NCBI RefSeq assembly: GCF_032362555.1
Contig: NC_083516.1
Coordinates: forward strand, 2,381,001-2,445,000
Reading direction: 5' to 3'
From: Amyelois transitella
Lineage: Eukaryota > Arthropoda > Insecta > Lepidoptera > Pyralidae
Length of the DNA: 64,000 bases
Of this stretch, positions 1-64,000 are shown piece by piece (within the stretch, counting starts at the first letter, position 1; every line of letters begins with the position of its first letter). The notes under the pieces were generated by a model. The model searched no databases and had not been told where the DNA came from. It saw nothing but the letters and a program-made list of their open reading frames with translations. The position numbers and the translations under genes were made by a program.

Positions 1-343
1 TTGTCGGATAAGATTTGAAGAGACATTTGAAAACTATACGATCAACTCTGTTACGAATGTCATAAAAAAATTACCCTAATGTCCTTCTCCGTAATAACTT
101 ATATATGTATGCAAAAAATTTATTGAGATCTGTTTAGTGGTTTTGACGTGAAAGACGAGTAAACAAACACACTTTCATATTTATAATATTAAGTATAGAC
201 ACGTTTATCTATGTAAACGATTGAAAATGTACCTACGTTTCATTTAATTACATAAATACCTAATAGGTTAAGGTGCGTAATTTGCGCTTTACTTAGAATA
301 ATGTTTTGTCTTATAACAAAGCTCTAGTAAAAATATCCAATTC

Positions 344-500
344 TTTTTTTAGGCTATGGGCTAGCAACCTATCACTATTTGAATCTCAATTCTATCATTA
401 AGCCGTTATAGCTGAACGTGGCCATTCAGTTTTTTCAAGACTGTCGGCTCTGTCTACCCCGCAAGGGACGATAGACGTGACCATATGTATGTATGTATGT
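344..500 (+). repeat. TATG-tailed SINE, 5'-truncated
   Basis: Matches the right part of the full copy at 41346-41604, including 'GGCTCTGTCTACCCCGCAAG', and ends in a short (TATG)n run. Confidence 0.75.
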
Positions 501-670
501 AAAAATATCCAAAATACTAGGAAGGTTCCCGCTCCGCCATTACCGGTTACCGCGTGAAGGTCAAAACATAAGGAAGAACGAAGCTGAGTAAGACAAACCA
601 GAAACAATTAAGTATCTTAATCAATTAACATGACTCTTTCAATTTTAAACTAGTTATGAATCGATGACTT

Positions 671-907
671 GCCGTGTGGTTTTTGGGACTTAAGAATAGA
701 ATCACTTTACCATGGATGTCGTAAAGGTGACTAAGGGATAGGCGTGGCAACTTGGTATTCCTATTGTAGGCTAGCTACCTGTCACTATTTTAATGTCAAT
801 TCCATCATTATCTAAGCCACACAGCTAAACGTGGTCTTTTAGTCTTTTCAAACTATTGACTCTGTCTACCCCCAAGGGATATAGACCATTATATATGAGT
901 ATGTATC
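671..907 (+). repeat. TATG-tailed SINE, diverged near-full copy
   Basis: Starts with the family head 'GCCGTGTGGTT' and runs through the 'CCATGGATGTCGTAAA' block to a degraded tail. Several small indels against the copy at 41346-41604. Confidence 0.7.
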
Positions 908-928
908 GTTTTTATCGGTTCATACATA

Positions 929-1062
929 CTTACATATATATAGTCAGGTCTATATCGCTTATGTTTACCCCAAACAGAGCCAACAGTCTCGCAAAGACTG
1001 AAAGGCCACGTTCAGATTTGATGGGATTGAGATTCAAATAGTGACAGGTTTCTAGCACGACG
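929..1062 (-). repeat. TATG-tailed SINE fragment
   Basis: Reverse-orientation right half of the same SINE; lies about 20 bp beyond the plus-strand copy ending near 907, so the two form an inverted pair. Confidence 0.65.
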
Positions 1063-1782
1063 AGAAGAACCTCAAGCCTTTAGTTAGTTTTTAGTTGGAT
1101 CTTTATAGTTTAATCGCTAAAATAGTTAGTAAATATTGTAAAAATTCTTATAAAATATAAGTATTTATACATAATACAGCAGTAGGTTTGTATCTTCCCA
1201 AATAAAATTAAAAGCAAGCGAGGTGATAAAATGATGTTATTTCTTTAATATCTTTTATATATTTTTTTACCAAATAATATCAAAATGTTTTTACTAGATA
1301 TATAATATCATTTAAAAGGTTCACTTCACCATTTGAACGTACATTTAATAAATATATAATATTTGGCTCCTATTTAGTACATACTTAATTTTAGTGGTGA
1401 TTTATTAATCGTGATTGCAGTAGACACGACTGTGATATCATACTATAAAATATACTTATCTGGGCAAATATAGTGTTACTCATATCTAAAAGTGGACACA
1501 AACAATATATGTATCTATTCAAATTGCTAATTAATTGTCGGTCTCAATTTATATCTTGATTCTTGGCTTATAAGTTGGAGATAGACATTAATTGGACCAA
1601 GAAAATGGACGCAACACTAAAATGAAAAAATTAAATAAGTTAACAGCGAAAATTGGCTGAAAGAAAGCTTAAAACCTAGTTCCTTTTGGTAATTGCGATT
1701 TTATGCACATAATCCTTTAAATTTTTCATAAAGTCTTACATCTCTCCTCAATACTTTTTTTTCTTTTTTTTTTTCTTCTTTT

Positions 1783-2016
1783 TTTTAGGACAAATTACAC
1801 AGATTGAGTTAGCCTCGAAGTAAGTTCGAGACTTGTGTTACGAGATACTAACTCAACGATACTATATTTTTATAATAAATACTTATATAGATAAACATCC
1901 AAGACCCAGGCCAATCAGAAAAAGTTCTTTTCTCATCATGCCCTGGCCGGGATTCGAACCCAGGACCTCTGGTGTCACAGACAAGCGTACTACCGCTGCG
2001 CCACAGAGGCCGTCTG
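1783..2016 (-). repeat. tRNA-derived SINE
   Basis: On the minus strand the head reads as a tRNA-like promoter: an A-box-like 'TGGCGCAGCGGTAGTACGC' and a B-box 'GGTTCGAATCC'. The body continues into an AT-rich tail ending 'TGTGTAATTTGTCCT'. Related pieces lie at 60800-60935 and 61518-61633. This is a retroposon, not a functional tRNA gene, because no cloverleaf 3' half follows the B box. Confidence 0.75.
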
Positions 2017-3462
2017 TAGAGAAGCCCCCAGGATCCCCTTCAGACAAGAATGTAGATAGAAAGGAATGGTAGATCGGAATGGAGAAGGGCATGGATAGGG
2101 TACTTTTTATCCCGGTTAAAACTACAGTTCTCGTGGGATTTGCGAAAAAACCTGTATTCGCGTGTTTAGGTAGCGCTGAATTCGCGCGGACGAAACTGCT
2201 GGTAAGCTACCAACAAACTAAACTTTTTCTTGTTCGCTAGAAAATTACAAAATTTTAAGAAAAATATCAGAACATAACACCAACGTCTAAAGAATTAGTT
2301 AGCTTCTTACTTTTCACATGGTCAAATGGCGGCAAAACATAATTAGACAATAATCAAGAGGCCATGCAACGTTCATGTGACCATTATCTGAGAAGTCATG
2401 TTCATGACCCGTGACCCTTCATGCAGTTCGCCAGAGGAATGCCTATCGACAGAATCGACAAGTACCAGGCGTGAGACTGGAGACGTAAATAGAAATCATT
2501 TAGATTGTATTGTTTATTTCAGTTCTGTTTATCATGTAGATGATATAAAAACTAAAACAAATGAATTAGAACGATAAAATTGGATAATCATATACTATTT
2601 AAAAGTATCGCTAGAAGAGACCCTGTTTGTTATTCTAATTGATATCATGATATCATATAGTTACTCTAGTTTGAAACTTCAGTTTTTATTTTACACAAAT
2701 AATCTTTTAGTTGTGCCTATGTTTTGCATCACGAAATGCCTATAAGGTGGTATTTTACTCCATAGCTCTTCACCCAAGTTGTAGGTATACTAAATACAAT
2801 TAAGTATTCCAGGTAACTCATATTATGTACGCTATAGGTATCATATAAGTACTTAGTCACTAGCCCAAACTTTCCAGAATTTTATAGACTACCTATAAAA
2901 CTAAATTATGCCACATACACGGTCGTCTTATGTAAGCAAGGACATGTCGTTCCTTATAAATCTTGCCCATAATTGCATAATCAAGATATTTTCCAACAAG
3001 ATAAGCCTGAAATACACAAGGTCGAGTCTTTGTTTTCGACCATCGATCAAGAACGTCACGCCTATGGCAAACCTGGAGGACGTTTCTGGGAAGTCTCCTT
3101 TGATAAAAATTATAAAAGCAATCAATTCACAAGTTGAGTTACACAAGACAAGGCAGAGCCGTGCCATTTTTGAGTAGCGTCAATGTGCTAACTACATTCA
3201 AATTGTTCTTAAAATCAATATACATAGTATAAAACAAAGGCTGCGTTTCAGTCCTCGTCATTTCTGTTTCATCGTTTACTTCAAAATCACGAAATTTTCA
3301 TGAAGTTTTAGTTGCTGGCATTTTATAAATTTTACTCTGAAGAAGTTTGTAGTACCTAGGTACTCGTGTTGATTAGTTCGAACTCATCATTAGTGTTTCA
3401 TAAAAAGTTACTAATTAGCCATTGGAATCCTTAACGATCAAGGTTTCATTTTGCGCGAGGTT

Positions 3463-3467
3463 TCAGT
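3463..3467 (+). promoter_or_regulatory. Possible initiator (TCAGT) of the exon-array gene
   Basis: A TCAGT arthropod-type initiator lies about 55 bp upstream of the proposed start codon at 3521, in the sequence 'GAGGTTTCAGTGCAAAA'. There is no clear TATA box. Placement is inferred from motif and position only; a transcript 5' end would be needed to fix it. Confidence 0.25.
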
Positions 3468-3520
3468 GCAAAATTTTAGTATTGTTATCAAAGTTGTGGA
3501 GGCGATCGCTGCGAATTCCG

Positions 3521-3539
3521 ATGGATTCCGAGAATAAGG
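3521..3539 (+). CDS. Exon 1 of the exon-array gene (start codon)
   Basis: Nineteen coding bases, ATG through AAG plus one base (MDSENK), followed directly by a consensus GTGAGT donor at 3540. The phase-1 end fits exon 2 at 12231, whose first two bases complete a Gly codon. The start context is modest (C at -3, G at +4). The following 8.7-kb intron is the longest in the gene and carries a TA-flanked transposon at 10264-11215. Another distal first exon cannot be excluded. Confidence 0.6.
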
Positions 3540-6500
3540 GTGAGTCTATTGATTTTTTCTGCTCATAACACTTGGGCTTCAAACAGAAATCTTTATAAAG
3601 TTTTACAGATTTATAAGAAAATAATGCCAAGATTAAAATAAAAAAATAAACCTGTTCTACCTAAGACTTATTTTTATTTGCCGGGATAGACTAATGATAA
3701 AGAAAAGAAATATTAGACAAACAGAAATAACTACATAAATATCAAATTAGTCTCACTTATCATAATAACAGCATAACGCAATAATTCAATTATGTAGGTA
3801 CCTAACCTATGACAATAAAAAATACCAAAAGTTATAATATTTAACAACAAAAAGACATACAAACATATAATTACGTCTATATCCCTTGCGGAGTAGACAG
3901 AGCCAACAGTCTTGAAAGTACTAATAATTACTGATAGAATTGAGATTCATATAAAGTGACAGGTTGCTAGCCCGTCGTGTTAAAGAAAAGTCCGAAGTTT
4001 ATAAGCCTATCCCCTAGTCGCCTTTTACGAAATCCACGGGAAAGAGATGGAGTCGTCCTATTCGTTTTTTTTTGGTGCCGGGAACCACACGGCACAATAA
4101 AAAGACACAGTTAAAATATTCCTATCCATACCTCGTTACATGAAAGCAAATTTGTGGGGTTTGCTTCATAACGTCAAAAAAAAAAGACTGCTAATGCTCA
4201 AGTTAAAATGCCATCAAATGGTCAACGATAACTCTTTCGAAATGTAAGAAGATAAGATGTTTTTTCTAACAGATACTAGGGGTTGTTTACTAAACATTAA
4301 TTCCACAGAAACTAAAACCATCGCAGTAACGCGAATGTGCATGATGACATCATCAAGGCCGACCGGTGTCGGGCCTAGACATACTACGCAGTATCGTCCA
4401 TCTCCCTTCACACTGTCCACAATAAATATATAAAAATGAGACAGCTATATTATAATCTACACGTGAAATGCACACGTGTTCCACTTCATGTTCAGTGATT
4501 ATGGTACTCTGTAAATTCAGGAATGCTGCTATAATTAGCTGAAGGGCATCTGGCCAAAACAAACGCAATTGGTCGCTCTTGGGGTACGGGTTAACCGATT
4601 ATTATTGTACTGGTAGCTTGAATCACGATCGTGCAATTGAACCACTTAGATTGCGTTTTGCTGGGTGATCTAATATGTTTGTAATCATAGCTAATATCAT
4701 CTTCAATACCATTTAATTTTATATAATAATGCAATACTACTAGGATAAGTAAATAAATGCTTTATTGTTCACAAAAAGAATTACATTACAAATATAAAAC
4801 AGTAGTACAGTACAAAGGCGGGCTTATCCTTAAGTGGGATCTCTTCCAGCCAACCTGACAATAAGAGGATTGTGGAAAGTCGTCATTGAGACCATATCTC
4901 TCTACTGAAAGCTGAGGACCAAGTTGATTATGCCATCACTACGATATTTATGGCGAAATCTGTAAATAATAATAGAGCCAGTAGACAGAGCCAACAGTCT
5001 CGAAAAGACTGAAACGCCACAATCTGCTTAATGATTTTTTTCATGTACATAATCATCATCACAGAAACATCATTAAAGTTTTAAAACATTAAAAAATCAG
5101 CTGATATAAATACAGTTCTCTAATATCTGAATTTAGAATCTAGACCGAGTTTCCGAGCCATTTATGTGACACATACTGACGTGTGGCTGCTGACCTCATC
5201 AGCAGAACTAGATACCGACCTAACATGCAATATCGTTTATTGCGAGTTACATTCTTTATGTCACTAATATGGAATACATACATACATATGGTCACGTCTA
5301 TATCCTCATATAAAACTAATATGGAGTACCTAACCTTAGCATAAACTTTGCATACGGATACAAATACAAAAATGTATTAACATTGTGTTTATAACCTATG
5401 TATGTTCTGTTTTGTCTGATATCTACTCGTAATAAACATACATAGTGTGTGTGACAGCTGCTACTTCGGCGCAGATTGTAAATGACAATTAATTTGGATA
5501 CATCTTTTAAGCAATGGGCTAGCAACCTGGCACACAGTTTCTGAATTCCAACATCAGGCCACTCGGGTAAAAATGGTCTTTGAATCTTGCGACTATTGTG
5601 GCAAAGCAATGAAAAAGTCATCGTATTCTTGTAAATTTACTAATCGTTGTCGTACCGTAAAAATACTCTAATATTAAGCACAATATATTTGGCTATTTTA
5701 AATGACATCACAACTTGATAGTGATGTCAGCGCAATCATTGCTGGGACCGGATCTCTCTCAATTGGCAGAGTTATATCAGAGGCATCTGTAATTTGGGCC
5801 CACACAATCTCAGTAATCACGACTGAATTAAGCGGATTGACAATAATGTATAAGCAACATAGACAAGATTTTTTTTCTCTGTCGCCCCTAAATTGCTAAA
5901 CCTATCAAAGCACAATTTAAACTAGATTTTGTTCAAATGTGGCAGTGAGTGTAGTTTTGGAACAAATCTTGTAGGTATTTATTCGCTGCAGCTATAAAAA
6001 GATAGTCTTTTATACATTTATACAATTGCCTACATAATAATATAAAAGTAATAATTATTCAAAGCGTTGTAAATCTTCCTGTTTTGAATCAATGAAGCGT
6101 ACATTAATGTATTGTCTTCTGAGTTCTGAGAATTTCGTTGTTCGTAATACATTTAGTGGAGAAACATTTGATGACGTTGTTAACACAAAAGTTAACGATG
6201 CAGAAAATGAGTCAAATCATCAACTGCTCATAAAAACTTCCATTTTCTATCGGTTATAATGACGGCACTGCATGCATACATTGGTTTGCCTTATTTTTAT
6301 CGAATGTGTCATAATGTATGATTCAACGGGCTAATTACATTAATTTATAACCTTGCAACACATATTATTCGGAGGCGATAGGTTACCAGGTCCCCAGATT
6401 ACATCACAATTGTCTGGCCCGTATAAAGTTCAATACTTCCGCGGTTTGGTTACGATTGCGACATTACTACTTAGTACGAGTATTTAACTAAAAACTTACG

Positions 6501-9500
6501 AATTAACTCTCTCATTAGTATCTCATCCTAGTGCATATCTCCAAACCACGAGATATCGAAGTACGACTTAGGTAGGTGTACTAAACAAACAAAACATGCT
6601 GTGATTATACAAGCAATGATTGATTTGATAATGTTTTTGCAAGTTTTTTACCACTAGCGTGTAATCAATCATAAACTCTCCTTGGGAATAATTTGAAGGC
6701 AAAATGGAGGTATCTGATTCTACTGCTTATTCCAGAAAAGTTATTTAATTTAGTATATCTTCGTAATACGTACAGAAACACCTCTGGGACCAGGGTCCCG
6801 CATTGTTCATGGATTGCCGCGCCAACGGATCAATGCACTTGTTTCTAGGACAACAGACTGTGAGGCGGCGATCAAGTCATGTGATACCAAAACATTTTGT
6901 GTGCCGACATTTTGTTTTGACAATGGGGAGGCTTGAAGATGGGAATATAATGGGAAATACTAATAATGACAATGGAAATGTAGTATGATGTGGGTGGAAT
7001 GACAGGCAAGTTATTCAGGAAATTATGTTGTTACCAAAACAATGTTGTTTTGTTTGCGTTAGACTACATTATGAATTTCAATGATCGAACATTAGGAATT
7101 TCAATGATCGATTGATTTGTGATACCGATCTTAGATGGTATGATTACAAAGGATTTTGAAGGAAAATTTTGTGGTGTCTCCTTGAAGGCAGGTCGCAGTT
7201 AATGCATGTCTGGGAGTAGGTCTGGTTCCAAGTAGGTTTGAAAAACTAAGTAGAATAGGTAAGAACGGAATTTCCATTGGGGAATCACTTTGGGATTTTA
7301 GGTAGGCTTACTTTCATAGGTATTTCTATTGATTAGCTGAACATATTATACTAGTTGTGTTTATTCTGCTTGCATAACTGACAGTTTATAATATATAAGT
7401 AGGTAGGTACCGATTTCATTCATACAATAGCAATAATTAATTCAGTATGAAAGTTATTATATTATCTGTAGATATTAATCATAATTTTATTAAGGTTTCA
7501 ATGAAAGCAACGAAGGAAGCAGTGGGTGGTAGACAGTGGTGGGCGTAGGAAATTGAAATAGAGGTAAGACTTCCTCTTAATTATAATATTTCGCATCATA
7601 AAAAAATATTTGTTTACTCTGAAAGTATATTTTATTTAGGAACCTAGATATCTATAACAATTCTTATAACCTTTAAACTATTTGAAAGTAAAATTATTGC
7701 GAATGGCCAGATATATTTTAACTGATAATCATGGCTAACAAATTTTCCCCGGTGTTACATTTCTGAACTTTTCCTTTTGCTTACCATGACAATTTCCTGA
7801 TTGCGTAATCAGCCGTTGGATTCAAACTACGATTAGAGACAGCATGTAAAAACATGTAAGTAAAATTTCTCAGGCTTAGATCGCATTTAACATACTGTGT
7901 AGTTTGTGGGTGAATCTAGTTGTTTGCGTGAGTGCCTTTAAACTTGCTGGCAAACCATTTGACCCCATTTCTTATTTAGATCTCAATTATTCCCGGACCG
8001 TAAATAACGTCGATTGAATTGAGCAAGCTAATAGATTTTTTATTGTCTTACTTTGACGATCAAAGTAATAAGCATAAATGTTAGGCGTCGTACCCTTATG
8101 TCTTTTGTGTTTCTTACACCCTTTCTTACAAGTAAGATTATCAGAATTGCAGTACCTATATTAAGTAGATAAGGTGTCTCCGTAAGGTCCGCAGGTACAT
8201 TTGACGAATTGGTAGCAAGAAAATACCACTTGTCTATTAAATTTTTTCCTGAAAGAAAAAAGTTAGCCCACATTTTTTTGACGCCTTCAATCTGACATAT
8301 TTAGATCAAAATCCAGAAGTTTAAAGGGTGTAAAACCTTTGTCATTCGTGGAAATGTCTCTCTTTGTAAATTACCTCTATAAATTCCATTGTCTATCGGC
8401 CATCGATTCGTTCGATTTATGCATGCGCATGCGCCGGCAAGTGCGTGAAATCATCAACACTGAAGTTGTTATCTCATAGGATATTTTTAATCTGTAAAGT
8501 AAATATAGTAAAGCTATGTGAGCCGTTAGCAAAACATTGGTGTTTTTTTCTTGTGGAAAAAAATATTTTCACAAGTTTTCTTATTCTGAGTCTACTATCT
8601 TATTACTTATAAGTATAATAATTTTATCTTCATGCTTAGTAATTAAGTTTTTTACTATACACGCTCTGAGCTCATAAGTATAAGTATATTAGACTCGGAT
8701 CAATTCACAGTTGAATTTACTTTTAGCTTACCCGCTAAATTTTATTAATATTTAACATATAAAGCTTAATTTTGGCATTATTTTGTGGGAAGTGTAAGGG
8801 AGAATTAGGAGGGCATTACCCGAATTTAAAATGGGAAGTCACAAACAATTGGGCTCACCCGAGCAATGATCGCTTGACCGACTGCCGGGTCTATTTTGGT
8901 CTTCATACTAGTGCACGAGACCACAGAGTAATGTTGAGTGACAGGCCATTCTGATGAGATGTCGACGCGAAAGTAGACGAATATTTATGAGAAAATTTAT
9001 CGGTTTCATTTGCATCTCGAACTGAGAGGTATTCACGAACGTTGAGAAGGTAGATATCTGCTTCTCACTATCATCTTTGCGTGTTATCAGTATCACCCCC
9101 GTCAGTATACATCGTAGTCTGAGGTCTAATTTTCAATTTTACACTTTGCACTTTGTCCGGTCTAATCTACGGCGTCTTCAGTTTTAAGCATTTTTCTTCG
9201 GACCGCCCTCCTACTTGAGCTACGCATGAATTAAAATAATTTTTAATAAAAAATTTTAAAAAAATTTAATAATTTTCAAATTTATTTAATTAAATGGAAG
9301 AAGAGTATTTGAAATAAATAGAGAACTGACGTTTTTCTACAAAAAATATTTTTATTTATTCTGTAAGTAGTGATGATTAGAAGTATGTTGCATTGCATTA
9401 ACCAGTAGAATCACAATATAGTTCACTTTTACATAAAATTTCCACTCCACCTTACTAAATAATATTACACGTAAAAAGTACCTATGTACAATATTTTCAC

Positions 9501-12500
9501 AATAGTAATTATACTCATCCACATACCTTTATTGTAGAAATTACATAGTTAGCTTTGTTTGTAGTGCTCGTAAAATAATTAATTTTAATATTAATGATGA
9601 TTATGATTGCATTTCACGCCTACCGATAGACAAGAACCTGGGTGAGTCAAAAAGTTTAGATAATTCAGAAGTCGCACCCATCAGTCAGTCAATCAATTAA
9701 ATACGATATATGGTGGATTTCCGAGACTTGAAAAAAAAACAACAACATTAAGTAGGTATTATAAGTCACAAAATGTATCAAATTCCATTAGAACAATACT
9801 AACTTGATATTTTAATTTAATAAATTAAAGACAAAAATAAAATATTTTGTATTCTTAAAAACAAACAAAGTATACCTATTGGAATTTCTTGATAAAAATG
9901 GATTATACAAAAATGTAAACTTTACTCACTATTCGCGCACCGAACGGATTAAATCGATAACAAAACGATAATTGGCTCCCATTAGTTCTGAATTTTTTAT
10001 GTATGTCAATGCGGTTGGGCCACGTCATACTGTGATGTGAAAAAAGCTACCTTGACCGCTATGGAACATACAGCAGCTGGGGAAATCAATAACTGAATAG
10101 CGCAGGCTTGCCGCACACTTTTGATACATGGATCGCCGCACATCTTTCTAGTTACGAGGATTAAATAGGATGTTTCTCCCTACAAAAAATTATTAGAAGT
10201 CTCTAATATTGCCTGGTACCATTGGCAGTCTTTACTGATTAGTGCGGAGCACAAAAATCTATAGGGGAGAATAGGGTAATGGGAGCCTATTAAGGGAAAG
10301 TTTTAATAAAAATCACGTTAGTCGTCCTTTTTTTTGTATTTTTTTATTATAAACTCTTACCTTCATTATTAGAGAACATTTTAATCATAGTTATAATCAA
10401 GTACAGACATGAAATAAGGTACAATTAGCGTTTTACTAAAAAAAGTCAGTCGCTCCTATTACCCGACAGATGCGGGTAATGAGAGCCCATTTAACGCTTA
10501 TAGGGAAAATGGGAGCCATTATAATTACTATTAAAGAAAAAAGTAACAAAACGTATACTATGCATGAGATTTAGTTATTACAATTATCAATATAATAAAA
10601 CGCTTGGTTTGGCTTTTCTTCTTGGGCAAATACAGTACGTCTTCCCAGCTTAGGTGAGTTTTTGTAGCTACTGTCGAACAAATACCGCATTTTCTAATGA
10701 ATCCACTGTCCAAGAAGCTTTTGTTGTTGTCCGAGTTCTTGTACGTGGCATCTAAAAGAAAAAATAAGCATTTTATATCTCTGAACTGACTAAATGGGGC
10801 AATGGGATCGATGTCGAGTAATGAGAGCCTTACTAGGCTACCATTAGCCGCTGACCACCATTTTGAAAAGTATTGACATAACTATGTAATTGTATTCTCA
10901 ATCACAATTCAACTATTTGTACTTGTTAGTTAACGAATCTAGCGATATAATAAACATAACTACATTAAAATAAGATTATATTTTCATGCTTACCTTGATA
11001 ATGGCAATCGGCAATTTCTTGTAAGCGTGGAGCGAAAAACACACAACTGTCCCTTGTGACTAAACGAATGGCACTAACGGTTCAAGCGCGTCAGGCGAAG
11101 TTTGCCGATTGTCGACGGAAGTAGCCGAGTACCAACGATCGCGCAAATGTGTCTGCATTCCGCTCAAACACCATAGCTCCCATTGCCCGACCGCTCCCAT
11201 TACCCCACGTTCCCCTACTTCTAAAAACTTAGGTACTGCGGTACCTACTCTTTGTGTATAGGTAAATCTGAATGGTTTTTTTCACTCAAAAATGTTTAAC
11301 AGATTTTTCGCCCCAATTTGGACACTCTATATGCATATCTTAATGCAGGATCTACATTTGAGTATGTGGAGCACAAAAATTCTAACTTCTTAAATAAAAG
11401 TTAGAAAGGTACATAAAGGTATACCTGTTGTACCTCAGCTCAAAGAAATTGCAAAAACACAATAGGTAGGCATAATTTCGATAAACCTTAACTGTTCAGT
11501 TTTGGATACCGGGTCCTATTCATTTGGGTCACAAAAGTTTGAACTCTTTGCCCTGTAACTACAGAACGAATTGGAAAAGAAATAAGATGATGTACTGTGA
11601 GATCCTACCTCATAAGTGGAATAAGATGTCCGATATGATTCTCTGTCAAATAAATTGATCCCTCATCTGCTACAACATTTCTGAGACGAAGATGTAGCAA
11701 GTTTGAAGCCATCTTGTTTATTCACTAAACTTGTTTATCCCAAAACTCGTTTATGGGGACATTCGTATGCCGTTAAATTTTATAGACTGTGTCAATAAAG
11801 AGCATAAACTCGCACATATATTGGTCATTCAAAACAATGAAACAAAAATTACGATGAAAATACATACGTCGTATGCAAACAAAAGACTAGAGATGTTTGT
11901 AGGACTCTATACATAGAACTCGGAATAATATATGTATAATCAGATATTATGAAATATCGGAATAAATATAGGATAGTTCAGACTATACTGAACTGCCAAG
12001 TGATAAAGGAAAGCGCGTGACTGCCTTAAAATTAAGACTAAAGATGACTGCCACAACTATTTCCGAACTACGTAAAACGCATGATTTTCCTGAAATTTGG
12101 CAAACGAATTGTTGTAATGACGTCGGTATAGAAATTTCACATGGACATGTTTTATTTAATTTAACAATTCAGCAAGAGCTTTGATTGCTTTTAATCTGGC
12201 ATACATGTATTACAACAAAAAATTTTCCAGGGGCGTTCCGAAGCATCGGGGAGAAGACCGCTTCGCTCTTCGACCGCAAGAAGAAGGATGCTGAGCAGCT
12301 TGCTTCTGAGAAGGCCCAGGAGGCGTCCGGTGTGCTGGAAGACCAGGTGAAGAAGGCTGGGGAGCTGATCGGAGGGGCACAGAAGGCGGCAGAAGGTGCG
12401 GCCGACTCAGGTAATTCAAAGGAATTTTATATTGGTTTTTAAATATAATTTTTGTTGTCTTCGTGATTTCGTGACTCGATTTTTAAAGTTTCGATTCCCG

Positions 12501-15500
12501 TGGGGAATTATACTTAGTGAAATAGTGTCGTCTGGTTATAGTATATGTAATGTATACGCAGAAAATTTAAGCAATACAGCTGAATGTGACCTTTCAGTCT
12601 TCGGGACTTTTGACTCTGTCTACTCCGTAAGGGATAAAGACGTGATAATATGTATGTATACCCATAGAAGATCGTATGGAAACCTGTTTATTCAGGCAAC
12701 TATATAACCATAATTCAAGTTAGGTTCTTTAGTGACACAGAGATCAGAGGGCTGTAGCTCCTCTGAATCACCAGAACTACCCTCTCCTGAATCTTTTTTT
12801 CAAGGTCTTTGAGGTGGACACCGGCGTCTTCTAGGGAGGGAACAGCAGCAATAGCAAACAGAACGATTATCAAAACATTAATGTGGTTCGATAAGATGCA
12901 AGGCTCGACATCCATAAATAACTTTTTTTACCAAATATGTATATCATATCTTATCGTGTAGGTACTTAAAAACGACTTAGTACTTGAGGGCGATGTTTAG
13001 TCTGTCCAAGAGTCATTGGCCCTAATCTGTGTTAATAGACTTCAAATATGTATGTTGTATTGTACACTCTTGCGTAATAGTTGCTGTCATTGATATTATT
13101 GACACAGAATTATTTATAGCACTACATAATGATTTAGAGGTAAGATAACATACATACATACATACATAAAATCACGCCTCTTTCCCGGAGGGGTAGGCAG
13201 AGACTACCTCTTTCCACTTGCCACGATCTCTGCATACTTCTTTAGCTTCGTCCACATTCATAACGAGGTAAGATAAAATGACGTTATACGAGTAAAATAA
13301 TACTATGCAACTGATAAATTACTTTTTTTAAGATGATAATAGACTAGAATAGGGACGAAGGGCTTGTAAGCTCCAAAGTAAGTTCAAGTGTTAGGATGTT
13401 AACTTAACGAAAATTAAGTATACCTGAAAACTAGCTAGAGATTTCAGAGCTTGTTCGACTTGACAAAGACCAATTTTAATCTTGATTTGAAAATCAAACC
13501 CGTGGTTTTAGATTTACAAGCAACAACGTAGGCAATAATCAAAACAGATGTCGACAAATAAAAAAAAAGATACTTCCCGGGCGGTAAAAAAACACGACCA
13601 TAAAATGATAAGACCGTAATATTTAATTCCTCACCAGCCAACAACGCCAAGCACTCAGCTATCGATGCCCTGGACAAGGAGCTGTCGAAGGTGTCCCTGG
13701 CTGCCGGGGAAGCAAAGGACGCTGCCAGCCGCGCGGTGGCTGACGGGAAGAAGGTCGTCGACACTACTAAAGGTAGGTGTCGCGAACCGAAGAAACTATT
13801 TGTATCTGGGGCAAATCGTACTACTTTTTCAGATCAAAAACTGTACGTAGAAGACTATAAAAGAAGTGAAATTATTTAAATATTTTTAAGTTTGAAATTA
13901 ATTTTGGTTTACGTATTTTGTTTGTTATTGTTTCCATTTAATATCTATGTTTCTTTTACATTCTTTTTTTTATTATTGGTTTTTTTTATTTCTTTTTTTA
14001 ATTTACCGTATAGACACACTGGCTACTACGGCAGACAACACAAGGAAAGCGGCAGAATCTGCGGCCAACTCAGCAAGAGGTAAGTACCACAGTCATTTAA
14101 ATATTGTAAGGTACAAACCTAATTATAAGTTAATTTAAATTGCACTTTGTAGATTCTATCAATAGTACAGTAGACAACACCAAAACTGCTGCCCAATCAG
14201 CGGTGGACACTTCTAAGTCTTACGTCGACAGTGCTAAAGGTAACTGCCCCATTTTATCTATCAATTCTATTTTATGTTATTCCTCTCACGTTCTTGGCAC
14301 TTTTGTCTTACTTTGCTTCTGTTTCTCTGGCCTACTTACTTTTCCTACTTATATTCATGTCATGTGGGGTATTTATGGATTTTCTATGTATATTTGGGTG
14401 TTTGGTTTTGTAGATAAGTTTTATGGTACAGCGGATACCCCAAAAGCTGAACCGGCCGGTGATTCTGGATTGATGTCGTACGTTACTAGTGCTAAAGGTA
14501 AGTTCGATTCTTTATGTATTACTTTCATAAATTTAACTATTTAAGTAATTAAGTTACGCTCTACCTATATTTATTTTGCAAAAAGTTGTGTAGATTCAGT
14601 TTCGAATTCTATACAAAGCACGTTCGATACAACACAATGGACAGCACTATCCACTTTAGACATTATGAAATCGTATGGTACTTATACAGAACTATTTTCT
14701 ATATACATACTTATATATTTGGGTATGATTAATTGCAATATTTTTTAAAAGCCCTATTTTTAGGTTAAAAAAAAAGTAATATTTATTGATCGTTCACAAT
14801 TTCTTAATTTGTTTAAATCTTTGAATTTATAATTAGGTGTTGTAGAAAAACTTAGATTCAAATTTTTTTTTGTAATTTTTGTAAATTTTTAATTTGTAAT
14901 AGGTAGAGGTATGAACAATAATCATTAAAAACATTTTCAGGTTGACGAAAATATTTTTTAAACATAACTTTAATTATGGTTTACAATGATAATTTCGGTA
15001 TTTCGTATATATTTTGTAGATAAATTAATTGGTAAAGCGGAATGCACAAAATCGGAACCAGAGTCCGACACTGGCTTCATGTCATACGCTGCCGGTGCCA
15101 AAGGTATTTAAATTTTTCTTACTGAAGGATTTTGAAAGCTTATAAAGATTAAAAAAGATTAATTTACTTACTTAGAAATTAAAAGCAAAACCTACCAAAA
15201 GTAAATCATCAAAGTCTAGAACTGAAAGTTATTATTAATTCTAAACATATTTTTACGTACGAAATGATATTAATGATTATATTTTGATATTAATGAATAT
15301 ATATTTATTTAATTATGAATTAAAAAAAAAACTATTACTGATATTTTTAAACCTTTTTTATATTTGGGTTTTGTAGATAAATTATTTGGTACAACCGAAA
15401 CCCCAAAATCAGAACCAGAGTCCGGTACTGGCTTGATGTCATTCGCTACCAGTGCTAAAGGTATTTTAATTTAAGTAACTACATACATTAAGTAGGTATT

Positions 15501-18500
15501 TTGAAAGTTTTTAAATATTGAAAAATTATTGAGGCCGCTATGTATTTAGGTTACCAAAAGTTAAAAATCAGATCAACACCTGAAATATAAAATTGATAAT
15601 AATTAAATAATTTCATATAAAATTAAAATTTATGCGAGTTTGTTAACTTTCTCTACTTCTTTGTTTGGGTTTTTTGTAGATAAATTGTTTGGTACATCGG
15701 AAACCCCGAAATCGGAACCACAATCATCTAATACTGGTTTAATGTCATATGCTACTAGCGCAAAAGGCAAGTTTGAAAGTTTGACAAATTCTGTTCAATA
15801 AATCTGCTAGTCCAGTGGGACTTAGTTCGCTTTTCAGACCGAGAAAAGATTTTTGTGTTGTGGAATAACAATTAGTTTTTTTGTGTTCTATTAAGTTAAA
15901 AAAGAAAAAAAAATAGTTTGCTTATCAGCCTTAAACATTTTGACTGTTGTATGTGTACCTATATGTCTCGATTTTGTGCTGTACTTTTATTTTCCGTCAC
16001 GTAGGATATACTATTATTTATATAGAAATAATATTCTTTAATTTGTTTATTTTGTAGATTCGGTTTCGAACGTTGTGCACAGCACTATAGACGAAACACA
16101 AAAAAGTGCGGAATCAGCTATTGATAATGGGAAATCGTATGTTAGTACAGCAAAAGGTAATTAATTGAGGTGATTGAGTGATTGTGGAATCCGTTTAATA
16201 ATCTAAACATTTATCAACTTTACGAAATTAAATTTTTATTAATAAAAAATTAAAACAAGAGATATTTGTACCATATTGAACATTTTTTATGTCATTTGGG
16301 TGTTTTGTAGATAAATTATTTGGAACAAAAGAACCTCCAAAACCGGAACCACCGTCTGGTTTGATGTCATACGCTACCAGTGCTCAAGGCAAGTTAAGTC
16401 CAGAAGTACAGTTTACATTTTACCGTTGAAAAAAAATTAAGATAAAAGCTGCTGTTATATCTGTTCTATGAACTGTACATTGGTGTTTTTATTTAACTCG
16501 TGTAATACCCACTTGTACATATTTAATACAAGTGAGCATAACATAAAGTAAATACTCAAAATAATTATGCAAATTATCTTGTATAATCTTGTAGAAATAT
16601 TTTTATTACGCCAATTATTAGAAAATTAAACAACTCAGTCAAATTAAATTACATTAAATTCATTAATGAAAACTAAAACTTTACTTTTGGTACAATTTAT
16701 AATATCAATGTTTTACGATTGTTATATCGTTTGGGTGATTTGTAGATAAATTATTTGGAACAAAAGAACCCCCGAAACCGGAACCACCGTCTGGTTTGAT
16801 GTCATACGCTACCAGTGCTCAAGGCAAGTTAACGTACAATGTACTATACATTGATGTTCTTTCATATTAAATTAGTCTAATACCCACTTGTATATATTTA
16901 ACACAAGTGGGCATTACATAAATTAAATAATGAAAATAATTCTGCAAATTATCTTGTAGAATCAGTATCGGATGCTGTGCACAGCACTATAGACACAACG
17001 CAAGAAACAGCGCAATCTGCGCTTGATACTGGGAAATCGTATGCCTCTACAGCGAAAGGTATTTTAATAGCTTCAATTGATTCGATTATAAAATTGGAAC
17101 AAATATTTTTATTACGCCAATTATTCGAAAATTAATCAACTTCGTCAAATTAAATTACAATTCATAAATGAAAACTAAAACTTCAGTATTCATATAATTT
17201 ATAATATCAATGTTTTACAAGTGTTATGTCGATTGGGTGTTTTGTAGATAAATTATTTGGAACAAAAGAACCCCCAAAACCGGAACCACCGTCTGGTTTG
17301 ATGTCATACGCTACCAGTGCTCAAGGCAAGTTTAGATCAGAGGTACAAAGTTGGCTTTTTATCGCTGAAAAAAAAAACAAAAATCTCCTTTAACAGTTCT
17401 CTGCTTAGTGAGCTTTACGTAGATGGGCATTGATACCTTAATAACTTTGTGTTATTTCAACTGTGTTATAAAAAATAACACAGGTTTACACAATTCAAAT
17501 TGGAATTGATCGTTTAATAATTGAAAATTATCTTGTAGAATCAGTATCGAATGCTGTGCACAACACTATAGACACAACGCAAGAAACAGCGCAATCTGCG
17601 CTTGATACTGGGAAATCGTATGCCACTTCAGCGAAAGGTATTTTAATTGTCTTCGATTGATCGATTATAAAATTGGAATAAATATTTTTATTACGCCAAT
17701 TATTTGAAAATTAAACAACTCAGTCAAATTAAATTACAATTCATTAATGAAAACTAAAACTTTACTATTGGTACAATTTATAATATCAATGTTTTACGAT
17801 TGTTATATCGTTTGGGTGATTTGTAGATAAATTATTTGGAACAAAAGAACCACCTAAACCGGAACCACCGTCTGGTTTGATGTCATACGCTACCAGTGCT
17901 CAAGGCAAGTTAACGTACTATGTACTATACATTGATGTTCTTTCATATTAAATTCGTGTAATACCCACTTGTATATATTTAACACAAGTGGGCATTACAT
18001 AAATTAAATAATGAAAATAATGCTGCAAATTATCTTGTAGAATCAGTATCGGATGCTGTGCACAGCACTATAGACACAACGCAAGAAACAGCGCAGTCTG
18101 CGCTTGATACTGGGAAATCGTATGCCACTACAGCGAAAGGTATTTCCATTGTGTTCGATTGAGTGGTTGTAAAATTAGAATACCTACGTATTGCAAAATT
18201 AGGCATTTTATATGAAAACATGGAACTTAGTCACATTAAATTTGAATTTTAGAATTCATACTGAACGAAAGTAATCTGTCATGATATTTTATCAATATAC
18301 TGCGATTTTTATGTTATTTGGGTGTTTTGTAGATAAATTATTTGGAACAAAAGAACCCCCAAAACCGGAACCACCATCTGGTTTGATGTCATACGCTACC
18401 AGTGCTCAAGGCAAGTTTAGATCAGAGGTACAAAGTTGGCTTTTTATCGCTGAAAAAAAAACAAAAATCTCCTTTAACATTTCTCTGTTTATTGAGCTTT

Positions 18501-21500
18501 ACGTAGATGGGCATTGATACCTTAATTACTTTGTGTTATTTCAACTGTGTTATAAAAAATAACACAGGTTTACACAATTCAAATTGGAATTGATCGTTTA
18601 ATAATTGAAAATTATCTTGTAGAATCAGTATCGAATGCTGTGCACAACACTATAGACACAACGCAAGAAACAGCGCAGTCTGCGCTTGATACTGGGAAAT
18701 CGTATGCTACTTCAGCGAAAGGTATTTTAATTGTCTTCCACTGATCGATTATAAAATTGGAATTAATATTTTTATTACGACAATTATTTGAAAATTAAAC
18801 AACTCAGTCAAATTAAATAACAATTCATTAGTGAAAACTAAAACTTTACTATTGATACAATTTATAATATCAATGTTTTACGATTGTTATATCGTTTGGG
18901 TGATTTGTAGATAAATTATTTGGAACAAAAGAACCCCCGAAACCGGAACCACCGTCTGGTTTGATGTCATACGCTACCAGTGCTCAAGGCAAGTTAACGT
19001 ACTATGTACTATACATTGATATTCTTTCATATTAAATTCGTGTAATACCCACTTGTATATATTTAACACAAGTGGGCATTACATAAATTAAATAATGAAA
19101 ATAATGCTGCAAATTATCTTGTAGAATCAGTATCGGATGCTGTGCACAGCACTATAGACACAACGCAAGAGACAGCGCAGTCTGCGCTTGATACTGGGAA
19201 ATCGTATGCCACTACAGCGAAAGGTATTTCCATTGTGTTCGATTGAGTGGTTGTAAAATTAGAATACCTACGTATTGCAAAATTAGGCATTTTATATGAA
19301 AACATGGAACTTAGTCACATTAAATTTGAATTTTAGAATTCATACTGAACGAAAGTAATCTGTCATGATATTTTATCAATATACTGCGATTTTTATGTTA
19401 TTTGGGTGTTTTGTAGATAATTTATTTGGAACAAAAGAACCCCCAAAACCGGAACCACCATCTGGTTTGATGTCATACGCTACTAGTGCTCAAGGCAAGT
19501 TTAGATCAGAGGTACAAAGTTGGCTTTTTATCGCTGAAAAACAACAAAAATCTCCTTTAACATTTCTCTGCTTATTGAGCTTTACGAAGATGGGCATTGA
19601 TACCTTAATAGCTTTGTGTAATTTCAACTGTGTTATAAAAAATAACACAGGTTTACACAAGTCAAATTGGAATTGATCGTTTAATTATTGAAAATTATCT
19701 TGTAGAATCAGTATCGAATGCTGTGCACAGCACTATAGACACAACGCAAGAAACAGCGCAGTCTGCGCTTGATACTGGGAAATCGTATGCTACTTCAGCG
19801 AAAGGTATTTTAATTGTCTTCCATTGATCGATTATAAAATTGGAATTAATATTTTTATTACGACAATTATTTGAAAATTAAACAACTCAGTCAAATTAAA
19901 TTACAATTCATTAATGAAAACTAAAACTTTACTATTGGTACAATTTATAATATCAATGTTTTACGATTGTTATATCGTTTGGGTGTTTTGTAGATAAATT
20001 ATTTGGAACAAAAGAACCCCCGAAACCGGAACCACCGTCTGGTTTGATGTCATACGCTACCAGTGCTCAAGGCAAGTTAACGTACTATGTACTATACATT
20101 GATGTTCTTTCATATTAAATTCGTGTAATACCCACTTGTATATATTTAACACAAGTGGGCATTACATAAATTAAATAATGAAAATAATTCTGCAAATTAT
20201 CTTGTAGAATCAGTATCGAATGCTGTGCACAGCACTATAGACACAACGCAAGAAACAGCGCAATCTGCGCTTGATACTGGGAAATCGTATGCTACTACAG
20301 CGAAAGGTATTTTAATAGCTTCAATTGATTCGATTATAAAATTGGAACAAATATTTTTATTACGCCAATTATTCGAAAATTAATTAACTTCGTCAAATTA
20401 AATTACAATTCATAAATGAGAACTAAAACTTCAGTATTCATATAATTTATAATATCAATGTTTTACAAGTGTTATGTCGATTGGGTGTTTTGTAGATAAA
20501 TTATTTGGAACAAAAGAACCCCCAAAACCGGAACCACCGTCTGGTTTGATGTCATACGCTACCAGTGCTCAAGGCAAGTTTAGATCAGAGGTACAAAGTT
20601 GGCTTTTTATCGCTGAAAAAAAAAAAAACAAATATCTCCTTTAACAGTTCTCTGCTTAGTGAGCTCTACGTAGATGGGCATTGATACCTTAATAACTTTG
20701 TGTTATTTCAACTGTGTTATAAAAAATAACACAGGTTTACACAATTCAAATTGGAATTGATCGTTTAATTATTGAAAATTATCTTGTAGAATCAGTATCG
20801 AATGCTGTGCACAGCACTATAGACACAACGCAAGAAACAGCGCAGTCTGCGCTTGATACTGGGAAATCGTATGCCACTACAGCGAAAGGTATTTTAATTG
20901 TCTTCGATTAATCGATTATAAAATTGGAATAAATATTTTTATTACGCCAATTACTTGAAAATTAAACAACTCAGTCAAATTAAATTACAATTCATTAATG
21001 AAAACTAAAACTTTACTATTGGTACAATTTATAATATCAATGTTTTACGATTGTTATATCGTTTGGGTGTTTTGTAGATAAATTATTTGGAACAAAAGAA
21101 CCCCCGAAACCGGAACCACCGTCTGGTTTGATGTCATACGCTACCAGTGCTCAAGGCAAGTTAACGTACTATGTACTATACATTGATATTCTTTCATATT
21201 AAATTCGTGTAATACCCACTTGTATATATTTAACACAAGTGGGCATTACATAAATTAAATAATGAAAATAATGCTGCAAATTATCTTGTAGAATCAGTAT
21301 CGGATGCTGTGCACATCACTATAGACACAACGCAAGAGACAGCGCAGTCTGCGCTTGATACTGGGAAATCGTATGTTACTACAGCGAAAGGTATTTCCAT
21401 TGTGTTCGATTGAGTGGTTGTAAAATTAGAATACCTACGTATTGCAAAATTAGGCATTTTATATGAAAACATGGAACTTAGTCACATTAAATTTGAATTT

Positions 21501-24500
21501 TAGAATTCATACTGAACGAAAGTAATCTGTCATGATATTTTATCAATATACTGCGATTTTTATGTTATTTGGGTGTTTTGTAGATAATTTATTTGGAACA
21601 AAAGAACCCCCAAAACCGGAACCACCATCTGGTTTGATGTCATACGCTACTAGTGCTCAAGGCAAGTTTAGATCAGAGGTACAAAGTTGGCTTTTTATCG
21701 CTGAAAAAAAAACAAAAATCTCCTTTAACATTTCTCTGCTTATTGAGCTTTACGTAGATGGGCATTGATACCTTAATAGTTTTGTGTAATTTCAACTGTG
21801 TTATAAAAAATAACACAGGTTTACACAAGTCAAATTGGAATTGATCGTTTAATTATTGAAAATTATCTTGTAGAATCAGTATCGAATGCTGTGCACAGCA
21901 CTATAGACACAACGCAAGAAACAGCGCAGTCTGCGCTTGATACTGGGAAATCGTATGCTACTTCAGCGAAAGGTATTTTAATTGTCTTCCATTGATCGAT
22001 TATAAAATTGGAATTAATATTTTTATTACGACAATTATTTGAAAATTAAACAACTCAGTCAAATTGAATTACAATTCATTAATGAAAACTAAACCTTTAC
22101 TATTGGTACAATTTATAATATCAATGTTTTACGATTGTTATATCGTTTGGGTGATTTGTAGATAAATTATTTGGAACAAAAGAACCCCCGAAACCGGAAC
22201 CACCGTCTGGTTTGATGTCATACGCTACCAGTGCTCAAGGCAAGTTAACGTACTATGTACTATACATTGATGTTCTTTCATATTAAATTCGTGTAATACC
22301 CACTTGTATATATTTAACACAAGTAGGCATTACATAAATTAAATAATGAAAATAATTCTGCAAATTATCTTGTAGAATCAGTATCGGATGCTGTGCACAG
22401 CACTATAGACACAACGCAAGAAACAGCGCAATCTGCGCTTGATACTGGGAAATCGTATGCTACTACAGCGAAAGGTATTTTAATAGCTTCAATTGATTCG
22501 ATTATAAAATTGGAACAAATATTTTTATTACGCCAATTATTCGAAAATTAATTAACTTCGTCAAATTAAATTACAATTCATAAATGAGAACTAAAACTTC
22601 AGTATTCATATAATTTATAATATCAATGTTTTACAAGTGTTATGTCGATTGGGTGTTTTGTAGATAAATTATTTGGAACAAAAGAACCCCCAAAACCGGA
22701 ACCACCGTCTGGTTTGATGTCATACGCTACCAGTGCTCAAGGCAAGTTTAGATCAGAGGTACAAAGTTGGCTTTCTATCGCTGAAAAAAAAAACAAAAAT
22801 CTCCTTTAACAGTTCTCTGCTTAGTGAGCTCTACGTAGATGGGCATTGATACCTTAATAACTTTGTGTTATTTCAACTGTGTTATAAAAAATAACACAGG
22901 TTTACACAATTCAAATTGGAATTGATCGTTTAATTATTGAAAATTATCTTGTAGAATCAGTATCGAATGCTGTGCACAGCACTATAGACACAACGCAAGA
23001 AACAGCGCAGTCTGCGCTTGATACTGGGAAATCGTATGCCACTACAGCGAAAGGTATTTTAATTGTCTTCGATTGATCGATTATAAAATTGGAATAAATA
23101 TTTTTATTACGCCAATTACTTGAAAATTAAACAACTCAGTCAAATTAAATTACAATTCATTAATGAAAACTAAAACTTTACTATTGGTACAATTTATAAT
23201 ATCAATGTTTTACGATTGTTATATCGTTTGGGTGATTTGTAGATAAATTATTTGGAACAAAAGAACCCCCGAAACCGGAACAACCGTCTGGTTTGATGTC
23301 ATACGCTACCAGTGCTCAAGGCAAGTTAACGTACTATGTACTATACATTGATATTCTTTCATATTAAATTCGTGTAATACCCACTTGTATATATTTAACA
23401 CAAGTGGGCATTACATAAATTAAATAATGAAAATAATGCTGCAAATTATCTTGTAGAATCAGTATCGGATGCTGTGCACAGCACTATAGACACAACGCAA
23501 GAAACAGCGCAGTCTGCGCTTGATACTGGGAAATCGTATGCCACTACAGCGAAAGGTATTTCCATTGTGTTCGATTGAGTGGTTGTAAAATTAGAATACC
23601 TACGTATTGCAAAATTAGGCATTTTATATGAAAACATGGAACTTAGTCACATTAAATTTGAATTTTAGAATTCATACTGAACGAAAGTAATCTGTCATGA
23701 TATTTTATCAATATACTGCGATTTTTATGTCATTTGGGTGTTTTGTAGATAAATTATTTGGAACCAAAGAACCTCCAAAACCGGAACCACCGTCTGGTTT
23801 GATGGCATACGCTACCAGTGCTCAAGGCAAGTTAAGCCCAAAGTTCGCTTTTTAGCGCTGAAATCAAAAATAATGGCTTACATATTTCCTATCTCTACTT
23901 AATGAGCTTTACGTTGATGTGCAATTATATTTTAGTTAAATTATGTAATTACTATTATGTTATAAGGATAAATACATGTTGTCAAATTAGAATTTATTGT
24001 ATAAATTCTGCAATTATCTTGTAGAATCAGTGTCGGATGCTGTGCACAGCACTATAGACACAACGCAAGAAAAAGCGCAGTCTGCGCTTGATACTGGGAA
24101 ATCGTATGCCACTTCAGCGAAAGGTATTGCAATTGTGTTTGATTGAGTAGTTGTAAAAATAAGCATAAATATTTTTGTTAACGCAAATTATATCCAAATT
24201 AGTCAACCTAGTCAAATCAAATTTAAATTCATATAGCAAACCTGAATCGATAGTAATCATAGACTTTATTTTGCAATGTTTTAAGATTTTTGTCGTTTGG
24301 GTGTTTTGTAGATAAATTATTTGGAACAAAAGAACCTCCAAAACCGGAACCACCGTCTGGTTTGATGTCATACGCTACCAGTGCTCAAGGCAAGTTAACG
24401 TACTATGTACTATACATTGATGTTATTTCTTATTTAACTCGTGTAATACCCACTTGTACATATCTAACACAAGTGGGCATTACATAAATTAAATTATGAA

Positions 24501-27500
24501 AATAATGCTGCAAATTATCTTATAGAATCAGTATCGGATGCTGTGCACAGCACTATAGACACAACGCAAGAAACAGCGCAGTCTGCGCTTGATACTGGGA
24601 AATCGTATGCTACTTCAGCGAAAGGTATTTTAATTGTCTTCGATAGATCGATTATAAAATTGAAATAAATATTTTTTATTACGCCAATTATATGAAAATT
24701 AATCAACTTCGTCAAATTAAATTACAATTCATAAATGAAAACTAAAACTTTAGGCTTTTACAATTTATTATATCGATGTTTTACGAGTGTTATGTCATTT
24801 GGGTGTTTTGTAGATAAATTATTTGGAACAAAAGAACCCCCGAAACCGGAACCACCGTCTGGTTTGATGTCATACGCTACCAGTGCTCAAGGCAAGTTAA
24901 GTTCAAAGTTCGCTTTTTAGCGCCGAAAACGAAATTCATGGCTCATATTACCTACATATGTCTGCTAAATGAGCTTTACGTCGATGTGCATTTATATCTG
25001 AATTAATTTATGTAATTACAATTGTGTTAAAAGATAGGTAATAAACATGTTAAACACAAGTCAAATTAGAATAAATTGTATAATTTCTGCAAATTATCTT
25101 GTAGAATCAGTATCGGATGCTGTGCACAGCACTATAGACACAACGCAAGAAACAGCGCAGTCTGCGCTTGATACTGGGAAATCGTATGCTACTTCAGCGA
25201 AAGGTAATTTATGTGCCTGTGAAATGAATGAGTAGGTTTCAAAATTTAGTCAAATTAATTAAGGTATGACTAATATTGAAACTAAAATAAATCTTTCGTT
25301 TTATCGTACGTCTTACGATTTTCTTTCTCGGTTTTGTAGATAAATTATTTGGCACAACGGATAGCTCAAAATCGGAACCCGAGTCGGCTGATGCTGGTTT
25401 GATGTCATATGCTGCCAGTGTTAAAGGCAAGTCTTAAATCATACATAATATAAAAATCTCGTGTCACAATGTTCGTTCCTGAACTCCTCCGAAACGGGTT
25501 GACTTGCAAACATCTATTTTTCATACCTACCTCTTGGTGATAAGGGTTGTCTTAAAAATTATTTATATGGCAAAACAACGTTGGCCTTGACAGCTATTAT
25601 TTTTTTAGGGTACATGTACGGCTAGTACCTTTAGATTATTTTCTTAAAACTATTCCATAATTTTTTTTATTGAAAAAAAATTAAAATATTTAACGGAAGA
25701 TATGAGTTAAACCCTAAAAGACGCAATATATCGCCGTTTAATTTACACAGTGATTTTTTTACCCGGTTGTTTTGTAGATAAGTTATTTGGTAAAGCGGAT
25801 TGCTTAAAATTGGAACCACAGACCGCTGATGCTGGTATGATATCATCCGCTGCCAGTGCTGAAGGCAAGTTTTTGGCTTGGGCTTTTCACGATTTTTGAT
25901 AAGGTATTTGAATGTCTTATCTTTTCTCTCCATCTATATTTTCAGTTACAACATAGTCTCGATGGAGAGACTTGATGAGACATACCTACGCCACAAGTTC
26001 TTAAATAGCTTTTCAGAAGTTACAATATTAACTCTGTGCCATATTAGATACATTCCTTCGATTGTAAATGTCTGCAGATATTCGTCTGTTTCTGGGTGTA
26101 TTGTGCTCGTCAATTTGTGTTTGTGTCGACCGGAGCTTCATGTGGGTTGTTAAGTGCTGTCCATTTATTTATTCATCCATTTTTGTGTAGAACCATAGTA
26201 TTTGTCGAAGAAATAGCCTTTTGGGAAACAGCGACATAAATATATCAGTAGTAGTAGTTAGGTGTTATGCTTGCGACTTTCTTATTTATTTAGTTTTCTT
26301 TTTTTTTTTGTAGATTCAGTATCAAATGCTGTACAAAGCACTTTAGATACAACCCAAAAAACAGCACAATCCGCGTTAGACACTGGAAAATCGTACGCTA
26401 CTTCAGCGAAAGGTATTTTAAATTGGCTAAATAAGAAGACGTTTTTACTGATTTGAACCCAATTATGATGATTGATTTATTAATTATTATATTCATGTCA
26501 ATTCTTAAACTATTATAAAAAGTTACAGTAACATTATCTATTGACACTTTCACACACGATCTAAAACAAAATGAAATAATTTTGTAGATACAGTGGCGGA
26601 TACAATTAAGGGAACAGTAGATGGTACTCAAAAAGTTGCACAAACGTCAGTTGACACTGGTCTGGGTTATGCAAACACGGTTTCAGGTATTGAACATTTT
26701 TTAAATTTGATTGTTGTGTTTAATGCCATTTTTAATGCCTTCTAATGAATTTTATTTTGTAATGACTGTGTCTTTTTCATTGCAATATTTTTACCGATTG
26801 AGCGTAAGTAGTAAAGAGTTTGTTTTTAAGGCAGGTTTACAACATCCTTGGGTTGATGATCGTTTGATTACCTATTTTCTCTAATAAGATACCTACATGT
26901 AAATGCTAGACACGAATTAATTATATTAAGTCATTGTTCTGTTTTCCTGCCCTAGAAATAGACTATAACTAAATTGATGATTATAACAATACTGCAATAT
27001 CATTTTATATTAGTATCATTCACTATCCGAATAAACTTTTTAAAATTATAATCATAAGATGTATTATATGTTGTGTTGCCATGTTGATAACTAATAATAG
27101 CTTTTGTTTTGGCTCATTAATGCTTTAGATGTAGCACAAAGCTCGATACAAATGGCAATGAACTCAGCCTACAGTGCTTTTGGAATCACGCAGTCCTATT
27201 ACGATAGCGCAAAAGGTAGGCACATGCCGCTTTATAAGTTTTATGATTATGTTTTATGTGTAATGTCTATCCTCTCGCCATTCTGTAGATATTTAGTGAA
27301 AAACTATGTTAGATTTTATTTTGGTAGTAATGCATTTATCATTACAACAGCAATCTTATCACATGAGTTTAGATTGACAGTGCCCACGTCGTTGGTAGCA
27401 TGTTTCCTATGAATGAGATGTCCGAGCTCAGAGAGTAGATACACATGTGCTAAATAAAACTAGTTAGAATGCTTGATTTTTCTTTACTTTACTAATTAGT

Positions 27501-30500
27501 TAATTGACTAATGATAAATGATTTATGACCCCGAGAATCTGCTAACTAATCACGAAAACAGCCCAAGGTCTTAACTATAATTGAATAAAAATAAAAAATT
27601 AAAACTACTATCATTTTATATATATTTTTTCTATTTTTTACATAGACTCTATAGCAAGCACAATTGATAACACAAAGCAAGCTGCACAAAATACAATTGA
27701 AACAGGCAAATCTTACGCTGATTCTGCTAAAGGTACCAATTACCTAATAGAATTATTATGATTATTTAGGTCTATATAAATGATTATTATTTTTTTGCAT
27801 TGTAGATACTGTATCGAGCACATTGCAAAGCACATTAGACACATCAAAAAATTTTGCACAAAGCACAGTTGATACTGGTAAAAGTTACGTTGATGCAGCA
27901 AAAGGTATTAATTTTATTACATTTAAAAAAAAAAATATCAAACATATAGCATACTGATTATCTGAATAAAAACATGAGTTCAATCAGTGTTTAATTATAT
28001 GATAGTGCCAAAATTTAACATTATACAATTTTTTTTAGAAGATCACTATCCTTTGAAAGTTATGCTCATGTCTTTCATTTTATGTTCATTTTGATTTGCA
28101 AATTTATGTGCTTTATGTGTTTATTTAGACACCGTCACTCACACTGTTCAAAGCACAGTCGATACCACAAAGAACGTAGCTGCAACTGCTTTTGATAAAG
28201 GCACATCCCTTGTAGGTGCTGCCAAAGGTAGAGTATAAGGTTAACCATTAACATTTCCTTTGCTGTAGTTATTTTTATAACCTAAATACGCCATCCCACG
28301 AAATATAAGTGTTTAGCAAGCATTTGTATGTAATATAAAGCTTTTTATATATTTATTTATCTGCTTTAATAAAAAATACATTGGACTTTATTGTTTCCCA
28401 AATAAATTAAAATTTGTGTAATATTTTTTTTAGTTTTGTATTTTGGTATTTTATTTTCAAAATGTTTTTAGACACAGTAACTGGTACAGTACACTCTGCA
28501 GTCGATGCTTCAAAGAATGTTGCTTCGTCCGTCTATGAAAAAGGCGCGAATTTAGTTGGCACAGCTAAAGGTAGTTTTTTTTTTAATTTATTTTGCATAT
28601 TATGTATTATATTTATAAATTTTCATCACAAAATATATTTAAAAACTTACATAAACTACCTACTTTTAGCTATAATACAAAAATAAATGCTGTCAAAAAT
28701 TCAATCTATAAATCGCTCACTCCCTGCATAATGTTAACTTGCGGGAGTGTGTTCAGAATGCTGGCAGAATATTATATATCCAGTTACTACTTTAAAAAAA
28801 AATACGTTAACTACATTCACTACATCGATGCTTAATTTATTATATTTATTTATGCCTTTGTAGGAACTGTTGAAAGTGCAGTAGATTCTACTAAATCTGC
28901 TTCACAAGAGACTGTTGATACAGGAAAGAGTTACATTGACACAGCAAAAGGTAATCTAAGGTTTCTTTTGTTACAAAATAAAGTAATAAATTATGTTACA
29001 TGTTTTATAACTATGTCTTTTAATTGTTGCTTATCAAGCAGTGCTGAGCTCAAAGTTTTCTTGAAAAAGGTAAATCATCTTTGAAATAAAGAGACAGTCG
29101 TTGATAATAATAGCATTTGTAATTAACACAAAGTCATTTTCACGTGTAGACACATTATCAAGCACCGTACATTCAGCAGTAGATGTGACTAAGAATGTTG
29201 CGTCATCCGCAGTGGAGAAGGGCACAAATTTAATTGGCACTGCTAAAGGTATATTTTATTTTATTTCACTCATATGCTCCTGTGATAATAAAAAAAAAAT
29301 ACACAAAATTTACTGCAATGAAAAAAAATATTGTATATTTTTTTTTGTCTAATATCGCTTTAACGTCATTTTTTAAGACTAGATAGTTATATTTTTTATT
29401 ATTTGAATTGATTTTGTGTATTCAAGCGCTTTATATGTTTTTCTGTAGACACCGTCGCTCATACCATTCAAAGCACAGTAGATACCACGAAGAACGTAGC
29501 TGCGACTGCTTACGATAAAGGCACATCTATTGTAGAAGCCGCTAAAGGTAGATAATATGCTTGTATAGTCAAAAACCCAATCAAGTATGAGTACATAGTA
29601 CATAGCTCTGATGGACTCAAATATATTATTTCTATACATATCTTTTTTTCATAAAGATTTGTCAAAACTTTGATTTGAAAAATTTGATTTGTCAAAACAA
29701 GCCAAAAAAAAAGTCTAATTGTGTCAAATTTCGTTGTTATACTGCAAATAAGTCTACTATTATTTATTTGTTGTAGGTATTTTCAAACTTATTTTGATAC
29801 TTACTTGTTACTTTTTTGTATTGGTAATTTGTACAGAGTACCTACTAATTTTTTTTGCTTTATTGTGTTTAATTAGTTTGTAAAGCACTATTTTAAACTT
29901 TTTTTTATTTACTAGACGTGTTTTTTTGCTATTGTAGATACAGTCTCAAATACAGTGCACAGCACAGTAGATACAACTAAAAATGCAGCAGCTTCAGTAG
30001 TTGATAAAGGCACTTCCCTTGTCGGTGCAGCTAAAGGTATCCCAAATTTACTGAGCTTAAGTATTTAAGAAAAGAATTCACTTTACAAAATTAAGTACCG
30101 GTCACTTGTAATAAACAACTTGTTTTATTATAAATGACGCACCTGTACTTAATTTTGTCATACTCATTTAAAACTTAATTGTGAAAAATATTTAAAAAAA
30201 AAGTTGTAATTACGTATTTTTGTTTACTTTTTCATTATCTATTTTATTTATTTTTAGACACTGTAGCACATACAGTGGACAGCACAAAGAACGCTGCGTC
30301 CTCTGCCGTAGATTCAGGTCTATCTTTTGTTGGAGGAGTCAAAAATACCGTAGCGAGCACAGTTCACAATACGGTTGATACTTCTAAAAATGTGGCGTCA
30401 AACGCTTATGAAAAGAGTACTTCGGTGGTTGGCGCTGCTAAAGGTGGGGTTCGAGATAAATGAGTTATTGATCATTAGAAAAGTTGAAATTTATCCGTTA

Positions 30501-33500
30501 ATTAAACCTTCCTTAGCATAAACAATATTACAAAAAAATAAGATTTAGATCTCAGTAAATTAAATTTATGATTTCATATTTTTTATAGATTATTATGTTA
30601 TTTATAACTATGCTTATTTTATTTATTTTTTATTTGCGTTTTAGATACACTTGTCAGTAGCGTACAGTCCACTGTAGATACCACTAAGAACGCAGCTTCC
30701 TCGGTTGTAGATACAGGCTCTTCTATTGTGGGATCCGTTAAAGGTAGCGATTACTGTAAATACTTTAAAATTCCTCTATTTTCCGTATTATCTCGTGCAT
30801 TTATTATTTTATTAATTTAATTTGTAGACACTGTAGCAAGCACTGTAGATACAACAAAGAACGCTGCTGCTTCAGCAGTTGAGAAAAGTACATCACTTTT
30901 GGGATCAGCGAAAGGTATTTTCTCAATTTCATGTTCAGTATAAGTGTTTGTGTATTAAGACAATATTATTGTTTTCTTATTATTATTGTTTATTATAGAT
31001 ACTGTAGCAAACACTGTACATAGCACAGTAGATGCAACTAAAAATGTAGCGTCATCCGCTTACGAGAAAAGCTCAGCTGCCGTAGGATCAGCCAAAGGTA
31101 TATTGTGTTGCAATGTTTTGTTTTAATCGTCGCTTCCTTCTGTTAATTTATTGTTTGTCCGCTTTGTAGATACATTAGCAAGTACAGTGCAAGCCACAGT
31201 TGATACAACTAAGAATATTGCAGCAACAGCTGTAGATAAAGGAAGCTCTTTAGTAGGAACCGCCAAAGGTATTAATTTGAACTGTGTGTGACTTTGAGAT
31301 CTGATATTATTTGATTTTTTGAAGATTTAATGTATAAGATAAGAAGGTACAAGGTAAGGGACAACGTTGACGAAGGTATAGTTAATGATAATGGTTTGTA
31401 TTGTTATATTACTTGGTAAAAATATGTAACTATAAGATACTCTGTTGTTATGGTACTTTATTTATATTTATACGTGACTTAGTAGTTATAACGTGCCATA
31501 GAACATTTTCCTTTACTTTATTAACCCAACCATTATTATCTATTTTTGTATTTTCACTTTTCTTTGGGTGCATGCAGTCCTTTTTTCTTCTTTTTAATTT
31601 ATTTTTCTTTTACTAACTTCTTTCTTAGATACTGTCTCAAGCACTTTCTTTAACACCCCTGAGGCAGCCGAAGAAGAATCTGAGAGCGTTATCGACACTG
31701 CTAAAGGTAATTTTAATTATCCTATATTCTCAACATTAAGTACTATGTATGTGCTTTATCTTCCTCAGGTGTTAATTACGTATTCATAATAGGTATAGTA
31801 TGCAATATAAGATAAAAATAACTATGAAAATTGCTCTAGTCTTTAATATTTCCATTATTAAGTTCTTTAACATTTTTGTGTGTATATTTTAGATAAGGTT
31901 CAGAATACATTCGTATCCACTAAGGACACAGCCCAGAAGACTGCTGAAGAATCAGCCGGTACATAGATAAAATAGATATACTTAGGTGTTGTATTTGGAA
32001 GCAAAGCTTTGAATGTTGACCAAATACACATACTGCATTAACTCGAGCCTTTGTGTTTTTAACTTAAAAAATAAGTAAACCACTATACTAATCAATAGCG
32101 TTAGGTCAGTTACATAAAGATGTCTTATCTGCAACAGGAAATTTCCGAAATTTGTCGCAGTTGACATAATTTTTACTCTATGCCAAATTTCAATGGAATC
32201 CATTCAGTAATCTTGCTTTGAAATGTTATTAAATTCTTTAACTTGCGCCTGATTGGTAAATTCGCACCGAAATTTTGTATGCCTTTGATGTGTGTAAGCA
32301 ATAACAGGCTCTAACAAAAACAAGAAAGCCGTTGCATTTTTTTAGGTGTGTGTTTATAACTATAAAATCAGTGATTTTTAAATTGGTAAATAGTTTACCA
32401 TTCATAGATAAGTAATTAGAGTGGGTCACGTAGAAAAGTACCTATACCGCCTTCGTATCGTGGACATACAGAAGGTATCACTTTATATGTAGCCCACTGT
32501 ACTTACTACTTACTTATACATATATTCAAAATTAGAAAAAAAATTGAAATAACACAAACTTTAAGCTAAAATTAACAAATAGTTTTTTTTTTGTTGATTT
32601 ATGTCTTCCGGAGAGATTTTAAAAGTTACAGACGCATCGAATAATTATTATGCAATTTTGAATTTCATAGACTTTTCATTTTGTATGTACTTACTCGATC
32701 TAATTTTTGAAATATTGATGATATTTTTTTCATCTTAGATACTATCAACTCGACGGTAGACTCCACAAAGAAGGCTGCGGAAGATGCGCGTGCGCAGGCT
32801 CTGAAGGCCGCCGAGGACGCCAAGGAGAAGGCAAGGCAGACCGCCGAGGCCGCCAGAAATGAAGCTAAGAGAGTTGCTAGTGAGTAGCTAGATAATATCG
32901 TGAAGTCTTGGGTATCGTGTATTTTGGATAAGAAGTAGTTTTTACCTAAGACATTGCTTAGTGGCAATTTCTTCAGTGGTGTCTAAAGTCATCAATTGGT
33001 AACCTAACCTGTATATATGTCAGTTAAATTTATATAATTCAGAGAAATCCGAATTTATGTATGTCAGTTGCTTTTTTTAAATTTAGGTATTCATGATAAA
33101 TCGTGTATGACAATTTATCAAGTAGGTACTTAAATACCTGCGTTTTCGCCTGCGTGTTTTTGTCTTGTCACCTCCAATTCACCATTTAAATTCTATGATT
33201 AGAAGACAACAAACATAGGTACTTTTTTCTTCCTAGACAACCATTCCCAATTTAGATAATTATACAAATAACTGTATGATGTAGAAGGCAAGGCAAACGT
33301 AGCTACTATATACGTAATAACTTAAAATAATATCTACAGACTCAGCCGTAGAAGAGTCCAAGAAAGCGGCCGAGAAAGCGGCGTCAGACGCCTCCAATGC
33401 CGTCCACAGCACCGTTGACAACACCCTGAAGAGAGTGGAGCACGCTGCCGACGAGGGCCTGAAAAACGCCGGCAATGTCGTCGATGGGAAGATCAAGGAG

Positions 33501-34096
33501 GCCGACAAATACTTGAACGAGAAGAGAGAGAATGTAGGTTTATATATGTCCACAATATAACATCGTCATCATTCATATAAACACTTCTTTATCCTTTGCT
33601 GGGTAGATAGAGCCAGCAGTGTTGAAAGACTGACTGGCCGCGTTCAGCTGTGAGGCTTTGATAGAATTGAGATTTAAATAGTGACAGGTAACTAGGTAGC
33701 CCATCGCCTGAAAGAAGAATCCCAAGTTCATAACCTTATCCCTTAGCCGCCTTTTACGACGCCTTTTATTTTTTATATTAGTGCCGGGAACCACACGGCA
33801 CATACCAGAATTTATGTAACTCTCTGTGATATTTATGTATTGTGGTTGTACCCTCCATTGTTATGCTTTGGGACCAGTCTTCGATATTCTCAACTCTTGC
33901 AATCCAAAGCCAGGATTCATTCAGCCACTGTCACTACCAATGAATCTTTGTTCAGAGGAAATTGGGAGCAGTTGCATAATGTGTTTTTTTTTTTTACTTT
34001 TAACAGTTGGTGTCAGGCCTGTCATCAGCAGCTCATGATGGTAAAGAGGGCGCTGCTGGTCTACTGGGCAAAGGCCTCGGGGCTTTCTCCAAGTAG
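3521..34096 (+). CDS. Giant 11-mer-repeat amphipathic-helix protein (66 coding exons)
   Basis: Unrecognised as a named gene. Joining every exon I can define (6,201 nt) gives one open frame of 2,066 residues from ATG 3521 to TAG 34096. The ends are unique, charged helical segments (first ~111 and last ~141 residues); the middle is made of repeated modules. The commonest module has 33 residues, three 11-residue blocks each opening with Asp (for example DTTQETAQSAL), rich in Ser, Thr, Ala and Lys. Such 11-mer helices are known from perilipin-4, LEA group 3 and synuclein-type proteins, which coat lipid droplets or membranes or protect against drying. No signal peptide or membrane segment is visible, so a cytosolic, lipid-surface-binding protein is the inference. 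Nearly every internal exon has phase 1-1, so exon skipping keeps frame and real isoforms may be shorter. The gene structure is well supported; the function is not. Confidence 0.8.
3855..4095 (-). repeat. TATG-tailed SINE, near full length
   Basis: Reverse-orientation copy bounded on the right by the family head 'GTGCCGGGAACCACACGGCAC'-type sequence; in intron 1 of the exon-array gene. Confidence 0.75.
4756..4870 (-). repeat. Non-LTR retrotransposon 3' end fragment
   Basis: Begins with a T-rich stretch ('GCTTTATTGTTCACAAAAAG') and continues to 'AAGGCGGGCTTATCC', a 3' UTR type I recognise from lepidopteran LINEs inserted in reverse. No open reading frame remains. Confidence 0.5.
4975..5022 (-). 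repeat. TATG-tailed SINE, short fragment
   Basis: About 48 bp matching the 'AGACAGAGCCAACAGTCTCG' part of the SINE in reverse. Confidence 0.55.
5030..10260. other. Intron 1 of the exon-array gene: no gene seen
   Basis: AT-rich sequence without a supported coding exon. Short open frames here (for example at 5702-5899, 6803-6988, 8772-8954) have no splice context, no recognisable domain and no repeat of the downstream modules. A small direct duplication of 'AATTTCAATGATCGA' occurs near 7075-7110. Confidence 0.6.
10264..11215. mobile_element. TA-flanked non-autonomous DNA transposon (~952 bp)
   Basis: The two ends are inverted copies sharing GGGGA at the tip and then GGGTAATGGGAGC, and each is bordered by TA (10262-10263 and 11216-11217), the target duplication used by Tc1/mariner-pogo type elements. 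The GGTAATGGGAGC motif recurs inside in both orientations (about 10460-10520, 10795-10835, 11170-11205), as expected for subterminal transposase-binding repeats. No transposase frame is visible, so it is either non-autonomous or badly decayed. Confidence 0.6.
12231..14497 (+). CDS. Exons 2-6 of the exon-array gene (N-terminal part)
   Basis: Five exons, all phase 1-1, with AG acceptors and GT donors: 12231-12410 (60 codons), 13638-13772 (45), 14014-14079 (22), 14153-14239 (29) and 14414-14497 (28). Exons 2 and 3 encode a non-repeated, charged, Ala/Lys/Glu-rich helical region and are visibly GC-rich. Exons 4 and 5 are the first 11-mer-block modules (DNTRKAAESAA and DNTKTAAQSAV). Exon 6 is the first B-type module, starting DKFYGTADTPK and ending with a Ser-Tyr-x-Thr-Ser-Ala-Lys motif; unlike most later B exons it has a normal GTAAGT donor. 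Confidence 0.8.
12575..12663 (+). repeat. TATG-tailed SINE, 3' fragment
   Basis: Right end of the SINE ('AGCTGAATGTGACCTTTCAG' to 'ATATGTATGTAT') in intron 2 of the exon-array gene. Confidence 0.65.
13146..13268 (-). repeat. Non-LTR retrotransposon 3' end with TATG tail
   Basis: Reverse copy of the same 3' end seen at 58880-59185: (CATA)n then 'AAAATCACGCCTCTTTCCCG' and the complement of the RT C-terminal coding tail. Heavily 5'-truncated. Confidence 0.7.
14595..14678 (+). pseudogene. Degenerate A-type exon
   Basis: After an intact TGTGTAG acceptor the sequence reads as an A module (DSVSNSIQSTF, then a DTTQ block) but the final 11-mer is lost and the expected AAAG|GT donor is missing. A weak alternative donor (TATG|GTACTT) near 14677 would keep phase 1, so use as a shortened exon cannot be excluded. 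I left it out of the protein model. Confidence 0.5.
15020..25864 (+). CDS. Exons 8-46 of the exon-array gene: alternating A/B module array
   Basis: B exons (78-87 nt, DKLFG..., Pro-rich centre, ending SYATSAQ/K): 15020-15103, 15377-15460, 15680-15766, 16311-16388, 16746-16823, 17248-17325, 17827-17904, 18333-18410, 18911-18988, 19417-19494, 19994-20071, 20496-20573, 21078-21155, 21584-21661, 22162-22239, 22664-22741, 23243-23320, 23749-23826, 24312-24389, 24814-24891, 25340-25426, 25778-25864. A exons (all 99 nt, 33 residues): 16058-16156, 16960-17058, 17539-17637, 18041-18139, 18623-18721, 19125-19223, 19706-19804, 20208-20306, 20790-20888, 21292-21390, 21874-21972, 22376-22474, 22955-23053, 23457-23555, 24025-24123, 24526-24624, 25105-25203. 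All are phase 1-1. A exons have GT donors; B exons from 15680 on have GCAAGT donors. Copies are almost identical between 17 and 25 kb. Confidence 0.85.
17461..17483 (+). other. Intronic inverted repeat, type 2
   Basis: CTGTGTTAT, five A residues, then ATAACACAG: a perfect 9-bp inverted repeat in the GC-AG intron between the B exon at 17248 and the A exon at 17539. It recurs at the same place in every second GC-AG intron of the recently amplified units but is lost in the older intron after 23826. Confidence 0.5.
17964..17992 (+). other. Intronic inverted repeat, type 1
   Basis: CCCACTTGT ... ACAAGTGGG, a 9-bp inverted repeat about 50 bp before the A exon at 18041, in the other class of GC-AG intron. 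The same pair is present in most copies, including the outlying introns near 16510 (one mismatch) and 24450, and carries one mismatch near 22325. Confidence 0.5.
26314..31958 (+). CDS. Exons 47-64 of the exon-array gene (older, diverged modules)
   Basis: Eighteen phase 1-1 exons with normal GT donors: 26314-26412, 26588-26686, 27129-27215, 27646-27732, 27806-27904, 28129-28227, 28472-28570, 28864-28950, 29150-29248, 29449-29547, 29938-30036, 30258-30443, 30645-30743, 30828-30914, 30999-31097, 31170-31268, 31629-31706, 31893-31958. Most encode 33 residues; the 87-nt exons encode 29, lacking four residues of the first 11-mer. Here the middle block is typically STVDTTKNVA and the exon ends GTSLVGAAK, close in style to perilipin-4 repeats. 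The exon at 30258 carries a 29- plus a 33-residue module without an intron. Exon 31629 is acidic (EAAEEESES). No B modules occur in this part. Confidence 0.82.
32739..34096 (+). CDS. Exons 65-67 of the exon-array gene (C-terminal part and stop)
   Basis: Exons 32739-32879 (47 codons, Ala/Lys/Glu-rich helix), 33340-33533 (begins phase 1, ends phase 0 at AAT|GTAGGT) and 34007-34096 (29 residues, ending GLLGKGLGAFSK then TAG). The exon at 33340 still holds an 11-mer-like stretch (VHSTVDNTLKRV) before a charged helix. These exons are GC-rich, like exons 2-3 and unlike the AT-rich array, and the last junction is the only phase-0 one in the gene. The intron at 33534-34006 contains a reversed SINE. 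Confidence 0.8.
33577..33803 (-). repeat. TATG-tailed SINE, near full length
   Basis: Reverse copy inside the last intron of the exon-array gene, ending at the head sequence 'GTGCCGGGAACCACACGGCA'. Confidence 0.75.
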
Positions 34097-34244
34097 ACCT
34101 TCACAAACATGAGGCATCCCATGTGACGGGAGCGCGGAATGGAGAAGATTTTACTATTTATTTATTTAATTCCATATTATCTTTTCAATGTTTGCATTTT
34201 GAGCCATAAAGCTTGTTACGCTATTGCAAATCATGCTTTTATTT

Positions 34245-34259
34245 AATAAATGGAATAAA
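34245..34259 (+). terminator. Poly(A) signals of the exon-array gene
   Basis: Two AATAAA hexamers (34245-34250 and 34254-34259) about 150 bp after the stop codon at 34096, in the sequence 'TTTAATAAATGGAATAAACG'. Confidence 0.6.
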
Positions 34260-35520
34260 CGTTAAAACTACAGATATTTGAATTAGTTTATTGGCCTATT
34301 ATTCAGAGCTCAATAATAGAACCCACTCATAATGATTTTTAATGGAATTATATAAATAAACAAAATACAAATACTATAAAAAGATGTCTACTTATAAATA
34401 ATTGTTTATATAAGCATTTTATTTCTTGTATTTAAATTGTGAATTTCAATGCAACTTTTTCTGCTTTTTTGATCCTTCATAAAATTTATTCATAACTTGT
34501 TTTTAGTAAGTAAGTTATTCAGTTAGTTAAATATAGGCTTTCATCGGCAAGTTTAAAATGGAGTAAGTTAGAGTACACTGTCATACTGTTATTTTTTTAT
34601 TGTATGACTAAATAAAAACGTTTTGTAATATTCTTGAAAAATAAAAAATTAAAGGACAGTCAAATAACATACCCTTTAAATAATGAGGCCTAAACAACAT
34701 TTTTAATAGTTTTCATTAGTTTGATGAGTATACAGTTAACAATAACCAAATTCTTACTTCTTCAAATTCATCGTAACACTTTTACTTTATTTAACACATA
34801 AAAAAGGATAGAAGATAGGATAAGAAGATGGATTAACCTACGTTTTATGTGGCCCATTGTATTTTAATTTCGTGTCACAATATTGTAATCTCATGTTTGT
34901 TGCGTAGCCATTCTTGTTTTAATTGTATAGTAAGATATAAGTTTAGGATAAGCTATCGATGTATATTATATAGCATTTTAAATGCATTTTGCTAAAGTAC
35001 ATTTTTCAGCTGATTACATCATGTAAACCGCTTGGCTTTTACCGTCCATAAAATGCCTTATTTTATCTGACATTCAAAAATAAAATTTATATATACTGTA
35101 CCTATTTATATTCTTAATAATTTGTCACCCAAGCCAATAATGTAACGTATTTACATTATAAATAAAAAGTATGTACTTCTTTCTTATAATTTAAGTACGT
35201 TAATACTTCACTGCTTGGTAGTATATTTTTACACAAAGTATTTTACGAAAGTGACATACTAATAGGATTCCTGAAATATTTTTACGCGTTTGCTATGTAT
35301 TGTAATTAAATTTACTGTCTAGTCTACAAAATGCGAAAAATAACATTTTAAATTGTTATGTTGGCTTTGTGTCATATATCTATGAGTTTTAAATGATAAA
35401 TTAAATTATTATTAAGGATAAGTGGGGTTTTATTTACCATTATATATAAACTTACACCTTACATTTATATCCTCAACAAGCAAACAAGGAAAACAAAAAA
35501 AAATCTGAGAAATAAGTTTC
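34260..35520. other. Intergenic, AT-rich
   Basis: No coding region, RNA gene or recognised repeat family seen between the 3' end of the exon-array gene and the TTAA-flanked element at 35525. Confidence 0.6.
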
Positions 35521-35524
35521 TTAA

Positions 35525-36271
35525 CCTTTTAACCGCGCGAGTCGCATATATGCGACAAATATTGCCGTGCCCCTACCGCCCGTGTCGTATTTCTGCGACA
35601 GAGAATATCCATGATTTTTTCGTTCTATTATCGTCCTATTAACTTCGTGGTATAACTAAAACTATTATTGAATAGAGCTATTTATTACAACAATTACTTA
35701 AAATTATGTTTCATAGCTCTAAGCATTGAAAAAACTTAAACAAAAATAAGTAATTGGCAGCTCGGACTTTTCTTCGGTGTCTATCGCGCGTGTCGCATAA
35801 ATATGACCATAGGGATGGGATTAGTAACTGGTATATGTAAACATTTACTTGTTAGCTTAAGGTGGAAGCTCCGATGTAGCCCGCGAAATTCAAATTTTTA
35901 TGTGTTTTTTGTAATTTACTTATCAGTGACAAGTTGTAACTTGATCAAAATACGATTTGCGACAATAACAAGTATAACTTTAAACATAAGAATTATTAAA
36001 ACGGTCGCTCCATTCGCTCTCACAAAGAAAAGTCAAAATAAGTTAGATTTCGGAAATTTTACTAATTTTCACTTAGAGATAAGCTTTCACCTTAAAGATG
36101 AATGATTGTGATACAAGAAGGCTGATTTTAAATAAAAACATAAAAAACTTTTTGACTTTTTTTTATCGATACAACGATTACTCCTCCTTATTTATTGTAG
36201 GTATTATTTTATCGATTTGTAGCGGCGCGCTAGGGGCACGACAATTGATATTTAGCCAAGCGCTTAAAAGG
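35525..36271. mobile_element. piggyBac-like non-autonomous element (~747 bp)
   Basis: Bordered by TTAA on both sides (35521-35524 and 36272-36275). The left end reads CCTTTTAACCGCG and the right end is its inverted counterpart ...CGCTTAAAAGG, matching the piggyBac habit of TTAA targets and ends starting CC. Just inside the left end is the perfect palindrome GTCGCATATATGCGAC, with related GTCGTATTTCTGCGAC (about 35585) and GTCGCATAAATATGAC (about 35793) copies. No transposase frame is visible. Confidence 0.6.
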
Positions 36272-36827
36272 TTAAGTATGTACCTACAATAAGTCTTCTA
36301 TATTCCTTCTTTTCGATGCGAAAAACTAGATTGGTGAAACTCGACGATAAATATCGCAATGCCTATTTTCTATTATCCTATATGTTTAAGGCAGAGCCTA
36401 AGTAGGACTCGCACTTATCGTTGAAGATCAAGCAAGGTACAACGTCAATCACACTATTCCCACATTATGTTGTCCCAATAGGTAACTGTAAACTACCTCA
36501 ATGAGAACAAAAGACTGACTTCGACTTGTTTCAAAATTTAGAATTTGCTTAGGTAGGTACCTACTTTTTATAAATCACTGCACTGCCGCCTTTTTTAATT
36601 CTAAACAGGAAGTGACACACGTATCAGTATTACCCTACTAAACCAGTTTCTACTACCTAAGTAAATTTCTCAAATGGTAGAGCTTGAAGTTGAAATTGAA
36701 ACAAAACAAAACGCACCTACAAAAAAAAAGTAATGTCATTGTCGTACTTTCTGAGCTGTCTTGTCATTTGATTGATTGAATTTTATTTGTGCAAATTGTT
36801 GAAAAATATGAATTAAAAGAAAAAATA

Positions 36828-37588
36828 ATGGCTACAGTATTTAAAACTGGTTTCTCAGTTGTTAGAAATATCTTTTTATCAACTTCTCTACGGGCTATTT
36901 CTACATCTAGGCCACTTAATTTGAAAGAAAGTAAATATTTTACATAACCTACAAATAAGTTGGGTCTTTTTGTAATGATTATTTTTAAAGGGACGGTTAT
37001 ATTATTTCAGTTCGTCAGAAAGTTGAAGGTGGAAATTTGGTTGTACAAGGTGTAACTGTTGCTTCGCCAAGAACTGAGCTATTAGTACGGGCTGAGAAGC
37101 TGAATCCACCTCCTGAGCCTCTTCAGAAGGCGGAGTCAACTCCATGCTACTTGTGTGCTCTAGGGCTTGACGTGAAACATACTGATGTGCTGATTCTCAG
37201 TCAGTTTGTGAGGTCCGACGGGTGTATGTTGCCACGCCGAATTACAGGCTTGTGTCGTCGGCAACAGAAAAAGATTGGAAAGATGGTAACAATGGCACAG
37301 AAAGCAGGTTAGTGCATCGTTTGTCAGAATTAGTGTAGACAATTCAAATAAACGCAAAATTCAAATTTTGACTTGGAAGGCAAACTATGTATTATTTACC
37401 TAAGTAGGTTGTTTAAAATTTATGTATGCATTTTAATTTTTACAGGTCTAATGATAAATCTTACACCGGCATATTGTAGAAAGGATCCAAAGAAAAGACG
37501 TGATTACAAGAAATTCAATACATACTTTGATGAGGCAACAATATTTTGGTGGCGTATACCGAAATCTACCGATCGTTTCAAACGATAG
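36828..37588 (+). CDS. mRpS18A: Mitochondrial small-subunit ribosomal protein S18A
   Basis: Component of the small (28S) subunit of the mitochondrial ribosome, acting in the matrix. Three exons, 36828-36930, 37011-37307 and 37446-37588, join to 180 codons plus stop with GT-AG introns (phases 1 and 1). The first ~30 residues are basic, hydroxylated and without acidic residues, as expected of a mitochondrial targeting peptide. The S18 core follows: a CYLC pair (Cys80, Cys83), then DVLILSQFVR, GCMLPRRITGLC and the MVTMAQKAGL helix, all close to MRPS18A rather than the S18B or S18C paralogues. Cys106 and Cys116 could complete a metal site, but that is inference. The start ATG is the first in frame and gives the targeting peptide. 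Confidence 0.92.
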
Positions 37589-37623
37589 CTATAATTATGT
37601 ACAGTTAGTTTTAGCATCAAAAT

Positions 37624-37629
37624 AATAAA
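37624..37629 (+). terminator. Poly(A) signal of mRpS18A
   Basis: AATAAA 36 bp after the TAG stop, in 'CAAAATAATAAACTT'. Confidence 0.65.
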
Positions 37630-37639
37630 CTTATTTAAG

Positions 37640-39450
37640 AATAGTTGTTTTCATTATCTTTGACACACTTAGAAGTAGATAAATAACTTGTATGAACTTC
37701 TGATAATTATTCAGCAAATTTTATTGAGTTCTACAGCAAATTTAAAGGACAAACCAGCAGCATTCTTCTAGCTTCCATTCCAGTCAGAAGTTAGTCATTT
37801 CCAAAATAAGGTAATTTATGGAACACTGAGATTGTGTGTCTCCTACCGTGACACTGTCCATTTTCTAGAATAGCCATTATCATACTGATCTAAAGTTAAT
37901 AACAGCTGCTTCTTCTTGCATGCAAATTAAAAATTAATGGGGAAAAACGAATGAAGTCCTAACTTAGGACTTTTCTTTCAGGCATGGGCTAGCAAGCTAG
38001 GCAGGCAAGGGCTAGTAAACGTTGATTGAATTTCATCATTGGCATCAACATAGCTTCATGATCAGAATTCTCATGAGACCCTTTTTGTATTCAAAAGACT
38101 AATAGCTATTTGAAAGCAATAAAATATCTGCTGTGTACTTCCAACGATTTTCAAATTTCCCATAAAATAAAAAATATAGCATCATCTCAGCATGTCTAAT
38201 AAATAATATACCAACAAGAAAGCAGGTTTCGAGATATGTATGGAACTTATCATGACCTAGATTGTCATCTATTATTTACACATACATATAATAATCACGT
38301 CTATATCCTTGGGGGGTAGACAGAGCCAACAGTCTTGAATAGATTAAAAGACCACATTCAGCTGTATGGCTTAGTGATGAAATTGAGATTTGAACAGTAG
38401 CACGTTGCTAGGCCATCGCCTACAAGGAGAAACTTAGTTTTTTAGTCTGTCCCTTAACCGTCATTTACGACATCCATGAGAAAGGTATGTAGTGGTCATA
38501 TTTCATAGTGCCGGGAACCACACGGTATAAATCAGTATGGATGTGCCCAGAATGTCAAAAAAAATTAAAAACAAGATTTAAAGAGAGCATTTTTAGCTTT
38601 ATTACATTTCTATTTAAATTTTTCGTTGTCGGTTTAAGTCTAGAAACCATAATAATAATACTTTTATAAACAAATGACAATGTTATAAAACTCATTTAAA
38701 TAATATAAACTTTCCATTTATTTTCAAGAGATGCATAGAGTACAAATGTACCTAGTTAATTTTGTTCCAGACGTGAAGTTACTCAGTAAAAACAATCAAT
38801 AAAAAAATTTCACTTCAAAAACATTTGAATGATTAACATAAATGCATTCTGACGCGAATGTGACGTAACTACTTTTATTAGATAATACATAATTATACAT
38901 ATTAACTTTTATAACTAGTAGTTAACAGATTGTCCAACTCATTATAAATCTTACAGTATCAGTCAACAATACTGGTTGATTCAGAAAATGCTCACGCATA
39001 AAAAAAAACTAGTAATGTTACATTTTGAAATGGGACAAGCCCGTATTCCAAAGACTAAATTAATTCAGATACACTTACCATTGATGCGTCCTAAATGAAG
39101 AGGTTTTCGAAACTTCTTAAATGCAACTCGTCTGAATTAATTACTGTATCATTAAGATGTTTAGATTTAGTCAACAAAAATTTTATTTCATGCTCCAAAA
39201 AACTCGTGGATATTCTATTTTATATTATATATTATATCGATATAATGACTTACACATATGTACTGCAACCTAAGAAAATTTGAACATTTTAAAATTGCTT
39301 TCAAAGTACGCAAATACATAGAGCATCAAGGGTTTCGAAAATATTCGTTTTTATTAAAACGTAAATAAATAAGAACATGTAAAAAAGAACAGTACCCTCG
39401 CAGTATGAGTGACAGTCACACTTAACCAGCATTTTAATTATTACTCTGTA
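37640..39450. other. Intergenic between mRpS18A and USP5
   Basis: Apart from the reversed SINE at 38281-38534, the sequence is AT-rich and without supported features. Confidence 0.6.
38281..38534 (-). repeat. TATG-tailed SINE, near full length
   Basis: Reverse copy from 'CATATAATAATCACGTCTAT' to the head 'GTGCCGGGAACCACACGGTA'. Confidence 0.75.
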
Positions 39451-39456
39451 AATAAT

Positions 39457-39462
39457 TTTATT
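39457..39462 (-). terminator. Candidate poly(A) signal of USP5
   Basis: AATAAA on the minus strand about 160 bp beyond the USP5 stop codon. Other AT-rich hexamers nearby could serve as well. Confidence 0.35.
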
Positions 39463-39621
39463 TACCTAATTGTATACATCTAAAACAATAGTGCCTATAT
39501 AAATTAAATATCGTCTAAAAGTAGTTATCCAAACCTTGCATTTGTCGAATGGCGCGAACGCAAGTAATGGACTTGCGCGCGATTTTTGGTACATTCATTT
39601 AATATACACAATCTGTGAGCA

Positions 39622-42600
39622 TCACAGTCTCTCGTATAGATACAGGTATCCCAGATTTTTTGGCGGGTTCTCCGATAGCGCCACCTGTAACAATACAAAA
39701 ACCAGTAACAAGATGGTCTCAAATTCATTTTGTGAAATAAAACAGCGTCGCCCGTGCTATGCTACGGGGACAAAACCCTTATAACTGACCCAAGCATTTT
39801 GTCAATGCGATGCAAAGCTCGAAAAAAACTTACACGTATTTATAGGCTGAATCTGAATAATCTTTCATTGGATGATTAGTCAGAATGGTAGTCATTAGCA
39901 ACAAGCTGCGTATAAATTTACATTCATAAATACATTAAAAAATATATCACGCCCTTTTCTCCTAAGGAGTAGTCAGAGCCATCAGAAATGCTCAACCTCT
40001 ACGTTCAGCCGGACGGTTTAATGATGCAATTAACATTGAGACAGGTTACCAGCCTCTCCAATAAATTCTTTTTTAATTCCTACGCTAAAAGTAAGCAAAA
40101 TACCTTATTATCATTGAATATAACCCATCTCCCCTCGTGCAGTACGTGACAGACGTAGTGGCCGACCATGGTCGATGTGCCCATGTGCGAGATGAAGGCG
40201 ATCAGCTTGTACTCTGAAAAAGAATATTATAATAAATATATTTAGTAAACACATATAAGATGCTAAATATAAAAAAATACATATATGTTAATATGTGTCC
40301 ATTCCAAATTTACTACTAGAGATTGATACTACTATATTTGTGCCATTTTATAACAATGACACCTTAATCAGTGTAGCTGAAGAATACAACTTATTGTGAT
40401 GAGAATTGTTCAATCAATTTGTTGTCTAACTCGTTTCTAAAAAGTAAGTTGTAGGACTGTAGGAGTTGCATCATGTCCATTCTTAGTTAAAAATTAGTGA
40501 TCCGACTCACTCTCAGGTCCGTCCCTGAACTCTGGCGCGCTCTCCTGACTTTGCGTGTTCTCCATGGAGTCGAGTTGGTCGGCGTGGCTGAAGATCCAGT
40601 CGACGGCGCGGCCCACGTCCCCGCTGGTGGCGGCCAGCGCAGCGCCTGCCTGCGCCCGCGTGAAGCCCATGTTCATGATCTGTTCGATGCTCGCCTCGTC
40701 CGCCGCTGGTTGGGCGCTGGCGGCAGCTGTAAAATTTTTATTTTGTGATAATTCTGTAATAGAAGGAACTTTATAATTTATCGAATCTGTTTTGCAGACC
40801 GTGTCGAGAGGTTCCCGGCACCATTGAAAAAAAGAATAGGACCACTCAATCTCTTTCCCATGGATGTCGTAAAAGGCGACTAAGGTATAGGCTACAAACT
40901 GGGGATTCTTTAGTCTTATCAAGACTGTAAGATCTGTCTACCCCGCAAGGGATATAGATGTGACCATATGTATGTATGTATGTTTTCTAGACAGTTATTA
41001 CAGAAAGTTATTACTATATTTGATAAGAGGCTATTGGTATATTACAAACGTTTCTCTGCCATGCATTGGAGCCAGGAATTTCCTTTCGCACTGTCCACTT
41101 TCAGATTCAGAAGCATTCACTTTGCAAAAAACGAACTATTCCCTAATTATACCTAAGGCTTAAGTGCGAGTTTTACTCGATAAACGCATCGATGTATGTG
41201 ATTTAAACAGCGCCACCTAGTGGTAACGCGATAGCACTAATGCAACTCCATACAAACTCGCGGTAACTTGCTCGACGCGTTTGACCGAGTAAAACTCGCA
41301 CTAACCCCTCTGAGCTCTTATTTGACGTCTAAGTCTATATCAAAGCCGTGTGGTTCCCGGCACCAATAAAAAAAGAATAGGACCACTCCATCTCTTTCCC
41401 ATGGATGTCATAGGCGACTAAGGGATAGGCTTACAAACTTGGGATTCTTTTTTAGGCGACAGGCTAGCAACCTGTCACTATTTGAATCTCAATTCTATCA
41501 TTAAGCCAAATAGCTGAACGTGGCCTTTCAGTCTTTTCAAGACTGTTGGCTCTGTCTACCCCGTAAGGGATATAGACGTGATGATATGTATGTATGTATG
41601 TAAGTCTATATCAAATTAGCAATCAAATTGCCTACGATTATCTATCGTACCGGTCTCATTGGGCGGCTGGAAGGCGTTGGCGAAGTCCCAGTCGTTCATG
41701 TGCTCCATGAGCCAGTTGGAAGCCGCCTCCATGCCGGAGTTGTTCGTGTAGTACAACGCCTTCTTACACGCCTCTGTTGGGAAGCCCATTTCCATCTGGA
41801 AAATAATTTTTATTTGAAGTGTAGGTACACTATACAGGTTGGAGTGGGAATACCTAGACGAACGTATCTTGATCAAATTAAGGACGTCCTGGTAAAGGGT
41901 CAGGTGAAAAGTACCCGAAACCGCCGAGCTTGTATGAAGAGAGTTATGAATGTGGATGAAGCGAAGGAAATATGCAGAGATCGTGGCAAGTGGAAAGAGG
42001 TAGTTTCTGCCCACCCCTCCGGGAAAGAGGCGTGATTTTATGTTTGTATGTATGTATGTGTACACTATAGAAAAAGAATCCAATTTATAAAAAAAAAACA
42101 TAGTTAAATATCCTACAGGGTTTAAAATAAGCAAATTTCATCGAGTACTGATGTCAGATTAAATTTTATTTATTAAGTTTGATACACAATCATCTTCTAT
42201 CTGATATTAATTCCGGTTACATGCTCAGCTGTCTTCAGAGGACCTAGGGTGGCTTAAACTATGCACATTCCTGTACTGGGCTAGTCAAGCTTACACGATG
42301 CGACTCCCGTCTGACCTGAGCAACCACTGCATAGGAACCTAACCCACCCTCACTCAATGAAGGAATGAAATAGGTTTCCTCACCAGATCGGCGAGGAGTT
42401 TCTCGTTGAAGACAGGCTGCGGCGCGTCGGCCGGGGACTCCGGCAGCGGCGTCTCGTCGGGCTGCAGCCCGCGGCCGCGGAGGCAGCTGAGGTCCACCTG
42501 TATATACAAACAAACACATCCTCTCTGTAATACATAAAGTAATAATATATAGAGTAGACGGTGACTGATATATTTAGAATAGGACCACTGCATATCGTTC

Positions 42601-45600
42601 CTTGGATGTCGTAAAAGGCGACTAAAGTAAAGGCTACTTGTTGGCGGTGGGCGAGCAACGTTGCACTATTTGAATCATTAAGTAAAAATAATTACTAGTT
42701 CTTCTTTCTAAATTTCTTCTTCTATTTTCATAAGCTTCCGCTGCACTGAGTATCACTTTCATCGCAATTCGCTGCATAATGTTAACTCACCTCCCACGGC
42801 ATATCGACAGCTACATCTAATTTAGCTGGCGTCCAGTCTTCTCTGATGGTGAACTTCTTTAGTTGGATCATGAGGTAATCCGGGAACGTAGCTAAACGTG
42901 TTACTCTGAAAAATAGAATAAATTACTTGAATACTTGTACAGATATAATGGTTAAAGCGTATAATTAATACAATGTCCATTGCCAAATTATTCGACGGAA
43001 AGTATTTATTAGATTTTTTTTATTATCTTTTTCTTTGTCTTGGCATGTCATGTGGTTATAGACTAGCCTTCCTTCACAAAAAAGTCTAGTCACATATCTA
43101 GACTTTTGAAGCCAAAACAGCTGACAATGTCAATCTAAAATACGCTATATGATAATGAGAACGTATTCATACTATGTATTTATAATTAAATCGATACTCT
43201 AAGAAACATATAGATAACAAAATATGGATGGATAGTTCAAATCAGTACGAAGCAGCTGGATGCTGGAAAATTTGAAATTTGAGACGCTCTGTGACCACGG
43301 ATAATTGAGACATGATTCGAAACGTCCGAGATAAAATACCTTACATTACGTGCACGTTTAATAGCTAGGTATATTATTTAAAATGTAAATGATATTTAAA
43401 AGATGAAAGCCATTGAAAATTTAAGGCAGAACTTGATTTCTTAACAATATATCATCTCTGTGTGTAAATTTTAATTCTTTGGAGAAAAAAAAAAAAAAAC
43501 TTTTAAGTATATAGCTGTAAAATTGAAATATAACATACTTGAAAGCTGTGACCTTCTCGTTGACCGCGCTGCTGTAGAACTGTTCCACAGTCTCCTCCTT
43601 CATGAAGCTCTCCAGGCACGCCGCGAACGGAATGTTGGGCCGCACCACTTGTGATGAATCGCTGAAAATAAAAAGCTGTTATAGTCAGCCTAATTAAACA
43701 GGGCAATATTTTTTATCACCACGTGCACAATTGTTAAACACACATAAATATTATCACGTCTTTATCCTTTACGGGGTAGACATGGCCAACAGTTTTGCAA
43801 AGACTAAGACACCACGTTCAGCCGTTTGGCTTAATGATGGAATTGAGATTTAAATTGTGATAGGTTACTAGACCATCGCCTAAAAGAATTTCATGTTTAT
43901 TAGCCTAGTCGCCTTTTGCGACATCCACGGGAACGAGAAGAATCGGTCCTATTCTAAAGTGCCAAGAACCACACGGCACAATTGTTAAAATTTATTGTAA
44001 CTATATGGGTTGCTGCTTGTTATAATAGTGTATTTATATCACGCATTCAAAATGACTAACTTTGTCTTGCATTTAAATTTTGGTGGCAGCGGTGGGATAA
44101 TCATTTCAACATAATTCATAACGCTCTATGCACTATCTAGCATCGTAAAATGGTACTCACAACGGCTGTGCGGTAGCGGCGGCGCGGGCCCTAGCCTCCT
44201 CGTAGTGGCGGACGGCGGGCGCGTTGGTGGCGGCGGCCAGCGGCACGGGCAGCGGCAGGTGGTGCTCGCCGCGCCGCGTGTAGCGCACCATGTTGCTGGC
44301 GCCGCACCGGAGACGCTCCTCGACGCTGAACTTCAAGCAGTCGGCCGGGTTCGCCTTGTGGCGGCTGTTGCGCTGTTACATAATATATACTTTATTAATT
44401 TAAGTGACACTAGCGGTGTTCAAATGTATCCGCGCTTGATGAACTTGCATGTGAATAATATTTATGTATGTTTATCTATATTTTTATTTTTGAATGTATG
44501 GATGTAAATAAAATATTTGTGTATTTTGTTTTCGCTCTCAATATGACACCAGATTATCTATCTGTTTGCTATTCTAAAGATTAACTAGGAGAGATCATTC
44601 AAACCATAGCAATGGAAGTCTCCATTGTTTCGGTCAAGATAAACCACAAACCATCCAGTTGTAACTTGTCACTTTGGAGAGGAGCTCGGGGTATACTTTA
44701 GACAATGGATCCTGGATTTGGTGAGTCTGGTTTTAACACCAAGCGACTACCATCTGACCTCCGCAAACATTGCAGGTAAACCTAACCCGTGCTGGTTTCC
44801 TCACGATGTTTTCCCTCACCGTTCGAGCATCGGTTAGTAATCAAACAAATGTACAACTTCGAAAATAGTCATTAGTACATGGCCAAGGTGATATTCGAAT
44901 CTGTGCCTTCTACGCATCACACATTTTACCCAGCACCTTACTGATCAGTAGTACAATATATACAATAGATTCGTTAAAAAAAAGTAAGACATAAAACAAC
45001 CTCCAAGAGAGTGAGGAAGTGGAGGTAGAACTCGTGCGCGTCCTGCTGCCGCTTGGAGCGGAACTCGGGGTGGCCGGCGCCCAGCAGCGTGCGGTACATG
45101 TGCGGCGCCACGCCCGCCTGCGCCGCGCCCGCCCCCGCCCCCGCCGCCGCGCGCGCGTACCGCCCCGACACCAGCCCCACGCCCAGCTTGGCGCTGCGGG
45201 GGATTATACAATACATTGCCAAAACTGGATACAAGGTACCACTTATTGACGTCACCGCCACCAAACGGAAGATCTTCCGCCAGCCAGGCTAGGTGTCAAT
45301 AAATTTATTCCCAAAACTGGATACAAGGTATCACTTATTGACGTCACCGCCACCAAAGGGTAGGTCTTCCGCCAGGCTAGGTGTCAATACACTTATTCCC
45401 AAAACTGGATACAAGGTACCACTTATTGACGTCACCGCCACCAAAGGGTAGGTCTTCCGCCAGGCTAGGTGTCAATACACTTATTCCCAAAACTGGATAC
45501 AAGGTACCACTTATTGACGTCACCGCCACCAAAGGGAAGATCTTCCGCCAGGCTAGGTGTCAATACACTTATTCCCAAAACTGGATACAAGGTACCTACC

Positions 45601-48600
45601 ACTTATTGACGTCACCGCCACCAAAGGGAAGATCTTCCGCCAGGTTAGGTGTCAATACACTTATTCCCAAAACTGGATACAAGGTTAGTTTAGGTTATGA
45701 TGAGACTGAACTGTTAGTTAAGTAACCAAATAAAACGTTTTTTGAAATAGGTTTTCTTTGAATAAATTGTAGCCATATGTTTTTTATGTTTAAGTAAATT
45801 GTAATATTTAATAGTTATATTTCTAAGTTTGAAATGTGCTAATGTAATGTATGATAAGAAGGAGCAGGTCCGCCTGCCACAAGCATTTCTTAGAGCTTAA
45901 TAGGCGGCCTTCACATAACTTGTATTGTAACACATTTTGGTAAACGAAATAAACTTTTTATTTATTTATTTATTATTATTTAAGGTACCACTTATTGACG
46001 TCACCGCCACCAAAGGGAGGATCTTCCGCCAGGCTATGTGTCAATACACTTATTCCTAAAACTGGATGCAAGGCATCACTTATTGACGTTACGTAGCGAG
46101 AGCAATGATTCGGCTCGACCGCCACCAAAGGGAAGATCTTCCGCCGGGCTAGGTGTTATGCCTGGGGAACCGCGCGACAGACGATGTTGTTGTCGGAGGT
46201 TGTATATATTGCTCCAATCCGTGAAATCTTGCTTGCGCGATTTAGGATTTTCGCTGTTTTTGACTGATAGCGTCGCGTGATTTTATTTTTTATTTAGACA
46301 TGTCGCCACAGTTACATTACTTAAATCTAATTATATCTACATATAAAGCGCATCTGTAGAATAAACATGATGGCCAATTTTTTACCGACTTCAAAAAAGG
46401 AGGAAGTTCCCAATTCGACTGAATTTTTCTTTCTATGTATGTTACTTATTTATGTTACTACTACATTATGTATTTTTTAGGGGGCAAAAAAATTCCAAAA
46501 AAAGTAACCTATGTGATTTTCGAAGGTCTATTACATATATGTGCCAAATTTTGTGAAAATCAATCAAGTAGTTATTATGTTTATTCGTTACAAACTTACA
46601 AACATACAAATCATTGAAGTCAACTCACGTTTGTACATTGAAATCGTTGACGGGATCCTCCGGGAAGGTGGAGAAGATCTCCGGGGCGCCCTCCACGAAT
46701 CTCCTCACGAAGTCTGGGATACGGAATATGACCTGAAACAAAATTACAGAGACAAATATAATGCCTATAGAAGTACTTGTATATACATATAATATAATCA
46801 CGTCCTTATGCCTTATAGAGAAGAAAGACCCAACAGTCTCGAAAAGACTAAAAAAAGGCCACATTCAGCTGTATAGCTTAATCTACTATCTTTAAGCCAT
46901 ACAGCTAAACGTGGCCTATCAGTCATTTCAAGACTGTTGGTTCTGTCTACCCCGCAAGGGATATAGACGTGATTATATGTATGTAGGTGCCATTAGTCTC
47001 ATACACTTCCGGGGAGTCGCCTGTAAAAAGGCATTACCCCATTGATATACCACTCCTGGCCAGAACTCTGTGATTGATAATGACCAGAGATCGGAATAGG
47101 TAGATTGATTTTATGTAATTGCATCATGAATTACCATAGAAAGCATAACATGGATAAGCCTCTTTTCCGGAATTCCATTTCAGTACTTACACTTACAGTA
47201 GTTTATTGTCCGCAGGTAACATAGGACTACAAATTACGTGAACGAAGTCGGGGAAAACAGCTACCACTAATATATTCTTCATCCCACTTGTAAAAATTCC
47301 GGAAAAAATCTTAATAATTTACAAATCCCGCAATCCCGGACGGAGGCATGTCCATTCTAATATATACGTTTCAGTTCATTGACCCCAATTCAATCTACCT
47401 ATTCCGATGTCTGATAATGACGCATGCTTTTTAGATAATAGACTAAAAAGAATAATGTTACCTGCATGACACTGTTGATGTAACACGAGTTGCCCAGGTT
47501 GTTGAGGCCGGTGAGAGCTGGCCCGTGCACAGCCATCAGCTCGCTGCCGGACTCCTGCAGGGTGTTCCACTCTCCAGAACGCTGGTTCAGCTCCAGTTCC
47601 AGTTCCACCATCGATTTGTCCGTCTGTTGATGTTATATAAATTTGTTTATCGTCCATCTGATTTTTACCTCCAATCATTTTTCACAGGAGCTCGGTCATT
47701 AAGCTCTAAACAGAAAACCCTTTCAGTTGCCATAAAAATGTGCTATCACGTTGCTTTTCCTGACTATAAGAGCATCAGTTACAAGCTAACAAAGGAAACA
47801 AAGATGTGGTTAACAGTGGGATTTGAACCCAGGTATTACTTGATTACAAGTTGAACCTTCATCACTTATCCATTGATACTTTATTTAACAGAATCTTTAT
47901 ACTTGAAGTATACCCTCAGAATTTATAAGAAAGTAAATAAGCAACTGAAATAATTTTCACTTTTGCCTACGCCTCCAAGAAATAAAGTGAAATCGTAATT
48001 TGTATTTATTGTCCGTATTTTCACTTGACTAACCTTCTGCAATTGCTGTACATTGATCCCGAAATGCTTCAGATGGTCAGCCAAGTAGGGATCTTCAACC
48101 ATATCGTCTTCGGCGTAAGAATAAACGTCGCCTTTGCCTTCCGCTGTTATAGTTCCCAGTTTCACCGCTAGAGGGTACCCTGTTTCGCGGTAGTGTTCGA
48201 CCTGAGAGAATGAGAAATAATTTAAACTCCTAAACACACTGTATATTTTTTCGAAATAATACTAATGTAAATAACGTAGCTGATCTGTCTTACAAGACTG
48301 CTGGCTGTGTTTACCCCGCAAGGGATATAGACGTGATTATGTGAATGAATGTTAATTTCTGTGTGTCCTATAAAAATGTCCCGGCTTTAGCCGTTCAAAA
48401 GACTACCTACAACAAAAGGGCAGGCAGAGAGAAGTTATTTTTCGAGTTAATAATAATAACACTATGCAAATAAAAATGGAATTCTTTTTTTATACCTAAC
48501 TCTATAAACTTTTAATTTAAAGATCTTAGAACATCATAACTTTCTATTATTTTACACTGCACTAAAGGCGGTCAACCCCAGATGCAAAAATAAATATATA

Positions 48601-51600
48601 TTTGTAAAATTTTGTTGATTAGAAACTATGGAAAGGTACTTATTTTACATTTGCCCCGTATATATTTATTTATTTATTTACACAAACATCTTTTTTTTTT
48701 TTAAAAGAAATTTATTTTCCATAACCAGTAATACATATAATCTCCATATACTCACAGCATGATCATTCCCCCCGGATCCGTCGAAGAACCGCCTTCCACA
48801 CAATACGGAGCCGTCTGTGAGATTCAGCCACAGGTTGGTGGTCAGATCGCACTTGGCACATTTCCAGCCTGTGGGTGGGATCTTCACACCGTTATCCAGC
48901 TGTTTAAGGTTTACCGCATGCCTGTTAAAAATGAATGATGACATGTGAGAGTTGCAACTATGGCTGTATAATTAGTTGTCAAATAGTTGAAGTACCAGAA
49001 TAAAATCGCAATAAATGCAAACGGTCGGTGACTCTTGAGTTACATATATACTAGTTTTGTAACAAACTTAACTGTTACGGTGAGGGAAACCAGCACATTC
49101 TGGCGGATATATAACCCTGATCCAATGTGGGCTAGATTATAACATATATAACATATAGAATATAACCCCGTAAAGGTTTTGGAGGTCAGATGCTTTGTGT
49201 AACCTGGCTTGCCCACTTCAGGATCGCTTATTCCTAAAACGCGAGGATGTTACGGGGGTGAAGACCAGGAGGAAGAGAAGAGATGAAGATGATGATGACC
49301 TATATCAATTAAATTTGATATAATGTACTCACACAGAAACTTCCCTGGCCTCGCCGTCCCATGTACCCTGTAAAGCGGCCATTTCTGCAATTTCGAAAGG
49401 CGACTCAGCATCGATAACACCTTGCGCGGACTTTTTGACCTGTCAATAAAAACACGGCATTAGTTCACAGCTCCCTGTAAAATATCCAAGTTTAATTACC
49501 CTTGTCAGATGTCCCACTTTTGATAATACTTCCCGTTGTCCCGTAAGACGCGTCTTGAATGGGTTAACCATTTAAGAAGCGTCTCAGCAAACAGGATTTG
49601 ACGGATGAAGCTTCGAAAAATTTATTTAGATGTACATACTCACACGCATAAGGAAATCTTCACAAGAACCACATGATTATCTTTTACTCTGATTACCACA
49701 ATATAGTTTTCACTAAAAAATATTTGGAATACAAAATTCCTCACCACTTCAGGTAAATCAGGATTAGGCCACGGGTATGTGTGGAACCCAGGCAACACGA
49801 CCACATTGTAATGGTCCACATTAATGAACTTCGGCTTTCCGCTGTCAGGATCAAAGCCGCCTTCCACGCCGATCGCGAGCCGAGTTATCTTTTTCTCCGG
49901 ACCATCGCCTGTGTGTTCCGGTTCAGGTATCTGTTTTGAAGATATACATATTTATATTTTACATAATTACTTTATCATACTAGCTTTCACAATAACTTTT
50001 GGTTTATGGGCATAAGCTGTGATAGAAATTTACAGATTTAAAAAAAATATTGATTTACTATACAAAGGGTCATCAGTTGCAAGATCACATTGAAACAAAG
50101 GCCCATCCTTCTACTGTTATAAATAAATGAGAAAGTTTGGAAGGTTGTGTGAATGTGTCTTTATTACTCTTTCAGGCGAAAACTACTAAACGGATTTTAA
50201 TATAATTTGGCAAATGGGTAGACTTTAATAACACATACCCTATATATATTTTTAGATAGATACAAGATTTACAAATTCTACAACTAAGTCAAGTAGGTCT
50301 TGACTACTTTCATATCATACAAAGTCTGCGATGTCAGGGGCTATTTCTGCAGGCCCGTTCACAGAACTTCCACAATACGAAACCCTTAACCTAAAAGGCC
50401 TGCTTCATAAACTCTTCTTTGTTATGCGTCGGCACTCTAACTAATATTTGGAACATTGGCTCCTCCTCAGAAAAGACCTAACCGTAATAGTATACCAATA
50501 CATGCCGCCGGATTTGAAGTGACAGTGATGTCGATGCGCACTGTCACTGACGAGCATGGATAACTTCGTACAAAATATATGCTGCAGTATAATTTTTCAG
50601 TGCCGGATACTTTACTGATCGGCACGTACCGGCACCATTATGAGCGGACCTTTAATCTATCTTAAACGATGTATGTGAATGCGCCATAACAAACTCATTA
50701 TGTTATTGACTTACAGGTATCTTCTCCCTGTGTATGTGAAGGAACACAGCATTGCCCGTGTTCTGGTAGTACTGCTCGACGTAATTACGACCGAAGCCGA
50801 GGAACGTTATCAGTGACACATATAGGCCGGTCTCCGATTCCTGGAAAATTTAGAAGTGTTATGTTATTGTTGGTAGGCTTATAACTAAAATTTGATTACG
50901 GGGTACCTATAACCCTGTAATTTTCGGCAAGAATTTTTTATTTCAGTTGCTAAAAAAGAAAGGGAAAAAGAAAAATCCAACTAAATGTGGCCTTTGATTG
51001 GGTCTGTGACTCTAGTCTCTATCTATCCCAAAAGGTATGCAGATGTTATATGTGTTATGGCTGGTTTTGATGGATTTAATTCACAGACAACTTAAGAACA
51101 AAAAGGTTCCAATTACATTTTCATAATGAATGAAATTAAAAATAATAATAATAATGTCCTACTTAGAAACAGGGTGTTTATCAATACTAAACATTGTTCT
51201 AACAAAAGCACTAACAGTAAAAAAAAGGGTAACAGAAAGCCACCATAATTTGCATACTGATAACTTCTTGTCACATTATGTCTGCACAAAATCATAGGGG
51301 CACATTACTGCCACTTTTTAGTTTCCTTTTGAAGAACAAACAACAAAATGAACAACATTATTGATTTATTCCTTGGAGCTTTTCTCATATTGAGCGGCTT
51401 CACTTTAAGTTTATTCAATTTACGAAGAGTTATAAAAAACAATACATTTTCTAAAGTTCTACTCTCAGAAAATATATTATTGATGTGTATTGGAGTGGCT
51501 TTTATTATGAGGGCAGTTCATGAATTGAATATAGTGAATGCGGATGTGAGTAATGCGGAAGAAAGGGCTGCGGCATTCATGGTTTCAAGGAAATACAATG

Positions 51601-52897
51601 AAATTCAGTGCAGTTTTTGGTCTGTATTGATGACATACGGACCTATGATTGTGTCTATGGTCAACAGTTTTATGAGCTTGATAATCGATAACTATTTGCA
51701 CTACAAAATGCTTGGAGAAATGAAAATTAAAGATGTAGAGGATACAGTACAAGACATTAGTGATAATTCAAAAGTTGGCAGAAAGATCAAAGTAAGTCAC
51801 ATCATGCAATTTTGGAAAAAATATTTTACTTTTGTGACTATTGTGTTACAATGGATAATTCCTATCCTTGTTGCTTTTGTTATGTATCCAATGGGAGTAA
51901 ACGAAATGGAATTATATCAAGCTGAATTACGTGGCACAAGTGGATCATGCATGGCAATGCTGGATTACAGCAACCATTCCTGCAGAGATCTTAATAATAA
52001 AACAATTCATGTTTCTCAGTTAAAATATTTCCAGCCCCCAAAAATTTATGTAGATGCAAAAGAAAATGAAAATGTTGACAAAACAACAATTTTACAAATT
52101 GATTCAGTGATAAGGAAAGTGTTAGATATAATTTCAAATGTAAATGATTCAGTTACAAGCATCAATGTGACGAGTAGTCCTTTGGTTCGGAAACCTAAAA
52201 GTCCAGAACATTGTACAAAAATATGCTATGTTGACAACAAAAACTTACTTTTATACATGTTTATGTTAGCCATAGTGAGTTACTTTGTACCAGTTACTAT
52301 TTCAACCATAATATTAACAAAAATCCATGTCATGGATGTCAAGAGACCTAATGTTAAGACCTATGTCACCAGGGAGTTGTTGTATAATATTTTATTTTGG
52401 ACTCCAGTGATGTTGGATAGTTTCCTTTCAGTTATCTTGTGTTCATACTCAACCAATGACATGAAGAGCTCACTATTCAATGTTATTGCCAATGTATATC
52501 AGGCTGTGAAGAACTTCATGAATACCAAACACTTTAAGGAGAACACTGTTAGACCGGTGCAGAATGTTTAACTACAAAATGCATAAATTAAGAGATCGTT
52601 TTGTCAGCAATCGCAATCCTGGTATCGCTTTACAAAATGATAGGAATCTATAGGAGTAGCACCTTAGTCTGTAAATAATGTGTGAAAGTACTTGTTAAAG
52701 TAATTAACTAGTAGTAATAAATGCCTGATGGATAACATTATTATTGTTTTGACCTGGAAAGCAAGGAGGTTATAATAAAAATTGCAACTCACCGGATTAT
52801 CAAAAGAGTAAACACATTCATCTTTGTAGACCAATTGTTGAGGTCCTGGTATTTTGATTTTGGACAAATGAGGAGTTAAACGGTCTAATGATGCCAT
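39622..52897 (-). CDS. USP5: Ubiquitin carboxyl-terminal hydrolase 5 (isopeptidase T)
   Basis: Cysteine protease that disassembles unanchored polyubiquitin chains from their free C-terminal end, recycling ubiquitin in cytosol and nucleus. Seventeen exons (5' to 3'): 52897-52793, 50840-50715, 49930-49745, 49439-49333, 48921-48756, 48201-48034, 47623-47462, 46732-46629, 45193-45001, 44372-44161, 43661-43539, 42905-42791, 42497-42384, 41795-41651, 40726-40511, 40213-40104, 39684-39622. They join to 804 residues (human about 858) in one frame. Order of parts: N-terminal cryptic zinc finger, ZnF-UBP (Cys196, Cys199, Cys216, His229, spacing as in human), Cys box GNSCY (Cys333), UBA1 (~628-670), UBA2 (~689-725), His box GHYVCH (His766), Asp782. 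All catalytic residues are present. Intron 1 contains an oppositely oriented gene; other introns carry SINEs and a minisatellite. Confidence 0.95.
39949..40050 (-). repeat. TATG-tailed SINE, diverged fragment
   Basis: Reverse fragment in the last intron of USP5 ('TCACGCCCTTTTCTCCTAAG' to 'GAGACAGGTTACCAGC'). Confidence 0.5.
40104..40213 (-). CDS. USP5: USP5 exon 16: His box
   Basis: Encodes [10 protein letters not shown], then GHYVCH with the catalytic His766 and, further on, the Asp782 of the triad within VIFNDNK. The usual Cys before GHY in human USP5 (TMCGHY) is Val here (TMVGHY); it is not catalytic. Needed because the longer open frame at exon 15 runs past a GTGAGT donor into an intronic stop, which would remove the His box if read through. 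Confidence 0.92.
40799..40983 (+). repeat. TATG-tailed SINE with internal deletion
   Basis: In the intron before USP5 exon 15 (sense opposite to USP5). Head and tail present; the middle 'GCTAGCAACCTGTCACTATT' block is missing. Confidence 0.7.
41346..41604 (+). repeat. TATG-tailed SINE, best full-length copy
   Basis: About 260 bp: head 'GCCGTGTGGTTCCCGGCACC', central 'CCATGGATGTCATAGGCGAC' and 'GCTAGCAACCTGTCACTATT' blocks, end 'CTCTGTCTACCCCGTAAGGG' and a (TATG)n tail. It is the reference for the other copies in this window. I recognise it as a widespread lepidopteran SINE; I see no clean tRNA A/B boxes. Confidence 0.8.
41838..42056 (+). repeat. Non-LTR retrotransposon 3' end, 5'-truncated
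   Basis: About 80-nt upstream part missing relative to the copy at 58880; reads the RT C-terminal tail ([16 protein letters not shown]) then 'GAGGCGTGATTTTATG' and a (TATG)n tail. Lies in a USP5 intron just after exon 14 in genome order. Confidence 0.75.
42240..42380 (-). repeat. LINE/SINE-like repeat abutting a USP5 splice donor
   Basis: Shares 'TCTGACCT...CAAC' and 'GGTTTCCTCAC' landmarks with 44690-44860 and, reversed, with about 49075-49130. Its end touches the donor of USP5 exon 13 (GTGAGGAAACC). Confidence 0.4.
42587..42660 (+). repeat. TATG-tailed SINE, internal fragment
   Basis: About 75 bp covering 'AGGACCACTGCATATC' to 'GGCGACTAAAG'. Confidence 0.5.
43746..43979 (-). repeat. TATG-tailed SINE, near full length
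   Basis: Reverse copy in the USP5 intron between exons 10 and 11, ending at the 'AACCACACGGCACA' head. Confidence 0.75.
44690..44860. repeat. Dispersed repeat in USP5 intron 9
   Basis: Contains 'CCATCTGACCTCCGCAAAC' and 'GCTGGTTTCCTCACGATG', landmarks of a repeat common in lepidopteran introns. Class uncertain (LINE 3' part or SINE). Confidence 0.4.
45215..45690. repeat. 88-bp minisatellite in USP5 intron 8
   Basis: Unit starts counted at 'CCAAAACTGG' fall at 45219, 45311, 45399, 45487, 45574 and 45667, a period of about 87-93 bp. Each full unit holds TGACGTCA (CRE-type palindrome), 'CCGCCACCAAA' and 'CTTCCGCCAGGCTAGGTGTC'. The array starts about 25 bp from the acceptor of USP5 exon 9, so the branch point must lie inside it. 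Two diverged units follow after an insertion (45985-46160). Confidence 0.85.
45684..45984 (+). mobile_element. Retroposon inserted in the minisatellite
   Basis: A ~300-bp block splits a minisatellite unit after '...ATACAAGGT'; the unit resumes after 'TTTAAGGT' with ACCACTTATT, so AAGGT is repeated on both sides as a target duplication. The insert ends 'AATAAACTTTTTATTTATTTATT', a LINE-type 3' end, and contains 'CTTAATAGGCGGCC', similar to other lepidopteran LINE 3' UTRs. Confidence 0.6.
46797..46987. repeat. Head-to-head pair of SINE 3' halves (inverted repeat)
   Basis: 46797-46893 is a reversed and 46894-46987 a forward 3' half of the TATG-tailed SINE, meeting at the 'AGCTGTATAGCTTAA / TTAAGCCATACAGCT' part. 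The two arms (about 90 bp each) can pair into a long imperfect hairpin in the USP5 pre-mRNA. Confidence 0.7.
47462..47623 (-). CDS. USP5: USP5 exon 7: catalytic Cys box
   Basis: Encodes residues 287-340, including [16 protein letters not shown], the signature Cys box of ubiquitin-specific proteases, with the nucleophile Cys333. Acceptor and donor are both clean and the exon is in phase 0-0. Confidence 0.95.
48034..48921 (-). CDS. USP5: USP5 exons 5-6: ZnF-UBP domain
   Basis: Exons 48921-48756 and 48201-48034 (residues 175-286). The zinc ligands are Cys196, Cys199, Cys216 and His229, with the spacing C-x2-C-x16-C-x12-H found in human USP5. The [11 protein letters not shown] and [13 protein letters not shown] segments match the pocket that binds the free ubiquitin C-terminus, which makes the enzyme specific for unanchored chains. 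Confidence 0.93.
48285..48352 (+). repeat. TATG-tailed SINE, 3' fragment
   Basis: 'CAAGACTGCTGGCTGTG' to 'GACGTGATTATGTGAATG' in a USP5 intron. Confidence 0.6.
51348..52571 (+). CDS. Intronless multi-pass membrane protein nested in USP5 intron 1
   Basis: A 407-residue uninterrupted frame on the strand opposite USP5, entirely within its first intron. Hydrophobic segments at about residues 4-25, 37-57, 90-114, 159-183, 298-325 and 342-366 indicate at least six membrane spans. A cytosol-like basic loop (115-158) lies between spans 3 and 4, and a 115-residue loop (184-297) with Cys201, Cys212, Cys289, Cys293 and N-glycosylation sequons at Asn209, 217, 266 and 273 lies between spans 4 and 5. Cys88 before span 3 could pair with that loop. 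The layout resembles a divergent rhodopsin-type GPCR or insect receptor, but no DRY or NPxxY motif is seen and a seventh span is not clear. Family unknown. An AATAAA follows at 52716. Lack of introns suggests a retrocopy or an old single-exon receptor. Confidence 0.75.
   Translation: MNNIIDLFLGAFLILSGFTLSLFNLRRVIKNNTFSKVLLSENILLMCIGVAFIMRAVHELNIVNADVSNAEERAAAFMVSRKYNEIQCSFWSVLMTYGPMIVSMVNSFMSLIIDNYLHYKMLGEMKIKDVEDTVQDISDNSKVGRKIKVSHIMQFWKKYFTFVTIVLQWIIPILVAFVMYPMGVNEMELYQAELRGTSGSCMAMLDYSNHSCRDLNNKTIHVSQLKYFQPPKIYVDAKENENVDKTTILQIDSVIRKVLDIISNVNDSVTSINVTSSPLVRKPKSPEHCTKICYVDNKNLLLYMFMLAIVSYFVPVTISTIILTKIHVMDVKRPNVKTYVTRELLYNILFWTPVMLDSFLSVILCSYSTNDMKSSLFNVIANVYQAVKNFMNTKHFKENTVRPVQNV
52716..52721 (+). 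terminator. Poly(A) signal of the nested gene
   Basis: AATAAA 145 bp after the stop codon, still inside USP5 intron 1 and before USP5 exon 1. Confidence 0.5.
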
Positions 52898-54269
52898 TGT
52901 TAGTTTTAATGTATTATAAATTAAAACAGATGTTTTTTCTTTAAAATTATATATGTCACCCAGCGACGCCGAGCGGAAGTGTTATTTTTATTTTATTTTG
53001 TATTGTCGTGCTTGTCAAACTAGAGATGTCCATTGTTTCCAGAGATGGTACGTATTTACCCGACCTGGTTTTAAAACCATGTTTCTGTTACCAAGTACGT
53101 ATACCAGGATGAACCCCTAAATTCTTCTACCCGTTTCAAAGTATATCGAATGAGTGCCCTGCGACTTCTACTCGTACTTCGCCTTTGGGTGTTAGCTTCT
53201 CAAATATAATAAATTGAAATATAATGTTACTATGTTGTAATAAAATGTGAAATACAATCGTGGGTTTAAGTTTAAAACATTTGAAGAATAATTGTGCCTT
53301 ATAACGACTTAAAGCTGTATGTATATTATTTTCAGTAACTATTTCGTATATTACCTACTTTAAACTTTCTGTCGGACGGCTTGCTCGGCGCTTTTAGTGG
53401 GCTACAAGAAAGGATTGCAAATTCACATACCTACATAGTAGACAGAGCCTAAAGTCTCAAATAGAGTAATAAGCCACGTTCAGCTGTTTGGCTTATTAAT
53501 AGAATTGAGATTCAAATAGTTACAGCTTAGCGTTAGCTTTTCACCTAAAAGAAGAATTCCAAGTTTATAAGCCTATCCCTTAGTCGCCTTTTACGACATC
53601 CAAATTTACATACATCCTTTTATGGTTATAATTGTTAAATGATACGTTTAAGTTTTAGACATTTCGATTGGATTTCTAATAGATTAAATTAATATTGAGA
53701 TAAAATTCTGTTTTGGTAGGTGCAATTTCATATTACAGGAAATCGTTCAAAGTTTTTATAATAAACGCTTTTGTTATTTAACGCAGCACGTTAAGGTCTA
53801 TTTTTTTTTAGAGTTTGTAAGTATTTTGTATACTGGTATTTTGATATTGTTATTTACTCGACCATATGCCAAGTCGCCCCATACCGTGGTTTTAAGAGTA
53901 TGACCCATAGTACCTACAATGATATGTACTTCTAAGTACCTACTCTACTGTCGAGTCTATTCCTATGTCTATGGTCTATATGTCAGTAATGTCAGTATTT
54001 TATTTTAGCTTTACGAATGTCATTTCAACAATGACATTTCGCATTCTCAACGTCAACGTCATTCTCACAACAACTCAAAAACAAAAGTTTTATGTTTTGT
54101 ACAATGTGAACTTTGTTTTGTTTTCAAAGTTCAAAACTATTATATCTTGGAATTAGCTATTCTGCTTGATAAGATATTGTGTTTTTATTTAACTAATCAT
54201 AAACATTTGAACTGTCAACGCTTGAAAAGATCGCATTTACAGGATTTTTTCTTAGTTTTACCTTTTAAA
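52898..54269. promoter_or_regulatory. Divergent intergenic region between USP5 and the GST
   Basis: About 1.4 kb separates the start codons of USP5 (minus) and the GST (plus), so both promoters must lie here. It also contains a reversed SINE fragment (53434-53602). I see no TATA box or other decisive element. Confidence 0.45.
53434..53602 (-). repeat. TATG-tailed SINE fragment
   Basis: Reverse copy with 'AGTAGACAGAGCCTAAAG' and 'CCCTTAGTCGCCTTTTACG'; lacks the head. Confidence 0.65.
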
Positions 54270-57200
54270 ATGAGTTTAAAATTGTACTTTGACTTAATGT
54301 CGCAGCCTTCTAGGGCTTTATACATTTTATTGAAAAAAATAAACTATCAATTTGAACCCAAATATGTGGACCTTCGAAAAGGTAAGCGAAGTTTAACTAA
54401 TTAAAAAGTAGTAGTAGTTACCTACTAGTAAAGAAGCAATGAAAGTAATTATTTCAATAATGTGCAAATGAAGTATGCAGAGATTGTAGAAAGTGGAAAG
54501 ATGTAGTGTCTGCCTACCCCTCCTGGGAAAAGGCGTGATATTATTTATGAAATATATGATATTATGTATTTGTGCAATCACAAAAGTTCACCATCTCATA
54601 AATCTTTAGGCTTGACATCATTATACAAATATACCTCTGTGGAAGATAGAGCCAATACGCACAAGACCAAAAAGCTACAGCCAGTCACTGAGGATGGCAA
54701 AGAAAATAAGATTCAGAGACAGAACACGTAAACAGTTGCATGCCTGCTTGCGTGGTAAATGTATTCATTAACCACGCAAGCAGCAATAACATGGTATTCC
54801 ATGTTATTAAGCCTTTCTCTTGATTGACAGTAGAAAAATGAATGTACAGGTGGTCTCAGAGAAAAGTGTACCAATTTTGTATCATAAAATAAATATATTC
54901 AGGACAAATTACACAGATTGCATTGTAGACTTGAAAAAAAAAATCTTTTTTTAAAACAAGTGGTACCAAATAGGCGAGCCCAAGAAGATTATATGGCTTT
55001 TTTTTAATAAAACTGCATGAACCATGTTTCTAGGAGTTGGGTCCTAATGCTAGCAAGATAACTCTTATCTGTATGTAATATGATAATGTGTAAATAGATT
55101 ACAACCAAAACATATTTATAGTAAACACATGTAGGTTAATAAGTTACTTATGTAGAATAAATTGCTGTCTTAAAATATTAGAAAAGCTATTCAACAATAG
55201 ATGGCGCTGTATTAAATCTTATTATTCATATTATTTCAGTTAATGGTTTAATTTTACAAAATTCTCTTAGAAATATTATAAGCAAAATTTATTTATTTTA
55301 AAAATTGAAGAAGCTTACATTTCTCTACACTTGTAACTTGTACTGGCGTTTTGTTGCTACCCGATACTAGATGGCGGTAATGACGCAACTTTCTGCTCTA
55401 GTGTAATCAAGATACCTACAAAACTTGATAATTTAACGTTTTTTTACACAATCAACCAACTTAAAATAAATGAGGGGGGTGTCGTACATACAAACAAACT
55501 TAAAATCACAACTCTTTCGTGTGGTTGCCGGCACATTAACATAGGACCACTCCATATCATCCCCATGGATGTCGTAAAAGGCGATTGCGGAAAGGCTAAT
55601 AAATTTGGAATTTTTCTTGTAGGCGATGAGCTAGCAACCTGTCATAATTAAAATCTCAATTCCATCTTAAGCTGAACAACATGAAGCATACAGCAGCCGA
55701 ACATGTCATTTCAATGTTTTCAAGACTGCTGGATCTGTCTAGCCCTCTAGGAATATAGACCTGATTTTTTAAATCTCATTTCCGTCTTAAGCCAAACAGA
55801 TGAGCGTGGCCTGTCAGTCTTTCAAGAGTGGTGGCTCTGTTTGCCACGCGGGGGATATAGACGTGATTATATTTTATGTTAATGGTTTTTAATTTCAGCT
55901 GAACATTACTCCGAAGAATTTACGAAAATCAACAGGATACAAAGAGTTCCAGTTATAGACCATAATGGATTTATTTTGACAGAAAGGTAAGTCTTTTTCA
56001 ACAAAAACATTAGTCGTAGGTAAGGTATTTGTAAAAATGATTTGATTAAAAGGTAAGGCTAATATGTTAAGGATTCTTCTTTAAGAATAGCATACTGTCA
56101 CTGTTTGAATCACAAAATATATCTAAGCAAATATACAAGCAGAGTTTGGAGGGAAAGGTCGGAGTGGGAATGCGTACACGAACGTATCTTGATCAAATTA
56201 AGGATGTCCTGGCAAGAGTACCCGAAACCGCCGAGCGTGCCTGAAGAGAATTATGAATGTTGATGAAGCGAAAAAAGTATGCAGAGATAGTGGCAAGTGG
56301 AAAGATGTAGTATTTGCCTACCCCTCTGGGAAAAAGGCGTGATTTTATGTATGTTGAATCTCAATTCAATCTTAAAGTCACACAGCTGGATGTGGATATT
56401 GTCTTTTTAAGATTGTTGGCTCCGGATTGTAAGATCACCAGGTCCCGCAAAAGTGGTGGAGAGGTAATAAAGAATCACAATGTTTATAAGCCTTTCACTT
56501 GTGTTAGTTTGTCAATCTGCGCGAGAAGACTAGCATGGAGCGTAAACTAGATTAATGTGCTTATTTATCAGTTCATTTTAATGACATTCATGGGAAAGAG
56601 ATGGACTGGACATATTCAAAGTGTCGGGAACCACGCGGCAATCGATCTGTTATGATGCATTACAAACTCAGCTTTCCCATTTTTTTCTTGTTATGAGATT
56701 AAACAAACAGTTTTGTTTAGATATTGTGGATGTAAAATGAGCAAATCAAGCCTGAAGAATGTCTAAAATTGGGTTGTCGTTTGAGTAAAATTAGTCTCGT
56801 CTATTAATAAATATCACAAAAATATGTTTACGTGGGATTTTTGGTTAATCTTTTCTTAGTGCTGTCCTAAACTTGCGCTTTCCGCCATATTTAAGAGTAG
56901 GTTTCGTCCTTAAAAAGCGTATTCACTATGGTATTTTGATTAATAAGGCTGTAATAGTTTTGTAGTCGTTTAATGTTTCGTTCATTTAGGCCCAAATGTG
57001 CCGTCGCTCTCGATATCCGAGCAAATGTTTGTATTTTTACTGTCGACACGGAATTTTGAATTTTTCTTGTGTAATGAAATTGGAAATTTTCATCGTATGT
57101 TAAATGCGGTTACAAAATTATGTCCGTGTGTGTGTGTATATATTAAAAATGAATAAAAATTATGCACATAATTGGATCGTCTTTTTTATAAACCGAAAGA

Positions 57201-60200
57201 AATTGGCAATTGTGCCAAAAAAAGTTTAAAGTTATTACAATACATAACATTTGACACTCTTATATATACATATAATGAAATACGCCTTATATTCCCTTAA
57301 GGGTCTACAGGGATAAGACTTACCATGTTCCCTACATACACATCTTTAGCTTCATCCAAATTTATTAACCCTTTTTATGTAATTTTTCTCTTGTAGAAAC
57401 ACTTCTAAGGGAATTCAAGTTCTTTATTTCAATATTATTATCTATATAAAGTTTTAAAAGAAAGAAAATAACTCGTTGAATTCGTGATTTTTTTTCTGCA
57501 CCATTCTTTTGTACCAATACACTTCCAAATAACGACTTTGACCTATCGACTTTGACTATCGGCAAAAGTCTGCAACTTTTGTTTTTGACAAATGATGATT
57601 TATATTATAGTTTAAATTATATTTTATTATTTATTTAATTTAAAGATAAGTTATAATTTATCTTCTTTAGTAGGTACCATATATGTATTTAAACAGGAAT
57701 AATTGGGTATTTGTACATTATATATTCTTCCATAAAACTAAGTATTAAAATATACCATAAAGTGAGTAAGTTTTTTATTTTATTTGTTTGTCTCTTTGGT
57801 ATATTATAACTTCGAATCTTTTCTGCGTATTCGTACGAGTATTTCGCGGTTTTCACAGTTGGATTACATATAATTAGGAGCGTTGTCAAAACTTCGTTTC
57901 TCTAAAATCGGTTAACGGAAAAAGAAGTTATGGTCAATTGAAATTTTTCTTCAAGCACTGCTTAAAGACAGAGTCAAATGCGGTTTACATAAACTAAATA
58001 TATTTAATTATGACCTTGCAATGGGCTGCATCTACTCTTTTAGGGACAAAGATGTGACAGTAACTATGTATAAGTAAGTTATTTTTTTTCAGTTTAATAT
58101 CGTAGCTATATACAATTGGCACGGGATTGATTAATACTAAAGAATGAACTAAGTGTAAGTTTTACATGTCTGGATAACTGTAGTTTGCACAGGTTAGGCG
58201 AAAAGCTCTCGTTGGGGCAACAAATAGTTCATGTAATAACAGAAGAATTAAGTTCCAGTTTGAATCACTAAACAATCAATTACATACCTTATCAAACTTT
58301 CGTTACGGGCGTAGGAGGCAAAAAATTTTAATGTGTGTTCCTTGAAAAGAAGGCAAGTTCACACTTCCCAGGGAACTTGTGACAGTCAGTTTCTTTTATA
58401 AATAAGAAGGAAAAGGAATAAATAAAGATCTGACTTTCATAAAATCACAATTGCGACGTCATCACGAAAATTAATTAGTTTACCCAGGAGATTTGGCAAA
58501 TCCTATCATAACGAGACACAAATTAACACAACGTTACTTATATGTAAATGTAAAATAAGAAAATCAAGTAAAAAATGTTAAAAACTACGTTTAAATGTTG
58601 TAACTATGTTCCGATGTTAAGTCCGGCTAGGCCTAAATGAGCCGTCGCCGTCGATACGGAGAACCTACATCACACAAACAAAGTATATATTTTTTTATTA
58701 AAATCAATCAAAAGAAGAATGTGTATGTATCACACAGATATATCATGCCATATATTATGCATAACAGGCTTGACAGAGCCAATACTAACAAGAGCCGGAA
58801 GGAAAAGTTGGATGTTTAAGATGGAATTAAATTCATATTAAGGTAGTAATAGGTATATATTTTTTTTTATAGAAAAGGGTATGTTAAGATGGTTCGGTCA
58901 TGTGGAGAGGATGAATGAAAGCAGGTTGACTAAGCAGATATACAAGGAGAGTGTGGAGGGAAAGGTCGGAGTGGGAAGACCTAGACGAACGTATCTTGAT
59001 CAAATTAAGGACGTCCTGGTAAAGGGTCAGGTCAAAAGTACCCGAAACCGCCGAGCTTGTATGAAGAGAGTTATGAATGTGGACGAAGCGAAAGAAGTAT
59101 GCAGAGATCGTGGCAAGTGGAAAGAGGTAGTCTCTGCCTACCCCTCCGGGAAAGAGGCGTGATTTTATGTATGTATGTATGTAGTAATAGGTGGCACCTA
59201 AAAGGACAATCACAAATTTAGAAGCCTTTCCCTTAATTAACTTTTACAATTTGCGGCAATAGTGATACAGCTGGCACACATGTCTTTTTCTTCGCTATTA
59301 GACCAGTCCGTGACTTGCGACCATTGGCTCTGTTTAACCCGTAAAAGATAAGGACGTTATTTGGGTTTGTAAACATACATTGCGCTTCTATTGTACTACT
59401 CGTGTCCAACAAACTCATTAATTAATTTTGTTAATATGTAGCTTTGTAATTTATATACATATGTATTTCGAAACTAGCTTTTTCCTTTTATTGCAAATAC
59501 CACCGGTACAGTACTTTTCCCCAAGGTATTCTTTTATTTCTTACTATGTTTTTTATACTTATATGAATTAGCTTGAAGGTTCATCAGAAAATAATTATAA
59601 CATTTCAACTACAGTGTTGCCATCTACAACTACCTTTCCCGCGAAGGTATTATACCGGACAGTTTGTTCCCGAAGGAATCGAAGCAGAGAGCAAGGGTTG
59701 AGGAGTTTCTGGAGTGGCATCATATTGGTCTGAGACTGCACTGTGCCATGTTCTTCAGAGTTGTGGTAAGTTGATAAAGCTGGATGTGATGGTACACTTT
59801 ACAAACGCTGATATCACGTTTTTACCCTTTACAGAGTATACGAAGCCTGCAGTCTCGAATTGTATGCTATTAATTGAATTGAGATTCAAATAATTACCAG
59901 ATCCACCATCGCCTAAAGAAGAATCCTAAGTTTATAAGCCTTTTTCTTTATTAGCTGGCTGTAGGGTTTACAAGAATAACTATGTATATTGATTTGCGCG
60001 ATAACTCATCCAATGTGACGATTTTTTTTGGATCCTATACAATGTCCACGAGCTTAGAGTGTCAAGATCAGGGGATGGATATTAAAGGCAGAGTGATTGT
60101 TTGTGTGTGAGATGTTCAGAATAGTAAATCTCGCAGAATGTGAAAAAAATAAAGAAAAGTAGGTTTGATTTTATTTTAAGAAATAATATTTGGAATTCCT

Positions 60201-62620
60201 TTGTGTTGTTGTATCCAGTCTCTTACGTCCAAATTATATAAACACAAATGTTACTGAAAATCAAGGCAACTTTATCGCTTGTGTTCCATCCAAAACTTGA
60301 GAAATATGGAAAACTTTTCCACATTAAATATACTTGTCACCTCTAGTATTAAAACTCTCAAAGGATTAACAATTTTAGCACGAGTAATGATGACACGTGA
60401 CATACCTATCCGAGTATGTGCAGTGCACGCGCACTTAATAGCGTTACGTGTGAATTTTCATCATAAACCTTTTAAAAATCCGTTACTAAGTTATCTGACG
60501 GCAGCATGCATCAGTGCTCGGTGATTTTTGATTCAATTACCGTTTTAAGGGTGGTTTCACACCGGGGGTTATGGCAAAAAATAGGGGGGTGAAATATGAT
60601 CAATTAGCCTGCGAGGCCTCACCTAAACACATCCGCAACCTGTCCTGACTATCTTTTTCTGTCTCATCATAGCGAAGGTAACTTATACTTTGTACGACTT
60701 TCACAGAAAAAATACGTGTAAGTAGTGGCCTAATTTCTAAATAGACAGTTTTGTTTAACTTCATTAAGGAAAAGGCTATGATCTTAGAATCCTTTTTTTC
60801 TATGGCGCAGCGGTAGTGCTCCACTAGGTCCCGGGCTCCAATCCCGGCTAGGCGTGATGAGAAACGAACTTTCTGATATTCCTGGGTCTCGGATATTTAT
60901 CTATATAAGTATTTATTAATATATATTATTTATTTATTTAAAAAATTGTGACTAAATCTGAATCTAAAATAATTAAGAGATTAGAGATCTAAACGTGACC
61001 AGTGACGAGTTTCGTGACTATTGGCCCTATCTCCCCCGTAGGTATGGGAGAAAAACAAAATTTAACTTTTGTGTAAAAAAGCAACTACGAGTATTTATAA
61101 ATTCCCTTTATATGACTAATAACTTCCCGACGATGTAACTATCGAGGTATAAAAATTTCATATCGCCGGGTCGCCACTCGTATGCACGGCACATATGCAC
61201 GTATCAATCCATTACGCAGGATTATCCATTGAGCCCCAATGTTTGCAGGTTTTGCCGCGTAATGGACGTCCATTAGGCATCGAATAATAATCAAATTAAA
61301 AAGCCGAAGGGTATGTTTTCCCAATCATTTCGCAGCATGTATGACTTACATGCTGGCGAGCTTAAAAGGAGACAAGTAACGGTTAGAAAATAATCCAACT
61401 GAAAGCACTTTAATTTGCTGGTCAAATTAAAAATTAACTAGTTTTGATTCTCTTAGTTTTGAACGGGTCAACTCTACATACATACATCAACTAAGATAAC
61501 AGCGTATATTTTTTTTTAAACGGGACAAATTACACGGATTGAGTTAGCCACGAAGACTTGTTGTTACTAGATACTAACTCAACGATACTATATTTTATAA
61601 TAAATACTTCTATAGATAAACATCCAAGATTGGACAGGTATTATAAAACAAACTCTTTAAAAATATATAATACAATACATAGAATTTTTATTATTAACTG
61701 CTTCCATTGAAAACTTGTTCTGAAGTAAGGATTTATATTTTCTATCAGTACATGGATCCAATACTCTTCAACCGCAAGAACACACCAGACAAGGTGGCCA
61801 CGTACGAAGGTCGAATGGAGACGAGCTTGGAAGACTTCGACACCAAGTGGCTGGGGAGGGGGCATGACTATGTCGCGGGGGACAGCATTACCGTCGCCGA
61901 TTTGGTAGCGGCCTGCGAGTTGGAGCAACCTAGTGAGTTGTTCATCTATATTAATTATTAATTATTAATTATTAATATTATAAAGCTTAAGAGTTTGTTT
62001 GTTTGTTTGTTTGAACGCGCTAATCTCAGGAACTACTGGTTTTAATTGAATAATTCTTTTTGTGTTGAATATACCATTTATCGAGGAAGGCTTTAGGCTG
62101 TATAACATCACGCTGCAACTATTAGGAGCGAAGAAATAATGGAAAATGTGGAAATAAACGGGGAAAATTATTCATCCTTGAGGGCTTCAATGATGCCCAA
62201 AATAACTATTCCACGCGGACGAAGTCGCGGGCACAGCTAGTATATCATAATTAAAATGGTCGGACGTTCTTGGGAATTCGATGAGAAATCGATAGGGATG
62301 CCTGCCATTTTGCTTTATTGTGGAACTTGACCAGCTAGGTCGGAAAGGTGGAGTGGGAAGACCTAGACGAACGTATCTTGATCAAATTAAGGACGTCCTG
62401 GTAAAGGGTCAGGTCAGGTCCTGTAATACTAGAATGTAAGTAGGATTCAGTGAAGATGCTTATTCCAGGAATGGCCGGCTACGACCCCAAGAAGAAGTAC
62501 TCCAACATAGCGACGTGGTATGAGAAGGTTCGCGATCATTTCAACCCCTATTACGACGAGGCGCATGTTATATTGAACAAAGTTGTGGCCAAACAGGCGA
62601 AAACTGCTGCGAAATTGTAA
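54270..62620 (+). CDS. GstT: Theta-class glutathione S-transferase
   Basis: Cytosolic enzyme that conjugates glutathione to electrophiles in detoxification. Five exons, 54270-54381, 55899-55986, 59615-59765, 61749-61932 and 62469-62620, join to 228 residues, the length of insect theta GSTs. The N-terminal thioredoxin-like domain shows LYFDLMSQPSRA with the theta-type catalytic Ser11, the VPVID cis-proline loop (Pro55) and the glutathione-binding Glu66-Ser67 pair split over exons 2 and 3. The helical C-terminal domain contains ITVADLVAACELEQP, the capping-box region, and ends with RMAGYDPKKKYSNIATWYEKV. Introns are GT-AG in phases 1, 2, 0 and 1. Introns 1-3 are swollen by repeats. Which numbered paralogue it is cannot be told from one window. 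Confidence 0.93.
54470..54545 (+). repeat. Non-LTR retrotransposon 3' end, short fragment
   Basis: Last ~75 bp of the RT-tail family ('TATGCAGAGATTGTAG' to 'AAAAGGCGTGATATTAT') in GST intron 1. Confidence 0.6.
54744..54808. other. Two adjacent perfect hairpins in GST intron 1
   Basis: CTGCTTGCGTGGT (54744-54756) pairs with ACCACGCAAGCAG (54771-54783) across a 14-nt loop; one base later AATAACATGG (54785-54794) pairs with CCATGTTATT (54799-54808) across TATT. Neither is part of a repeat family I recognise. Confidence 0.6.
55520..55874 (+). repeat. Two overlapping TATG-tailed SINE copies
   Basis: A head-containing copy (55520-55760) is followed by a second 3' half (55765-55874) ending 'GGGGGATATAGACGTGATT', immediately before the acceptor of GST exon 2 at 55899. 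Confidence 0.65.
56124..56350 (+). repeat. Non-LTR retrotransposon 3' end with internal deletion
   Basis: Matches the 58880 copy from 'AAATATACAAGCAGAG' on but lacks part of the 'GGTAAAGGGTCAGG' block; ends 'GGCGTGATTTTATGTATG'. GST intron 2. Confidence 0.7.
56357..56640. repeat. Mosaic of diverged SINE pieces
   Basis: A forward-like piece ('TTTTTAAGATTGTTGGCTC', about 56390-56435) is followed by a reversed head ending 'GTCGGGAACCACGCGGCA' at about 56640, so this looks like two old insertions joined. Confidence 0.45.
56650..58870. other. GST intron 2, no feature seen
   Basis: AT-rich, no supported exon, RNA gene or repeat family recognised. Confidence 0.5.
58880..59185 (+). mobile_element. 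Non-LTR retrotransposon 3' end (RT C-terminal tail), longest copy
   Basis: An open frame of 93 residues (58881-59162) starting MLRWFGHVERMNESRL and ending at the stop within GAGGCGTGA, followed by a (TATG)n tail. The 'RWFGHVERM' and '[11 protein letters not shown]' strings are typical of the C-terminus of non-LTR reverse transcriptases. Its 5' part is missing, so this is a truncated insertion and not a host gene. Five further fragments of the family lie in the window. Confidence 0.8.
59810..59950 (-). repeat. TATG-tailed SINE, diverged
   Basis: Reverse, degraded copy in GST intron 3 just after exon 3 ('GAATTGAGATTCAAATAATTAC' region, 'AAGTTTATAAGCC'). Confidence 0.5.
60800..60935 (+). repeat. 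tRNA-derived SINE, forward copy
   Basis: Begins 'TATGGCGCAGCGGTAGTGC' (A box); B box degraded to 'GGGCTCCAATCCC'; body 'GATGAGAAACGAAC' and 'TTATCTATATAAGTATTTATT'. Same family as 1783-2016. GST intron 3. Confidence 0.7.
61518..61633 (-). repeat. tRNA-derived SINE, tail part
   Basis: Reverse tail portion ('GGACAAATTACACGGATTGAG' to 'GATAAACATCCAAGA') about 115 bp before GST exon 4. Confidence 0.65.
61984..62250 (+). repeat. Dispersed repeat with 'CGCGGACGAAGTCGCGGG' end
   Basis: Starts at a (TTTG)n run and ends 'CCACGCGGACGAAGTCGCGG', a very common lepidopteran repeat end. Sits in GST intron 4. Confidence 0.55.
62337..62415 (+). repeat. Non-LTR retrotransposon 3' region, internal fragment
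   Basis: 'GGAGTGGGAAGACCTAGACG' to 'GTAAAGGGTCAGGTCAGG'; lies 50 bp before GST exon 5. Confidence 0.65.
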
Positions 62621-64000
62621 CATATGATTGTATTGTAAAATATGATTGTACATTTGATTGTAACATTCAGTTGTACATTAATGATTGTAAAGTTTGATTG
62701 AAACATTTTATCGCACATTTATTTGTAAGAGTTATATTACATTTCTCAATAATTACACACTCAATAATTAGTATCTACCATACAGTAATATAACATTTAA
62801 TGTAAACTTTAGTGATGACTTATATTCTAGAATTCCAATTCCTGAAGGTTGACAGAAAGAGAATGCTTTTATACTATAAAGTCTTCCTGTTATTTTACCA
62901 ATTGTATTTGTGAACGGATCGTGGTTATAGGACTGGTTCTCTCCTAGTAAAGGCTCAGGAGATAACTGTGTCATGTCACCTCGCTTCATTGGTTTATTGG
63001 AGGTTGTCCAAGGCTATCCTGAGCCGTGTTTATTAACTAGAAAATAACGATGAAAATACAGATTTTTTAGCTCGATGGTAATTTTTGTGAAAATTACGGT
63101 ATAAGTGTGGGAAGAATTTTGATTGTGATTGCAATTGTGGTTCCTTTCCAAGGAGGGTGCAATTGGGAAAGCGTTAGAGTTAAAATGGGAAAGCGGTTAT
63201 CTTTAAAGCCTTAAAGAATTAACATTTTGCTTTCCATCCTACTAATATTATAAATGCGAAAGTTTGTGAGTATGTCAGTATGGATATTTGTTACTATTTC
63301 ACGCAAAAACTACTGAACCGATTACGATGAAATTTGGTATGTAGGTAGATGAAGACCCAGAATAACATATAGGCATTTATCCTTGAGTTCCCGCGGGATT
63401 GATAGGGTTGAACGGATGAAGTCGCGGCCTCTATTTTCAATATAAATGATGAGGTGGCACTTAAACTACACCTTCACAATTATTATTTATTTTTAACAAG
63501 CTTTTGCCTCCTACTTCGCCGTAAAAGTTCATTGAAAAAGCTGACCCCCTTAATTGCTCATTAGAGTGATGGAGGGAGAAAATTTTGTATACCAGTATTT
63601 ATTTATTTAAACTTTATGCACGTAAAATATACAACAGGTGGACTTAATGCCACAAAGCATTCTGTGCCAGTCGAACCTTTGGACCAAACTGAGATGGATG
63701 TACGGGTGGTGCAATTTAGTTGGACTAAGCTTAACTGATCTAAAAAACAGTATTCAAATCGGAATGCGTACGTGTCAATTTACGTGCCGGGCACTAGCTG
63801 TAAGAAAATAGTGACGTAAAAGCGTCGCCTACAAGGATATTATTTCATACAACGTAGTTTTTGCTTCCATTATTTCCAACACTTTACATTGGATTTCCTT
63901 AGACTTTTGTGCAAAGAACAAAAAAGGTATCTTAGTATTAAAGGAATTAAAGATAATTATAAAATTTTCTTACTGTATACGCATGCATTTTAAAAGTTCA
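62621..64000. other. Region downstream of the GST, repeats only
   Basis: No gene seen. 63235-63435 is a dispersed repeat of the 'ACTAATATTATAAATGCGAAAG' type ending 'GGATGAAGTCGCGGC'. 63596-63690 resembles a reversed LINE 3' end ('GACTTAATGCCACAAAGC'). No obvious AATAAA follows the GST stop closely. Confidence 0.5.

Follow-up and report, generated by a model that had tools for sequence, protein, structure and literature searches.

A 66-exon gene of the moth Amyelois transitella predicted to encode a giant amphipathic helix, a probable parallel to vertebrate perilipin-4

LEA group 3 proteins are built of 11-residue repeats that form 3-11 helices and fold on lipid. For human perilipin-4 (Plin4), the published hydrophobic, aromatic and charged fractions are 0.35, 0.002 and 0.15, with a moment of 0.257 (PMC5889406 Table 1). 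Its targeting to lipid droplets increases with the number of repeats (PMC5889406 section 6), and Plin4 altered to a net charge of −1 was lost from droplets unless its hydrophobicity was raised (PMC5889406). In the silkworm, a "perilipin-4" (BmPlin4, XM_021348604.2) was knocked down by CRISPR in BmN cells, and in this one cell-line experiment the oil-red lipid-droplet content went down while viability was unchanged (PMC12025131).

The gene considered here comes from the A. transitella genome (NCBI RefSeq GCF_032362555.1, NC_083516.1), and all coordinates are those of the window, the 64,000-nt stretch of DNA that was analysed (contig positions 2,381,001-2,445,000, forward strand). Exons were chosen by eye from lists of candidates (115 with GT donors, plus candidates with GC donors), the outer coordinates and totals of a first-pass annotation being known beforehand. 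The model reproduced the 66 exons, 6,201 nt (including the stop codon) and 2,066 residues of that annotation in one frame from 3521 to 34096 of the plus strand, with the sole stop at the end (Table 1). All 65 acceptors are AG and every donor is GT or GC, those of exon 47 (CAG/GTATTG) and exon 63 (CCG/GTACAT) being weak. Introns 1-64 are in phase 1 and intron 65 is in phase 0; exons 2 to 64 are each phase 1-1, that is, frame-neutral.

Table 1. Features of the 66-exon gene (window coordinates).
Feature	Position	Strand	Basis
Exon 1: MDSENK, then 8,691-nt intron	3521..3539	+	gene model, intron lengths
Exon 2: unique N-terminal piece, 60 aa	12231..12410	+	gene model; own-genome search
Exon 3: N-terminal piece, 45 aa	13638..13772	+	gene model, own-genome search
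Exons 4, 5: first A-type modules, 22 and 29 aa	14014-14079, 14153-14239	+	gene model
Exons 6-9: old B-type (Pro-rich), 28-29 aa	14414-14497, 15020-15103, 15377-15460, 15680-15766	+	gene model
A-type relic or optional 67th exon, donor ATG/GTACTT	14594..14677	+	profile match E 6.6e-9
Exon 10: A-type, 33 aa	16058..16156	+	gene model
Exons 11-43: recent array of B and A exons	16311..25203	+	gene model
Recent B exons (26 aa, GC donor), starts	16311, 16746, 17248, 17827, 18333, 18911, 19417, 19994, 20496	+	
Recent B exons (26 aa, GC donor), further starts	21078, 21584, 22162, 22664, 23243, 23749, 24312, 24814	+	
Recent A exons (33 aa), starts	16960, 17539, 18041, 18623, 19125, 19706, 20208, 20790	+	
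Recent A exons (33 aa), further starts	21292, 21874, 22376, 22955, 23457, 24025, 24526, 25105	+	
Intron 11, 357 nt, separating two adjacent B exons	16389..16745	+	sequence inspected by eye
Exons 44, 45: old B-type, 29 aa, GC donors	25340-25426, 25778-25864	+	gene model
Exons 46-61: A-type, 541 residues	26314..31268	+	gene model, helix analysis
Exons 46-61, starts	26314, 26588, 27129, 27646, 27806, 28129, 28472, 28864	+	
Exons 46-61, further starts	29150, 29449, 29938, 30258, 30645, 30828, 30999, 31170	+	
Exon 57: two modules, 62 aa	30258-30443	+	gene model
Exons 62, 63: degenerate modules preceding the C-terminal end	31629-31706, 31893-31958	+	gene model
Exon 64: charged helix; contains BmPlin4 forward primer site (32812)	32739..32879	+	gene model, primer match
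Exon 65: contains BmPlin4 reverse primer site (33492)	33340..33533	+	gene model, primer match
Exon 66, including stop codon	34007..34096	+	gene model
Two AATAAA signals 3' of the stop; third at 34355	34245..34259	+	offsets 149, 158, 259 from 34096

The protein had been described as consisting mostly of 33-residue modules, but exons of this length account for only 28 of the 66 and for 924 of the 2,066 residues (45%). The accompanying statement that each 11-mer is led by Asp holds without exception at position 12 (28 of 28 exons); position 1 is Glu in 16 and Asp in 12, and position 23 is Asp in 25 and Glu in 3. Although its exon totals stand, the first-pass layout left out a second class (B), made up of 23 proline-rich exons that are 26-29 residues long and come to 613 aa, the 20 GC donors and a 67th exon-like piece, which lies between exons 6 and 7 (14594-14677).

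One profile of 19 A exons and another of 10 B exons were run on the two strands, cut into 2,059 stop-free segments, and gave 51 A and 42 B matches at E<=10. A modelled exon lies in frame inside 41 of the 51 and 41 of the 42, respectively (35 and 23 of those at E<=1e-3), and the two profiles jointly recover 63 of the 66 exons, leaving exons 1, 2 and 66 not reached. The remaining 11 matches are one exon-like relic (E 6.6e-9) and ten at E of at least 2. The exon array is not a chance pattern. Every modelled copy keeps an open frame, and the copies show purifying selection: pN/pS is 0.087 among 16 recent B exons and 0.45 among 16 recent A exons, and ten old 33-mers have pS 0.68 and pN 0.27 (the pairs in these sets are not independent). 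The array grew by recent duplication of exon pairs, with half-units 97-100% identical within types a, b, b' and c. Among the best candidates scored in the moth's own genome, all 35 matches of a B-A-B query and both matches of an N-terminal query fall inside the gene, and exon 2 has no further match at E<=0.001. To the eye, intron 11 looks like what is left after the deletion of an A exon. Exon blocks this similar suggest that copy number differs between individuals, which would provide a natural test of helix length against droplet binding.

Ten old A modules have hydrophobic, aromatic and charged fractions of 0.361, 0.021 and 0.185 and a moment of 0.305, and the same computation on 11 Plin4 33-mers of database sequence P0002 gives 0.333, 0.000, 0.149 and 0.249. 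Over exons 46-61 the moment peaks at 98.5 degrees (98.18 for a 3-11 helix) and at 98.18 degrees amounts to 0.198 versus a maximum of 0.094 in 1,000 shuffles. The 3-11 amphipathic helix of the A modules is near vertebrate perilipin-4 in composition and moment, in agreement with the helix type proposed at first pass. The hundreds of weak, few-aromatic 3-11 residues of a Plin4-type giant helix are present, exons 46-61 being contained in a proline-free stretch of 566 residues, and single-sequence AlphaFold predicts exon 57 as one helix (pLDDT 95.8). No 19-residue window has a mean Kyte-Doolittle value above 0.71, and hence there is no membrane span. Net charge per 33 residues is −2.5 in recent and −0.3 in old A modules versus about +1 in Plin4, and mean hydrophobicity is 0.125-0.184 versus 0.28, both of which count against a droplet coat.

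An exon of 22 or 33 residues has a helical phase offset of 0 degrees, one of 26 residues an offset of +33 degrees and one of 29 residues an offset of −33 degrees, and the three old B exons of 28 residues turn the phase by 131 degrees. A exons of 22 or 33 residues disturb neither the frame (phase 1) nor the helical phase, so their gain, loss or skipping would leave the orientation of the amphipathic face unchanged; the number of copies could thus drift via unequal crossing-over, tuning length and affinity.

Taken as a whole, the locus is best explained, in our judgement with reasonable confidence, as a single gene for a cytosolic giant amphipathic-helix protein, as predicted from the genomic sequence. 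Its most satisfactory reading, which we hold to be probable, is a droplet-coating giant helix expanded by exon duplication in parallel to vertebrate Plin4. In solution the A modules would be loose, and on the lipid-droplet monolayer they would take up the 3-11 helix, each a weak binder, with many in series providing avidity, as has been reported for Plin4. Exons 46-61, the long A run, would serve as the main coating helix, and in the middle third the Pro-rich B modules would split the helix into 33-residue pieces with hinges between them.

The droplet part of this reading draws on BmPlin4. The qPCR primers printed for it agree with exons 64 and 65 at 18 of 20 positions each, in the correct order and on the correct strand (maximum of 15 in 40 shuffles), which points to shared C-terminal exons. 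Guide 1 matches at 16 of 20 positions and reads NTKKAA in one frame, resembling the moth modules; guide 2 (13 of 20) matches no better than chance. The moth gene is very probably the orthologue of BmPlin4, as judged from two 20-nt primers and not from the full record, and the knockdown makes lipid-droplet localisation of the moth protein a putative property, in favour of the droplet part of the role first suggested. The first-pass annotation knew of no described insect gene with this layout; the gene itself proves to be in print as BmPlin4, though the main text of PMC12025131 does not contain the words exon, intron, repeat, 11-mer or helix, and so does not describe the layout in words. No insect with this exon layout appeared among the titles and abstract openings listed in a literature search, which in two cases listed 10 of over 1,000 papers and had most subscription journals outside its coverage. 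Length-limited protein searches gave one match among 7,996 scored candidates, none among 112 candidates, and seven among 7,989 scored, none of them carrying an insect name, although full-length insect records may exceed the length limits. The single match of the first search, P0001, is identical to exon 65 at 54 of 70 residues and ends at most 3 residues from the exon ends. A scan of viral contigs found no relative.

Could the protein be a true perilipin-4 orthologue, its ends diverged past recognition? The top database match is galago perilipin-4 (E 2.7e-15, 27% identity), and exons 46-61 show the central 11-mer repeat amphipathic helix of PF03036 with 37.9 bits (cut-off 33) and 3-11 periodicity. 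However, the best stretch is limited to profile positions 87-169, and the Rv1893-like and SH3BP5 families likewise exceed their cut-offs on this query. For exons 62-66 no family comes up at E<=0.01, whereas the controls P0002 and P0006 match profile positions 173-400 and 295-399 (the C-terminal four-helix bundle), the Plin4 controls scoring 203 and 152 bits. Exons 1-4 (133 aa), the place for an N-terminal PAT domain, yield no Pfam family at E<=0.01 either; here both Plin4 controls likewise had their best stretch outside PAT and so do not establish that the search detects this domain. Searches of the ends against PDB sequences gave nothing convincing (best E 0.54 and 0.017), nor did a further PDB sequence search. 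The ends were not placed in a family without repeats, the outcome that the first-pass annotation had named as contrary to its proposal, but stay below every Pfam cut-off.

When 10 of the 28 moth 33-mers were compared with 11 from P0002, mean identity peaked at 0.251 at the DTTK-aligning shift 0 (0.237 at shift 22, 0.196 at shift 11), but BLOSUM favoured shift 22 (34.2) over shift 0 (27.4) and shift 11 (17.5). As these alignments have it, the resemblance follows the 11-residue register, with none of the 33-residue registers clearly ahead. Both the domain controls and the absence of a clear 33-register speak against direct homology with vertebrate Plin4, although identity alone slightly favours the DTTK register. 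Going by its profile matches, the protein is not a perilipin by domain; its likeness to mammalian perilipin-4 is probably convergent in origin, and we regard orthology as very improbable. Plin4 and PPAR biology carried over by name to the lepidopteran "perilipin-4" would then rest on a possibly convergent likeness.

A different challenge to the droplet-coat reading concerns the transcript. The usual mRNA might be much shorter, leaving out every B exon or the greater part of the alternating array, with the 2,066-residue protein at most a minor isoform. The frame-neutral exons forbid none of this, two exons have weak donors, and 20 introns have the GC donor type that is tied to regulated splicing in other animals (PMC2490688). 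Yet the low pN/pS of the recent B exons (0.087) and the open frames in all copies are unexpected for unused exons, and we consider a mainly short mRNA possible but doubtful. GC donors occur in 20 of the 23 B exons versus 0 of 42 other introns; among exons 6-9, only exon 9 carries one, the others having GT. The donor site requires 3 parsimony changes versus 2 and 3 at two fourfold sites (the only two comparable), and selection for GC donors was set aside as not shown, one ancestral GC mutation multiplied through duplication being sufficient for the 20 copies. As the B exons are the sole GC-donor class, the cell could include or skip the hinges as a class with the frame intact, turning a string of short helices into one continuous helix of ~1,100 residues. 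The skipped form would make a good continuous helix: exons 10-61 minus B amount to 1,102 residues, and their moment is coherent (0.245 at 98.4 degrees). With B left in, exons 10-45 still reach a coherent 0.204 at 97.6 degrees, which means that the amphipathic face may survive the B modules even if their prolines kink the helix. This and the single ancestral mutation count against optional hinges, and that the GC donors make them optional seems to us rather unlikely; if true, it would amount to splice control of helix continuity and hence of droplet affinity.

The helix might also serve elsewhere. As an LEA-like stress protectant, an unfolded 11-mer protein would fold on drying or freezing and shield membranes or enzymes, which is consistent with the 11-residue repeats, the low hydrophobicity and the strong A/S/T/K/D bias; weak matches include a chytrid protein and two others with similar repeats, "LEA-like" being our own reading of them. 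But three query pieces bring up no LEA family in Pfam at E<=1, the top match is perilipin-4, and silkworm knockdown altered lipid droplets, not viability (PMC12025131). We rate this stress-protectant part of the role first suggested as quite unlikely. Apolipoprotein A1/A4/E (PF01442) reaches 22 bits against a cut-off of 90. That the protein coats the plasma membrane, vesicles or the ER instead of droplets, much as alpha-synuclein does, with droplet loss on knockdown an indirect effect, is suggested by the old A moment, which is near that of alpha-synuclein (0.30; PMC5889406 Table 1), and by the occurrence of Plin4 at the cell periphery (PMC5889406). A net charge near zero to negative disfavours anionic bilayers, however, and it is droplet content that falls on knockdown (PMC12025131); we find such a coat unlikely.

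If the droplet-coat reading is true, a 33-residue 3-11-helix coat arose twice, by exon duplication in moths and by within-exon repeat growth in vertebrates, which opens the recurrence of 33 residues to comparison. With Plin4 the moth protein shares the giant 3-11 helix, the 33-residue repeats, few aromatics, low charge, a similar moment and a DTTK-type motif. Plin4 differs in having about 31 repeats of 33 aa in one exon, exon 3 (PMC7360652), a net charge of about +1 per repeat and a C-terminal perilipin domain; the moth gene has about one exon per repeat, a contrast already drawn at first pass and upheld here, with charges of −0.3 to −2.5, Pro-rich modules and ends without a family match. Alpha-synuclein and apolipoproteins likewise have 11-residue repeats and 3-11 helices folding on lipid (PMC5889406 section 6). 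The elastin gene, with many small modular exons and two alternating domain classes, mostly one exon each (PMC8875079), and the titin PEVK gene, whose small exons duplicate and vary via alternative splicing (PMC6469411), resemble the moth gene in layout only; a sequence relation is not expected, and neither encodes an amphipathic helix coat.

Exons were picked by eye among candidates that were open and compatible in phase, carrying AG acceptors and either GT or GC donors; the outer coordinates and totals of the first-pass annotation were known beforehand. Rebuilt from the sequence in this way, the predicted gene has 66 exons, 6,201 nt and 2,066 residues with the sole stop codon at its end, totals identical to those first annotated. 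Introns 1-64 are in phase 1 and intron 65 is in phase 0; their lengths range from 72 to 8,691 nt, all below 800 nt except introns 1 and 2. N-terminal pieces (exons 1-3) are followed by exons of the 11-mer-repeat helix type (A; 4-5), old exons of the Pro-rich type (B; 6-9), one A exon (10), two B exons (11-12), A and B exons alternating up to exon 43, two further B exons (44-45), a run of A exons (46-61), and degenerate and unique ends (62-66).

A-type exons encode 33 residues (28 exons), 29, 22 and, a single time, 62 (33+29). The 33-residue modules, initially thought to make up most of the predicted protein, account for 45% of it. The claim that each 11-mer is led by Asp held for the second 11-mer of the 28 33-mers (28/28) and nearly so for the third (25/28, Glu in 3), but not for the first, where Glu (16) outnumbers Asp (12). 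The 23 Pro-rich B exons (613 residues; common form DKLFGTKEPPKPEPPSGLMSYATSAQ) were probably derived from a 29-residue A exon, judging by eye from the SYxTSAK-like end in common. In six-frame searches of the moth's own genome, with the best candidates scored, B-A-B and N-terminal queries matched at E≤0.001 only in this gene.

Features of the window
Feature	Position	Strand	Remarks
Exon 1	3521-3539	+	six codons, then 8.7-kb intron
Exon 66	34007-34096	+	closes the reading frame
UBA and zf-UBP domain pieces	40497-48971	minus	Pfam
Tandem array, 88-bp unit	45215-45685		5.3 copies, 94% matches; between UBA and zf-UBP pieces
Open stretch, 412 residues, unbroken	51333-52568	+	several hydrophobic runs
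GST-like stretch	54009-54401	+	by eye; no Pfam family match
Glutathione S-transferase C-terminal domain piece	61698-61958	+	Pfam; within 54009-61958

The minus-strand UBA and zf-UBP pieces we take as likely parts of a USP5-type ubiquitin hydrolase. Against Pfam, the 412-residue open stretch gave TMEM174 alone, below threshold (17 bits vs 27).

Several lines of evidence argue that the modelled exons are coding. Run on the 2,059 segments without a stop codon that the two strands contain, profiles of 19 A exons and of 10 B exons gave 51 and 42 matches at E≤10, respectively; in a frame-checked recount, 41 (A) and 41 (B) matched segments hold modelled exons. Jointly the profiles reach 63 of the 66 exons, missing exons 1, 2 and 66, and of the leftover matches, one falls on a relic A exon at 14594 (E 6.6e-9) while the other ten have E≥2. 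Summed over all pairs, which are not independent, pN/pS is 0.087 among recent B exons (16 copies; approximately eleven-fold more synonymous than replacement difference per site) and 0.45 among recent A exons (16 copies), with pS 0.68 and pN 0.27 for ten old 33-mers. Within two groups of recent half-units (stretches from one B exon to the next), exons differ by 1.5-2.8% versus 3.0-21.1% for introns. Finally, the database protein P0001 (202 residues, called from a different source) shares 54 of 70 residues with exon 65, in an alignment that stops at most 3 residues from the exon ends.

The half-units follow the type order a b c b' c b' a b c b' a b c d a'. Within each of types a, b, b' and c, copies of some 500-580 nt (introns counted in) share 97-100% identity, a pattern that points to recent growth of the array by unequal crossing-over of exon pairs; type a' is 91-92% like a, and type d 75-78% like the remaining half-units. 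Exon loss also seems evident from the relic A exon and from intron 11, which by eye resembles a scar left by the removal of an A exon. AAG/GCAAGT stands at twenty donors, exclusively of B exons (20/23 vs 0/42 other introns; Fisher p 6e-14, a value overstated by the relatedness of the copies). GC donors form a minor share of donors and have been linked to regulated splicing, e.g. in C. elegans let-2 (PMC2490688). One ancestral mutation and descent would suffice here, and among these copies within one gene no selection for GC donors was demonstrated.

The 136-nt B-to-A introns after exons 12, 16, 20, 24, 28, 32, 36 and 40 (16824-24525) all have unusually stable folds (8/8; z -3.5 to -6.2, 30 shuffles each), that of intron 12 being a hairpin, CCCACTTGT...ACAAGTGGG. 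Intron 43 (A-to-B, also 136 nt) has z -3.7, and longer b-type introns -1.8 to 1.0. Such folds could draw splice sites together, or they may be what is left of a mobile element.

The first-pass annotation knew of no described insect gene with this layout; a very probable silkworm counterpart is in print as BmPlin4 (XM_021348604.2), named in a 2025 study (PMC12025131), whose main text does not contain the words exon, intron, repeat, 11-mer or helix. The gene is very probably the same, because the printed primers match exons 64 and 65: the forward primer at 18/20 at 32812 (exon 64; EDAKEK in both species) and the reverse at 18/20 at 33492 (exon 65; IKDADK vs IKEADK). Both sites are the best within the window, 40 shuffles reaching at most 15, and the product on the moth gene would be 240 nt spliced and 700 nt genomic. 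Guide 1 matches at 16/20 and guide 2 at 13/20, the latter within chance. BmPlin4 mRNA was higher in one egg type than in another, and CRISPR knockdown in BmN cells lowered oil-red lipid-droplet content with viability unchanged (PMC12025131); on that very probable identity, silkworm transcribes the gene, which has a bearing on lipid storage. Table 2 of that study gives accessions for seven other Lepidoptera and Drosophila. Firebug watery saliva proteins include Pyap00961, annotated 'perilipin-4-like' (PMC12825922); the helix type may be named by likeness across insects.

Is the protein then a perilipin by descent? Exons 46-61 exceed the Pfam perilipin cut-off (37.9 bits vs 33), and the top database match is a primate perilipin-4 (E 2.7e-15), with six weaker ones including another mammalian perilipin-4, one chytrid protein and some unnamed repeat proteins. 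The best Pfam stretch, however, covers profile positions 87-169, and the same query passes the cut-offs of Rv1893-like and SH3BP5. Two mammalian Plin4 controls scored 203 and 152 bits, their best stretch lying in the C-terminal part, whereas the N- and C-terminal pieces, whose family placement had been proposed as a check, matched no Pfam family at E≤0.01; the joined ends gave weak sub-cut-off matches, e.g. Phasin and Apolipoprotein. On these grounds we rejected assignment to perilipins by domain. When ten moth 33-mers were slid against 11 Plin4 33-mers of P0002 (a perilipin-4), shifts of 22, 0 and 11 ranked highest by score (34.2, 27.4, 17.5), and 0, 22 and 11 by identity (0.251, 0.237, 0.196). 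The 11-residue register is common to both, with no one 33-residue register clearly preferred, and we take the likeness to Plin4 as probably convergent.

In exons 46-61 the hydrophobic moment is maximal at an angle of 98.5 degrees; a 3-11 helix turns by 98.18 degrees per residue, an angle at which the moment is 0.198 versus at most 0.094 in 1,000 shuffles. AlphaFold models without alignment, each a single helix for exons 57 and 65, weakly support this, such sequences readily yielding helix. The seventeen recent B modules (84 prolines) have a mean moment of 0.16; with B included, exons 10-45 keep a coherent moment (0.204 at 97.6 degrees), which counts against a simple hinge picture. On a 3-11 helix, exons of 22 or 33 residues do not shift the face, and those of 26, 29 and 28 residues shift it by +33, -33 and -131 degrees. 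Because 22 or 33 residues restore the angle and phase-1 symmetry would preserve the reading frame, gain or loss of such an A exon would leave frame and helical face unchanged. Plin4 fragments of 66 residues are cytosolic, those of 132 or 264 reach some droplets and 660 residues all (PMC5889406 section 6); by analogy, we infer that array length would determine the affinity for droplets, and the Pro-rich modules the amount of continuous helix available.

Ten old A modules (hydrophobic fraction 0.361, aromatics 0.021, charged 0.185, moment 0.305) can be set beside human Plin4 (0.35, 0.002, 0.15 and 0.257; PMC5889406 Table 1) and, by our own script, 11 repeats of P0002 (0.333, 0.000, 0.149 and 0.249). 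Mean hydrophobicity is lower in the moth, and net charge per 33 residues is -0.3 to -2.5 compared with about +1 in Plin4. The contrast in exon layout drawn at first pass nearly holds: human PLIN4 carries its repeats together in exon 3 (PMC7360652), whereas the moth repeats occupy nearly one exon each.
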